Source of the DNA: Pegea sp. RAD2-039
Lineage: Eukaryota > Chordata > Thaliacea > Salpida > Salpidae
Direction: 5' to 3'
Length of the DNA: 64,000 nucleotides
Assembly: GCA_034620365.1 (NCBI GenBank)
Contig: JAQGEQ010000237.1
Location: forward strand, 82,001 to 146,000
Positions 1-64,000 of this stretch are shown one piece after another. Made by a program: the position numbers and the translations under genes. The notes under the pieces were generated by a model that searched no databases, was not told the DNA's origin, and worked only from the letters and a program-made list of their open reading frames with translations. Every line of letters begins with the position of its first letter. Position 1 is the first letter of the stretch.

Positions 1-3000
1 AGATTTGTAGACAGTTTCTCATCAGTTATCAAAAATAATCAAAAATCAATGTTTTTTTTCTAAATGAAATTTTCAAGTAAATTGTGTTTAAGATAAAAAT
101 TTTAAAATTAATTTAAAAAATTTAAATATACTTAATTTAAAAGTATTTAATTTTCTCTATGCTAAGTTAAGATTCACTACAAAAAAGAAATCTACAATAA
201 AAAAATAAAAATATGTTCTAAAGGTTACTTAAAAAATCTGACGTTTCTTAATTGTTCACTTGTTTTTAATTAATTCCAGGAGCAAAGAGATGTTTAAAAG
301 GTCTTTGATATCATAATTTAACATCAATACAGAAATAATAGAATCACTGTAATAGCATAATTAAACCTAAATTTTGAATGAACGTTTGATTTGATAAATA
401 TAAAAAGAAGATGAAAAAATTGACGATTTTACATTTCATTTATTAAAGAAACTACTTAAATCTTGTTGTTTTAACAAAATTTTAAGACATACAAGAGATT
501 TTGATGTAGTGATGGATTTGGGAAGGGAATTCCAAACCTTGGTTAGTCTTAATAAAGCTGTTACTCCACTGGATGTTAATAAAACAGAATTTTAATGTAA
601 AAGATATCCACGAAAAAAGAAACTCCTTAAAAAGTAAAAACTAACCAAGCTTTATCTTTCAAATCCTTTTAAATATTCCACAAAAAGTATAAATTAATTA
701 TAGTTAGATTTACTTTTAGAATAAAACGAAAATTAACAGAGTTCAAACCAACAGTTCAATAACAAATAATGGAAAGCTTTTGTAAGTTTAATTGAAATAT
801 TTTATTTGAGTGATTATTAGTTAGGAAAAAAGTTTTTGAAATTTTACTGTTAAGTAGCATATTGAGAAATTAATAAATTTCATCATTATACGAAACCAAA
901 CTTTTTAAAAAAGTAGAATCGAAACAACTAAAATTTTTATAAATTCTAACAAATTATCTTAGTTTATATTCTTTAGTAATTTTTGATATCTAAATCTTAT
1001 AGTGGTTAAAATCAATGTTAAACTTAGATAAACTTCAAATTTTCATTGTTAGTTTATGTTAAAAAGTTTTTTCTCATAAGTAAAATTATTTTAGAAAGAA
1101 ACCTTAAATAAGTTTAGTTTTATCAAACTCTGTACAACTATTGAATTAAGGATAACTGTTAGTGACAAACGTTGTACAGCAAAAAAATTAATTTAAACAT
1201 TTTGTGATTGTAAATTCAGCAAACAAATGTCATTTTAAAATGGTTTTATAATTAAAGCAAATATCAATACTTAGTTTTGATTTTTCAAAAAATGTTGACT
1301 AAAGACAAATATGAATAAAAATTGAATTAAAAGTTTTATTTACGTTTCTCTTGTCAGTAGATAACTACAAATGTTTGTATACACTGCGGTATTTATTCAG
1401 AAAAATATTAAAATTTATTTTCAATTTTGTAATTAATTTTTAATAGTTAAAAAGTAAATAGTTTTCAAAACACATATAAATAGATGAGTACATCATAAAA
1501 TACTAGTAGAACAGTCAAACTACTTTTTATTGTCAGTGACTGATGTTGCAAAGATAATTTATAATATGATTTTTATAACAATAAATTTGTTTAATTATTA
1601 TATAAACTGTTGGAAATAAAAGTAGAAACTTTTTGTAAAAATAGTTCAAAAACTCAAACAAGCTTATTACTTTGCTTAGTCTATTTTGTTGTCTACTACT
1701 TGTAAAATGCTTAGTCTATACTATTGTCAGGATTTAAGTGTTAACTTTTATTGATTCAACAAGTTTTTATCTTTGAAATATTTGCTTAAAAAAATAATTT
1801 TTTAATGTTCTTTAATTTTTATTTTTCTTTTAATGATATTTTGCTTTTTACGTTAAAAATTACGTTTAATTTAAACCATATTTCACCTGGTTAAAGATTA
1901 TATTTCTTAAGACATTGTTTATTCAACAAAATCAAAATATTTAAGAAGAAATATTTTAGATATTTGTTAACAAATTGGTTTAATTTTTTTTTAGTTTTTT
2001 AAATTAATCTGAAACTCAGAATAAACGTTTTAAAAGTTGAAAAACTTAAAATTAAAATTAGATTTTTAAATATACTTTTTTCTTTTTAAATTAATCTTTA
2101 GTGATTGATTCAACTTTTAGATTAAATCATGATTGAATGTGTTTGAGAAAATTTGAGATATTTAAGTGTTTACAATGCTCACTCAATTACTGTTGACTAG
2201 TTTATAAACTTCTGCCTTTCTATTTACATAAAAACTTAAAAGAATAGTGAGAAATTTGTAATTTAAAATGATCTTTTTCTGTTTTTTAAATATTTTTCAT
2301 TCTAGACGACGACAAAAACTTTAAGGATATTTTGAAATACATTTCAAAAGTATTTTAAAGCAAAACTTATTCAATTCTTTATTTTATGGAAACTCCAGCT
2401 GGCAGCTAAGCTCTTTTTGCTTTTGTATACCACTTTTACGACCTCTAAAAGTATTTGCTTTACAAGCTAGAATTAAAACTAACTCAATAACAAAATAGAC
2501 ACTAAACATATCCAAGAATTAAAAAGTAAAATAATTAACTGATTTGAATTACAAAAAATAATTTCATCGTCAATGACTCCCATGTTTTCATGAAATCAAA
2601 AAAAAACTAGCTGATAAAAAAAACTCTTTAAGATTTTTCGAAAACCTCTGAAAATTTTTGATATATAATTCACGAAAAGCATTGTTACAAAAATTTGATT
2701 TTCATAATTTTTTCAGATTTATAATTTACATTTAATTTTTAGTTTTCTAATATATTTACGAAAATATAAATTGTTATCTATTAGAATAAACAATATTTTT
2801 ATTAATTGATTTTATATTTATTTAACTTAATGGTATGTTTAATATTTTTCTATTTATTTTTGTTTTATTTTCTAAAGGTGTATATGATACTACAGGTCTG
2901 ATATTTATTTTTGAAGTTGTACCATTCGTCTAAAGTCACTCAGAATTAAACTTTTATATAAAGGAGATATTTACTGGTTAAGAGCTGCTATAAAATTTTT

Positions 3001-3714
3001 AAAACACGAAACTTAATATTTTCAAGGGAATAAATTTTTTAATCAAAATTAATTTTTAGTAGCAAAATTCATTAAAAATTTAAAAAGTTTTTGTTTAAAT
3101 ACTCCAAAATAGATATGAGAAAATTTGAAACTGTTTAGTAGACAAAATGTTTTTTTATTATGAATAAGATGTTTGTACAAAAAAGTTCAGTTAGTTACCA
3201 AAATGTTTTAGAAATGATATAATTTGTTTAAGCGTTCTAGTACAATTTAAAATTTTTCTTAAGTTTGTAAATAAACGATTAATTTTTTTATTACTAATAT
3301 CATGTTGGGTTAAGTTTCGTAATTTTGTGAATAAATTACTATATAAATAAAAATAATAATAAATAAATAAAATAAAATAATGCTAAATGATTCAAATAAA
3401 AGAATAATAATTAATTTTGAGAGAATGCTTGACTGTTTTTTAAGTTTAATCGTAAATTATTTTCATTCAAATAAGTGTTTTTGTTAAGTAAACAAAATAT
3501 ATTTCACGATTTGTTTCAAAATATTAGTTTGAAATTAACTTTATTCATTATAGTCAGAAAATATTTGAGTGGCAAAGAAAGGCTCGAAGAAAAAAGTTTG
3601 AACGAAAAAAAGTTTAAACAAACCATATTCTTACAATGTTTAATTATTTTATTTCATTACAGATAAAAAGGTTTTTTCTATATGATTTGCAGATATAAGT
3701 AAGAAACCATTAAG
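1..3714. other. AT-rich repeat-derived region upstream of 4C gene A
   Basis: No gene is supported here. Positions 260-1620 are diverged copies of sequence at about 40.9-42.1 kb and 55.5-56.75 kb, so this is the tail of an older array unit. A recurring module around 640-970 (ending in an 'attcgattt/tcatcattata'-type block) also occurs near 8.3-8.7, 39.65-39.95, 41.3-41.6, 52.1-52.4 and 55.9-56.2 kb. A short ORF relic lies at 413-595. From about 2.4 to 3.7 kb I see only AT-rich sequence with an (AATA)-type low-complexity run near 3345-3385. No clear promoter for the downstream gene was found. Confidence 0.6.
413..595 (+). pseudogene. Short conserved ORF relic, copy 1 of 3
   Basis: This frame encodes about 60 residues ending in the motif KAVTPLDVNKTEF and a TAA. 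Copies lie at 41012-41197 and 55621-55806. The 55621 copy has an ATG and is open for 61 codons. This copy lacks an in-frame ATG at the same place, and the 41012 copy has an internal stop. The motif with a preceding G-[KR]-E-F-Q-T looks like a remnant of a dispersed element's protein, but I do not recognise a family. Confidence 0.35.
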
Positions 3715-6269
3715 ATGTCCACTCCATTATATTTCTTCTTATTTCTTTTCTGTTTTGTCAATTCTACTCTATCGGAGAAGTTAGTAAAAATTTGAATATT
3801 TAGATATTTTGGTTGAAATATATAGAGAAACATCTGTAAATAGTAAATTCTTGAGTAATAAAATAACTTAAATAATTTTGAATATAATTTTAAATGAATG
3901 TTAAAATGTAGTTTTGTAATAAGTACTTAATATATAACGATGTTTGTAATACTACAAAATGTTAATAAAGTTGAATTGTCACAATATTTTGTTTAAATTG
4001 AAGATACAGTCAAAGCAAATTACTTAAAAAATTTGCAAATTTAAACTATTTAAATAAAAGAAAAAAGATATGAATTGATTATTGCAAACTAAGTAATTGC
4101 TTAAAGATATTATAACTTTGTAATTTTACGTTTTAACACTTTGTTTAAAGTGAAAAGCTTATAAACTTATTATTATAAATTATCTCTTAAACATGACAAT
4201 TTATTTTAGGGTTATGAGAGATTTAATAAATTATAAAGTTATGTAATTATGAGTTTAGTTGTTAAAATCAGAAAATATTTTGTGCTGCTATAAACTTAAC
4301 TAACTTTTCTAAAGTCACAAATAAAGTTATAGCAAGCTAAGTATATGTATTAGTATTATTCTTATTTTCATTTCAAATATTGTAAGTAGAATTTTACAAT
4401 TAAGTTTATTTTACAGCACTCATATAACAGATGAAGAAAGAAAAAATTATGAAGAATTTGAAATCAACTTTCAATTTTATTTACTGGTACATTCAATAAA
4501 CTTAAATTTTTAACATATTTGAAATAAAATTGAAGCACAAATTTAAAGCTAAATTTTGTTAAAAGTTTAAGCTAGATCTAAATTGTTTTCAAACCTAGTA
4601 ATGTAACCATGTTTTTATTTAAAATATTTAATCATTGCTCAAACAAAAATTTCATAAATTACAACTTCAAAAACGAATTTTATTTGAACTCAGAATTTAA
4701 TTTGTTGCTTATTTAATCTGTTCAGCTACAAGTTTTAATTTATAATATTTATTTAACAATTAACTCTGAGAATATCAATTTGTTAAAACATTTGTAAGTT
4801 GTACCTAATTTTATATGGTTATCTGTAGTGGAATTTCAATGATGAAAGCATTTTCTGTTTTTAATTTTTTTCAATTTTATTAACAGGATTTCATTGAGAA
4901 AATGGACACATGCAAAAAATATTCAAAAGGAAGAAACTTTTATGACATTATTACTGATAAGTGTAAGACATGTGAAAATAGCCCTTCCTACTTTTATTGT
5001 CAAGGTATTTAAGCTTCTTTAACTTTGAATAACTTCTAAAATATATTTCATTGACAAATAATTAAAAAATGTTTAAGTTGTTTTGACATTTAGTTAACTA
5101 AGATTAACAATCGACAAGAAGCTTAAGTTAATAATTTTTTTATTTTTTCCAATAAATCATTTTAGTTATTAATTTTAAAAACAATAATTTTTATTGTTTT
5201 CAAATCTTAGATCAAATACTTGAGTTGGATTATTCTCAAGTAAGTTAGTTTAATAAACAATTAATTTACTCTATTTGCATTATATCAGAATCGAACCTTA
5301 TATTTAACTCTTTTTTGAAGTGTTAAATACGTCGTTTTTAATTACTTCTGTAAAATTTACTTACGAGTATAGAGCATTATTGAGATTCCTTCACATTGGT
5401 GAAGAACTGATTAAACAATTTAATAAACTAAATTGCTTTTGTTTAATATTTTTGCCTTAGACAAATTAACGAAGCAACACACGTATTCAGCAATAAAAAT
5501 ATTTTGTATTTCAGAAAGATCAGACTCTTTTCAGAGGATTTCTTATCTATATTTACGTGCTAACTAGTCTTGTCATAGCATTTTATATACATGGTTATTC
5601 GGTTTGGATAAGTAATCAGCATAAGTAAAAATCTTTTTATAGATTGCTTCGACTTTTCATCTACTAATTTCTATTATGAACTAAATATTATTATAAATTA
5701 TTCACAAAAACTACTTTAGTTATTTCATAAGCTAATAGTAAAAGCTAAAAGCTAACAAACCTAAAATAAAACATAGAAACTTTTGAATTTAAATGATGAT
5801 TTAGACTTTTGATAATACTCCAAGTTAGATAATTAAAATCCTAATGTTGTTCAGTTTATATCAAAATAAAAAATGCAAAAATTTTCGTGCAGTTTCAAGA
5901 AAGCTCATGAAGAGGTTGATAAATTAAAAAAATTGTTGGAAGAAACCAATCAGCAATTAAGTACTTCAAACTTCGAAACTGAAAGTAGTTTTTATGTCAT
6001 TTATTTCTATTTATTTCTATTTATAATTATTTATAAATTTTTTTATCTTAATTTAGTTAAACGTTAAGCAAAAAAAAATATTTAGAATTTGGGAGACAAA
6101 CTAAAAAAAATCATTTCTTATTTATTCACTCAATTTTTTTTAACATTCATTTCCAATAACTCAGCAATTCAAGATGTATTTTTATCGTTTCAGATTCAGA
6201 AACTACTTAATTAGGATTGAAGATAGTCCAATGAAAAAGCACAGATCTTTCGATGACTTGTTGATTTAA
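3715..6269 (+). CDS. 4C-CC-TM family protein, type A (seven exons, two possible C-termini)
   Basis: I do not recognise this gene; the model is assembled from splice sites. Exons: 3715-3779, 4417-4486, 4887-5004, 5211-5239, 5515-5624, 5893-5984 and 6194-6210 (stop), giving 166 aa with the frame kept across every junction. It has a signal peptide (residues 1-20, very hydrophobic), an acidic linker, a four-cysteine module (C54, C71, C74, C83, with FYDIITDKC), a 10-residue helix exon, a TM helix at about 101-122, then a Lys/Glu-rich, coiled-coil-like cytoplasmic segment (KKAHEEVDKLKKLLEE). Skipping exon 6 joins exon 5 to exon 7 in another open frame ending FDDLLI at 6269. A poly(A) signal AATAAA lies at 6332. 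The first three introns have phases 2, 0 and 1, as in the B and C paralogues. It is likely a type I surface protein; its function is unknown. Confidence 0.72.
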
Positions 6270-8632
6270 TTAATTTATAAGCTGTTTGCAATTATCCAAA
6301 TATCCTCATTTATATTTCTTGTAATAATAATAATAAAATATATTACGAAATTAGATGCAAAGTATAAAACTAATTGAAATATATAATATGAAAATAATTT
6401 GAAGATTTCTTTTAGCTGTGTTTGTAACAGATGATGATTTTTAATATAATCTTGTACAAGGGTGATTTCAAAAAAAAATCTAAATAATTGTTGTTACTTT
6501 ATAACTTATTTTCAACATTTGTAAGATAAGTAAAAATTTAAAAAAATTATCAGATTAAAAAAGTTTATTTTACAAATACTATTCTTACAATAAAATATAG
6601 ATTTTAACAATATTAAAAATTTTATACATTGAATGTTGCTAATAAGCTCTCAATACTTTCGTCACTGAGTTAATGTTTATCTGTATAAAAAACTTTCTTG
6701 ACTTTATATAAGACTAAGAAATTGTTACATATCAAGATAAAAAAAATTAAGTAACAACTAACATTAATAGAAATAAGTTTTTAGATAGTTTCACTTTTTA
6801 ACGTAAAATATTAAGAACTTTTATTTTCTAAAGATTTTAATTATCAATCTTTTTTTTTCTAAATCGACATATTGCGCTAAAAAATATTTTTGTTTCACAA
6901 AGCCATAGTGTCAACTATTTTGTACTAATTGAATATGTTTGCAGCTTAAAGTTTTCAAATAAAATTCAGAATAAAACCACCATTAAGAAGCTAATAAAAG
7001 CTTGCTTTTATCTAGAATGAATTGAAGAAGTTTCGATATGTAGAAAGCAAAAACTTTATTCTAAAAGATATTTGATTGAGGTTTGTTTAAAGGATTTTGT
7101 AATTAATTTTTATATTAAGTAAAGATGTTTTACTTTTGTTGAATGATTAAGAGAATTTATATTGAAGATTTTTCAATCTTATCACTGTTTGTATGAGTTC
7201 TTTGATCTAAGTCTTCATTCAGAGCAGTTAGTTTGACATTTTTTATGAAAATATTCAACTTGATGCGTTTGTGTTTAATTAACTCAAAACAAACATTTAA
7301 TTTAATTTGTAAATAGTTTTATTTTATATGTGATTTCAAAGTTACATATAATTACTTTAAAGATTTGTTCTTGCTAAGATTACATCATTTTGGAAATACA
7401 AAAGAAAAAGAAACCGAATTCTGTTTTATCTTTTTTAACAGATAATAGTTAGCAATCTACTAAATACAGATTATATTAATAAAAACAGAAACTTTTTTAT
7501 TACTTTGATTTGTTGAATTTCTGTGACAATGAAAAATATAGAAAAATAAAATAAAAGAATTTTATTAATTTAAAGGTTTCATCGATTCTAGTTTAATTTA
7601 CGTTTTACAAGTTGTGAATTGATGCATTCTTATTTCATCTGTTGATTTAAGATAATTTTGTGTTGCTATATCAATAAATGTCTCCTTGACAAATATTTGA
7701 TCTCATGATAGGCTTTGCATATATCAATAAACTCGAAACTCAAATAACACTCCTCAACCTCAAGTGATTACCTTATACAAATTAATAATTGTTTGAAATC
7801 TAAAATAAATAACTAATTTAATAAAATAAGTAATTACATAAATTAGGAAATAATAATACTTTAATATGTTCTATAGAATAACTTAGTTAACAAAACGTTA
7901 AAATAATTTTTTTGTTTCAAAAAAAAATTTAAAAGGGATATATTTTTGGAATTGCGTTTATTAGAAGATGCTATGTTTCTTAATTTTGTGATTCATAATT
8001 GTTTCTACCAATTTAATATATTTATCAAAGAATCACTTACATTTCATTACCATGTACAGTTACCGTTAAGTGTACCAAACAAACATATTTTGAAAAATAT
8101 ACTTTAAAGCTTATAGTTACAACACTAATATTTTGATTATCTTTCTCATTTATGGGAGTTTTAAAATCTCATTTTATCATAAATTTTTCAAATATTGTTC
8201 TATTGTAAAAATTAGCCTCAAAAACAACTCTGTATAAAATAAAACCTAGCAAAATTTTTAGTTTTATATTTTCAATGCTTATAAGTAATAGCGAAAAAAT
8301 AAAAATTATTCATACTTGAAATTACGTGTAACCTAAGCAGAAAAATAACTAAGTTCAAATAGACATTGTAATAACTAAAACTGTCTAACTTTTGTAAGTT
8401 TACTAACAAAGATTTATTTTTATCTTTTAAGTCTTTTAAATATTCCAGGTGATTAAAGTTTACTAGAAGCATTTTATTTAAGTAAATAGCAGTTAGTAAA
8501 AAAGTATTTAAAAGTTAAGCTATGAAATAGATTGACAAACACAATTCGATTTCATCATTATATGAAACTAACTTTTTATAAAAAATAGAATCGAAAACAA
8601 CAAAAGAAGCTTATAAATTTTATACAAATTAT
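6270..8632. other. Gene-free AT-rich spacer with array relics
   Basis: Nothing is coding here with confidence. A minus-strand LRR remnant at about 7195-7260 reads KLTALNED. Positions 7560-8250 resemble about 40.39-40.75 kb and 55.0-55.2 kb. Positions 8250-8630 belong to the repeated module also seen near 39.65 and 52.12 kb. The rest is AT-rich and featureless to me. Confidence 0.5.
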
Positions 8633-8685
8633 TACGTAGTTCAAGCTTTGAATATTCGGCATCTTCATTCAAATCAGTTAGTTTG
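8633..8685 (-). pseudogene. LRR gene remnant
   Basis: The minus strand reads KLTDLNEDAEYSKLEL, clearly related to the invariant LRR centre KLTALNEDSDFSDFQQL of the intact genes. Only about 17 codons survive. Equivalent remnants sit at about 39890-39935 and 52370-52400; the latter is next to the LINE insertion. It marks an old, nearly erased minus-strand LRR copy. Confidence 0.6.
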
Positions 8686-8957
8686 CTTGATTAGTTGAAA
8701 GTTTAAAAAATTATTCAGAAGATTTTCTGTTTTTTAATAAACTCAATTTTAAATCGATTTAATTTCTAAATAATTTCAAATATTTTACATTAAAATTTTA
8801 ACATAGATAGAATGTTGTCAAATTATATGCAATTAATGAATTTAGAATAATTGTTGGTTAGAAAAATACGACAAATAAATATGATTATAAATACTTTTGT
8901 GATTGAAAGTTTTTATACCGTGGTCTACAATTAAAACCAATGAAAAGTATGTATGAA

Positions 8958-9167
8958 GTTACATGAAAACTCTTTGTAAAAAGTGGGAATCTTGTTAATG
9001 TAACATCAACACATAAAACGACTTTTGGATTTGCATGACAACTTGATAGTTCAGAATCCTCTTCACAAGATCTCTAAAGGTAGAAATTCTATAAAGATTT
9101 AAAATATAAAAGATCTTTGTACAGAAGTTATTTGAGTTGAGAGAGATAATAATAAACAGTTTGTCAT
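8958..9167 (-). pseudogene. Truncated minus-strand LRR gene, 5' part only
   Basis: A possible signal-peptide exon lies at 9123-9167 (MTNCLLLSLSTQITS), followed by an intron of about 50 bp (gtacaaag...ctttag). The LRR exon then starts with RSCEEDSELSSC and runs through the N-terminal cap and first strand. Homology to the other copies stops at about 8958, after the residues HVTS. All later repeats and the membrane anchor are missing. The divergent partner is the plus-strand LRR gene, whose promoter lies about 0.9 kb away. It is a dead fragment unless used as a sequence donor. Confidence 0.65.
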
Positions 9168-9820
9168 CAGCTGACAATTTTAGTAATGCGCCCTTTAGCG
9201 GGTAAAAAATTATTTAATTACTGACAAAAAATTTTTTAAATGTTTTAACAAAGATTTAAATTAAGAAGAATAAAGTTTTAATAATTATCATACCTTTCTA
9301 ATGATAGCATTTGTGTCAATATCCAAAAATAACTAAGAAATACTTCAGCAAAAGCAACATCATGAAAAGAAAGAAACCTTAAAAACAATTAGTTCGTTTA
9401 CATTTCACTTTATTTTGCTTTCTTTCAACAACATCACTTTGGCTCAAACAGTATGATTGTTCAAAACCGAAGCAGGTCTTTTAATTATTAGTTATTTTAT
9501 CAGTTAATTGTCACATATTTAGGTTTCTTTTTTCTTTAAATAAAACTGTTTTAATCGGCAAAATATCAAATTAATTTTTATAAAAAAACTTTAACCTTAA
9601 AATTTTTAGTTAGTAAATTATTTTTGGCATAAAAACATACTTCTTGAGAATTTTTAAATGAAAAAATTTGTTTAGTTGTTAATGAAACTAAAATAATTTT
9701 TTAAATTTTTTTCAAAAATTTTATTTTTTTTAGGTTTTTTCAACAAAAATCTGAATACTTTTAAAAATTTTGTAAATCTGAAAAATGTATATTTTCAATA
9801 TTCTTTCTTCGAACTAAAAA
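9168..9820. other. Divergent intergenic region between LRR(-) and LRR(+)
   Basis: No gene. The region is conserved in order, but diverged, in the equivalent intervals at 36.44-37.1, 48.93-49.6 and 62.68-63.35 kb. It includes a recurring segment around 'gctttctttcaacaacatcactttggctc' and runs of A and T. Confidence 0.55.
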
Positions 9821-10048
9821 CTTGTAGATCAATGTGAAGAATATTCAAACGATATTTTCTACTATTTAAACCTTTGAACTTTGTTGTAAGTTCTATATTT
9901 GCATCTGAACAATAATTCTTTTCCTGATAATGAAAATAGTCTTTTGTTTCTATTTTCATACTTAACTGTTTTTTTCTGAGAAAGTATATTGTTGCTTTGA
10001 TAAAGACAATGTCAGTTTAAAAATATCAACACTTACTACTATATAAAG
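9821..10048 (+). promoter_or_regulatory. Conserved LRR promoter block with TATA box (array unit 1)
   Basis: TATATAAAG at 10040-10048 closes a block that is better conserved among the four array units than the sequence further upstream. It begins near 'aacttgtagatcaatgtg' and ends 'atcaacacttactactata'. The same block lies at about 37.13-37.35, 49.59-49.83 and 63.36-63.59 kb, each about 90-100 bp upstream of a leader LRR relic. A TATA box at constant spacing argues for a real core promoter. Confidence 0.65.
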
Positions 10049-10144
10049 ATAAAAAAAAATTAAGCAATATCACAAGTTTTTCAGCCTTTACTTTTCAAAC
10101 AGAAAATTTAGAAAGAGTCTCTTACGTTTATATACTCGAAAGAC

Positions 10145-10468
10145 ATGAATATTATTTTAATTTTTATAGCTTTCATCTTAAGTGGTAGTAAAGGAGATAA
10201 CTGTTATCTTTTAACTGGTTGTGATTGTTCTGTTACTTATGTTTCATGTTATAACAATAAGTTGGATAAAATTCCATTAATTCGACAAAGATTAGAGATT
10301 TCTTCGCTAGTTTTGTCAAACAATAACATCACTTTATTAAACATCGATTTGAATTATGATAATTTAGAATTACTACAAATAATCCCGAATTGTTATTTTT
10401 GAAAATTAACTAAATTGATACTAGACTACACCAAGATTGAATCAATACAACAAGTTGGTAGCTTCTGA
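10145..10468 (+). pseudogene. Decayed leader LRR gene (signal peptide, N-cap and two repeats)
   Basis: An 85-codon frame starts with a signal peptide (MNIILIFIAFILSGSKG), followed by a cysteine cap (CYLLTGCDCS) and an LRR start (SSLVLSNNNITLLNIDL). It stops at a TGA at 10400. The same frame continues after that stop with KLTKLILDYTKIESI up to a second stop at 10466, so this is a truncated LRR gene, not a chance ORF. Copies at 37431, 49906 and 63686 carry different lesions. It lies between the conserved TATA box and the intact LRR gene, and so is probably in the 5' leader of that gene's transcript. Confidence 0.7.
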
Positions 10469-10534
10469 AAAATATAAAATATTTTTAGCAACAAGCTCGA
10501 CATATTTGCAGAATTAACAGGAAAGTTTCAAAGT

Positions 10535-10618
10535 GTAAGTCTAAGTTGAAATCTTAGCTTTGATTATAAATTTATTTTAGAAATAAATCATTTAATTTTT
10601 TGTTTAATGTTTTCACAG
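10535..10618 (+). other. Predicted 5' UTR intron of the LRR gene
   Basis: A donor (aagt|gtaagt) at 10535 and an acceptor (ttttcacag) ending at 10618 flank 84 bp just before the ATG of the LRR gene. The same pair occurs at 37825-37916 and 50299-50390. This implies that the mRNA starts at the TATA box upstream and includes the leader relic. Confidence 0.6.
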
Positions 10619-10622
10619 AAAA

Positions 10623-11726
10623 ATGACTTTGACTAAAGTTTTTTGTTTATGCTTGATGATAATATCAAATAGTTTTTGTGAAGAGGATTCTGAACTATCA
10701 AGTTGTTATGCAAATCCGAAAATCGTTTTATGTGTTGATGTTACATTAACTAGATTCCCACTTTATACAAAGAATTTACTTGTAACTTCAATGATTCTCT
10801 CCAACAACAGTTTGTTTGAACTTGATATTGATACCAACTATAATAAATTGAATTTGTTAAAGATTACCAACAACAATTTCAAAAATATTGAATTTATAAA
10901 TTTTGATTTAGAAAATCTAACTAAGCTGATATTAGATGACAACAAGATTAAATCGATCAATACGACAAGTAAAAATCTTCCGAAAAATCTTCAACAATTT
11001 TCAGCAAGAAACAACAAACTTACCGCTCTGAATGAAGACTCAGATTTTTCAGACTTTCAACAACTAAAGAAGATTGATTTATCAGGAAATTTGATTACTA
11101 AATTTTCGTTGTGTTCTTTTCCTATAAGCATTGAAAGCTTGGATTTGTCTAATAATTCAATAAGATTTTTATCATTAAAAAAATATAAGAATCGTTTATT
11201 TTCTGATTATACAAACCTTTCATATCTCTTCTTGCAAAATAACAAAATTAAAACCTTTTATTTTCATCCATTGATACCTACAACAAATCATTTCAACAAA
11301 AACTTTTTAAAAACGGAACTATTTCGAAATGAATTTAATTGTTCGACAAATTTTACAAGGTTTTACACGAATATATTAAAAATAAGAAATGTAGAAATTA
11401 AATGTGAACATAGTTGTTGTAAAAGTAATACCTGCTTGATTTGTATCATTAGTGGTTGTTTTGCTTTTAGACTGTTTATATTTATTGCTTACATTGTTCT
11501 TGTAAAGTATGTCAAAGATGAACCAGATGAAGATGAACCAGATGAAGATGAACCAGATGAAGATGAACCAGATGAAGATGAACCGATTTATAGTTTTGCA
11601 GTTGATCCTATTGATGTCAGAAATTATTCTCATCAACAGATTGATTCTTCATCATTTTCTGGAAATCGTGTGAACTCTTCTTATGAGAAAACGGAAAACG
11701 AACCTGTATATTCTGTAATTGATTGA
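10623..11726 (+). CDS. LRR transmembrane receptor with acidic, tyrosine-containing tail
   Basis: Single-exon gene of 367 aa; the start lies four bases after the 3' splice site. Signal peptide about 1-19, N-terminal cysteine cap (C28, C37), then about seven irregular LRRs from residue 54 to 225 (motifs LxxLxLxxNxL such as LTKLILDDNKI and IESLDLSNNSI). A C-terminal cysteine-rich cap spans 240-271 (C240, C261, C265, C266, C271), and the TM segment about 272-296. The tail starts with 4.6 tandem DEPDE repeats (299-321) and carries four tyrosines (Y323, Y335, Y354, Y363), including VYSVI near the end, a YxxI motif. Residues 1-155 match the 37921 and 50395 proteins closely; the rest is unrelated to them at the same level. 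It is likely a surface recognition receptor with signalling capacity. Ligand unknown. Confidence 0.85.
   Translation: MTLTKVFCLCLMIISNSFCEEDSELSSCYANPKIVLCVDVTLTRFPLYTKNLLVTSMILSNNSLFELDIDTNYNKLNLLKITNNNFKNIEFINFDLENLTKLILDDNKIKSINTTSKNLPKNLQQFSARNNKLTALNEDSDFSDFQQLKKIDLSGNLITKFSLCSFPISIESLDLSNNSIRFLSLKKYKNRLFSDYTNLSYLFLQNNKIKTFYFHPLIPTTNHFNKNFLKTELFRNEFNCSTNFTRFYTNILKIRNVEIKCEHSCCKSNTCLICIISGCFAFRLFIFIAYIVLVKYVKDEPDEDEPDEDEPDEDEPDEDEPIYSFAVDPIDVRNYSHQQIDSSSFSGNRVNSSYEKTENEPVYSVID
11517..11585 (+). repeat. In-frame 15-bp minisatellite encoding DEPDE repeats
   Basis: A 15-bp unit (gatgaaccagatgaa) is repeated 4.6 times with virtually no differences, inside the receptor tail. The perfection implies recent expansion and probable length variation between individuals. 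The reverse-strand frame reading FIWFI repeats is only its shadow. Confidence 0.9.
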
Positions 11727-12014
11727 AAAGTTTAGAATTAAATTCTAATAAAAAGTCGGAATAAATATTTTGTATTTAGAAATTAAATCTTTTTTTTCAC
11801 TTTATTTAATCTTAATCAATTAATACTTTAATCACTTTTCGTTTTCAGTTTTTAGTGACAACAGAAGCATTAAATTTACTTCTTAAAAACAACAAAAATT
11901 CTTTTTTAAATTATTAATCAACTTAAAAATTTTACAAATAAAACGAAAGTTTAGTTTTTAAATAGTTTAATGATTTAGACAAAAAAAATTGAAACAAGAA
12001 TTAGTTTGTTGTCT
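11727..12014. other. 3' flank of LRR gene
   Basis: A possible poly(A) signal (AATAAA within 'ggaataaatatt') lies about 35 bp after the stop. The rest is AT-rich with no feature that I can support. Confidence 0.4.
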
Positions 12015-13095
12015 AAGACAGAGTCAAATACTGTAGCAAAATCGAGATCTCTTTTTTAAATGTCGTTTTAGACATCAGATATTAGATAGTGCTCCATTAA
12101 ATGACTGGTCATCTGATTGTGAATGATATGTTCTTCAGTTTTAACGATGGCTGAAAGTCATTGAAACTGGTCTGTAGTTAAGTGCAGTGTTTCTGGGACC
12201 CTTTTTGTGATTATAAGTAATGATAAAAATAAAGCAAGGATCTGATCAAGAGTGTTGAAAACTAATGATCTTAAAGAAGATATATCTTCAGTTACCATAT
12301 CAACTAATTTGTTAAAAAACTATAAGAATATCACAAATGAAAAGAGAATAAGTATTACCATCCTCGTTTGTAGAAACGTTATTAGTTTAATTGTTTAGCA
12401 ATTCAGCTTTATTTTGTAGCTCTATTACAAATCTGAGATTTATTATCAAACAGGGTAAGTATTTGAGATCTCGCTTCAAGCTTGCTATTTATAAAGATAA
12501 AAGAGTTTTCTTACTTGCCGATAACACTGCAGTTTCTTTTCCTAAGTAGAAAGTCTATAAAGATTTCTTGTAAACAACAGTATCGCTGTTAATAGCAATC
12601 AAGAACCAACCATATCAATGCTTTGATCATCTTCTTCATCTTGATATCGAAAGATAATTCGATGTCGGTTCATTTCAGCAAATTAAGATTTTGCTTCTTG
12701 TGAAGTAACCAATCTTACTTTATCAAAGAAAATATTTTCTCATACCGCACAATTAGTACTTGGAACTAGCTGCCATTAGACTTCCTGAGACTTCATTTCT
12801 AAGACTTCAACAGATTTAATGTCAGAATCTCTCGTGTTGTTCAAGCAGAATTTGAACCGCTTTGACATTACCATAACTACCTTTTTAAAATTGTGGTTTT
12901 TCTTCCTTTTTATATTATTAACATTCTATGTAATTATTCACTATCATATGGTTTGAGGAATACTGAAACGACAAATGTTGCATCTTTTTCTTTCTGTATT
13001 TCTAACTCATGAAGTATTATCTGTTAGAACATATGTTGGTAGAAAGTGTATTTTTTCAGGCACCCTCCTTCGCATTTAATGTATTAAATAAAAAA
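12015..13095 (+). mobile_element. LINE relic with inverted 5' part (twin-priming structure)
   Basis: Positions about 12015-12625 match the LINE at 52412 in reverse orientation, covering its RT region from about 53325 back to about 52590. Positions about 12630-13095 match the element's 3' end in forward orientation (about 54150 to the 3' tail, with 'ctcataccgcacaat' and 'caccctcctt'). About 0.8 kb between the two parts is absent. An inverted 5' segment joined to a forward 3' segment is the known product of twin-primed reverse transcription in LINEs. All frames are broken. Confidence 0.7.
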
Positions 13096-13502
13096 AAAAC
13101 GTTTTTCAGAGAGTCTTTTTTGTAACAAAACTGTTGTTTATGTTTGGATATAAGTTAATAGAGGTGTAATCAAAAGTTAACAATTATAGAAGAAATATTA
13201 AAATGTATTGTTGATTGAACTACTTGAACTTTGTTGTTATAAAGTTTATAAACAAAAATAATTCTAAAATAATAGATAACTTTGAGGGATGAAAATTTAA
13301 ATTTTGTAAAGAGTTTGTTTAAATGTAAAAGATGTTTTGTTTTCATTTAAAGAATTCGAATAAAAGAAATAAGTTAGATTTATAATATCTTCATAATAAA
13401 CGTCAAGTTTTGTTTATAAAGACAATTATCGTTTTTCGATTATTTTAATTAAGTTGGTTAAAAATATTAAAATTATCAATAAAATCAAAATTAAAGAATT
13501 GT
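13096..13502. other. Spacer
   Basis: AT-rich sequence between the LINE relic and the tRNA cluster; nothing recognised. Confidence 0.4.
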
Positions 13503-13616
13503 GTCAGAAGTGGGATTCGAATTCACGCCCTCATACGAGGGCCAGAACACTCACCACTGTATATCAGTGAAGCTAACGCTTGAGTCTGGCGCCTTAGACC
13601 ACTCGGCCATCCTGAC
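13503..13616 (-). tRNA. tRNA-Leu (CAA) with intron
   Basis: The minus strand folds as a type II tRNA. Acceptor stem GTCAGGA/TTCTGAC, D arm GCCGAGTGGTCTAAGGC, anticodon stem CCAGA/TCTGG with loop ctCAAg, a long variable arm (CCCTCGTATGAGGG), and T loop TTCGAAT. About 31 nt (13548-13578) sit one base 3' of the anticodon, the canonical intron site, as is usual for eukaryotic Leu-CAA genes. It decodes UUG. Confidence 0.93.
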
Positions 13617-13681
13617 TTGTGTCAATTTAACGTAAGTTAACTGGTTTACGAACAAAGTAATCACTAAGAACTTAAACAATT

Positions 13682-13762
13682 CTATCCGTCGTGGAATCGA
13701 ACCCCGGTCTCCTGTGTGACAGGTCTCAGAATAGACAGGACTCACTCATATGCTAACGAGGA
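13682..13762 (-). pseudogene. tRNA-Asp (GTC) pseudogene with anticodon-loop insertion
   Basis: It aligns end to end with the intact tRNA-Asp at 14363 but has about 12 extra bases in the anticodon loop region, a broken D arm, two acceptor-stem mismatches and one T-stem mismatch. The A- and B-box-like sequences are partly kept. It is probably a decayed duplicate; a non-canonical intron is possible but the stem mismatches argue against function. Confidence 0.7.
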
Positions 13763-13858
13763 CTATGATATTGGAAATTATACTTAACATTTTTTGATTA
13801 ATAATTAGTCTGGATTATTACTAATGAATTTGTTAATTAATATTTGATGGTATCATCA

Positions 13859-13940
13859 GCTGCGATGGCCGAGTGGTTAAGGCGTTGGACTTGAAATCCA
13901 ATGGGGTCTCCCCGCGTAGGTTCAAATCCTGCTCGCAGCG
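13859..13940 (+). tRNA. tRNA-Ser (TGA)
   Basis: 82 nt type II tRNA. Acceptor GCTGCGA/TCGCAGC with discriminator G, D arm GCCGAGTGGTTAAGGC, anticodon stem-loop TTGGACTTGAAATCCAA with anticodon TGA, long variable arm, and T arm with TTCAAAT. It decodes UCA. Confidence 0.96.
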
Positions 13941-14362
13941 AATTTTCATTTTAAAAAGAATCAATTTTGCTTCTAATATTTACTGAATCAAATTTTGTTG
14001 TTTACATTTCTGCTTGTCGATCAAACTCAACCAAAGATTCCATCAATTGGGTCACAAATTTATTTGAGGTTGAAGATCAACATCCAAAATTTCACTTATA
14101 TTTGAATCAACATCAAACTGAAACTTACAAAAAATTATGTTGATTATTTAAAAATAAAATTTTGAGATATTGGAAAATTATGTTTAAATAATTTGTTTCT
14201 TTCTTTATTACTTTCTTTCAATATGTTTGGACATAAAATTTATTTTAGGTTTAAATTTATAAATAAATGGGTTGTAGTCGAAAAACTACTTTTAATCAAT
14301 GAAATACCAAATTATAAACTACTTGAAAGTAAATCTTGCTTTAGAAAAAACTAACAAAACTC

Positions 14363-14434
14363 CTCCCCGTCGGGGAATCGAACCCCGGTCTCCCGCGTGA
14401 CAGGCGGGGATACTCACCACTATACTAACGAGGA
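14363..14434 (-). tRNA. tRNA-Asp (GTC)
   Basis: 72 nt. Acceptor TCCTCGT/ACGGGGA with discriminator G, D arm with GTGGTGAG, anticodon stem CCCGC/GCGGG with loop ctGTCac, and T arm CGGGG/CCCCG with TTCGATT. No intron. It decodes GAC and GAU. Confidence 0.97.
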
Positions 14435-15760
14435 TTACAAGAGATGCTTTTCATTACTCAAATTAATCTGCATTATCTATTAATTTTAAAAACAATTTGT
14501 TGAAAAATAGACTATTCTAAATATTTATTTCTTATATAAGGGTCTGTTTTAATCGTAATTAAGGACATTCTTGTCTCTTGAACAAACTGTAAGTCCCCTG
14601 AACACTCATTACGCCTCTAAATATTTTCTGGGCTTTTTGAAACTACTCCGACCTACAAAAGATAATCAAACTTTAATAAATATACATAAAGCCGGTTGAA
14701 GATGTTCTGACACATTCATTAAGATTTGAGTTATATAATGTTGTTATGATAAATAATAAAATGTTTTTATAATAAACTTGAACTTACATAATATATTTAA
14801 ACGATAAAGAATGTATATAGAACAAAAAAATAAGTTTTTTTTTCATTTAGTTTAACATATTTGTTAAATTATTGAAGATTTTAGCCTCTATAAACAAAAA
14901 GATCAATTAAAATAAATGTCAGAATTTTTTATAAAAAAAGTTGTGTAAAATTCAACATCTATCTATAAATTTATGAGAGATTAAATTATTGATTATCCAA
15001 AAATCAGAAAGATTAAAAAGAGATTTTAATTTATGTAAAAGTAAATACGTTTAGATTTAAAGTAATTTTAAACACTTTAATGACTAAAAACTCTAATAAA
15101 ACCTGAATTTCAGCTGTATGCATTCAATTTGCTAATAAAATAAACCCGTAGAACATTTTCCTATTCAGCAACTGAAGCTTTCAAAGTTCTTTTATATTTC
15201 ATACAAAAAAATAGCAAAAATCAATTGATTTCTGAAAGTTTGAAAAGAAATAAATTAAGTAGTGATAACACTACTATAGTTAGTTTCAACTTTAGAGTGA
15301 CAACAACTACTAGTAAACTCAAAAAAATTTATAATAAATAAGATCTTTATTTAGAATATATCTTTTGCTGAATATTTGTTTGGATATAAAAAATTTAAGG
15401 ATTAGATTTTTCTAAAATTCATTGAAATCACTTTAAACTAAATTAGAAAAGTTTTATCATATATAATTTTCATCCACAAATTTGTTCTACATGGAATAAC
15501 GATGAACAAAAAATAAAACTAATAAAAAGATCTTAAGTTTAAGTACAAATACATTACAGACGAGCAAAAATATTTTTTAATTTAAACTAATAAAAAATCA
15601 TATCTGAAGTTTGTAGTCAGAAAGTCTTTAATCTTTGTCAAAAGATTACTTTCGTTGAGATAATTTAAGGATTTTATCAATTGGTTGCAAATCAGTTATT
15701 TTATTTACAACTATTATTTGTTGCTTAATATAAGTTGAGAACACTCTAAATCGAAATTCG
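14435..15760. other. Spacer with relic of a third LRR/4C-B block
   Basis: Positions about 14850-15250 resemble 20.08-20.5 kb and 29.63-30.05 kb, the region upstream of the 4C-B genes (shared 'aaataaatgtcagaat' and 'ttaaattattgattatcc'). This implies that a third, mostly lost copy of the B block once lay here. The remainder is AT-rich. Confidence 0.5.
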
Positions 15761-15761
15761 T

Positions 15762-15980
15762 TTAACATCTAACAAACAAGTTTTGTTTATTTGTGATATT
15801 AGTTGCTATACTTGTAAATCTTATCCAATAACAACTAATAATAAAACTGATGGCCTTACCACAAAAGATATCCCTCAACAAGAGTTTGAATTAGTTTTTA
15901 TCACAAGTTTTTTTGTACTATTCTCGTCTATTATTTTGTATGTGCTTATCAGTTTGATTGTTTATTGTTTAAATGAATAG
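15762..15980 (+). pseudogene. 3' end of an LRR gene (C-cap and membrane anchor)
   Basis: The frame opens at the words corresponding to 'VTSNKQVLFICD' and runs through the cysteine cap (CDISCYTCKSY), the Thr-rich stalk and the hydrophobic C-terminus ending IVYCLNE, as in the genes at 25170, 37921 and 50395. Everything N-terminal is missing, and homology begins abruptly at about 15762. The poly(A) signal (AATAAA) is still present just after the stop. It is the LRR partner of the first B block. Confidence 0.85.
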
Positions 15981-16185
15981 TTTGTATTCTGGATGAAGTT
16001 AAATAAAAGTCAAGATGATAAAATGTATGATTAAAATAAAAGTAATGATTTAAAAAACTTGATAAGTTAAAGTCTCATGTTTTCCTTTAACCTTTAGCTT
16101 TTGTTTCATTTTAAACGTTGTTCTTCAAAATTAAAATATTCATATGAATCAAACATTCTTAAAGAAAATTCGTCTTTAATGTCTT
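15981..16185. other. LRR 3' flank
   Basis: Similar to the 3' flank of the LRR gene at 26166-26370, including 'aacctttagctttyg'. It ends where the LINE 3' tail begins. Confidence 0.5.
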
Positions 16186-17700
16186 TATTTAATTATTTAT
16201 TTATTACAATAAATACGAAGAAGGGTGTCTGGAGAGAGTACCTCTCGCTAACACACATTCTCACAAATAACATCTATTAAGTTAGAAATATAGAAAGCAA
16301 AAGATGTAACACATGGCATTTCAGTAGTCTTCAAAGCATATAACAGTGAATAATTACTAATAATTATGATAATAATTGAAAAAAGGGAAAAATTCACAGT
16401 TTAGAAATGACAATGTTAGCAATGTTATAACAGTTCAACTTCTGCTTGAACAGCGCGAGTGATTGTGAGATGACAATGTCTGATGGCAGCTGGTTCCATG
16501 TACTAATTGTGCTATATGAGGAAAAAATTGCTCTGATTAACGTACCAGGTGATATGGGCTTATTAAGATGTAATGTGTGTCGTCTGAGCTGATATAACTT
16601 GAGGGAAGGACTAATTGTTCTTGTGAATGTGGCCTGAACAGATTCGATTTTTTTTGATATCACTAACTTGATATGGCATCCATGCACTGACATTGTATTC
16701 AAGAATTGGACGTACATACAATTTGAAAGGATTGCAAAAAATGCATGGGTTCTAGGAATAAAAGGTCTTTATAATAAGGAAAACAAGGTTGATTGATTTT
16801 CCACAGATTTGGGAAACATAATTGCGCCATTTAAAGTCAGATGATAGAGTAATGCCAAGGTCTTGGACCGAAGATTCTTGTTGAATAATAAATCTATTGA
16901 TTGAGTATTGGTTCAAGCAATTTACAGCTGCTTTGTGAGAAAAAGTTATAAGTTCAGATTTTGTGGACTGGATTCTGAGCTGCCAATTCGTAGACCAGTT
17001 TTCTACAGTGTGTGGGGCAGTTTGAAGTTTTGAAGGATTACAAGATGATAGCTTGATATCATCTGCATACACAAACACTCTGACATCATCTAATGCTACT
17101 AGTCTTCTGATGAGGTTTTCGATGAAAATCAAGAAACGAAGAGAACCCAGAACAGAACCTGAGGAACACCACTTGTGATAGAACTAGAAGTAGATAAAAA
17201 TCTTTCTACACGAGTTTGTTGGGTTCTACCTGATAGGTAATCTTCAATCCACTGTAAGATAAAGCTGTTGATTTTTAAGTTTTCAATACAGTAACGAGAT
17301 TAGTGTGTGGGACAGAATCAAACGCTTTAGCAAAATCGAGGTATATGATGTCACAGGGAGTATCATTTTTATAATGGGCTGTAAGCTCATTAAGAAAAGT
17401 GAGATGTTGAGTCAGGGGAGACCTCTGTTTCACAAAACCATGTTGGACATCAGATATTAGATGGTGATCCATCAAATGACTGATCATATGTTTGTGAATG
17501 ATGTGTTCTTGAGTTCTGCAGATAACTGAAGTCAGCGAAACTGGTCTGTATTTAAGTGTAGTGTTTCTGGGACCCTTCTTATGAATTGTAGTAATAATAG
17601 CTTTCTTCCAAATTTGTGGAACTTTTCCTCGCCTCAGAGTCATGTTAAAGAAAAGCGATAAAGGTAATAAAGATAAAGTAGTTTTTCTTAAAAACAAAAG
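16186..17700 (-). mobile_element. 5'-truncated, degenerate LINE (RT C-terminal two-thirds)
   Basis: The minus strand carries a non-LTR reverse transcriptase related to the 52412 element: the stretch with NMTLRRGKVPQIWKK, then IYLDFAKAFDSVPH (catalytic Asp of motif A) and FVYADDIKL (motif C), then the C-terminal region and a 3' UTR ending in a TTTA-type tail at 16186. The reading frame is broken into at least three pieces (17712-17275, 17132-16752, 16717-16394). It sits in the spacer between the LRR 3' end and the 4C-B pseudogene. The sister block has no LINE at that point. Confidence 0.88.
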
Positions 17701-18187
17701 AAAATGGAGCAAAGTGTAAAAACAACAATTGTAGTAATATTAACATAATTTAACTTCAACTTAAGTAGAAGAAAAGAGCTTGCAATGATATTGTGCAATT
17801 TAAGATCATACGGTAGGGATGAGATAAACTTTTGATTGAATAATTTTTTGCATGACGAAATATTACTTTAAGGAATTAGAAGCTGGATGACTAGAGGAAA
17901 GTGCAGACATTGTTGATAAATTCTAAACTGCCAGGTTACGGACCTAAAAAAGAGTGAAAAAAACTTCCTTAGAAATATAATAACCAAATCGAAGGTATAA
18001 TTGATTTATACTGCTAGCAAATAGATAATTAAAACAAGGATTGCGCTGAAATATAATTCAGTTTATGGCGGTTTCTACGATTGTTTGTAAATTTACTTAG
18101 TATTAAAAGTCGAAAATTATTGCTTGGTTTGTTTACTTTTTACAATAAAAAGAAACTTAGAAGTCTTGATAAAAAATTTATGTATTA

Positions 18188-19770
18188 TTAAAATCTACCT
18201 CTTTGTTGACAATTGTAAATGTCATCTTCCTTAGATGAGTATTTTGATGACTTTTGTAATTGTTCAGTTTGATAACTGAGAGAATCCTTTGAGCTTGAGT
18301 CATCTGTATTTTCTTTGTAGCATGTTGATGTTATTTGATTTATTATTTTCATTTCTGTCAATATGTTGAGGTTGTAGATAAACAGTTTTATTTTAAAGTT
18401 GATGTTGAACGTTTTTATAGCAAGTTTGTTTATATGATCATTTGTATCTTTAATAAAAACTAAATCTTAATTAACCCTTATAAAAGATAATATTAAAAAC
18501 TATTTTAGTTCAACAAAATTATAAACTTTATTTGGTTTAAATTAAAAAATCTATATTTAGTTTTTATAAAATCTTGTCAATTACCAATATTTTTTTGTCT
18601 TACTTTTATAGAGAATGAATCCAATTCCAGTAACAACAATCAAAATTATCAAAATCAAGATTACCATAGAAATTAAAAGAGTCTTTAAAAAATAATTCCC
18701 ATCAAAGCATTTATGAAAAAATTTGTTAAAATTTCATAAAAAATTTTATAAATATTTCTAAATTTCTTTAAATTAATAATTCGAGTAAAAATAAATTGCT
18801 ATAATGAATTTACTATTAACTTCTTTGTTTAAAATCAAATAAAAGTAATCAGCTAAAATACAAAACAGCTTTTAATGAATTAAACCATTATATAATTAAA
18901 TAAATTTAAATTTCAAGGTTTTATTACTTTATATTCTTTAAATAAAATCATTAATGATTATTTTAGTAATCTACTTTAAGTTACTTTACCTTATAATTAT
19001 TTAAAAGTTTTTCATTTTCATGAGTAACTCTTTCGTTTAAATCATAGTTATGTTTTCTAATAATCCCATGTATTTGTTCCAATTCAATTTTAATATTATT
19101 GATTTGATCTTGTACTAAAAAATAAAAAAACCATTATCAAGCTATTAAAAAAATTCCTCAAAATACAGCTTTAAAGTTTAAATATTGTATTTTTTAGTAT
19201 TTACCTGTACAGAAAGTGTAAGAAATATCTTTGTTTTCTTCACAAGATAAACATTGATCAGTTGCCATGTCATAAAATTGTGTCATAGATGATGCAGTTT
19301 TACATTCCAAATCCTTTTCTAGAGAGCTCTTTTATAAAAAAGATAATTTTTAATGATTCATACTATTTTCATCTTAAATCAAAAACATAAAACTTTGTTC
19401 TCAGCTGAACTATAATGAAATTATTCACTTTTTTTGTGTAAACTATTTGTAATATATATCATAAGCTTATTAAACTATTCAAAGAAGCATTTTTTGTGAA
19501 TATTTTTTCACTTTTAAAGTAATTTTTTTATTGAACTGAAACTATTTAATATTAAATATACTAACAAAGTAGGCATAGTTGTAAAACTTCTTGAATTTTT
19601 CAATTTATTTTTTTTCAATCTCTAATTCTTCCTTAGTAGGTCTATAAAAGAGATAATTTAATTTAATTATTGTCTAAAAATAAGAAAGTATCTTATACTC
19701 ACAGTCCAACATCAGCTAAAACACAAGTTGAAATGATTGACAAAAGAACTCCAAGTAAAAAAACTTTCAT
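18188..19770 (-). pseudogene. 4C-CC-TM family, type B, copy 1 (nonsense codon in exon 2)
   Basis: Six exons on the minus strand: 19703-19770, 19566-19641, 19205-19328, 18990-19114, 18604-18682 and 18188-18354. Splice phases (2,0,1,0,1) match the intact copy at 27661. Exon 2 is 12 nt shorter, and one GAA has become TAA (about 34 codons in), so only a signal peptide plus a short acidic segment would be made. Downstream exons remain open: cysteine module, coiled coil, TM helix (TLLISMVILILIILIVV) and tail ending YNCQQRGRF. Either a recent pseudogene or a null allele. Confidence 0.78.
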
Positions 19771-22700
19771 TTTTAAGTTTAACAAATTTTAACAAAAGGG
19801 TTAAATAAGTAGATGCTAAAGATATAAAATGTAAATATTTCATTAAAAATGAATTTGGCTTTTATTAAAATGTTTATCAATTCAGTTTTTTAACACATTT
19901 TACTTAAAAACTCTTTTTTATACAATTTGAATTACTAAGAAACTAATATTGAGCATCTACATATTTTAAACTTCTAACAATGTCAACGGTTTTATCGATT
20001 TAACTAAAATAAAATTAGAAGTAATCTAGTTTCAGGAATGATTTTATAATAAAACTATTTCCTTCAAATAGCTCCAACATGTTTGTTAGATTATTTAGGA
20101 TTTCAGTTTCTAAAAACAAAAATATCATTTCAAATAAATGTCAGAATTTTTACTAAAAAAATTGTTTATAAGTAAACTTTTATTTAGGAAATTAAGGAAA
20201 GATTAAATTATTGATTATTCAAAAATTGAAAAAATTACTTGACTTGACTTTACCATACTTAAAATAAATAATAAAAATTATCGGTTTAACTATGAAGTTA
20301 ACAGAAGACAATTTAGTATTTATATAAAATTCTGAAACTAGAAGAAAGATTTAATTCTTATGAAAATCGAAACTTAGTATTACGTTTGTGCATTAAATTT
20401 GGAAATAAATTGAAATTATATAAATATTTCTCCTCTAGTTACTAAATATTTCGAAGTTCTCCTTTTGATAACTTGCTACTAAAGATAATTTTTTTTTTTA
20501 GTAAACTTCTTTTAAAGAAATTTTTTTCTAACTGATTTCAAATTGTCAAAAACAACATTTTTCAAATTCTTAAATTTAGAATTTGTATTGAAATCAACAA
20601 CAACAACTGAATGAGCAACAACATGATACAACAAATCATGAATACAACAGTTTAACCTGACTATTAAAATATGACATGAAGGCGCTTATATATTATTAGT
20701 ATTATAACGTTTTAAAGCCTTAACAACAAATAATTGATTTACCGAAACCTAGTGGACACCACAAGTTAGTTGAAGTCACGTTTTGTTTATTCTCCAGTCT
20801 TTAAAAGTACAAACATCCAAAAATTCAGGCTTCGTGGTTAAGCCTTAAACTATCAAATATTTGTTTTATATTTGAGATACATTAACTTCGTAAACTCAAT
20901 TCAAGCAATCAGTAAGTTTGAAAAATTGATTTTCCTGTCATTTTTGTAAAAAAAATCTATTTTCCTAATTGAAATATCCATTAGTTTTCAATTTTATGAA
21001 ATATTTTGATGTTTTACAAAAGAAATGATAAATAATGATAAAATAATAAAAATAATATTCAATCTATATCTTTAATTTTTAGGCTTTAAATAATTACTTT
21101 AAAAATTGAGTTTTGCGCGTGAATAGACGTTTTTGATTATATTATAACATTAATTCAATATAAGATAAAAATTTGAGATTCAAAATGATTTATAGAATTG
21201 ATTAGAATTGTAACTATAAGATTAATTTAAATTCAAGCAAACAGTAATTTTTTAAAATTGATTTTTCTTTTGTTTTCTATATTGATTTATGAATATTGCA
21301 TAATTCTATTAATGGAAATACAGATACTTCAAAAATGTCTAAATTAAAACTGTTTTTTTAATTTAATAAAAAAGATTGGTCCTAAATTCAAATAACTTTA
21401 TTTAAAAACGTAACTAGAATTCAGTTTAAGTTTGAGTCATTTATCTAGCAAAGAAGTTAGATTTACAAATTAGAACCAAACTCTACTTATAACGATATGT
21501 TGAGTATTTTATACTTATTAAGCATTTATTGTAATCTTTCAAAATTAACATTAAAATTTCAATTGTTTCAATGTGAAACTTTGAAAAATCTATTTAGTAC
21601 AAATATCATACATTTAGTTAAATGTCTAGTTAAATGTCAGTGACAAAAACCTACAAATAAACATGTTTAGAAATACTGTTATGAGTGAAAAATTTTTATG
21701 GTAATCTACAAATTAAACAAAAATTAATTTAAAACATGAAAATGCGAAATTTATGCTACTAACAAACTTTTCTAATAAAAATCATATTGAAATAAAAATA
21801 AATATTATTATTATCATTAATATCATTATTACTTGTTAGAAATAAATATAAATGTATGTTTAATAAAACGTTTCTTTGAAATATTTTTATAAATAGATTA
21901 ACTTTTTGTTGTTTGTAATTTCAGATAAATATTTACTAAAGGCGAATGAGATAATTAATTAAATAAATTACTTAAATGTTTGATTGCTAACCTCTTATCT
22001 GTACACTGATTTTTTTATTCAGGAAAATAATTAAATTAATTTTCAACTTTGGAATTTAACTTTTAAGAATTATAAAGTAAACAGTTTGTACGAAAGCACA
22101 AAATAAATAGTTTGTAAGAAACATATGAATAATCAGCCTGAAATAATAGTAGAAAAGTTAATCAACTTTTTATACAAATATCATAAATTTAGTATCTCTT
22201 GTTTAAAACTTATTAATTCTCATTCTTCAACATTTACAAAAGCTTCTTGACATTTAATTTAGAATTTTCAAATTTAATCTTTTATTATGAAAATTTTTAT
22301 TTCCTCAAGTAGCTATTCACTTTAAAATATTCTTCATTCCTCTAAGAATACTATTTTTCTGCTAATTTCACTTTCAATCAAAAATAACTGACTGATGGTC
22401 ATTATTATAATTTTTTATTCAGATATTTTTATGATTAAAAACTTTTTCTTTTTATAAATTTTAAAAATTCAAATTGCTTGTTAGTATTAATCAAAATATA
22501 AACTGAGCCTAGTTAGCTGGTTATTTTAACAAATAATAATCAGTGAATCAAATTACAATTTTTAGATAATGTTCATTAATTATGTAGAGTATTTTTCAAG
22601 TACATCTTTGTAAAAGTTCTAAACTGTAATTTTCTTAACTTTTACCTTTTCAAAACACATTAGTTTTAGTTTTAAAATTTAATAATTTTCATTTTCAGTG

Positions 22701-22944
22701 AACGATTTTACCAAAATAATTTATTATGTGATTTTATAATAATTTTGTTTAATTATTTTATAATAATTAAAATTAAATAAAAATATTTTAAAAGGTGTGG
22801 GAGACAAAAAGTAAAAACATTTTGTAAAAGTAACTCAGAAAATAAAACTAATTTATTAATTTGGTTTTATCTAACCCTATTTTTAAATATTTTTTTGTCG
22901 AATAATTCTGAGTTTAGTAGAAATTTAAAATCAAAGTAAGTAAG
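19771..22944. other. Upstream spacer of 4C-B copy 1
   Basis: No gene seen. It is collinear with 29322-32464. It contains an (ATT)n microsatellite-like stretch near 21805-21840. Its later part (about 21.6-22.9 kb) is distantly related to 40.2-42.1 kb of the C-type units, for example the 'gttatgagtgaaaaa' and 'gtagaaac/gtaaaaacattttgtaaaagta' segments. Confidence 0.5.
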
Positions 22945-23400
22945 GCCAGTTTCCTCTTAAGTGGTCAAAGCCAGGACAGAAAGTGTGAGTGTGCTACGGG
23001 ACAGAACAAATGATACAGCTACGCAGAGGTTTCGTCATAGAAAATGCCAGAGCGATACTGATTACAGTGACGAACTGTTTACGAGATTCCAACTCTAGCT
23101 TTAAATGCCAACATCTTTGACAAAGACAAATTTATGATCTGCAAACAGGTGGACTATGTTACAAAGACAATTAATTTGTTAAGAGACAAGTGGCAACAAG
23201 TTTAGTTTGTTAAACAAATATTAACTTGTCTTCTTTTGTTAGTTGATGCACTAGAATTCAAAATTAGATTTGAATATGCTTCTCTGTCATATTTGGAAAT
23301 ATAATTGACTTCTTTTGAAAAATCATAAATATATAAAAAATTGAGATTATCTATGAAAACAAATAATTCATCTACTAACTGATTTTTATTCAAATAAATT
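22945..23400 (-). other. Hyper-conserved, less AT-rich island with possible minus-strand exons (copy 1)
   Basis: This stretch differs from its partner at 32465-32920 at only about two positions, while the flanks differ by roughly 5%. Its left half is visibly richer in G and C than anything around it except the tRNAs. On the minus strand a frame of about 55 codons (after an acceptor-like aaaatcag, ending KRRQ at a gttaat donor, about 23217-23385) could splice to cacctgtttgcag at about 23129. No ATG is present. I do not recognise the protein. It could be an exon pair, a structured RNA or a converted repeat. Confidence 0.4.
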
Positions 23401-24371
23401 ACTTCATCAAGTAGTTACTGAATGGTTACTTCAAAACAGAAAGTTTTAATTTCTATGTAAATTACAAGAATAAGTTTCTTGCAGTTTGTTTCCAAATTAG
23501 AAATTAAATTTAGAAAAATATCAAATTACTGTTTAGTATAATCAGGTCTGAAATTTTTTATAAGATTGATTAATTTGAATGATAAATAGTTTAACAATTT
23601 TGCTTTCATATAATTATCTAAACTAAACTCTTTTTATTAAATTATATTTTAATTTTATTGATTTTTAGATTTAATTTCTAACTTACTTAACGTTTAAACA
23701 ATAAAAGAAAATTTTGAAAACATTTTTCAAAAAATATAACTTTAGAATTGTTTATTTATATCTTAAGTTTTAAAAGAACTAAATAAAGTATATTTAAAAA
23801 ATCTTTAATTAAATTTTCGAAAAAGAAAAAAACGAGTTTTTCGTTAATTCAATTCTATATTTGGTAATTTCTTATTGACTACTTGAACTTTTGTAAACTT
23901 ACAACAGATTCACATCAAATCAAAAAATTAATTATTAAAATCGAAAGCAAAATATTTTTTTCTTTATTTCCTATCGTTTGTTTTTTAATCAATTTTCTTT
24001 TACAATTAGTTGAATGTGTATTTCATATAATAAAAACATATATTATACTAAAACCAAATTTATCATAAAAATATCAATTTTTACTTATAAAGTAAATAAC
24101 TTTTATTATTTATCACATAACCAACTTCAAGATAGTTTAATTGATGTAAATAAAATGTAATCAAATTTATGTTTAATTGACTTAAAACAAAAACGAAAAA
24201 ATTTTTTTATTAAGAAGTAGTTAGTAGATAAGAAAATTATTATTTCATATTTTTTTGATAAAAAAGAATTAAATTAAATATACATTTTAATTTTAGCTTA
24301 CGGTTATGTTATACAAACGAATTTGTCACATGCTAATTTGTCAATAAAGAAAGTTACTTTTACTCGTTAAA
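23401..24371. other. Spacer between the island and a LINE fragment
   Basis: Collinear with 32921-33800 and then 34030-34090. No supported gene; the 61-codon plus-strand frame at 23883 is hydrophobic, has no ATG, and in the sister copy is disrupted at its start. Confidence 0.5.
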
Positions 24372-24662
24372 CACATAACTTGAGGGAAGGACTAATGGAA
24401 AAGAAATCATCAAACTGAATTTCAATCAACATCAGGATAATTTTAAAAATAAGAATTAAGTCGTATTTAATAAGTTAAATTTCCAGAGTATTTGAATTGA
24501 CGAAACTGAGACGATGTTTGTAACTATCATACATAATATTAAGTTTCCTGCATACTAATCTCGTAAATGTGGCCTGAACAGATTCGATTTTTTTGATATC
24601 ACTAACTTATTATGGCATCCATGCACTGACATTTTATTCAAGAACTGGACGTACGTTCAACT
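24372..24662 (-). mobile_element. Internal LINE fragment
   Basis: About 290 bp matching, in reverse, the C-terminal coding part of the LINE (about 53905-54196), with phrases such as 'cttgagggaaggactaat' and 'atggcatccatgcactgac'. No 3' UTR or tail is present, so it is a fragment of a larger old insertion. The sister block lacks it after 'ctcgttaaacacata'. Confidence 0.85.
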
Positions 24663-25169
24663 TGAAAAGATTGATAAAAAAGAAAGTATCCTTAGAATAT
24701 TAGTTTTGTTTAACTTTCAATTAAAAAAATAATGTTTTAAAATCACCGTTTTACATCTAATAAACACAATTTTTAATTGACTAAAAAGCTTTGTATTAGT
24801 TCGTCTCAAAAAAAGACCTTTAAAACTTCTTACTGTATTTTGAACACTTTCTAAGATAATAGAATTGCAATTCAAGAATAAATTTCAAACACGAAAAACT
24901 TTTTTTAATAATATCAAATTAAAAAAGATGCCATCAACATAATTTTTTTTTTTAAATAAAAGTTTAAGTAGGTCAATTCTATAAACCGAAAAATAAGGAA
25001 AAGAAAGTATATTTTTGGAACGTGTTGTCAAAATGTCACGTTTTGTGTTCCTTATTCTCATACTGAAAAAATAAAGTTTGCAACACAAAGTAGAAAAACA
25101 AAACTTCTCACAAAATACCAGAAGCTAAGAACAGAGTTGGATATCTTTCAGAAAAAGCTAAAGTTTAAA
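24663..25169. other. 5' region of the LRR gene at 25170
   Basis: A 3' splice site (gttggatatctttcag, ending 25149) lies just upstream of the start codon, so a 5' UTR exon probably lies further upstream. I see no TATA box like that of the C-type units. Confidence 0.4.
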
Positions 25170-26165
25170 ATGAAACTTGTAATTTTGATTTTGATTTTAA
25201 TATGCATAAGACTTATAAAAAGTGAAGAGTGTTCAAGACCTTCTGGTTGTGAGTGTCTAGTTAGTTATGTTTCTTGTACTAATATAACATTGACTCGACT
25301 TCCTTTCATTCGTAAAAGTGCTCGTGTAACATCTCTTGTTTTGTCGAATAACAGTTTAAGCAGTATAAATATCAACCAACAATATAATCAACTACAACAT
25401 CTGAAATTTACCAACAACTGGCTTTCAATGGTTCAATTTTCACGTTTGGATTCAGAAAATCTAATTAAGCTGATATTAGATGACAACAAGATTGAATCAA
25501 TCAATACAACAAGTAAAAATCTTCCGAAGAATCTTCAATTATTTTCAGCAAGGAACAACAAACTTACTGCTCTGAATGAAGACTCAGATTTTTCAGACTT
25601 TCAACAACTAAAGAAAATTGATTTATCAGGAAATTTGTTGAAAAATATTTCTTTATTTTCGTTTCCTACTTGTATTGAGATTTTAGATTTGTCTAATAAT
25701 GAAATTGAAACATTTTTTTCAGGAAATAATTCCTTACAACACTTTGCAGTTTTGAAAACTCTGTTGTTGAACAATAACCATTTAAAAATAATTCATCAAC
25801 TTCCACCAAATCTAAAAAGACTTGATCTTTTCAACAACAAAATAGTGAATATTGATTTATTGATGTTTCTTATGAATTCTGTAATAACTTTAGATATTCG
25901 AAAAAACAATTTAAACTGTACAAAAAAGTTTATTGATGACTATAAAAGAGTAACATCTAACAAACAAGTTTTGTTTATTTGTGATATTGGTTGCTATACT
26001 TGTAAATCTTATACAATAACAACTAATAAAACTGATGACTTTACCACAAAAGGTATCCCCCAACAATACTTTGAATCAGTTTTTATCACAAGTTTTCTTG
26101 TACAATTTTTGTCTATTATTTTGTATGTATTTATCAGTTTGATTGTTTATTGTTTAAATGAATAG
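25170..26165 (+). CDS. LRR surface protein with minimal cytoplasmic tail (B-block type)
   Basis: 331 aa counted from the ATG at 25170. The in-frame codons upstream (MDIFQ...) lie across a splice acceptor and are not likely to be translated. Signal peptide about 1-18 (MKLVILILILICIRLIKS), cysteine cap (C21, C27, C29, C36), about eight LRRs, a C-terminal cap (NLNCTKKF ... CDIGCYTCKS), a Thr-rich stalk and a C-terminal hydrophobic segment of about 24 residues ending in CLNE. The first 80 residues diverge strongly from the 37921 and 50395 proteins, but from LILDDNKIESI onward it is nearly identical to them. The anchor could be a TM helix or a GPI signal. The paired neighbour is the 4C-B gene downstream on the other strand. 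Confidence 0.86.
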   Translation: MKLVILILILICIRLIKSEECSRPSGCECLVSYVSCTNITLTRLPFIRKSARVTSLVLSNNSLSSININQQYNQLQHLKFTNNWLSMVQFSRLDSENLIKLILDDNKIESINTTSKNLPKNLQLFSARNNKLTALNEDSDFSDFQQLKKIDLSGNLLKNISLFSFPTCIEILDLSNNEIETFFSGNNSLQHFAVLKTLLLNNNHLKIIHQLPPNLKRLDLFNNKIVNIDLLMFLMNSVITLDIRKNNLNCTKKFIDDYKRVTSNKQVLFICDIGCYTCKSYTITTNKTDDFTTKGIPQQYFESVFITSFLVQFLSIILYVFISLIVYCLNE

Positions 26166-27002
26166 TTTGTATTCTGGATGAAGTTAAATAAAGGTCAAGA
26201 AGATAAAATGTATGATTAAAATAAAAGTATTGGTTTGATAACCTTGAAAAGTGAAACTTTTATTTTCTCTTTAAACCTTTAGCTTTCGATTTATTTCAAA
26301 TGTTGTATTTCGAAAGTAAAATGTTCAAATGAAATTGAAATTTCCCAAATAAAATTTGTCTTTATTATCTTTTTACTACCAAAATATTTATTAGTTGAAT
26401 GCCATATGCAGAAAAAATGTAAATTGAGATTATATTTTGCAATTTTAGTTTTATAAATAAATTATAAAGCTTTTTTTTTCAACAAGAAATCCTTTTAATG
26501 TTTGCAAAACTCTAAAATAGATTTTTTTTTAAATGAGAAATTTGTACTTCCTTTTGTTTTTAAGTTAGTTGTCAGAACAGAAGTATAAAATGTAATATCA
26601 ACAAGAAACTCTTCTTGTGAAGTTCCTAAACTTTTAAAAAATAATTTTTGATAAAGATTATACAAATAGACGACAGTTTAATTTTGACTTCAAAAATAAT
26701 TAGAAGATTTTTGACTTAAAGTATTTGTTTGGATGAAAGTTTAATTAATACTAAAATAATAACAACAGTTTTTGGTAAGTTGTTATCGAGATTTGATAAT
26801 TTGTTCAAAATTATTTCTTTTAACTTTTTGCTTGGCATTATTAACTATTGTAAATAGAAGAATTTTTGTAACAGCAAAAAAAATACAATTTAGTTTAATT
26901 AATTAGTTTTGGCAACAAATTCATTTTTGGCTACACTTCTTTATAATTAATATTTTCTGGTATAAAGATTTAAAAAACTCTCCAAAAACCTTTAATTTTT
27001 AA
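26166..27002. other. Convergent spacer between LRR(+) and 4C-B(-)
   Basis: A poly(A) signal (AATAAA in 'ttaaataaaggtc') follows the stop. The rest is AT-rich, with the first about 200 bp shared with 15981-16185. Confidence 0.5.
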
Positions 27003-27135
27003 TTTATTACAATAAACTCATTAGTGAATGATTAAAAAGTGTATCTCTTGCTATTACACATTCTTAGCAATGATATTATATAAAAGTAAAATATCAACAA
27101 AATGAAACGAAGATGTATCACATGACAATGTCACC
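27003..27135 (-). mobile_element. LINE 3' UTR relic
   Basis: Diverged match to the 3' end of the LINEs at 16186 and 54397 ('tttattacaataaa', 'tctcttgctattacacattct', 'aagatgtatcacatgacaatg'). It has no coding remnant. Confidence 0.6.
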
Positions 27136-27660
27136 AGACAATTTTCAAAAAAAGTAATTCGAAAAAAGTAAGAAATTTGGAGCAAAGTGTAAAAATGACA
27201 ATTGTAGTAATATTAACATAATTTAACTTCATCTTAAGTAGTGAGAAAGATCTTGCATTGATATTGTATGATTTAAGATCATATGGTAGGGATGAGATGA
27301 ATTGTTGAATGAATAATTTTTTGCATGAAGAAATATTACTTTAAGGAATTAGTAGCTGGATGACTAGAGAAAAGTGCATACATTGTTGATAAATTCTAAG
27401 CTGCCAGGTTACGGACCTAAAAAAGAGTAAAATAGAATTCCTTAAAAATACAGTTACCAAATAAAAGTATATTTTATTTATACTGCTAGCAAATAGATGA
27501 TTAAAAAAAGGATTGCACTGAAATATAATTCAGTTTATGGCAGTTTTCTACGATTGTTTGTAAAATTACCTGGTATTAAAAGTCGAAAATTATTGGTTGG
27601 TTTGTTTACCTTTTAAAATAAAAAGAAACTTAAAAGTCTTGATAACAAATTTATGTATTA

Positions 27661-29321
27661 TTAAAATCTACCTCTTTGTTGATAATTGTAAATGTCATCT
27701 TCCTTAGATGAGTATTTTGATGACTTTTGTAATTGTTCAGTTTGATAACTGAGAGAATCCTTTGAGCTTGAGTCATCTGTATTTTCTTTGTAGCATGTTG
27801 ATGTTATTTGATTTATCATTTTCATTTCTGTCAATATGTTGAGGTTGTAGATAAACAGTTTTATTTTAAAGTTAATTTTGATCGTTTTTATAGCAAGTTT
27901 GTTTATATGATCATTTGTATCTTTAATAAAAACTAAATCTTAATTAACCCTTATAAAAGATAATATTAAAAACTATTTTAGTTCAACAAAATTATAAATT
28001 TATTTGGTTTATATTGAGAAATCTATATTTAGTTTTTATGAAATGCTTCAATATCATATACTTTATTTGGCGTGTTTTAAAAAATCTATAATTAAATTTT
28101 TATAAAATCTTGTCAATTACCAATATTTTTTAATCTTACTTTTATCGAGAATGAATCCAATTCCAGTAACAACGATCAAAGACATCGAAATCAAGATTAC
28201 CATAGAAATTAAAAGAGTCTTTAAAAAATAATTCCCATCAAAGCATTTATGAAAAATTTTGTTAAAATTTTATAAAAAATTTTATAAATATTTCTAAATC
28301 TCTTTAAATTAATAATTCGAGTAAAAAAAAATTGCTATAATCAATTTACTATAAACTTCTTTGTTTAAAATCAAATAAAAGTAATCAGCTAAAATACAAA
28401 ACAAATTTTAATGAATTAAACCATTATATAATTAAATAAATTTAAATTTCAAGGTTTTATTATTTAATATTCTTTAAATAAAATCATTAATGATTATTTT
28501 GGTAATCTACTTTAAGTTACTTTACCTTATATTTATTTAAAAGATTTTCATTTTCATGAGTAACTCTTTCGTTTAATTCATAGTTATGTTTTCTAATAAT
28601 CCAACGTATTTGTTCCAATTCAATTTTAATATTATTGATTTGATCTTGTACTAGAAAAATTAATAAAAAATATTATCAAGCTATCAAAAAAATTCATCAA
28701 ATTTTAGATTTAATGTTTAAATATTGTATTTTTTAGTATTTACCTGTACAGAAAGTGTAAGAAACAACTTTGTTTTCTTCACAAGATAAACATTGATCAG
28801 TTGCCATGTCATAAAATTGTGTCATAGATGATGCAGTTTTACATTCCAAATCCTTTTCTAGAGAGCTCTTTTATAAAAAAGATAATTTTTAATGATTCAT
28901 ACTATTTTCATCTTAAATCAAAAACATAAAACTTTGTTCTCAGCTGAACTAGATTGAAATCATTCACTTTTTTTGTGTAAACTATTTATAATATATATCA
29001 TAAACTTATTAAACTATTCAAAGTAATATTTTTTGTGAATATTTTTCAGTTTTAAAGTAAATTTCTTTATTGAACTGAAACTATTTAATATTAAATCTAC
29101 TTACAAAGTAGGCATAGTTGTAAAACTTCTTGAATTTTTCAATTTCTTTTCTTTCAATTTCTTTCAATTCTTCTTCAGTAGGTTCAGTAAGTCTATGAAG
29201 GAGAATATTTAATTTAATTATTGTCTAAAAATAAGAAAGTATCTTTTACTCACGGTCCAACATCAGCTAAAACACAAGTTGAAATGATTGACAAAAGAAC
29301 TCCAAGTAAAAAAACTTTCAT
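27661..29321 (-). CDS. 4C-CC-TM family protein, type B (intact copy, six exons)
   Basis: Exons on the minus strand: 29254-29321, 29105-29192, 28744-28867, 28526-28650, 28140-28218 and 27661-27827, giving 216 aa with the frame kept throughout. Signal peptide 1-19 (MKVFLLGVLLSIISTCVLA), Glu/Lys-rich helix 24-52, four-cysteine module (C61, C78, C81, C92; FYDMATDQC), coiled-coil exon 94-135 (leucine/isoleucine heptads, many Glu and Lys), TM helix about 136-160, and a 55-residue Ser/Gln/Tyr-rich tail (Y at IYNYQQRGRF). It is likely a type I membrane protein able to dimerise through the coiled coil. Family unknown to me. Splice sites are all GT-AG with phases 2,0,1,0,1. It is convergent with the LRR gene at 25170. 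Confidence 0.8.
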
Positions 29322-32300
29322 TTTTAAGTTTAACAAATTTTAACAAAAGATTAAATAAGTAGATGCTAAAGATATAAAATGTTAATATCTCATTAAAAAC
29401 GAATTTGGCTTTTATTAAAATGTTTATCAATTCAATTATTTAACACATTTTACTTAAAAACTCTTTTGTATAGAGCTTGAATTACTAAGAAACTAATATT
29501 GAGCATCTACATATTTTAAACTTCTAACAAAGTCAACGGTTTTATCGATTTAACTAAAATAAAATTAGAAGTAATCTAGTTTCAGGAATGATTTTACAAT
29601 AAAACAAGTTCCTTCAAATAGCTCCAACATGTTTGTTAAATTATTTAGGATTTCAGTTTCTAAAAACATAAATATCATTTCAAATAAATGTCAGAATCTT
29701 TATAGAAAATTGTTTATAAATAAATCTTAACTATGGAACTAAAAAGAAATTAAATTATTGATTATCCAAAAATCAGAAAAATTACTTGACTTGACTTTAT
29801 CATAGTTAAAATAAATAATAAAAATTATCGGTTTAATTATGAAGTTAACAGAAGACAATTTAGCATTTATATAAAATTCTGAAACTAGAAGAAAGATTTA
29901 ATTCTTATGAAAATAGAAAATTAGTATTACGTTTGTGCATTAAATTTAGAAATAAACTAAAATTATATAAATGTTTCCTATTTAGTTACTAAATATTTCG
30001 AATTTCTCCTTTTGATAACTTGCTACTAAAGATATCTTTTTTTTTTCTTAGTAAACCTCTTTTAAAGAAATTTGTTTCTAACTGATTTCAAATTGTCAAA
30101 AACATTATTTTGTAAAATTTAAAATTTGTATTGAAATCAACAACAACAACTGAATGAGCAACAACAATGAGACTACAACAGTTTAACCTGACTATTAAAA
30201 TATGACATGAAGGCTCTTATATATTATCAGTATTATGACGTTTTAAAGCCGTAACAGCAAATAATTGATTTACCGAAACCTAGTGGACACCGCAAGTTAG
30301 TTAAACGTAACTTTTTTGTTTATTCTCCAGTCTTTTAAAGAACAAACATCCAAAAATTCAGGCTTTGTGGTTAAGCCCTAAACTATTAAATATTTGTTTT
30401 ACTTTTAAGTTGCACTAACTTCGTAAACTCAATTCAAGCAATCAGTAAGTTTGAAAAATTGATTTTCCTGTCATTTTTGTAAAAAAAATCTATTTTCCGA
30501 ATTTAAATATCCATTAGTTTTCAATTTTATGAAATATTTTGATGTTTTACAAAAGAAATAATAAATAATGATAAAATAATAAAAATAATATTCAATCTAT
30601 ATCTTTAATTTTTGATCTTTAAATAATTACTTCAAAAATAAAGTTTTTGAACGTATTACGTTTTTGATTAAATTATAACATTAATTTAAAATAAGATAAA
30701 AATTAGAGATTCAAAATGATTTATAGAATTGATTAGAATTGTAACTATAAGATTTTTTCAAATTCAATCAAACAGTAATTTTTTTAAATTGATTTTTCTG
30801 TTATTTTCTATATTGATTTATGAATATTGCATAATTCTATTAATGGAAATACAGATACTTCAAAAATGTTTAAATTAAAACTGTTTTTTTTTAATTTAAT
30901 AAAAAAGAGTGATCCCAAATTTAAATAACTTTATTTAAAAACGTAACTAGAATTCAGCTCAAGTTCGAGTCATTTATCTAGCAAAGAAGTTAGATTTACA
31001 AATTAGAACCAAACTCTTTTTATAACGATATATTGAGTATTTTATACTTATTAAGAATTTGTTGTAATCTTTCAAAATTAATATTAAAATTTTAATTGTT
31101 TTAATGTGAAACTTTGAAAAATCTATTCAGTACAAATATCATACATTTAGTTAAATGTCAGTGACAAAAACCTACAAATAAACATGGTTAGAAATACTGT
31201 TATGAGTGAAAAAATTTTATGGTAATCTACAAATTAAACAAAAATCAATTTAAAACATGAAAATGCGAAATTTATGCTACTAACAAACTTTTCTAATAAA
31301 AATCATATTGAAATAAAAATAAATATTATTATTATCATTAATATCATTATTACTTGTTAGAAATAAATATAAATGTAAGTTTAATAAAACGTTTCTTTGA
31401 GATACTTTTATAATTAGATTAACTTTTTGTTGTTTGTAATTTCAGATAAATATTGACTAAAGTCGAATGAGATAATTACTTAAATAAATTACTTAAATGT
31501 TTGATTGCTAACCTCTTATCTGTACACTGATTTTTTTATTCAGGAAAATATTTAAATTAATTTTCAACTTTGTAATTAACTTTTAAGAATTATAAAGTAA
31601 ACAGTTTGTACGAAAGAACAAAATAAACAGTTTGTAGGAAACATATAAATAAACAGCCTGAAATAATAGTAGAAAAGTTAAATTACTTTTTTATACAAAT
31701 ATAATGAATTTAGTATCTCTTGTTTAAAACTTATTAATTCTCATTCTTCAACATTTACAAAAGCTGCTTGACTTTTAATTTAGAATTTTCAAATTTAATC
31801 TTTTATTATGAAAATTCTTATTTCCTCAAGTAGCTATTCACTTTAAAATAATCTTCATTCCTCTAAGAATATTATTTTTCTGCTAATTTCACTTTCAATC
31901 AAAACTAACTGACTGATGGTCATTATTAGAATTTTTTATTCAGATATTTTTATGATTAAAAACTTTTCTTTTTATAGATTTTAAAAATTCAAATTGCTTG
32001 TTAGTATTAATCAAAATATAAACTGAGCCTAGTTAGCTGGTTATTTTCACAAATAATATTCAGTGAATCAAATTACAACTTATAGATAATGTTCATTAAT
32101 TATGTAGAATATTTTTCAAGTGCATCTTTGTAAAAGTTCTAAACTGTAATTTTCTTAACTTTTACCTTTTCAAAACACATTAGTTTTAGTTTTAAAATTT
32201 AACTACTTTTTATTTTCAGTGAATAATTTCACCAAAATAATTTACTATGTGATTTTATAATAATTTTGTTTAATTATTTTATATAATTAAAATTAAATAA

Positions 32301-32464
32301 AAATATTTTAAAAGGTGTGGGAGACAAAAAGTAAAAACATTTTGTAAAAGTAACTCAGAAAATAAAACTAATTTATTAATTTGGTTTTATCTAACCCTAT
32401 TTTTAAATATTTTTTTGTCGAATAATTCTGAGTTTAGTAGAAATTTAAAATCAAAGTAAGTAAG
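29322..32464. other. Upstream spacer of 4C-B copy 2
   Basis: Collinear with 19771-22944. No gene seen. It has the same (ATT)n stretch near 31320-31355. Confidence 0.5.
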
Positions 32465-32920
32465 GCCAGTTTCCTCTTAAGTGGTCAAACCCAGGACAGA
32501 AAGTGTGAGTGTGCTACGGGACAGAACAAATGATACAGCTACGCAGAGGTTTCGTCATAGAAAATGCCAGAGCGATACTGATTACAGTGACGAACTGTTT
32601 ACGAGATTCCAACTCTAGCTTTAAATGCCAACATCTTTGACAAAGACAAATTTATGATCTGCAAACAGGTGGACTATGTTACAAAGACAATTAATTTGTT
32701 AAGAGACAAGTGGCAACAAGTTTAGTTTGTTAAACAAATATTAACTTGTCTTCTTTTGTTAGTTGATGCACTAGAATTCAAAATTAGATTTGAATATGCT
32801 TCTCTGTCATATTTGGAAATATAATTGACTTCTTTTGAAAAATCATAAATATATAAAAAATTGAGATTATCTATGAAAACAAATAATTCATCTAATAACT
32901 GATTTTTATTCAAATAAATT
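32465..32920 (-). other. Hyper-conserved, less AT-rich island with possible minus-strand exons (copy 2)
   Basis: Near-identical partner of 22945-23400. The minus-strand frame of about 55 codons is preserved, with one replacement (the first acidic residue region reads LLDEL instead of LVDEL). See copy 1 for the exon hypothesis. Confidence 0.4.
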
Positions 32921-33807
32921 ACTTCATCAAGTAGTTACTGAATGGTTACTTCAAAACAGAAAGTTTTAAATTCTATGTAAATTACAAGAATAAGTTTCTT
33001 GCTGTTTGTTTCCAAATTAGAAATTAATTTTAGAAAAATACCAAATTACTGTTTAGTATAATCAGGTCTGAAATTTTTTATAAGATTGATTAATTTGAAT
33101 GATAAATAGTTTAACAGTTTTGCTTTCATATAATAATCTAAACTAAACTCTTTTTATTAAATTATATTTTAATTTTGTTTGATTTTTAGATTTAATTTCT
33201 AACTTACTTAACGTTTAAGCAATAATAGAAAATTTTGAAAACATTTTTCAAAAATATAACTTTAGAATTGTTTATTTATATCTTAAGTTTTAAAAGAACT
33301 AAATAAAGCGTATTTAAAAAGTTTTTAATAAAAATCTTAGATAGGAAAAAACGATTTAGCGTTAATTCAATTCTATATTTGGTAATTTCTTATTGACTAC
33401 TTAAACTTTTGTAAGCTTACAACAGATCCACATCAAATCAAAAAATTAATTATTAAAATCGAAAGCAAAATATTTTTTTCTTTATTTCCTATCGTTTGTT
33501 TTTTATTTAATTTTCTTTTACAATTAGTTGAATGTGTATTTCATATAATAAAAACATATATTATACTAAAACCAAATTTGTCATAAAAATATCAATTTTT
33601 ACTTATAAAGTAAATAACTTTTATTATTTATCACATAACCAACTTCAAGATAGTTTAATTGATGTAAATAAAATGTAATCAAATTTATGTTTAATTGACT
33701 CAAAACAAAAACGAAAAAAATTTTTTATTATGAAGTAGCTAGTAGATACGAAAATTATTATTTTATATTTTTGGTATAAAAAAGAATAATATTAAATATA
33801 CATTTTT
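32921..33807. other. Spacer
   Basis: Collinear with 23401-24285; nothing coding supported. Confidence 0.5.
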
Positions 33808-34030
33808 GCTTGTTCAATTAGATTCTTATAACATCTCATACTATTTAACATCTTGGTTTGTAAAAACCACTTGGTTTCAGACAAATCTTGTCCTTGGTGG
33901 TTAAGTGGGCTTAGTAGACATGTAGGTAAGAAAGATAGAAGACGTAATCAACCCGGATGTTCCGTTCACAAAAAATTACTGATTGAATTCGTTTTCAATT
34001 CGGCTACAAAACAAACATTAGTTCACTGTT
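33808..34030. repeat. ~220 bp insertion specific to B-block copy 2 (SINE-like candidate)
   Basis: Sequence absent from copy 1, which has only about 30 unrelated bases between the same flanks. It is less AT-rich than its flanks and contains 'gtggttaagtgggctta', a weak A-box-like word. I see no convincing B box or A-rich tail, so a SINE is only a suggestion. Confidence 0.35.
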
Positions 34031-34654
34031 AAATAAACGAATTTATCACATGCTATTTTGTCAATCAAGAAAGTTACTTTTACTCGTTAAACACATATTT
34101 GTTTTACAAAAGTGTACAAGATGCACAATTTGTTATTTAAATTTAAACTTTTGACTAAACCAAGTTGTAAAGTTCAAAAACTTTTTTATTCACTTTTACG
34201 TTGTCTGTCTTACATCTCATTATACTTTTTTTATAATAATAATTATATTTAATACTTTTCTTAGTTTGATAGATTAAAGATTATTAAACAAAATATTATT
34301 ATAAACAGATTTAAAATACTAAAAAGTAAAAATAAAAAATTTTTAAATAATAATTACTTTTAATTTTAATTTTTAATACTGATATATCTTTCAAAATAAA
34401 AGTTTGTCATCAAACAAAAATCTTTGAAGATATTTAGCACTAAACTTTGATGGAACTCTTCATAAAAAAAAATTTGCCAATAAATAGATAAATTTGCTTT
34501 TCTCAGATTTAATAAAAAAATCACAAACTTTTTATTTTTCAAACTTTTATTTAAATGTTTAGTCTGAACTGAAAAAGAATGTAGATTACAAACTTTAATT
34601 TTTTAACAAAAATAAATTATGCAAATTAATATGATCTTAACGAGAGTAAATCTG
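34031..34654. other. Junction between B block and C-type array
   Basis: The first 60 bp match 24313-24372. After that the sequence is AT-rich, and from about 34607 it matches about 47.13 kb ('gcaaattaatatgatcttaacgagag'). Confidence 0.45.
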
Positions 34655-35252
34655 AAGTACTTATTATTTATTGGTGTAAAATCGAAACAAAGTACAGATT
34701 ATCTTTAAGACTTTTTAGTTATTTCAATAAAAAGCTGCAAAAGTTTGTTTAATGTAATTACCTAAAATTATTCAAGACCTAATTTCAGTTTTAATATTAA
34801 AAACTAAACTAAAAAATCTTTTCATTTTAGTCTATATATGAATTTGTAACTTTTAACTTGTTTTCAGTTCAAAAATCAAATTTCAAAAGAAATTGGAGAA
34901 AAATATCGCTGAAGAAGTTATGAAATATCTAAAGATGAAACAACGTTTACAGCATGAAAATGTATTTTTCAAGAGTTATTACCTATAATTATTGAAACTT
35001 TTAATTTTGAATAAGTTAATTTAGTAATTGAAGTTAGGTTGATTAATTTTACTTAAAAATTTACTTAACAATACTAAAGAAAAAAGAATTTACTTGATTT
35101 TTATTTTTAATTTAAAATATAAACTTTCTTTACTTATTAAGTTTATTTAATTACAAATTTTTCACTAAAATCTCATATTAAATTTTATTGTTTTTCATTC
35201 TTAGAAAATTGATAAGCGGATACAAGAACAAAAGGATTCGATCTTATCTTAA
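34655..35252 (+). pseudogene. Orphan 3' end of a 4C-C gene (TM remnant and two tail exons)
   Basis: A piece of TM exon (LIIYWCKIET, to about 34693, followed by a gtacag donor) is followed by a tail exon 34868-34961 (phase 2 in, phase 0 out; KFQKKLEKNIAEEVMKYLKM) and a last exon 35205-35252 (KIDKRIQEQKDSILS, stop). A poly(A) signal lies at 35304. The frames join cleanly, which supports the tail structure of the family. The upstream exons are missing, because the B blocks and tRNA region lie between this end and the matching front end at 8-11.7 kb. Confidence 0.55.
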
Positions 35253-35573
35253 TTAGATGAATGATTTATTTGCAAAAATGTGTTAATATTAAGGTTGTAT
35301 TGAAATAAATGATCAGAATGTTTACCTTAGAAGTAGTTATATAACTTTAGTTATAATAATAACTAAAATAGTTTAAGAAATTACTTATAACTAATCATTT
35401 TAATTAAAAACATTTTTAGTTTTTGCAACAGAGTTTGTTATAAGAACTTACATTCATAAAAATAACTTTCAAACATCACTTGAAACTACCTTAAGACAAA
35501 CTTTAAGACAGAAAACATAGAATCTATTGTTATTCTTATCAATTGTTTGACTAAAGTTCATATTTTTTTAGTG

Positions 35574-35706
35574 CTACCAACTATAATACTTTAGAGGTTT
35601 TAAGCTTTGAGAGTTTTGTTTTTTAAATAATTTTTGAATTTTATTATACCAAAAAAATATAATAGAAATCAAAACTACATCATAAATAATCATTAATTTA
35701 GAATAT
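35574..35706 (-). other. Possible minus-strand terminal exon with hydrophobic segment (unit 2)
   Basis: After an acceptor (ggtttgattttcag) a phase-2 frame encodes 43 residues with a hydrophobic run (MIIYDVVLISIIFFW) and a basic tail ending LKYYSW, stop at 35574. Equivalents lie at about 48054-48185 (frame broken) and 61440-61586 (open, diverged). It may be the last exon of the minus-strand LRR genes, but I cannot find a donor in the required phase. Confidence 0.3.
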
Positions 35707-35929
35707 CTGAAAATCAAACCTTCATTAATTAGCTTTTGGTAGATATAAATTACAGAAGATAAACAAATGAGAAGAAACAATATGTGATTATAACTTATAG
35801 GTTTTATTTAACAAAATATTACAATATTCAAAATCAAACATATAAAACTACAAAAACCAACTAACAGATTAATTAAGATAATTTAATACAAAAAGGAAAC
35901 GAAAATAAAAAATATTTTTAACAATTTTC

Positions 35930-36438
35930 CTGATAAATCAATTATCTTTAGTTGTTGAAAGTCTGAAAAATCTGAGTCTTCATTCAGAGCAGTTAGTTTG
36001 TTGTTTCTTGCTGAAAATTTTTGCTAATTCTTCAAAAGATTTTTACTTGTTATGTTGATTGATTCAATCTTGTTGTCATCTAATATCAGTTTAGCTAGAT
36101 TTTCTAAATCAAAATTTATAAATTCAATATTTTTGAAATTGTTGTTGGTAATCTTTAAAAAGTTCAATTCATTAGAGTTGGTATCAATATCAAGTTCAAA
36201 TAAACTGTTGTTGGAGAGAATTACTGAAGTTACATGTAAACTCTTTGTAAAAAGTGGGAATCTTGTTAATGTAACATCAACACATAAAATGACTCTTGGA
36301 TTTGCATGACAACTTGATAGTTCAGAATCCTCTTCACAAAATCTCTAAAAGTAGAAATTTTATAAAGATTTAAAATATAAAAGATCTTTGTACAGAAGTT
36401 AGTTGACTTGAGAAAGATAATAATAAACAGTTTGTCAT
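35930..36438 (-). pseudogene. Minus-strand LRR copy, unit 2 (truncated, nonsense and frameshift)
   Basis: Possible signal exon 36394-36438 (MTNCLLLSFSSQLTS), a 49-bp intron, then an LRR exon from 36344 reading RFCEEDSELSSC and open through about 105 codons to a TAG (after SKNLLKN). The frame goes on with QKFSARNNKLTALNED up to DLSGKLL and then shifts. No C-cap or anchor follows. It is otherwise very like the plus-strand genes. The frame overlapping on the plus strand at 36052 is a shadow. Confidence 0.65.
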
Positions 36439-37344
36439 CAGCTGACAATTTTAGTAATGCGCCCTTTAGCGGATACAAATTAAATCATTTCGATGATAAA
36501 AAATGTTAAAACGTTTCTATGCTTTTAACAAAGTTTTAAAATAAAACTAGTAAAGTTTTGAATGAAGTTGTAATGTTTATTATATCTTTTTAATGATAGC
36601 ATTTGTGTCAATATCCAAAAACAACTAAGAAATTCCTTAGAAACAGCAACATCATGAAAAGGAAGAAACTTTAAAAACTCTTGGTTCGTTTACATTTCAC
36701 TTTATTTTGCTTTCTTGCAACTTTGGCTTAAACAGTATGATTGTTCAAGATCGAAGCAGGTATTTTAATTATTAGTTATTTTATCAGTTTGTTGTCACAT
36801 ATTTAGGTTTCTTTTTTCTTTAAATAAAACTGTTTTAATCAGTTTTAATCAAGTTAATTTTAATAAAAAGACCTTAATCTTAAAATTTTTAATTAGAAAA
36901 TTATTTTTGGCATAAAAATATACTTCTTGAGATTTTTTTAATAAAAAATTAGTTCAGTTTCTAAGAAAACTAAAATAATTTTTTTAATTTTTTTCTAAGA
37001 GTTTTTCCAAAAATTTTTTTAAACAAAATCTAATGTAAATGCTTTTTCAAAAATAAATGAATACTTTTATAAATTTTTAAATTTGAAAAATGTATATATT
37101 TTCAAAATTTCCTTCAAACTAAAAACTTGTAGATCAATGTGAAGAATATTCAAACGATATTATTTACTATTTAAACTTTTGAACTTTGTTGCAAGTTCTA
37201 TATTTGCATCTGAACAATAATTCTTTTCCTGATAATGAAAATAATCTTTTGTTTCTATTTTCATACTTAACTGTTTTTTTCTGAGAAAGTATATTGTTGC
37301 TTTGATAAAGACAATGTCAGTTTAAAAATATCAACACTTACTAC
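36439..37344 (+). promoter_or_regulatory. Divergent intergenic region with conserved LRR promoter (unit 2)
   Basis: About 0.9 kb. The conserved part is about 37130-37353, with TATATAAAG at 37345-37353. The rest, including the stretch next to the minus LRR with 'ccgctaaagggcgcattac' (reverse strand), is less conserved. It is probably the promoter for the transcript through the leader relic and LRR gene. Confidence 0.55.
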
Positions 37345-37430
37345 TATATAAAGATGCAAAAAAAATTTAAGCAATATCACTAGCTTTTTAGCCTTTACTT
37401 TTCAAACAAAAAATTCAGAAAGAGTCTCTT

Positions 37431-37735
37431 ATGTTTATATACTCGAAAGAGATTAATATTATTTTAATTTTCATAGCTTTCATTTTAAGTGGTAGTAAAG
37501 GAGACAACTGTTATCTTTTAACTGGTTGTGATTGTTCAATTACTTATGTTTCATGTTATAACAATAAGTTGGATAAAATTCCATTAATTCGACAAAGATT
37601 AGAGATTTCTTTGTTAGTTTTGTCAAACAATAACATCACTGTAACCAACATTGATTTGAAATATGATGATTTATAATTTCTACAAATAATCCTAAATTGT
37701 TATTTCTAAAAAATCTTACAAAATTGATAATAGAT
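37431..37735 (+). pseudogene. Decayed leader LRR, unit 2
   Basis: The frame MFIYSKEINIILIFIAFI... has lost the original ATG (now ATT) and starts at an ATG eight codons upstream. It stops at a TAA (37674) after 81 codons, and remnants continue to about 37735. Same cysteine cap (CYLLTGCDCS) as in unit 1. Confidence 0.65.
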
Positions 37736-37920
37736 TACAACAAGTAGGTAGGTTCTTAGAAATTCAAAATATTTTTAGCAACAAGCTCGACTTATTTTTA
37801 GAATTCACAGGAAAGTTTTAAATTGTAAGTTTAAGATGAAATATTAGCTTTGATTGTAAAACAGTAAATTGGTTTTAGAAATAAATCATTTAAATTTTCG
37901 TTTAATGTTTTCACAGAAAA

Positions 37921-38922
37921 ATGACTTTGACTAAAGTTTTTTGTTTATTCTTGATGATAATATCAAATAGTTTTTGTGAAGAGGATTCTGAACTATCAAG
38001 TTGTTATATAATTCCAAAAGTCATTTCATGTGTTAATGTTATATTAACAAAATTCCCACTTTATACGAAGAGTTTACATGTATCTTCAGTAATTCTTTCC
38101 AACAACAGTTTGTTTGAACTTGATATTGATACCAACTATAATAAATTGAATTTGCTAAAGATTACCAACAACAATTTCAAAAATATTGAATTTATAAACT
38201 TTGATTTAGAAAATCTAGCTAAGCTGATATTAGATGACAACAAGATTGAATCAATAAATACAACAAGTAAAAATCTTCCGAAAAATCTTCAACAATTTTC
38301 GGCATGGAACAACAAACTTACTGCTCTTAATGAAGACTCAGATTTTTCAGACTTTCAACAACTAAAGATAATTGATTCATCAGGAAATTTGTTGAAAAAT
38401 ATTTCTTTGTTTTCGTTTCCTACTTGTATTGAGATTTTAGATTTGTCTAATAATGAAATTGAAACATTTTTTTCAGGAAATAATTCCTTACAACACTTTT
38501 CAGTTTTGAAAACTCTGATGTTGAACAATAATCATTTAAAAATTATTCATCAACTTCCACCAAATCTAAAAAGACTTGATCTTTTCAGCAACAAAATAGT
38601 GAATATTGATTTATTGATGTTTGTTATGAATTCTGTAATAACTTTAGATATTCGAAAAAACAATTTAAACTGTACAAAAAAGTTTATTGATGACTATAAA
38701 AGAGTAACATCTAACAAACAAGTTTTGTTTATTTGTGATATTGGTTGCTATACTTGTAAATCCTATTTTATAACCACTAATAATAACACTGATGACCTTA
38801 CCACAAAAGATATCCCTCAACAATACTTTGAATTAGTTTTTATCACAAGTTTTCTTGTACAATTCTTGTTTATTATTTTGTTTGTAATTATAAGTTTGAT
38901 TGTTTATTGTTTAAATGAATAG
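37921..38922 (+). CDS. LRR surface protein with minimal tail (unit 2)
   Basis: 333 aa, single coding exon; the ATG follows a 3' splice site (ttttcacag) by four bases, as in units 1 and 3. Signal peptide about 1-19, cysteine cap (C28, C37), about eight LRRs from residue 54 to 250, C-terminal cap (NLNCTKK, CDIGCYTCKS), Thr/Asn-rich stalk with potential N-glycosylation sites, hydrophobic anchor about 306-329 and a four-residue end (CLNE). A poly(A) signal (AATAAA) is at 38944. It differs from the unit 3 protein at 11 residues. One leucine position of an LRR is Ser (IIDSSGN), which may weaken that repeat. Confidence 0.9.
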   Translation: MTLTKVFCLFLMIISNSFCEEDSELSSCYIIPKVISCVNVILTKFPLYTKSLHVSSVILSNNSLFELDIDTNYNKLNLLKITNNNFKNIEFINFDLENLAKLILDDNKIESINTTSKNLPKNLQQFSAWNNKLTALNEDSDFSDFQQLKIIDSSGNLLKNISLFSFPTCIEILDLSNNEIETFFSGNNSLQHFSVLKTLMLNNNHLKIIHQLPPNLKRLDLFSNKIVNIDLLMFVMNSVITLDIRKNNLNCTKKFIDDYKRVTSNKQVLFICDIGCYTCKSYFITTNNNTDDLTTKDIPQQYFELVFITSFLVQFLFIILFVIISLIVYCLNE

Positions 38923-41900
38923 TTGTTATTCTAGATGAAGTCAAATAAAAGTCAACAGACATTTTCAGCTTATTTTTTATTATAAACATTTTATACAAAT
39001 TTTATAAGACATCTGAACTATTAACAAATAATAATTTTAAGATCTAAGTATTAAAAGGAAATTTCCATTTATTAGTTGTGATAATAAATTTTGATGCACC
39101 ATTTTCTAATCTTTTTTAATTATGTTTGTATCTTTTACTAATGGTTTCTAAGACTTATTTGTAAATAGATTTAATGATTTGATTAAATTTCTTAGACAGA
39201 AATTACTAAAAAACTTTATATTTTCGTCTTTTACAAATGTTTGTAAACATTATGTTTAATTTTTTTATGTAAATAAATTGTATGATGAAAATGAAAGTAT
39301 TAAAATAAATAGCATGAAAATTTAAGTTTTAAAATTCTCTTTTAGCTATGAATCATCACAAATTTATCAAAACCTTTAGCTTTTGTTTTAATTTGAAAAT
39401 TCATTAGTGGTAAAAAAATTTGTGAATATTTTGAATAATCTCAAATAAAAGTTGTCTTTAATCTACGTATAGAATATTTATTAGATAAATAGTATATAAA
39501 AAATGATATATGTAGATATATAAGTAAAGTAAAAAATGACTTAATATTTCTAATTTTTTTTTAGTAAATTAAAAATAAAGTTTTTTGGTATACAACCCCA
39601 AGATTTATGAAACATCAGTACCTTTTTTTATACCTTTAATTTGTTTAATTTTTATCTTTTTAATACTTTTAAATATTGCAGGAGATTAAAGTTTAATAGA
39701 AGCATTTGTTTATTTAAGCATTTGCCAGTTAGTAAAAAAGTATTTAGAATTTAGGCTATGAAAATTAGATTAATAAACACAATTCGATTTCTTCATAATA
39801 CGAAACTAACTTTTTATAAATATTAGAATCTAAAGCAACAGAAAAAGTTTACAAATTTTAAAATAAATTATTATTATGCATTTATTCATATTTTTATTAT
39901 TCGGAATCTTTATTCAAATCAGTTAGTTTGTTTTATATTGTGATAATTGTGAATATTTATTTAGAAGATTTTTATCAGTTGATACAATTAATCTTATATT
40001 GTATTAACTTGATAAATACGTAGGAAATTTAAGATATAAAAACTATAAAAGAATCTTTCGATATATTTTCATACTTTTACAGTTTGTAATAAACACCAAT
40101 CTTAAATTTAGTTCATTTTCTTCTAATTTTTGTCAGTCTAAATAACTTCAAATATTTTTATAGAGAAAAATGTTTTTTGTAAAAAAATGTACATAAAAAG
40201 AACTTAATTTTGTGCAACAATTAAATTTCTAATAATTGTTAGGAAAAAGATGTATAAATAAATATTGTTACAAATACTGTTGTGAGTGAAAAAATATCAT
40301 GTTGCTGTCTACAAATTAAACCAAAATCGATTATAACCATATTTCCTAAAATTATGCTACTAACAAATTATTTTAGAAACTAGTTTGAGATTGAATGATA
40401 TCATCAAGTAGAAATCATCTGCTGAAAGTTAATTAGTTTTCTAAGAACAAATATTTGATCACATGAACTGCTTTACATTTATCACTAAACTTGACTTTTA
40501 AACGACACTCCCTAATCAAAAGTATTTATTTTTTTTTATTTAAAAATTGAATGAAGTAAATTCTAAATTATTTACTCAGTTAAATTTAAGAAATAAAAAT
40601 GGAAGTATAAAATTTTTACAAAATTTTTAATCAGTTATCCTAAATAAACAGAAATCAAACTGACTTTTGACAAAACATGTTTTCAATTAAATTGTATTTA
40701 ATATTATTACGGTGCTTAACATTAATCTTAAAATTTTCAATATACAAATTAAGAAAATATTTACTTTAAAGTTTTGCATGCTGTAGTTAGGATTCACTTT
40801 AATAAGGATTTCTGCAACAGATTATATGTTCTAAACCTTAGTAAGAAAATCTTAAATTTTATTCTTAATCAGTTGATTTCTATTAATTATAAGAGCAAAG
40901 AGATAATTAAAAGGTCTTAAGTATCACAATTTAATATTAATACAAGAAGAATAGAAATACTGTAGAGGCACAGAGAAACATAAATTATGAATCCAAAGTT
41001 TAAATTGACAAATGAGAAAAATTGGCGATTTTACATTTCATTTATTAAAGAAACTACTTAAATCTTGTTGTTTTAACAAAATTTTAAGACATACAAGAGA
41101 TTTTGATGTAGTGATGGATTCGGAAATATAATTCCAAACCATAGCTACTTTTAAAAAAGCTGTTACTCCACTGGATGTTAATAAAACAGAATTTTAATAT
41201 AAAAGATATCATCAAAAAATATCAACTCTTTAAAAAGTGAAAACTAACAAAATTTACGTTTGATCCTTTAAATTCTTTTAAATATTTCACAAAAAGTTTA
41301 AATTAATTATAGTTAGATTTACTTTTAGAATAAAACGAAAATTCACAGAGTTCAAACCAACAGTTCAATAACAAATAATGGAAAGCTTTTGTAAGTTTAA
41401 TAGAAGTATTTTATTTGAGTGATTAATAGTTAGGAAAAATTTGTTTAAAATAATACCCTTAAGTAGCATATTGGCAAATTAAAAAACTTTATCATTATAC
41501 GATACCAAACTTTTATAAAAAGTAGAATCAAAAACAACTAAAAACTTTATGATTTAAAACAAACCGTATTTTTGTTTATATTTTTATTAATTTGTGATAT
41601 TTAAAACTTAATGTGGTTAGTTGTAGAACTAAAAAAGTTAATTCAAATACTTTGTGGATGTAAACTCAATTTTAATTTTGTAAAGTAAATTAAACAAAAA
41701 TGACTATAAGATAGTTTTATAACAAAAGCAAATGTCAATATCTAGTTTAAAATTAAAAAAATGTTGACTAAAGACAAATATATGTAAATATTAAATTAAA
41801 AATTGTATTAACTTTTTCTCTTTTAAGTAAATATCTTTAAATGTTTCTATACAATGCTGTGTTTATTCGAAAAATATTTGAATTAATTTTTAATTTTGTA

Positions 41901-43185
41901 ATTAATTTCTACGAGTTAAAAAGTAAATAGTTTGCAAAAAACATATAAATAGATGAGTACATCATAAAATACTAGTAGAACAGTTAAACTACATTTTATT
42001 GTCAGTGACTGATGTTGCAAAGATATTTTATAATATGATTTTGAAAATAATAATTTTGTTTAATCATTTGAAAATCTGTTGAAGATAAAAAGTAGAAACT
42101 TTTTGTAAAAGTAGCTCAGAAAATATATATAGTTTCATAACTTATTTTATTTAAAGTGTTTTTAAATTTTGAGTTTTAACAATAATTAAATCAATATTTT
42201 GTTCTTTTTCAAAATAAACTAAAAATAAACTTTCTAAATGTTTGGTTAGTTTTTTCTTCTTTTGATGAAACTTCAATTATTAGGTTGAAAGTTAGATTTA
42301 ATCTAAACCATTTATTACTTGATGAAAAAATACGAAAAAAACTTTCTTATAAAATTTGTTTAGTTACCAAATTTATTACGTAAGTTAAAAACGTTTAAAA
42401 AGTTTTTAAAAATCGGTTTTATATTATTAGATTTATTTTTTTGAGTTAATAATTAATTACGTCAACTAAATTATCAAAACAAAACTTGATTAAATACAAA
42501 TTTTCAAAATGATTTTAAAGAGTAACAGTTTACCGCTAACAGTAAAACAAATACTTATTCTGGAAAATATTAATTATTTTACGAGTGATTTTTCAAGATA
42601 GCAAAATAATAAAAACTGTTTTTTTTTAAATTTGTTTTGAAGAAAATAAGGAAACCAAGAGAACTTTTAAAAATAAAAGTTAATTAAGGTTTCTTCTAAT
42701 CACTTTAATTGATGTTTTACATTATAAGAATTAAAATAATACAATGTTAAATGTATTATGCTACGTTATTAAGAGATAGTAGTTTTTATTAGTTTTGCTT
42801 CAGCAAAGATTTTGTACTTTTTTATTCGTAAAATTTATATTATAAGTTTCCCTGAAGTAAATGTAACAGGTTAGATAGAAATTAGATTAGAACATAAACA
42901 TTTATATAAATGAAAAAACAATAACCAATTAACTTGCTTTCATTATTTTTTACTGTTTCCATTAAAAGATTCAGAAAATGATAATTTTATTCATTTCTAA
43001 GTTTAACCTTCTCTTTACAACATCAGTGATTATTTAATGAAGACGAAATAAAAATTTTAAAAAGTAAGAAAAGTTTGATAGTTGTATTAATTTGAAGTAT
43101 TTAATATAATTTATCAGTAGTTCGAAAATGGAATTTACAAATTAATCATTATAAATTACTTTAATTTGTTTAAGATTACAGAACA
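38923..43185. other. Spacer between LRR and 4C-C gene (unit 2)
   Basis: No gene. It holds the recurring module at about 39.65-39.95 kb with a minus LRR remnant (KLTDLNKDSE), the empty site of the unit 3 LINE ('attgtgataattgtgaat', about 39941), the ORF relic at 41012-41197, and segments shared with 0.3-1.6 kb. The last about 1.2 kb before the 4C gene is almost identical to unit 3 and may include its promoter; no TATA box of the LRR type is seen. Confidence 0.5.
41012..41197 (+). pseudogene. Short conserved ORF relic, copy 2 (nonsense)
   Basis: Starts with an ATG like the 55621 copy, but an in-frame TAA interrupts it in the middle (after DSEI). Confidence 0.35.
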
Positions 43186-46100
43186 ATGAAATTGACATTT
43201 TTTTGGATTTTGTTGTTTTTTTCTTCGAATGAAGCTTCTAGGTTTGTTATTTTGAAAATACTAAAAAAAGTTCTTCATATATTAGATCTTAAAAAATATT
43301 TTTAAGGCGAATAATTCAATATCGTAAATTTTTAGACTTATTTGTTTTGTTTATGATCTTACAAAGAATTTGGTTATTTTTATACTTAAAACTCAATGAA
43401 ATTATGTCAGTTGTCTTATTATAATTAAGGAGAGTTTTTAATAAAATCATATGTAATTGATACTCAAAGTTATCTCAAGAAAAAGATGTTGTAACTAAAT
43501 AGCAAAACTTCTACAATCATTATACTCTCAACAAACTATTTTACTATAAGTAATCTAAAAAATAAAGAAGTGAAATTAATATCATCAATATAAAACCAAC
43601 TTACCAAATAAGACTAAAAATGTCTAAGTGAAAAACTTAATTTTAAAATTCTGATAAAGTACAAGAAAATTTCAAGATGACCCAATAGAAGAATTATCTG
43701 ATGAAGCTATAAATGAAGTTGAAGAATTCAAAATTCAATTTGAGTTTCGTTTTTTGGTGAGTACTTATATCATAGCTTGAATAAATCTTATAATTACTAT
43801 TCTTATCAATATATAAATCATTTTTATTTTCTAATTTCTATGCTTCTGTTAAATTAATGATATTTATTATTTAATTATTTAAATTTTATTTATTACTATT
43901 GTTTTAATCAAAAACGTAATACACTCACGCGTCAACTCAACTGTTAATGTAATTATTTAAAGATTAAAAATGAAAGATATACATTCGAGGTATTATAAAA
44001 TAAAAATAAATTTTAGAAGAAAGAGTAAATTAAGCTTAAGAGAATTTTATCTTTTAAACAATATTTAGAAACAACAAAGTTCCAAAATTGTTGTAAAATT
44101 TTCGATTAAACACTTTTCAAATTATCTTTAAAAAAATTAAGGATTTCGCTGAAAAAAATGACCGATGCCAAAAAGTTTCCAAAGGAAAGAAGTTTTTTGA
44201 TATTTCTACTGATACTTGTAAATTATGTGATGTAAATGAAAATGAATTCAATTTCTTTTGCCAAGGTTCGTTTGCTTATTGAAAAACTTCTCTCATATGT
44301 TATACAATAATTTGATTTTAAGTTATTTTTATGCTATACCGATTTTGATGTTAGTTTCAATAGTTGAAGGTTTTAGAAAACAAGTTTGATTTAAGTATAG
44401 AAGTCTATTAATATTAGTCAATTATATATATAACATACTTGACATGTCTTTTAAATTTAAAGTATCTTATCAATTTGTTTTTTGTCACAACAGATAATCG
44501 TCTACAAGTGAAAATACTATCGAATGTAAGTTAGATTCAAATAATGATCAAAATAAATTCCATTAAGTTCTACTAATCAATTAGCATTCAATTACTTATT
44601 TAATAACATTTTATAGGTATTAAAGTTCATGAACATTCATTAAATATCAATTTACTTTATAAGAAGATCCAAATGAAATCCATAAACTTCCTTTGTTTTC
44701 GATAATATTTCAATTCTATGTAATAGTTTACTGATGTATGTTTTGAGGACAACTGAAATGCCATGTGTTACATCTTTTGATTTCTATATTTCTAACTTAA
44801 TAGATGTTATTTGTGAGAATGTGTATTAGCGAGAGGTGCTCTCTTCAGAAACCCTCCTTTGTATTTAAATATTATTTTGTCATAAATAAATAAATGAATG
44901 AATAAAATAATTTATTTTTAAATGATTTTTGATTTGTTTTTACAGAAATTACTGCAATTACAAAAAGAAAATAAAGTTTTTTCTAAAAGTAAGTTAGACA
45001 TTTCATAAAAGAGATTTAATTTTAAGATTTAAAGTACGATGTATTTTTGTCACTAATTTATTATGTTTATCTAATCAAAGAATTTTATGTTTTGCTTTTT
45101 GTCACAACAGATAATCGTCTACAATTGGAGATACTTTCTGATGTAAGTAAGATTAAAAGAATAATCAAAATAATTTCAAAAGTACCTAAATCTTGAATAT
45201 TAATAGCTTGAATGCCATTACTTATTTAAAAACCTTTTATAGGTATTAAAGTTCATGAACATTTATTAAATATCAATGTACTTTATAAGAAGATCCAAAT
45301 GAAATTCATAAAATAATTTACTTTGTATTGACTTTTGATTTGTTTGTTACAGAAATTACAGCAATTAGAAAAAGAAAATAAAGATTTTTCTAAAAGTATG
45401 TTAGAACTTTAATAAAAGAGATTTATTTTTAACATTTAAAGTAAAATGTATTTTCGTAAATAATTTACATTTTTCAAGTTTTATTAACTTAATTTTTTAT
45501 TATGCATTCTTAAAATTGAAAATATTTTTTTGTACATTTTTATAAACAACAAAATTTTGTAGATCAGCAGTTACTTCAAACTTCAATTTCAACCAATCAA
45601 GAAATGATTACAGTCAAAATTGAAGAAGATTTTAAGGTTTTTGATACATCTATGATTTACAAACTAAAAGAACAAAACTATTTGAAAAAAAAATCATAAA
45701 TTTATAAAATCAAATAAAAACAACTTTTAAATATTGAAAACTGGTTTTTCATCTACTTCTTTTAAACTGAAGATAAAAATTTGATAGAATATTTTTTCGA
45801 TGTGAAAAGCATGCTGGAGCAAAATTTTTTATTAATGACAAATATTTTTATTCAGTTTTGTATAATTTCAGGGACATCAGAAGTTGTTTATTGTAATATT
45901 TGTAATAATTTTCATCATGATTTCAATAATGACTTTTATTTTGAGCAAAATCGTAACAAGGTACAGATTATCTTTAATACTAATTTAGTTATTTCACTAA
46001 GAGGCTGCAAAAATTTGTTTAATGTAACTACCTTAATTTATTCAAGACCTAATTTCAGTTTTAATAATAGATACTGAATTAGAAAATCTTTTCATTTTTG

Positions 46101-46197
46101 GTCCATATATGTATTTTTAACTTTTTGACTTGTTTTCAGTTTAAAAGAGTTGAAAAATCAAAACTCAATCATCAAAAAAAAGTTTAGGAAAAAATAA
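43186..46197 (+). CDS. 4C-CC-TM family protein, type C, unit 2 (ten exons)
   Basis: Exons: 43186-43241, 43666-43756, 44142-44265, 44494-44525, 44946-44988, 45111-45142, 45353-45395, 45563-45636, 45872-45960 and 46140-46197, giving 213 aa. Signal peptide 1-18, acidic helix (DDPIEELSDEAINEVEEFK), four-cysteine module (C58, C75, C78, C89; FFDISTDTC), then coiled-coil exons (NRLQ, KLLQLQKENK, NRLQLEIL, KLQQLEKENK) to about residue 165, TM exon 166-195 (LFIVIFVIIFIMISIM) and a short basic tail. If the exon 8 donor (aag|gtttttg) is ignored, translation ends at 45699 with a poly(A) signal at 45713, giving a secreted 185-aa form. Exons 4-5 and 6-7 with their introns are tandem duplicates. Function unknown. 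Confidence 0.78.
44690..44915 (+). mobile_element. LINE 3' UTR inserted in intron 4 of the 4C-C gene
   Basis: About 215 bp matching only the 3' UTR of the LINE family ('gttacatcttttgatttctatatttctaactta', 'tgtgagaatgtgt') and ending in a (TAAA/TGAA)n tail. It is absent from the duplicated equivalent intron downstream of exon 6 but present at the same spot in unit 3, so it is older than the unit duplication and younger than the exon duplication. Confidence 0.85.
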
Positions 46198-47336
46198 CCC
46201 TGAAGAAGTTGTATTATTCTGAAAGATATCATGAAGAAACAACGTTTACAACATGAAGATGTACTTTCCAAAAATTATTATCTATAACTATTGCAACTTT
46301 TATTGTTTTTCATTTATAAAATTTGTAATTTGTAAAAAAGTAAGATAATTAAAATCTCATCTTTAATCTGTTGTATTAATATTTTTGTTTTTCTTACATT
46401 AAACAAACTTATTTCATTTTCAGTTTTTACAAAATCATATTTCAATTTATGATGACTTGTATGATAAACAAAATGAAATATATAACTAGCGTTTTAGTTT
46501 TACTCCTGAACATTTATTACATATGTTTCAATTAAAAGAATCTAACATTTCTTTGATTTTTAAAGAATAAGTTCTTAAAGTTTTAAACAATTTGTAAAAC
46601 GATCTTTCGGTCAAAACAGATTCAAAATTATTTGTAATCTCTAAACAGATTTTAAAGATCTAAAATTTGATTTAATCAAACTTACCAATTACAAGGCTAA
46701 TCATTTGTTTTTCCAAATATCTTACAAATTTTCTTATTTTCTTAAATTCTAAAAACGTTTTACGCTAATAAATATTTTTCAACAAAAATTGCTTCTATAA
46801 CATCATTATCATTTAATGTTTACTTTATAATTTTACAACTTCAAAGTTTCAAAAAGATTCAACTAAAGTTCAATAGTTGGTTTTCAAATCTGCAAATTAA
46901 AATGCTTGTAGCTCTTCTAAAGTATTGAATTTAATTAAAAGTTAGAAATGATTTTAAAAACACTTTTCAATACTGATTAATTAAAAATGTATTTTTTGAT
47001 GTTATCTAAATTAGCTAAGAATAATTGTTAATATCAAAATAAAATTATCATTTGAATAATGAAGACATAAAAACTAATTTTTCAACATTGTTTAATTCAA
47101 AATTTTACATTTATTTTTTAACAAATAGAAATTTTGCAAATTAATAGAATCTTAACGAGAGTTAAACTAAAATGAGTTTTTGAAAAATTTTTGCTTTTTG
47201 AATATTAAATAAATAACCTGTTGTTATGAACACTTTTTCTCAAACTTTTTGATAACAAATATTTTTTGTCTTTGAATAGTAAACAAAAGTAATAAAGATA
47301 AAACTGAAAGTAAAATTTGGGTAACTTCTTGTTTAC
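46198..47336. other. Downstream of 4C-C gene, unit 2
   Basis: Holds the rest of a family tail exon (to 46260, out of frame use after two stops) and an orphan terminal exon (46424). From about 46.5 kb the sequence is AT-rich with no gene. Positions from about 47.12 kb match 34.6 kb. Confidence 0.5.
46424..46489 (+). other. Orphan terminal tail exon with ITIM-like tyrosine motif
   Basis: After a good acceptor (tttcattttcag) a phase-0 frame reads FLQNHISIYDDLYDKQNEIYN and a stop. SIYDDL fits the S/I/V/L-x-Y-x-x-L/I/V pattern. The preceding tail exon (46140-46260, 121 nt) would enter it in the correct phase, but that exon has two stops (TAA at 46195 and a TGA two codons on). So this looks like the ancestral cytoplasmic tail now cut off in unit 2. 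Confidence 0.45.
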
Positions 47337-47895
47337 AGCATGAAAATGTATTCTCAAAAAATATAAATCATGAAATAATTAAAGTGAAGGATGAAAAAGA
47401 TTTTAAGGTTTTTGATACATCTGTGATTTACAAACTGAAATAACAAAATTATTTGTACAAAACATAATAACTTTCAAAACTTTTCTAAAATCAAATAAAA
47501 ACAACTTTTCAATCCTGAAAAAACTGGTTTTTCGTCTATTTCGTTAAAACTAAAGATATAAATTTGATAGAATATTTCTTTTATTTGAAAAGCATGCTAC
47601 AGCAAAATTTATTTATTCAGTTTTGTATCATTTCAGAAACATCAAATTTTTGTAATAACTTTCATCATAATTTTGATGATAAATACTATTTACATGTGCC
47701 ACATCAAAATAAGATTATCTTTTAGACTTTGTAGATAATTAACTAAAAGGCTGCAAAAATTTATTTAGTACTATTACCTAGAATTATTCAAGACCTAATT
47801 TCAGTTTTAATATTAAAAACTAAATTAAAAAATCTTTTCATTTTGCTCTATTTATGAATTTGTAACTTTTAAACTTATTTTCAGTTTAAATAGTT
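47337..47895 (+). pseudogene. Relic 4C-C exons 8 and 9 (partial tandem copy)
   Basis: A copy of exon 8 with its readthrough end (DEKDFKVFDTSVIYKLK, stop) lies at about 47370-47439. A TM exon follows at 47637 (KHQIFVITFIIILMINTIY; the donor is lost), then the start of a tail exon near 47883 that breaks off at the unit boundary. Confidence 0.55.
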
Positions 47896-48358
47896 TGAAA
47901 ATTCAAAATCACAGAGTTTGCTATATGACCTTGCTTCCATAAAAAGAACTTTCAAACATCACTTGAAACTACCTTAAAACAAACTTGAAGACAGAAACCA
48001 AGAATCTATTGTTATTCTTATCAATTGTTTTACTAAAGTTCATTTTTTTTGGTGCTACCAAACATAATATTTTGGAGGTTTTAAGCTTTTCGAATTTTGT
48101 TTTTTAAATAATTTTTGTATTTTATTACACCAGAAAATGTGAAAAAAAAAAAACTACATCATAAATAATCATTAATTTAAAATATCTGAAAATCAAATCT
48201 TCATTAATATAAAGCTTTTGGTAGATATAAGTTAGAAAAGATAATCAAATGAAAAGAAACAACAATATGTGATTATAACTCATAAGTTTTATTTTAGCAT
48301 TATATTACAATATTCAAAATCAAAAACATAAAACCACAAAAACCAACTAACAGATTAA

Positions 48359-48926
48359 TTAAGATAATTTAATACTAGTAGGAAACGAAAATAAAAATAT
48401 ATTTTTCAAGAAATTTCCTGATAAATCAATTATCTTTAGTTGTTGAAAGTCTGAAAAATCTGAGTCTTCATTCAGAGCAGTAAGTTTGTTGTTTCTTGAT
48501 GAAAATATTCGAAGATTTTTCGGAAAACTTTTACTTGTTGTATTGATTGATTCAATCTTGTTGTCATCTAATATCAGCTTAGCTAGATTTTCTAAATCAA
48601 AATTTATGAATTTAATATATTTGAAATTGTTGTTGGTAATCTTTAGAAAATTCAGTTTATTATAGTTGGTATCAATTTTAAATTCAAACAAACTGTTGTT
48701 GGAGAGAATTACTGAAGTTACATATAAATTCCTTGTATAAAGTGGGAATCTTGTTAATGTAACATCAACACATGAAATGACTTTTGGATTTGCATGACAA
48801 CTTGATAGTTCAGAATCCTCTTCACAAAATCTCTAAAGGTAGAGATTCTATAAAGATTTAAAATATAAAAGATCTTTGTACAGAAGTTAGTTGAGTTGAG
48901 AGAGATAATAATAATCAGTTTGTCAT
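48359..48926 (-). pseudogene. Minus-strand LRR copy, unit 3 (truncated LRR exon, broken signal exon)
   Basis: The LRR exon from 48832 to 48359 is open for 158 codons: RFCEEDSELSSC, then the shared centre (LILDDNKIESINTTSK, KLTALNEDSDFSDFQQL), ending in SFPTSIKLS and a stop. It has no C-cap and no anchor. The putative signal exon (48882-48926) has TGA as codon 4, so secretion and translation from that start are not possible. It is the longest undamaged minus-strand LRR stretch in units 1-3. Confidence 0.65.
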
Positions 48927-49819
48927 CAGCTGACAGTTTTAGTAATGCGCCCTTTAGCGGATAAAAATTCAATTATTTCGATGGTAAAAAATTTTAAAAC
49001 GTTTCTATGCTTTTAACAAAGTTTTAAGATAAAACTAATAAAGCTGTAATATTTATTATATCTTTTTAATGATAGCATTTGTGTCAATATCCAAAAACAA
49101 CTAAGAAATACTTTAGAAAAAGCAACATCATGAAAAGGTAGAAACCATAAAAACTCTTGGTTCGTTTGCTTTCACTTTATTTTGCTTTCTTACAACTTTG
49201 GCTCAAACAGTATGATTGTTCAAGATCGAAGCAGGTATTTTAATTATTAGTTATTTTATCAGTTAGTTGTCACATATTTAGGTTTCTTTTTTCTTTAAAT
49301 AAAACTGTTTTAAGCGGCAAATTATCAAATTAATTTTTATAAAAAAACTCAAATCTTAAAATTTTTAATTAAAAATCATTTTTGGGATAAAAATATACTT
49401 CTTGAGAATTGAAAAAAATTGCTTAGTTATTAAAAAAACTTAAATAATTTTTTCAATTTTTTTCTTAAAATTTATTTCCAAAAATGTAATTTGAACAAAA
49501 TCTAATGTGAATGTTTTTTCAGTAAAATCTGAATAATGTTAAAAAAGTTTAAATCTGAAAAATGTATATTTTCAATATTTTTCAAATTAAAAACTTGTAG
49601 ATCAATGTGAAGAATATTCAAACGATATTTTCTACTATTTAAACTTTTGAACTTTGTTGTAAGTTCTATATTTGCATCTGAACAATATTTTTCTTTTTTT
49701 CAGGTATTGAAAATAGTTTTTTGTTTCTATTTTCATATTTAACTGTTTTTTTTTTCTGAGAAAGTATATTGTTGCTTTGATAAAGACAATGTCAGTTTAA
49801 AAATATCAACACTTACTAC
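48927..49819 (+). promoter_or_regulatory. Divergent intergenic region with conserved LRR promoter (unit 3)
   Basis: Same organisation as in unit 2. The conserved block is about 49590-49828, with TATATAAAG at 49820-49828. Confidence 0.55.
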
Positions 49820-49905
49820 TATATAAAGATCCAAAAAAAATTTAAGCAATATCACTAGGTTTTAGCCTTTACTTTTCAAACAAAAAATTCAGAAAAAGTC
49901 TCTTA

Positions 49906-50210
49906 TGTTTATATACTCGAAAGAGATGAATATTATTTTAATTTTTATAGCTTTCATTTTAAGTGCTAGTAAAGGAGACAACTGTTTCCGTTTGATCGGT
50001 TGTGATTGTTTAATTACTTATGTTTCATGTTATAACAATAAATTGGATAAAATTCCATTAATTCGACAAAGATTATAGATTTCTTCGCTAGTTTTGTCAA
50101 ACGATAACATCACTTTAATCAACATTGATTTGAATTATGATAATTTAGAATTTCTACAAATAATCCTAAATTGTTATTTCTAAAAAATCTTACAAAATTG
50201 ATAATAGATT
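49906..50210 (+). pseudogene. Decayed leader LRR, unit 3
   Basis: ATG at 49906 with a second in-frame ATG at 49927, signal peptide, cysteine cap (CFRLIGCDC), then a TAG at 50076 where the other copies have GAG after a one-base change of phase. Remnants continue to about 50210. A 5' UTR intron follows at 50299-50390. Confidence 0.62.
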
Positions 50211-50394
50211 ACAACAAGTAGGTAGGTTCTTAGAAATTCAAAATATTTTTAGCAACAAGCTCGACTTATTTTTAGAATTCACAGGAAAGTTTTAAATTGT
50301 AAGTTTAAGATGAAATATTAGCTTTGATTGTAAAACAGTAAATTGGTTTTAGAAATAAATCATTTAATTTTTTGTTTAATGTTTTCACAGAAAA

Positions 50395-51396
50395 ATGACT
50401 TTGACTAAAGTTTTTTGTTTATGCTTGATGATAATATCAAATAGTTTTTGTGAAGAGGATTCTGAACTATCAAGTTGTTATATAATTCCAAAAGTCATTT
50501 CATGTGTTAATGTTACATTAACAAAATTCCCACTTTATACGAAGAGTTTACATGTATCTTCAGTAATTCTTTCCAACAACAGTTTGTTTGAACTTCATAT
50601 TGATACCAACTATAATAAATTGAATTTGCTAAAGATTACCAACAACAATTTCAAAAATATTGAATTTATAAATTTTGATTTAGAAAATCTAGCTAAGCTG
50701 ATATTAGATGACAACAAGATTGAATCAATCAATACAACAAGTAAAAATCTTCCGAAAAATCTTCAACAATTTTCGGCATGGAACAACAAACTTACTGCTC
50801 TGAATGAAGACTCAGATTTTTCAGACTTTCAACAACTAAAGATAATTGATTTATCAGGAAATTTTTTGAAAAATATTTCTTTATTTGCGTTTCCTACTTG
50901 TATTGAGATTTTAGATTTGTCTAATAATGAAATTGAAACATTTTTTTCAGGAAATAATTCCTTACAACACTTTGCAGTTTTGAAAACTCTGTTGTTGAAC
51001 AATAATCATTTAAAAATTTTTCATCAACTTCCACCAAATCTAAAAAGACTTGATCTTTTCAACAACAAAATAGTGAATATTGATTTATTGATGTTTGTTA
51101 TGAATTCTGTAATAACTTTAGATATTCGAAAAAATAATTTAAACTGTACAAAAAAGTTTATTGATGACTATAAAAGAGTAACATCTAACAAACAAGTTTT
51201 GTTTATTTGTGATATTGGTTGCTATACTTGTAAATCCTATTTTATAACCACTAATAATAACACTGATGACCTTACCACAAAAGGTATCCCTCAACAATAC
51301 TTTGAATTAGTTTTTATCACAAGTTTTCTTGTACAATTCTTGTTTATTATTTTGTTTGTAATTATAAGTTTGATTGTTTATTGTTTAAATGAATAG
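50395..51396 (+). CDS. LRR surface protein with minimal tail (unit 3)
   Basis: 333 aa, the same architecture as the unit 2 protein: signal peptide 1-19, cysteine cap, about eight LRRs, C-terminal cysteine cap, stalk, hydrophobic anchor about 306-329, end CLNE. Comparison with unit 2 gives 16 base differences in 1002, of which 11 change an amino acid (for example D68H, and changes in the LRRs at LSGNF, LFAF, KIFHQ). The ATG follows the acceptor of the 5' UTR intron. A poly(A) signal follows the stop by about 20 bases. It is either a TM protein with almost no cytoplasmic part or GPI-anchored. Confidence 0.9.
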   Translation: MTLTKVFCLCLMIISNSFCEEDSELSSCYIIPKVISCVNVTLTKFPLYTKSLHVSSVILSNNSLFELHIDTNYNKLNLLKITNNNFKNIEFINFDLENLAKLILDDNKIESINTTSKNLPKNLQQFSAWNNKLTALNEDSDFSDFQQLKIIDLSGNFLKNISLFAFPTCIEILDLSNNEIETFFSGNNSLQHFAVLKTLLLNNNHLKIFHQLPPNLKRLDLFNNKIVNIDLLMFVMNSVITLDIRKNNLNCTKKFIDDYKRVTSNKQVLFICDIGCYTCKSYFITTNNNTDDLTTKGIPQQYFELVFITSFLVQFLFIILFVIISLIVYCLNE

Positions 51397-52411
51397 TTGT
51401 TATTCTGGATGAAGTCAAATAAAAGTCAACGGAGATTTTCAGCTTATTTTTTATTATAAACATTTTATACAAATTTTATAAGACTTCTGAACTCTTAACA
51501 AATAATAAATTTAAGATCTAAGTATTAAAAGGAAATTTCCATTTATTAGTTGTGATAATAAATTTTGGTACACCATTTTCTAATCTTTTTTAATAATGTT
51601 TGTATCTTTTACTAATGATTTCTAAGACTTATTGGTAAATAGTTTTAATGATTTGGTTAAATTTCTTAGACAGAAATTACCAAAAAACTTTATAGTTTCG
51701 TCTTGTACATATGTTTGTAAACATTATGTTTAATTTTTTTATGTAAATAAATTGTATGAAGAAAATGAAAGTATCAAAATAAATAGCATGGAAATTTAAG
51801 TTTTAAAATTCTCTTTTAGCTATGAATCATCACAAATTTATCAAAACCTTTAGCTTTTGTTTTAATTTGAAAATTCATTAGTGCTAAAAAAATTTATGAA
51901 TATTTTGAATAATCTCAAATAAAAGTTGTCTTTAATTTACGTATAGAATATTTATTAGATTAATGCTATATAAAAAATGATATATGTAGATATATAAGTA
52001 AAGTAAAAAATGACTTAATATTTCTAATTTTATTTTAGTAAATTAAAGATAAAGTTTTTTGGTATACAACCCCAAGATTTATGAAACATCAGTACCTTTT
52101 TTTTACCTTTAATTTGTTTAAATTTTATCTTTTAAATACTTTTAAATATTGCAGGAGATTAAAGTTTAATAGAAGCATTTTATTAAAGCATTTGCCAGTT
52201 AGTAAAAAAGTATTTAGAATTTAGGCTATGAAAATTAGATTAACAAACACAATTCGATTTCTTCACAATACGAAACTAACTTTTTATAAATATTAGAATC
52301 TAAAGCAACAGAAAAAGTTTACAAATTTTAAAATAAATTATTATTATGCATTTATTCATATTTTTATTATTCGGAATCTTTATTCAAATCAGTTAGTTTG
52401 TTTTATATTGT
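51397..52411. other. LRR 3' flank and spacer (unit 3)
   Basis: Collinear with 38923-39940. It contains the minus LRR remnant (KLTDLNKDSE) immediately before the LINE. Confidence 0.5.
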
Positions 52412-54558
52412 GATAATTTTTTTATATTGTCATACCTTTATATAGAGTCAACAAAAAACCACACTTGCCAAGATATTTAAGGAATTTACAGCATTTGAAA
52501 AACCTCTTATACAAACAAACTAAAGCAGATCCTTCCATCAAACCTCTATACAAAGATCTTTGTCTAGTCTACAAGAAATCAGTTTATAGCTTCTATTTAG
52601 GAAAAGAAAGTGCAATCTTATCTTCACCTAGCAAGAAAACGTTTTTTGGCTTCATTAATCACAAGCTTAAGGCGAGATCTTACCTACCTCCCTTGCTTGA
52701 TAACGCTAATCAGCTGGTGATGGAACCAAAGAATAAAGCTGAATTGCTAAACAAACAATTTGAAAAGGTTTTTATAACCGATGATGGCAATACTCCTACT
52801 ATTTCCTACTCCAATATCCTTTCAAATATCTCTGAGATGGTAGATCTAGACATAACAGCTGATATAGTATCTAAGGCTATTTCTTCTCTAAAATCAACAG
52901 TTTCCAACACCCCAGACCAAATCCCAGCTTTGTTTTTAAGAAAAAGTACTTCTTCTTTAGCGCTACCCTTATCGCTACTCTTTAACATGACTCTTAAGCG
53001 GGGAAGACTTCCACAAATTTGGAAGAATGCTATTATTACTCCAATTTATAAGAAGGGTCCCAGAAACACTGCACTTAACTACAGACCAGTTTCGCTGACG
53101 TCGGTTATCTGCAGAACTCAAGAACACATCATTCACAACCATATAACTAGCCATTTGACGGAGCATCATCTAATATCTGATGCCCAGCATGGCTTTGTTA
53201 AGCAAAGATCTTCTTTGACTCAACATCTCACTTTTTTCAATGAGCTTACAGCTCATTACGAAAGTAATACTCCATGTGACATCATATACCTTGATTTTGC
53301 CAAAGCGTTTGATTCTGTTCCACACAACAAGCTCATTACTGTATTGAAAAACATAAAAATCAGCAACTCTATCTTAAAATGGATTGAAGATTTCTTATCA
53401 GGTAGAACCCAACGAACCCGTGTAGAAAGATCTTTATCTACTCCTAGTAAAGTCACCAGCGGCGTTCCTCAAGGTTCCGTCCTGGGTCCACTTCTCTTTT
53501 TGATTTTCATTGAAGACCTCATCAGAAGACTAATAACAGTAGACAATGTCAGTGTGTTTGTGTATGCAGACGACATCAAGCTATTATCTGGTTCTCACTC
53601 AAAACTCCAAACTGCACTTAATATTGTAGAAAACTGGTCTGCGAATTGGCAACTTAAAATCCAGCCAACAAAGTCTGAAGTTATAACATTCTCCCGTAAG
53701 CCAGCTGCCAACTTCAGCAACCAATACTACATCAATGGATCTATTCTTGAACGAGTATCCTCAGTCATAGACCTCGGCATTACTCTGACATCTGACTTCA
53801 AATGGCACAGTTATGTTTCCAGAATCTTTGGAAAATCTATCAGGCTTGTCCACCTCATCATAAAGACTTTTAATTCTAAAAATCCATGGTTTTACGTGAA
53901 CCTTTTCAAACTGTACATACGCCCTATTCTTGAATACAATGTCAGTGCATGGATGCCATATCAAGTTGGTGATATCAGAAAAATCGAATCTGTTCAGGCA
54001 AAATTTACGAGATTGGTTTGCAGGAAACTTAATATCAAATACGAGAGTTATAAGCATCGTCTCAGCTTCTTCAATCTAGATACTTTGGAAATCCGAAGAA
54101 TTAAATACGACCTTATTCTGATTTTTAAAATTATTCACAACCTAATTGATCTTCAGTTTGATGACTTTTTCTCCATTAGTCCCTCCCTCAAGTTATATCA
54201 ACTTAGAAGACATAAATTACATCTTAATAAGCCCACTCCACCAGCTACGTTAACCAGATTAAGTTTTTTCTCATACCGCACAATCAGTACATGGAACAAT
54301 CTGCCATCAGAGATTGTCATGTCAAAATCACTTATGCTGTTCAAGAAAAAGCTGAATTGTTATAATATCGCCAACATTGCCGTTTCTAAACTGTGAATTT
54401 TTCTATTTTACAATACTATGATTCTGTGCAATTCTTCATTGTCATATACTTTTTCGTTTACAGGTCAAATAGATCTAATTTGTGAGAATGTGTGTTAGTG
54501 AGAGATGCTCTCTTTAGGCACCCTCCTTCACATTTATTGTAATAAATAAATAAATAAA
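52412..54558 (+). mobile_element. 5'-truncated non-LTR retrotransposon (Jockey/CR1-like LINE)
   Basis: The insertion is delimited by comparison with unit 2: the empty site there reads 'attgtgataattgtgaat'. Here the element lies between 'ttgtgataatt' and 'aattgtgaat', so a short duplication (about 4 bp, AATT) may flank it. It has one long ORF, a 3' UTR of about 150 bp and a (TAAA)n tail. There is no endonuclease domain, so it is truncated at the 5' end. The first about 25 bp resemble the adjacent target (ttttatattgt) and may be filler. Confidence 0.92.
52441..54396 (+). CDS. LINE reverse transcriptase ORF2 fragment, frame intact
   Basis: About 650 codons with no stop and no native start; the first residues (KKPHLPRYLRNLQHLKN) are internal to the normal protein. 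The order of RT motifs is complete: the fingers region with SLTSVICRTQEHIIH and GFVKQRSSLTQHL, motif A IYLDFAKAFDSVPH, motif B SGVPQGSVLGPLLF, motif C FVYADDIKLL (catalytic Asp pair), then the thumb and C-terminal domain ending VSKL. The endonuclease that should precede it is absent. The open frame means the insertion is recent, although this copy cannot move by itself. Confidence 0.93.
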   Translation, partial: YRVNKKPHLPRYLRNLQHLKNLLYKQTKADPSIKPLYKDLCLVYKKSVYSFYLGKESAILSSPSKKTFFGFINHKLKARSYLPPLLDNANQLVMEPKNKAELLNKQFEKVFITDDGNTPTISYSNILSNISEMVDLDITADIVSKAISSLKSTVSNTPDQIPALFLRKSTSSLALPLSLLFNMTLKRGRLPQIWKNAIITPIYKKGPRNTALNYRPVSLTSVICRTQEHIIHNHITSHLTEHHLISDAQHGFVKQRSSLTQHLTFFNELTAHYESNTPCDIIYLDFAKAFDSVPHNKLITVLKNIKISNSILKWIEDFLSGRTQRTRVERSLSTPSKVTSGVPQGSVLGPLLFLIFIEDLIRRLITVDNVSVFVYADDIKLLSGSHSKLQTALNIVENWSANWQLKIQPTKSEVITFSRKPAANFSNQYYINGSILERVSSVIDLGITLTSDFKWHSYVSRIFGKSIRLVHLIIKTFNSKNPWFYVNLFKLYIRPILEYNVSAWMPYQVGDIRKIESVQAKFTRLVCRKLNIKYESYKHRLSFFNLDTLEIRRIKYDLILIFKIIHNLIDLQFDDFFSISPSLKLYQLRRHKLHLNKPTPPATLTRLSFFSYRTISTWNNLPSEIVMSKSLMLFKKKLNCYNIANIAVSKL

Positions 54559-57500
54559 TTGTGAATATTTATTTAGAAGATTTTTATCAGTTGATACAAT
54601 TAATCTTATATTGTATTAGTTTGATAAATACGTAGGAAATTTAAGATATAAAAACTATAAAAGAATCTTTCGATATATTTTGATATTTTACAATTTGTAG
54701 TAAACACCAATCTTAAAATTAGTTCATTTTCTTCTAATTTTTGTCAGTCTAAATAACTTCAAATATTTTTATATGGAAAATTTTTATTGTAAAAAAATGT
54801 ACATAAAAAGAACTTAATTTTCTGCAACAATTAAATTTCTAATAATTGTTAGGAAAAAAAGTATAAATAAATATTGTTACAAATACTGTTGTGAGTGAAA
54901 AAATATCATGTTGCTGTCTACAAATTAAACCAAAATCGATTATAACCATATTTCCTAAATTTATGCTACTAACAAAGTACTTTGGAAACTAGTTTTTGAT
55001 TGAATGACGTCATCAAGTAGAAATCATCTGCTGAAAGTTATTTAGTTTTCTAAGAACAAATATTTGATCACATGAACTGCTTTGCATATATAAATAAACT
55101 TGATCTTCAAACAACACTCCTTAATCTAAAGTATTTATTTTGTTTGATTTAAAAATTGAATGAAGTGAATACTAAATAATTTATTCAGTTAAATTTACAA
55201 AATAAAAATGGAAATATAAAATTTTTACAAAATTTTTTATCAGTTATCCTAAATAAACAAAAATCAAACTAACTTTTGACAAAACATGTTTTCAATTAAA
55301 TTGTATTTAATATTACTACGGTGCTTAACATTAATCTTAAATTGTTCAATATACAATTTAAGAAAATATTTACTTTAAAGTTTTGCATGCTGTAGTTAGG
55401 ATTCACTTTAATAAGGATTTCTGCAACAGTTTATATGTTCTGAACCTTAGTAAGAAAATCTTAAATTTTATTCTTAATCAGTTGATTTCTATTAATTATA
55501 AGAGCAAAGAGATAATTAAAAGGTGTTAAATTTCACAATTTAACATTAATACCGAGAAAATAGAAATACTGTAGAGGCACAGAGAAACATAAATTATGAA
55601 TCAAAAGTTTAAATAAACAAATGAGAAAAATTGGCGATTTTACATTTCATTTGTTAAAGAAACTACTTAAACCTTGTTGTTTTAACAAACTTTTAAGACA
55701 TACAAGAGATTTTGATGTAGTGATGGATTTGGGAAAGGAATTCCAAACCTTGGTTAGTTTTAAAAAAGCTGTTACTCCACTGGATGTTAATAAAACAGAA
55801 TTTTAATGTAAAAGATATCATCAAAAAATATCAACTCTTTAAAAAGTGAAAACTAACAAAATTTACGTTTGATCCTTTAAATTCTTTTAAATATTTCACA
55901 AAAAGTTTAAATTAATTATAGTTAGATTTACTTTTAGAATAAAACGAAAATTAACAGAGTTCAAACCAACAGTTCAATAACAAATAATGGAAAGCTTTTG
56001 TAAGTTTAATAGAAGTATTTTATTTGAGTGATTATTAGTTAGTTAAAATTTGTTTAAAATGTTACCCTTAAGTAGCATATTGAGAAATTAATAAATTTCA
56101 TCATTATACGAAACCAAACTTTTTAAAAAGTAGAATCAAAAACAACTAAAAAGTTTATGAATAAAAAAACAGTGTTTTTGTATAATTTTTATTAAATTGT
56201 GATATTTAAAACTTAATGTGGTTAGTTGTAGAACTAAAAAAATTAATTTAAATACTTTGTGGATGTAAACTCAATTTTAATTTTGTAAAGTAAATCTAAC
56301 GAAAATGACTATAAGATAGTTTTATAACAAAAGCAAATGTCAATACTTAGTTTAAGATTTTTTTTAAATTTAAAATTAGTTTTAAATTAAAAAAATGTTG
56401 ACTAAAGACAAATATAAGTAAATATTAAATTAAAAATTGTATTAACTTTTTCTCTTTTAAGTAAATATCTTTAAATGTTTGTATACACTGCTGTGTTTAT
56501 TCGGAAAAATATTTGAATTAGTTTTTAATTTTGTAATTAATTTCTACGAGTTAAAAAGTAAATAGTTTGCAAAAAACATATAAATAGATGAGTACATCAT
56601 AAAATACTACTAGAACAGTTATACTACTTTTTATTGTCAGTGACTGATGTTGCAAAGATAATTTATAATATGATTTCTAAAATAATAATTTCATTTAATC
56701 ATTGAAAATCTGTTGAAGATAAAAAGTAGAAACTTTTTGTAAAAGTAGCTCAGAAAATATATATAGTTTCATGACTTATTTTATTTAAAGTGTTTTTAAA
56801 TTTTGAGTTTTAACAATAATTAAATCAATATTTCATTCTTTTTCAAAATAAGTTAAAAAAAAAACTTTCTAAATGTTTGGTTAGTTTTTTCTTCTTTTGA
56901 TGAAACTTCAATTATTAGGTTGAAAGTTAGATTTAATCTAAACCATTTTTTACTTGGTGAAAAAATGAGAAAAAAACTTTCTTATAAAATTTATTATTTA
57001 TCAAATTTATTACGTAAGTTAAAAACGTTTAAAAAGTTTTAATAAATCAGTTTTATATTATTAGAGTTATTTTTTTGAGTTAATAATTAATTACGTCAAC
57101 TATATTATCAAAACAAAACTTGATTAAATACAAATTTTCAAAATGATTTTAAAGAGTAACAGTTTACCGCTAACAGTAAAACAAATACTTATTCTGGAAA
57201 ATATTAATTATTTTACGAGTGATTTTTCAAGATGGCAAAATAATAAAAACTGTTTTCTTTAAATTTGTTTTGAAGAAAATAAAGAAACCAAGAGAACTTT
57301 TAAAAACAAAAGTTAATTAAGGTTTCTTCTAATCACTTTAATTGATGTTTTACATTATAAGAATTAAAATAATACAATGTTAAATATATTAAGCTATGTT
57401 ATTAAGAGATAGTAGTTTTTATTAGTTTTGCTTCAGCAAAGATTTTGTACTTTTTTATTCGTAAAATTTATATTATAAGTTTCCCTGAAGTAAATGTAAC

Positions 57501-57818
57501 AGGTTAGATAGAAATTAGATTAGAACATAAACATTTATATAAATGAAAAAACAATAACCAATTAACTTGCTTTCATTATTTTTTACTGTTTCCATTAAAA
57601 GATTCAGAAAATGATAATTTTATTCATTTCTAAGTTTAACTTTCTCTTTACAACATCAGTGATTATTTAATGAAGACGAAATAAAAATTTTAAAAAGTAA
57701 GAAAAGTTTGATAGTTGTATTAATTTGAAGTATTTAATATAATTTATCAGTAGTTCGAAAATGGAATTTACAAATTAATCATTATAAATTACTTTAATTT
57801 GTTTAAGATTACAGAACA
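54559..57818. other. Spacer between LINE and 4C-C gene (unit 3)
   Basis: Collinear with 39942-43185. No gene except the short ORF at 55621. Functional elements for the 4C gene are not evident, though the last about 1 kb is highly similar between units. Confidence 0.5.
55621..55806 (+). other. Short conserved ORF, copy 3 (open, 61 aa)
   Basis: ATG to TAA, 61 residues, basic and Phe-rich, with RDFDVVMDLGKEFQTL and ending VTPLDVNKTEF. It is the only open copy of three. No promoter, partner exon or known domain was identified; it is probably a fossil of a dispersed element. Confidence 0.3.
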
Positions 57819-60800
57819 ATGAAATTGACATTTTTTTGGATTTTGTTGTTTTTTTCTTCGAATGAAGCTTCTAGGTTTGTTATTTTGAAAATACTAAAAA
57901 AAGTTCTTCATATATTTGATCTTACAAAATATTTTTAAGGCCAACAATTCAATGTCGTAAATTTTTAGACTTATTTGTTTTGTTTATGATTTTATACAGA
58001 ATTTAGGTTATTTTTATACTTAAAACTCAATGAAATTATGTCAGTTGTCTTATTATAATTAAGAAGAGTTTTTAATAAAATCATATGTAATTGATACTCA
58101 AAGTTATCTCAAGAAAAAGATGTTGTAACTAAATAGCAAAACTTCTACAATCATTATATTTTCAACAAACTATTTTACTATAAGTAATCTAAAAAATAAA
58201 GAAGTGAAATTAATATCATCAATATAAAACCAACTTACCAAATAAGACTAAAAAAGTCTAAGTGAAGAACTTAATTTTAAAATTCTGATAAAGTACAAGA
58301 AAATTTCAAGATGACCCAATAGAAGAATTATCTGATGAAGCTATAAATGAAGTTGAAGAATTCAAAATTCAATTTGAGTTTCGTTTTTTGGTGAGTACTT
58401 ATATCATAGCTTGAATAAATCTTATAATTACTATTCTTATCAATATATAAATCATTTTTATTTTCTAATTTCTATGCTTCTGTTAAATTAATGATATTTA
58501 TTATTTAATTATTTAAATTTTATTTATTACTATTGTTTTAATCAAAAACGTAATACACTCACGCGTCAACTCAACTGTTAATGTAATTATTTAAAGATTA
58601 AAAATGAAAGATATACATTCGAGGTATTATAAAATAAAAATAAATTTTAGAAGAAAGAGTAAATTAAGCTTAAGAGAATTTTATCTTTTAAACAATATTT
58701 AGAAACAAAAAAGTTCCAAAAATTTTGTAAAATTTTAGATTAAACACTTTTCAAATTATCTTTAAAAAAATTAAGGATTTCGCTGAAAAAAATGACCGAT
58801 GCCAAAAAGTTTCCAAAGGAAAGAAGTTTTTTGATATTTCTACTGATACTTGTGAATTATGTGATGTAAATGAAAATGAATTCAATTTCTTTTGCCAAGG
58901 TTCGTTTGCTTATTGAAAAACTTCTCTCATATGTTATACAATAATTTGGTTTTAAGTAATTTTTATGCTATACTGATTTTGATGTTAGTTTCAATAGTTG
59001 AAGGTTTTAGAAAACAAGTTTGATTTAAATATAGAAGTCTATTAATATAGGTCAATTAGAAATATAACATACTTGACATGTCTCTTAAATTTAAAGTATC
59101 TTATCAATTTGTTTTTTGTCACAACAGATAATCGTCTACAAGTGAAAATACTATCGAATGTAAGTTAGATTCAAATAATGATCAAAATAAATTCCATTAA
59201 GTTCTACTAATCAATTAGCATTCAATTACTTATTTAATAACATTTTATAGGTATTAAAGTTCATGAAAATTCATTAAATATCAATTTACTTTATAAGAAG
59301 ATCCAAATGAAATCCATAAACTTCCTTTGTTTTCGATAATATTTTAATTCGATGTAATAGTTTACTGATGTATGTTTTGAGGACAACTGAAATGTCACGT
59401 GTTACATCTTTTGATTTCTATATTTTTAACTTAATAGATGTTATTTGTGAGAATGTGTGTTAGCGAGAGGTGCTTTCTTCAGAAACCCTCCTTTGTATTT
59501 AAATATTATTTTGTCATAAATAAATAAATGAATGAATAAAATAATTTATTTTTAAATGATTTTTGATTTGTTTTTACAGAAATTACTGCAATTACAAAAA
59601 GAAAATAAAGATTTTTCTAAAAGTAAGTTAGACATTTCATAGGAGAGATTTATTTTTAAGATTTAAAGTAAAATGTATTTTTGTCACTAATTTATTATGT
59701 TTATCTAATCAAAGAATCTTTTGTTTTGCTTTTTGTCATAACAGATAATCGTTTACAATTGGAGATACTTTCTGATGTAAGTAAGATTAAATTAATAATC
59801 AAAATAAATTCAAAAGTACCTAAATCTTGAATATTAATAGCTTGAATGCCATTACTTATTTAAAAACATTTTATAGGTATTAAAGTTCATGAACATTTAT
59901 TAAATACCAATGTACTTTATAAGAAGATCCAAATGAAATTCATAAAATAATTTACTTTTTATTGACTTTTGATTTGTTTGTTACAGAAATTACAGCAATT
60001 AGAAAAAGAAAATAAAGATTTTTCTAAAAGTAAGTTAGAACTTTAATAAAAGAGATTTATTTTTAAGATTTAAAGTAAAATGTATTTTCGTAAATAATTT
60101 ACATTTTTCAAGTTTTATTAACTTAATTTTTTATTATGCATTCTTAAAATTGAAAATATGCTTTTTGTGAATATTTTTACGAGCAATAGAATTTTGTAGA
60201 TCAGCAGTTACTTCAAACTTCAATTTCAACCAATCAAGAAATGATTACAGACAAAATTGAAAAAGATTTTAAGGTTTTTGATACATCTATGATTTACAAA
60301 CTAAAAGAACAAAACTATTTGAAAAAAAAATCATAAATTTATAAAATCAAATAAAAACAACTTTTAAATATTGAAAACTGGTTTTTCATCTACTTCTTAT
60401 AAACTGAAGATAAAAATTTGATAGAATATTTTTTCGATGTGAAAAGCATGCTGGAGCAAAATTTCTTATTAATGACAAATATTTTTATTCAGTTTTGTAT
60501 AATTTCAGGGACATCAGACGTTTGTTATTATAATATTTGTAGTAACTTTCATCACAGTTTTGATAATAATTATTCTTTGCTGGTGCAAAATCAAAGCAAG
60601 GTACAGATTATCTTTAAGACTTTTTTAGTTATTTCACTAAGAGGCTGCAAAAATTTGTTTAATGTTATGACGTAAAAATATTCAAAGCCTAATTTCAGTT
60701 TTAATATTAGATACTAAATTAAAAAAAATTTTTTCATTTTTTGGTCTATATATGATTTGTAACTTTTAACTTGTTTTCAGTTTAAAAGAGTTGAAATATC

Positions 60801-60886
60801 AAATTTCAAAACAATCCATGGGGAAAACTATCCCTGAAAAAGTTGTTCTCCAAATATCTAAAGATGAAGCAATGTTTAAAACATGA
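57819..60886 (+). CDS. 4C-CC-TM family protein, type C, unit 3 (ten exons)
   Basis: Exons: 57819-57874, 58300-58390, 58776-58899, 59128-59159, 59580-59622, 59745-59776, 59987-60029, 60200-60273, 60509-60600 and 60781-60886, giving 230 aa. Signal peptide, acidic helix, four-cysteine module (FFDISTDTCELC) and duplicated coiled-coil exon pairs as in unit 2. The TM exon is markedly more hydrophobic in its second half (FVVTFITVLIIIILCW). The tail of 35 residues (KELKYQISKQSMGKTIPEKV ...) is longer than in unit 2 because the stop codons there are absent. A secreted form ending at 60336, with AATAAA at 60350, is possible if the exon 8 donor is not used. Type I membrane protein; function unknown. Confidence 0.8.
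59330..59545 (+). mobile_element. LINE 3' UTR in intron 4 of the 4C-C gene (unit 3)
   Basis: Same insertion as at 44690 in unit 2, with a few substitutions. It was carried along by the unit duplication. Confidence 0.85.
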
Positions 60887-61703
60887 AAATGTATTTTCAA
60901 AAATTTTTACGTATGATTATTGAAATTTTTAATTTTGAATAAGTTAACATTGTTCATCAAGTTAGGTTGATTAATTTTACTTAAAAATATAACTAACAAA
61001 AAACAAAATAATTTACTTGATTCTTATTTACAAATTGAAATTTAAACTTTCTTTATTTTTTAAATTGATTTAATTTTTTCATTCTTAGAACATTGATAAG
61101 CGGATACAAGAATAAAAGATACGATCTTATCTTAATTAGATGAATGATTTATTTGCAAAAATGTGTTAATATTAAAGTTGTGTTGAAATAAATAATCAGA
61201 ATGTTTACTTTAGAAGTAGTTATATAACTTTAGTTATAATAATAACTAAAATAGTTTAAGAAATTACTTATAACTAATCATTTTAATTAAAAACATTTTT
61301 AGTTTTTGCTACAGAGTTTGTTATAAGACCTTACATTCACAAAAATAACTTTCAAACATCACTTGAAACTACCTTAAAACAAACTTGAAGACAAAAACTT
61401 AGAATCTATTGTTATTCTTATCATTTGTTTTACTAAAGTTCATATTTTTTGGTGCTACCAAACATAATATTTTGGAAGTTTTTTGGTTTTAGAATTATGT
61501 TTTTTAAATTATTGATGTATTTTAATACATAAGAAAATATAAAAAAAATCAAAACTACATCATAAATAATGATTAATTTAAAATATCTGAAAATCAAATC
61601 TTTATTTGTATAAAGCTTTTGTTAGATATAAATTAGAAAAGATAAACAAATGACAAGAAACAATCTGTGATTTTATACATAATAGTCATGTGTAAACATT
61701 TCA
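60887..61703. other. 4C-C 3' region and unit boundary
   Basis: A relic last exon at about 61089 (NIDKRIQE, then stop) follows an acceptor (ttcattcttag), equivalent to the exon at 35205. The unit boundary is at about 61311. A minus-strand hydrophobic frame (MFGS ... IIYDVVLIFFIFSYVL, 61440-61586) corresponds to that at 35574. Confidence 0.5.
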
Positions 61704-62677
61704 TCAAGGAAAACAACAATATATTACAGTATTTAAAACCAAATAAATAAAACCAGAACAACAAGATAAAAATAAGCTTCTTTTTATGTGGTCATTAATT
61801 ATATCAAAGATATAATCTTCTTCATTTAAGCAATAACTTGAAAATTTAAAAAAATTTAAATTCATTGAGTAACAAATATAACATTTATATATGCAAAAAA
61901 ATGTATTAATGCTAACTTTTGATAAATTTCTTGAGTGTTTTATCAAATCACAAGAACCGTTCAGATTGTTTTTATCGATATTTATGTTCTACTTTAAAAT
62001 ATACAAAGAAAAATCAGATTTCATAATTTCATTACTTTTCAAACTTTTAAATTTGTTAAATGAATTGTTTTTAATTAAATGCAGTTTGATTTTATCATTA
62101 TTAGACAAATCTAATTCTTTAATACAAGTAGGAAACGAAAATAAAGAAATATTTTTCAACAAATTTCCTGATAAATCAATCTTCTTTAGTTGTTGAATGT
62201 CTGAAAAATCTGAGTCTTCAATCAGAGCAGTAAGTTTGTTGTTCCTTGCTGTAAATAATTGAAGATTCTTCGGAAAATTTTTACTTGTTGTATTGATTGA
62301 TTCAATCTTGTTGTCATCTAATATCAGCTTAGTTAGATTTTCTAAAACAAATTTTATAAAGTCAATATTTTTGAAATTGTTGTTGGTAATCTTTAACAAA
62401 TTCAATTTATTAGAGTTGGTATCAATATCAAGTTCAAACAAACTGTTGTTGGAAAGAATTACTGAAGATACATGTAAACTCTTCGTATAAAGTGGGAATC
62501 TTGTTAATGTAACATCAACACATGAAATGACTTTTGGAATTATATAACAACTTGAAAGTTCAGAATCCTCTTCATAAAAATCTCTAAAAGTAGAAATTCT
62601 ATAAAGATTTAAAATATAAAAGATCTTTGTACAGAAGTTAGTTGACTTGAAAGAGATAACAATAAACAGTTTGTCAT
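61704..62677 (-). pseudogene. Minus-strand LRR gene, unit 4: full-length but with one in-frame TAG
   Basis: From about 62575 the frame reads EEDSELSSCYIIPKVISC, then five to six LRRs (the shared centre, then KELDLSNNDKIKLHLIKNN). It meets a TAG at 61989-61991 and continues in the same frame with NINIDKNNLNGSCDLIKHS, a C-cap (CIYKCYIC) and a final hydrophobic segment (FLSCCSGFIYLVLNTVIY) to a stop at 61704. So a whole LRR protein of type I layout is interrupted by one nonsense codon. The putative signal exon (62633-62677, MTNCLLLSLSSQLTS) would join out of frame because of one extra T at about 62578. The C-terminal half is unlike any other copy. Confidence 0.65.
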
Positions 62678-63588
62678 CAACTGACAATTTTAGTAATGCG
62701 CCCTTTAGCGGATAAAAATTCAATTATTTCGATGATAAAAATTTTAAAACTTTTCTATGCTTTTAACAAAGTTTTAAAATAAAACTAATAAAGTTGTAAT
62801 ATCTATTATAGCTTTCTATGGATAGTATTTCTGTCAATATCCCTAAGCAACTAAGAATTACTTTAGAAAAAGCAACGTCGTGAAAAGGAAGACACCATAA
62901 AAACTATTAATTCTTTTGCTTTCACTTTATTTTGTTTTGTTTCAACAACATCACTTTGGCTCAAACAGTATGATTGTTCAAGATGGAAGCAGGTCTTTTA
63001 ATTATTAGTTATTTTATCAGTTAAATGTCACATATTTAGGTTCTTTTTTTTTTTAAATCAAACGGTTTTTATCGGTAAATTATCAAATTACTTTTTATAA
63101 AAAAACTCTAATCTTAAAATTTTTAATTAGAAATCATTTTTGCCATAAAAATTTGCATCTTAAGAATTAAAAAAAAAATTTTTTTAGTTTTTAAAAAAAC
63201 TGAAATGATTTTTTTAATCTTTTTTTCGGAAATTTATTTCCAAAAGATTATTTTGAACAAAATTTAACGTAAATAGTTTTTTCAACAAAAATCTGAATAC
63301 TGTAAAAAATTTTTAAATCTGAAAAATGTATTTATTTTCAACTTTTTTTTTCAAACAAAAAATTGTAGATCGATGTGAAGAATATTCAAACGATATTTTC
63401 TACTATTTGAACTTTTGAACTTTTTTCAAGTTCTATATTTGCATCTGAACAATATTTTTTTTCAGATATTGAAATAGTCTTTTGTCTCTATTTTGACCTA
63501 TAACTGTTTTTTTTTCTGAGAAAGTATATTGTTGCTTCAATAAAGACAATGCCAGTTTAAAAATATCAACACTTACTACTATATAAAG
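62678..63588 (+). promoter_or_regulatory. Divergent intergenic region with conserved LRR promoter (unit 4)
   Basis: Same plan as in units 1-3. The conserved block is about 63360-63588, with TATATAAAG at 63580-63588. It presumably drives an LRR gene beyond the end of the window. Confidence 0.55.
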
Positions 63589-63685
63589 ATCCAAATAAAT
63601 TTAAGCAATATCACAAGCTTTTTAGCCTATACTTTTCAAACAGAAAATTCAGAAAAAGTCTCTTATGTTTATATACTCGAAAGAG

Positions 63686-64000
63686 ATGAATATTAATTTA
63701 ATTTTTTTATAGCTTTCATTTTAAGTGGTAGTAAAGGAGACAACTGTTATCCTTTAACTGGTTGTGATTGTTCAATTACTTATGTTTCATGTTATAACAA
63801 TAAGTTTAGAAAAATCCATTAATTCGACAAAGATTAGAGATTTCTTCGCTAGTTTTGTCAAACAATAACATCACTGTAATCAACATTGATTTGAAATATA
63901 TTAATTTAGAATTACTACAAATAATCCCGAATTGTTATTTTTGAAAATTAACTAAATTGATACCAGATTACAACAAGATTGAATCAATACAACAAGTTGG
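63686..64000 (+). pseudogene. Decayed leader LRR, unit 4 (runs off the window)
   Basis: ATG followed by MNINLIFL and a TAG caused by extra T residues; downstream, the signal peptide, cysteine cap and first LRR are still readable in other frames, with another one-base loss near 63810 ('aaatccattaattcg'). An intact LRR gene would be expected about 0.2 kb past the window end by analogy with units 1-3. Confidence 0.65.

What the first reader, a model, noticed from the sequence alone, without database searches (positions are those of the whole stretch)
3715..60886. An unrecognised four-cysteine / coiled-coil / transmembrane gene family, hidden in tiny exons
Five gene copies (3715, 18188, 27661, 43186, 57819) plus orphan exons share a signal peptide, an acidic helix, C-x16-C-x2-C-x8/10-C with F-[FY]-D-[IM]-x-T-D-x-C, helical exons, a TM exon and a tail. 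The first three introns have the same phases (2,0,1) in types A, B and C, although the sequences are very diverged. Four copies are open from start to stop when spliced; the fifth has one nonsense codon. ORF finding misses them completely. I know no family with this layout.
Basis: partly seen in the sequence, partly recalled or inferred. Interest (0 to 1): 0.88.

Follow-up and report, generated by a model that had tools for sequence, protein, structure and literature searches.

The report
Clustered four-cysteine membrane receptor-like genes
What looks like an animal genome carries one cluster of at least sixteen small membrane-protein genes, cut into tiny exons and mixed with leucine-rich-repeat genes, that match no described protein family tested and seem to evolve by swapping their outer heads and membrane/tail ends, as recognition receptors often do.

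Summary
All five window copies splice as described: four open from start to stop, one with a stop in exon 2 (last junction of A). Three Cys-exon queries, one per type, each hit only one contig pair of the 105.7 Mb genome; together they define at least 16 loci. Cross-type spliced alignment scores 89-171 against at most 44 in 69 controls. Introns 1-4 share phases 2,0,1,0 in all types. Between types the Cys exon has changed less at replacement than at synonymous sites; within types pN/pS is 0.74-1.07 for head exons, so constraint looks weak or change fast.

No significant match in Pfam, NCBIfam, PDB or a protein collection; animal proteomes were not available.

New here: the genes are interleaved with 19 open LRR membrane genes. 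Gene A is recombinant, head from one subtype and TM/tail from another, joined in an intron. LRR genes are mosaics too. Subtypes A2 and B and one LRR subtype have tyrosine-bearing tails. I read this as a lineage-specific recognition-receptor cluster; that function is inferred.

The parts
3715..3779 (+). A exon 1, signal peptide MSTPLYFFLFLFCFVNSTLSEN
4417..4486 (+). A exon 2, acidic helix
4887..5004 (+). A exon 3, four-cysteine module
5211..5239 (+). A exon 4 (29 nt), DQILELDYSQ
5515..5624 (+). A exon 5, transmembrane segment
5893..5984 (+). A exon 6, amphipathic helix after the TM
6194..6210 (+). A exon 7 with stop
5455..5489 (+). recombination junction of gene A: 3403-5455 resembles A2 loci, 5489-6355 resembles L017
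18188..19770 (-). B1 gene, 6 exons (19703-19770, 19566-19641, 19205-19328, 18990-19114, 18604-18682, 18188-18447), TAA in exon 2
27661..29321 (-). B2 gene, 6 exons (29254-29321, 29105-29192, 28744-28867, 28526-28650, 28140-28218, 27661-27920), open
   Evidence: start of last exon ambiguous
43186..46197 (+). C1 gene, 10 exons (43186-43241, 43666-43756, 44142-44265, 44494-44525, 44946-44988, 45111-45142, 45353-45395, 45563-45636, 45872-45960, 46140-46197), open
57819..60886 (+). C2 gene, 10 exons (57819-57874, 58300-58390, 58776-58899, 59128-59159, 59580-59622, 59745-59776, 59987-60029, 60200-60273, 60509-60600, 60781-60886), open
47366..47908 (+). orphan 3' end of a C-type gene at a duplication edge
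34658..35857 (+). orphan 3' end of a C-type gene at a duplication edge
10608..11726 (+). LRR membrane gene, type L1 (tyrosine tail EPIYSFAVD...NEPVYSVID), ORF from stop to stop
24972..26165 (+). LRR membrane gene, type L2 C-half, no cytoplasmic tail, convergent with B2
37906..38922 (+). LRR membrane gene, type L2, upstream of C1
50380..51396 (+). LRR membrane gene, type L2, upstream of C2

Best explanation
Shown: a family of at least 16 loci, sharing exon phases and a four-cysteine exon, found only in one LRR-rich cluster. Inferred: they are small type I membrane proteins. A signal peptide is removed, an acidic helix and a disulfide-closed four-cysteine loop form the outer head, a helical stalk (B, C and the retrieved subtype A2) brings chains together, one TM helix anchors it, and a variable tail follows. 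Head and TM/tail lie on exons joined by introns of fixed phase, so recombination in introns makes new head-tail combinations; gene A is one such product. The co-amplified LRR genes diversify in the same way. The likeliest use is surface recognition (immune or self/non-self), with the heads or the LRR partners as binding units and tyrosine-bearing tails (A2, B, LRR type L1) as signalling units.
For: The same loci are reached by all three types of query (14, 16 and 16 hits). Cross-type spliced alignment above 69 controls. pS exceeds pN between types in 3 of 3 exon-3 comparisons (0.46/0.28, 0.74/0.42, 0.91/0.42; only 19-22 synonymous sites each) and 3 of 3 exon-2 comparisons. In 7 B copies exons 3 and 4 vary less than introns (9/124 and 10/125 variable columns against 123/831; p 0.025 and 0.038, uncorrected, gapped columns dropped) and exon 2 varies more (18/76, p 0.047). 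LRR neighbours are under purifying selection: pooled pN/pS 0.39 (L1, 6 copies), 0.51 (L2, 4), 0.56 (L3, 2). One hydrophobic TM stretch after the head in the five models tested. A complete A2 gene of 275 aa at C284:65k with a tyrosine-rich tail ending FDEYSVL. Mosaic gene A and mosaic LRR genes.
Against: No transcripts or proteins seen. Within types pN/pS is 0.91 (7 B), 0.97-1.07 (A/A2), 0.74 (3 C, exons 1-3), 0.87 (C1/C2, exons 1-8) and 2.89 for two A2 TM-and-tail parts (1 synonymous, 13 replacement changes): this could be relaxed constraint. Of the 16 loci 5 are broken or have lost part of the module (B1, A2 at 38k, 48k and 75k, and C284:26.7k), 4 are unresolved and 7 are open. The Cys exon alone was predicted with low confidence (mean pLDDT 61). 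A, C1 and C2 have short tails with no clear signalling motif. No physical link between LRR and four-Cys proteins is shown; in a cluster this dense, proximity is expected.
Confidence: 0.5

Rival explanations
1. Reproductive (gamete or mating recognition) surface proteins rather than immune receptors: fast change and tandem clusters are typical there too.
For: Near-neutral pN/pS within types and tandem birth-and-death.
Against: Head/tail exchange with tyrosine-rich tails points more to signalling receptors; nothing on expression.
Confidence: 0.2
2. A decaying orphan family: once functional, now drifting copies carried along by duplication of the LRR genes.
For: pN/pS near 1 within types; 5 of 16 loci broken or degraded.
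Against: 7 of 16 loci open through 6-10 exons in my models; exons 3 and 4 below intron variation in B. C1 and C2 exons 1-8 differ by 5 changes in 495 counted sites, but introns 1-8 are also 93-99% identical, so this pair may simply be young.
Confidence: 0.2
3. A degenerate single cysteine-rich domain of the TNF-receptor type (BCMA/TACI/Grindelwald-like), i.e. a derived TNF receptor.
For: Pfam BCMA-Tall_bind is the only family seen with the exon-3 set (1 of 9 members, E 0.15); F-[FY]-D-x5-C-x2-C has the spacing of the BCMA/TACI core (recalled).
Against: E-value not significant; 4 cysteines instead of 6-8; PDB sequence searches list no TNF receptor at E<=10; the same short motif aligns with meckelin and a Kunitz domain.
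Confidence: 0.1

Closest known systems
BCMA/TACI/Grindelwald single-CRD TNF receptors (Pfam PF09257 for BCMA)
   Same: Small type I membrane protein with one short Cys module outside; F-[FY]-D-x5-C-x2-C spacing (the receptor spacing is recalled).
   Different: 4 Cys instead of 6-8 (6 recalled); not significant in Pfam (E 0.15); preceded by an acidic helix. PMC8024323 (passages read) gives 8 cysteines in four disulfides for Grindelwald.
Meckelin cysteine-rich N-terminus (PDB 7fh1)
   Same: YFDISALSCVPC resembles C-type FFDISTDTCKLC (alignment of the profile).
   Different: E 7.9 with the profile; E 0.26 with C1, where the best stretch was another region; meckelin is a chain of 1021 residues in PDB.
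Clustered invertebrate recognition loci (Hydractinia allorecognition complex, Botryllus fuhc)
   Same: Fast-evolving or highly polymorphic membrane genes in one interval (partly recalled; search listing and start of abstracts seen).
   Different: Those of Hydractinia are Ig-like (recalled); no Ig-like domain in the 5 proteins scanned here: the parts are an LRR ectodomain and a four-Cys head.
Mosaic immune gene families (sea urchin SpTransformer/185-333, lamprey VLR; recalled)
   Same: Diversity by element or module exchange.
   Different: No sequence relation tested; here exchange is seen between germline copies, with head and TM/tail as modules.

Membership tests
TNF receptor superfamily, BCMA-type | Pfam model above its curated cut-off | tested here: not met
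   1 of 9 exon-3 members at E 0.15; no TNF-receptor model at E<=1 for full-length A, B2, C1
TNF receptor superfamily, BCMA-type | two-module CRD with three or more disulfides | tested here: not met
   only four Cys in the outer head after the signal peptide in A, B2, C1, C2
TNF receptor superfamily, BCMA-type | binds a TNF-family ligand | not testable with these tools
   needs protein binding
Meckelin-type Cys repeat | significant profile match | tested here: not met
   E 7.9 (profile), 0.26 (C1 alone) against PDB
Kunitz inhibitor | six Cys and significant match | tested here: not met
   TFPI-2 E 1.8, four Cys only; no Pfam Kunitz hit
Type I membrane protein | N-terminal signal sequence | tested here: inconclusive
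   hydrophobic N-terminus passes Kyte-Doolittle 1.6 in 2 of 5 models (A2, B2); in A, C1, C2 it rests on reading the sequence; no signal-peptide program was run
Type I membrane protein | one TM helix after the ectodomain | tested here: met
   one hydrophobic stretch in 5 of 5 models (C2 as two overlapping segments)
Allorecognition or immune receptor locus | population polymorphism and recognition phenotype | not testable with these tools
   one assembly only

The most novel reading that the evidence does not exclude
A two-part recognition locus unknown until now: LRR membrane proteins and four-cysteine stalk proteins are made and diversified together in one cluster, work as partners (ligand-binding and signalling chains, with tail-less LRR types depending on tyrosine-bearing four-Cys chains), and gain new specificities by head/tail exchange at phase-matched introns.
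Probability: 0.2. Interest if true: 0.82.

Novelty: new variant of a known kind. Interest (0 to 1): 0.55.

Why it matters
If expressed, it adds an undescribed ectodomain and a head/tail-swapping gene cluster to the short list of diversifying recognition systems in invertebrates, and shows how ORF-based annotation can miss a whole family whose exons are mostly under 130 nt. The phase-matched introns and the recombinant gene A make the exchange mechanism directly testable with more individuals.

Tried and rejected
Protein collection with C1 and with the four-type alignment A2: 0 hits at E<=10; with the LRR neighbour 0 hits at E<=0.001, so this collection tells little about this genome. Pfam hits of full-length models are below cut-offs and fall on helical or TM stretches (best Rab11-FIP3 E 0.001 with 19.8 of 31.9 bits for C1); NCBIfam hits are below E 0.001 in none (best E 0.0065). 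PDB searches with single Cys exons gave a hypothetical protein, rubredoxins and meckelin (C1, E 0.21-0.58), SWT1 (A, E 1.4) and nothing (B); with the profile MED15 1.2, TFPI-2 1.8, meckelin 7.9.

Organism: the COX1 search found nothing; a bdelloid spliced leader, recalled, has no exact match; an 18S/5.8S/28S fragment exists (L042). I did not place it; 'animal' is my reading. A paper search for the assembly was no use.

AlphaFold: C1 exon 3 alone gave pLDDT 61, too low for a fold search, which I did not run. The 5-row alignment A3 could not be submitted.

Faster evolution of the TM exon: strong in A against L017 (31 of 110 differ, flanking introns 16 of 293; p 3.5e-9), but not general: not in B (E5 against pooled introns p 0.87) nor clearly in A2 (5/80 against 15/208 upstream and 6/496 downstream, 3 of 4 copies). 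In C1/C2 (77.5%) it coincides with a likely breakpoint. I do not build on it. The high variation of the B tail (91 of 142) I put down to L026, whose tail reads as unrelated; I did not recount without it.

Rows left out before counts: exon-3 alignment A1 holds 9 of 16 loci (near-duplicates dropped); A exons 1-3 used 3 of 6 A-type loci and exons 2-3 used 5 of 6; B counts leave out the tail exon; one search used one copy per type (A, B2, C1). In one search, 9 loci were first aligned on the wrong strand (scores -8 to 41) and redone.

Papers: passages of PMC8024323 read; search listings only (1 unrelated paper; 0 papers).
Full report
What is there. The window is G000:C284:82001-146000 of a 105.7 Mb, 387-contig genome, 20-25% GC outside three richer stretches of 31-34%. 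It is a eukaryote by its rRNA; I take it for an animal from reading that fragment (recall, not tested). I spliced all five copies by hand. A encodes 166 aa (last junction as, after two other choices failed), B2 247, C1 213 and C2 230; B1 has a TAA in exon 2. The layout is hydrophobic N-terminus, acidic segment, four-cysteine exon, then helical exons and one TM segment. In A the TM precedes the long helix.

Is it more than chance. AT-rich DNA can yield false spliced frames, so I used controls. Heads of A, B and C, aligned with a spliced-alignment script to the loci of the other two types, scored 89-171 in 6 of 6; 23 control stretches per query (10 stretches of the window without a whole four-Cys gene on both strands, and 3 reverse strands of the loci) reached at most 37-44. 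Exon 3 came back exactly in 4 of 6 and the 3' end of exon 2 in 5 of 6; exon 1 was found only by B on C, where exon 2 started 6 nt early, in phases 2,0,1. So exon 1 homology between types rests mainly on position and phase. Exon 3 aligns between types with z 8.8-13.3 and 32-54% identity, and synonymous sites are more changed than replacement sites in 3 of 3 comparisons; exon 2 is weaker (z 2.3-4.9). Seven of the 41 columns of the exon are invariant over 9 members that include the degraded one, 11 among the five window copies. A short DNA pattern at the start of exon 3 is shared by A, C1 and C2 (3 matches, 0.08 expected; the pattern was written from these copies).

How many, where. Three queries over the whole genome at E<=10 found 14, 16 and 16 places. 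The union is 16 loci, 13 on C284 and 3 on C283, none elsewhere; the tool calls such counts lower bounds. They are 1 A, 4 A2 (same head as A, other stalk, TM and tail), 1 degraded A-like (C284:26.7k, third and fourth Cys lost), 7 B, 3 C. Seven are open from start to stop in my models: A, A2 at 65k, B2, B at C283:118k and C284:11k, C1, C2. Five are broken or degraded: B1 (stop); A2 at 75k (stop in the tail); A2 at 38k (exon 1 missing); A2 at 48k (frame lost in exon 1; its tail was not recovered); C284:26.7k. Four are unresolved: B at C283:151k, C284:155k and C284:176k; C3 on C283. Whether C283 continues C284 or is another haplotype I cannot tell.

Neighbours. Single-exon LRR membrane genes fill the same cluster: 44 hits to one LRR query, of which 19 on C284/C283 align over 245 aa or more without stops; weak hits lie on C257, C94, C113 and C15. 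Each of the 16 four-Cys loci has one of these 19 within 8 kb, but at this density that is expected. The four A2 genes each have an LRR hit 3.8-4.7 kb upstream in the same orientation; I read two of those four in full (type L3). The window units repeat as 17690-24288/27162-33806 and 35428-46302/47911-60931, the last interrupted by the retroelement at 52418-54557; the edges of the C unit explain the orphan exons.

How it changes. Gene A is recombinant: 3403-5455 matches A2 loci at 89-90%, 5489-6355 matches the C284:26.7k locus at 87-89%, and neither match continues through the junction, which lies in the intron before the TM exon (fetched loci only). LRR genes show the same habit: w10623 and w50380 share the N half (85-100% in 120-nt windows) and then fall to about 50%; w24972 shares its C half with w50380 (796 nt, 93.6%) and w37906 (756 nt, 94.4%), while its N half is at about 50% to w10623; a short core is near 90% in the 4 pairs compared. 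LRR type L1 tails carry EPIYSFAVD and NEPVYSVID in 6 of 6 copies read; L2 and L3, by reading, stop just after the TM. The A2 tail carries HPIYSYN and ends DEYSVL in the two copies read through. Calling these signalling motifs is inference.

Selection. Within types, pooled pN/pS is 0.91 for 7 B copies (exons 1-5), 0.97 for exons 2-3 of 5 A/A2 copies, 1.07 for exons 1-3 of 3, 0.74 for exons 1-3 of 3 C, 0.87 for C1/C2 exons 1-8, and 2.89 for two A2 TM-and-tail parts (1 and 13 changes); LRR L1 0.39 (6 copies), L2 0.51 (4), L3 0.56 (2). In B, exons 3 and 4 are less variable than introns and exon 2 more (p values 0.02-0.05, uncorrected, copies not independent). This fits a conserved Cys core with fast-changing surroundings, but weak constraint overall is not excluded.

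What it is. Nothing described matches significantly. The only leads are short resemblances around F-[FY]-D-x5-C-x2-C to BCMA (E 0.15), a Kunitz domain (E 1.8) and meckelin (E 7.9); I do not file it in any of them. I commit to a clustered surface-recognition family, possibly partnered with the LRR proteins. Family, exon layout, cluster and mosaicism are shown; membrane topology, stalk oligomers, disulfides, signalling and function are inferred.

Noticed in passing
window 10608-11726, 24972-26165, 37906-38922, 50380-51396; L049-L055: The LRR genes are mosaics: N halves and C halves (with or without a tyrosine tail) are combined differently around a core of about 90% identity.
   Followed up: partly
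window 52417-54396 (+), 16394-17739 (-), 24375-24698: Non-LTR retrotransposon copies; the 659-aa frame is one of at least 150 reverse-transcriptase hits in the genome.
   Followed up: no
window 13859-13940, 14363-14434, 13502-13616: Three tRNA matches within 1 kb, one of them weaker and found by Rfam only.
   Followed up: no
L042: A partial 18S-5.8S-28S stretch lies beside a long simple repeat on contig C1; only the 3' part of 18S seems to be there.
   Followed up: partly
window 11520-11585: In-frame repeat of EPDED units in the acidic tail of the L1 LRR gene; its number differs between copies.
   Followed up: no
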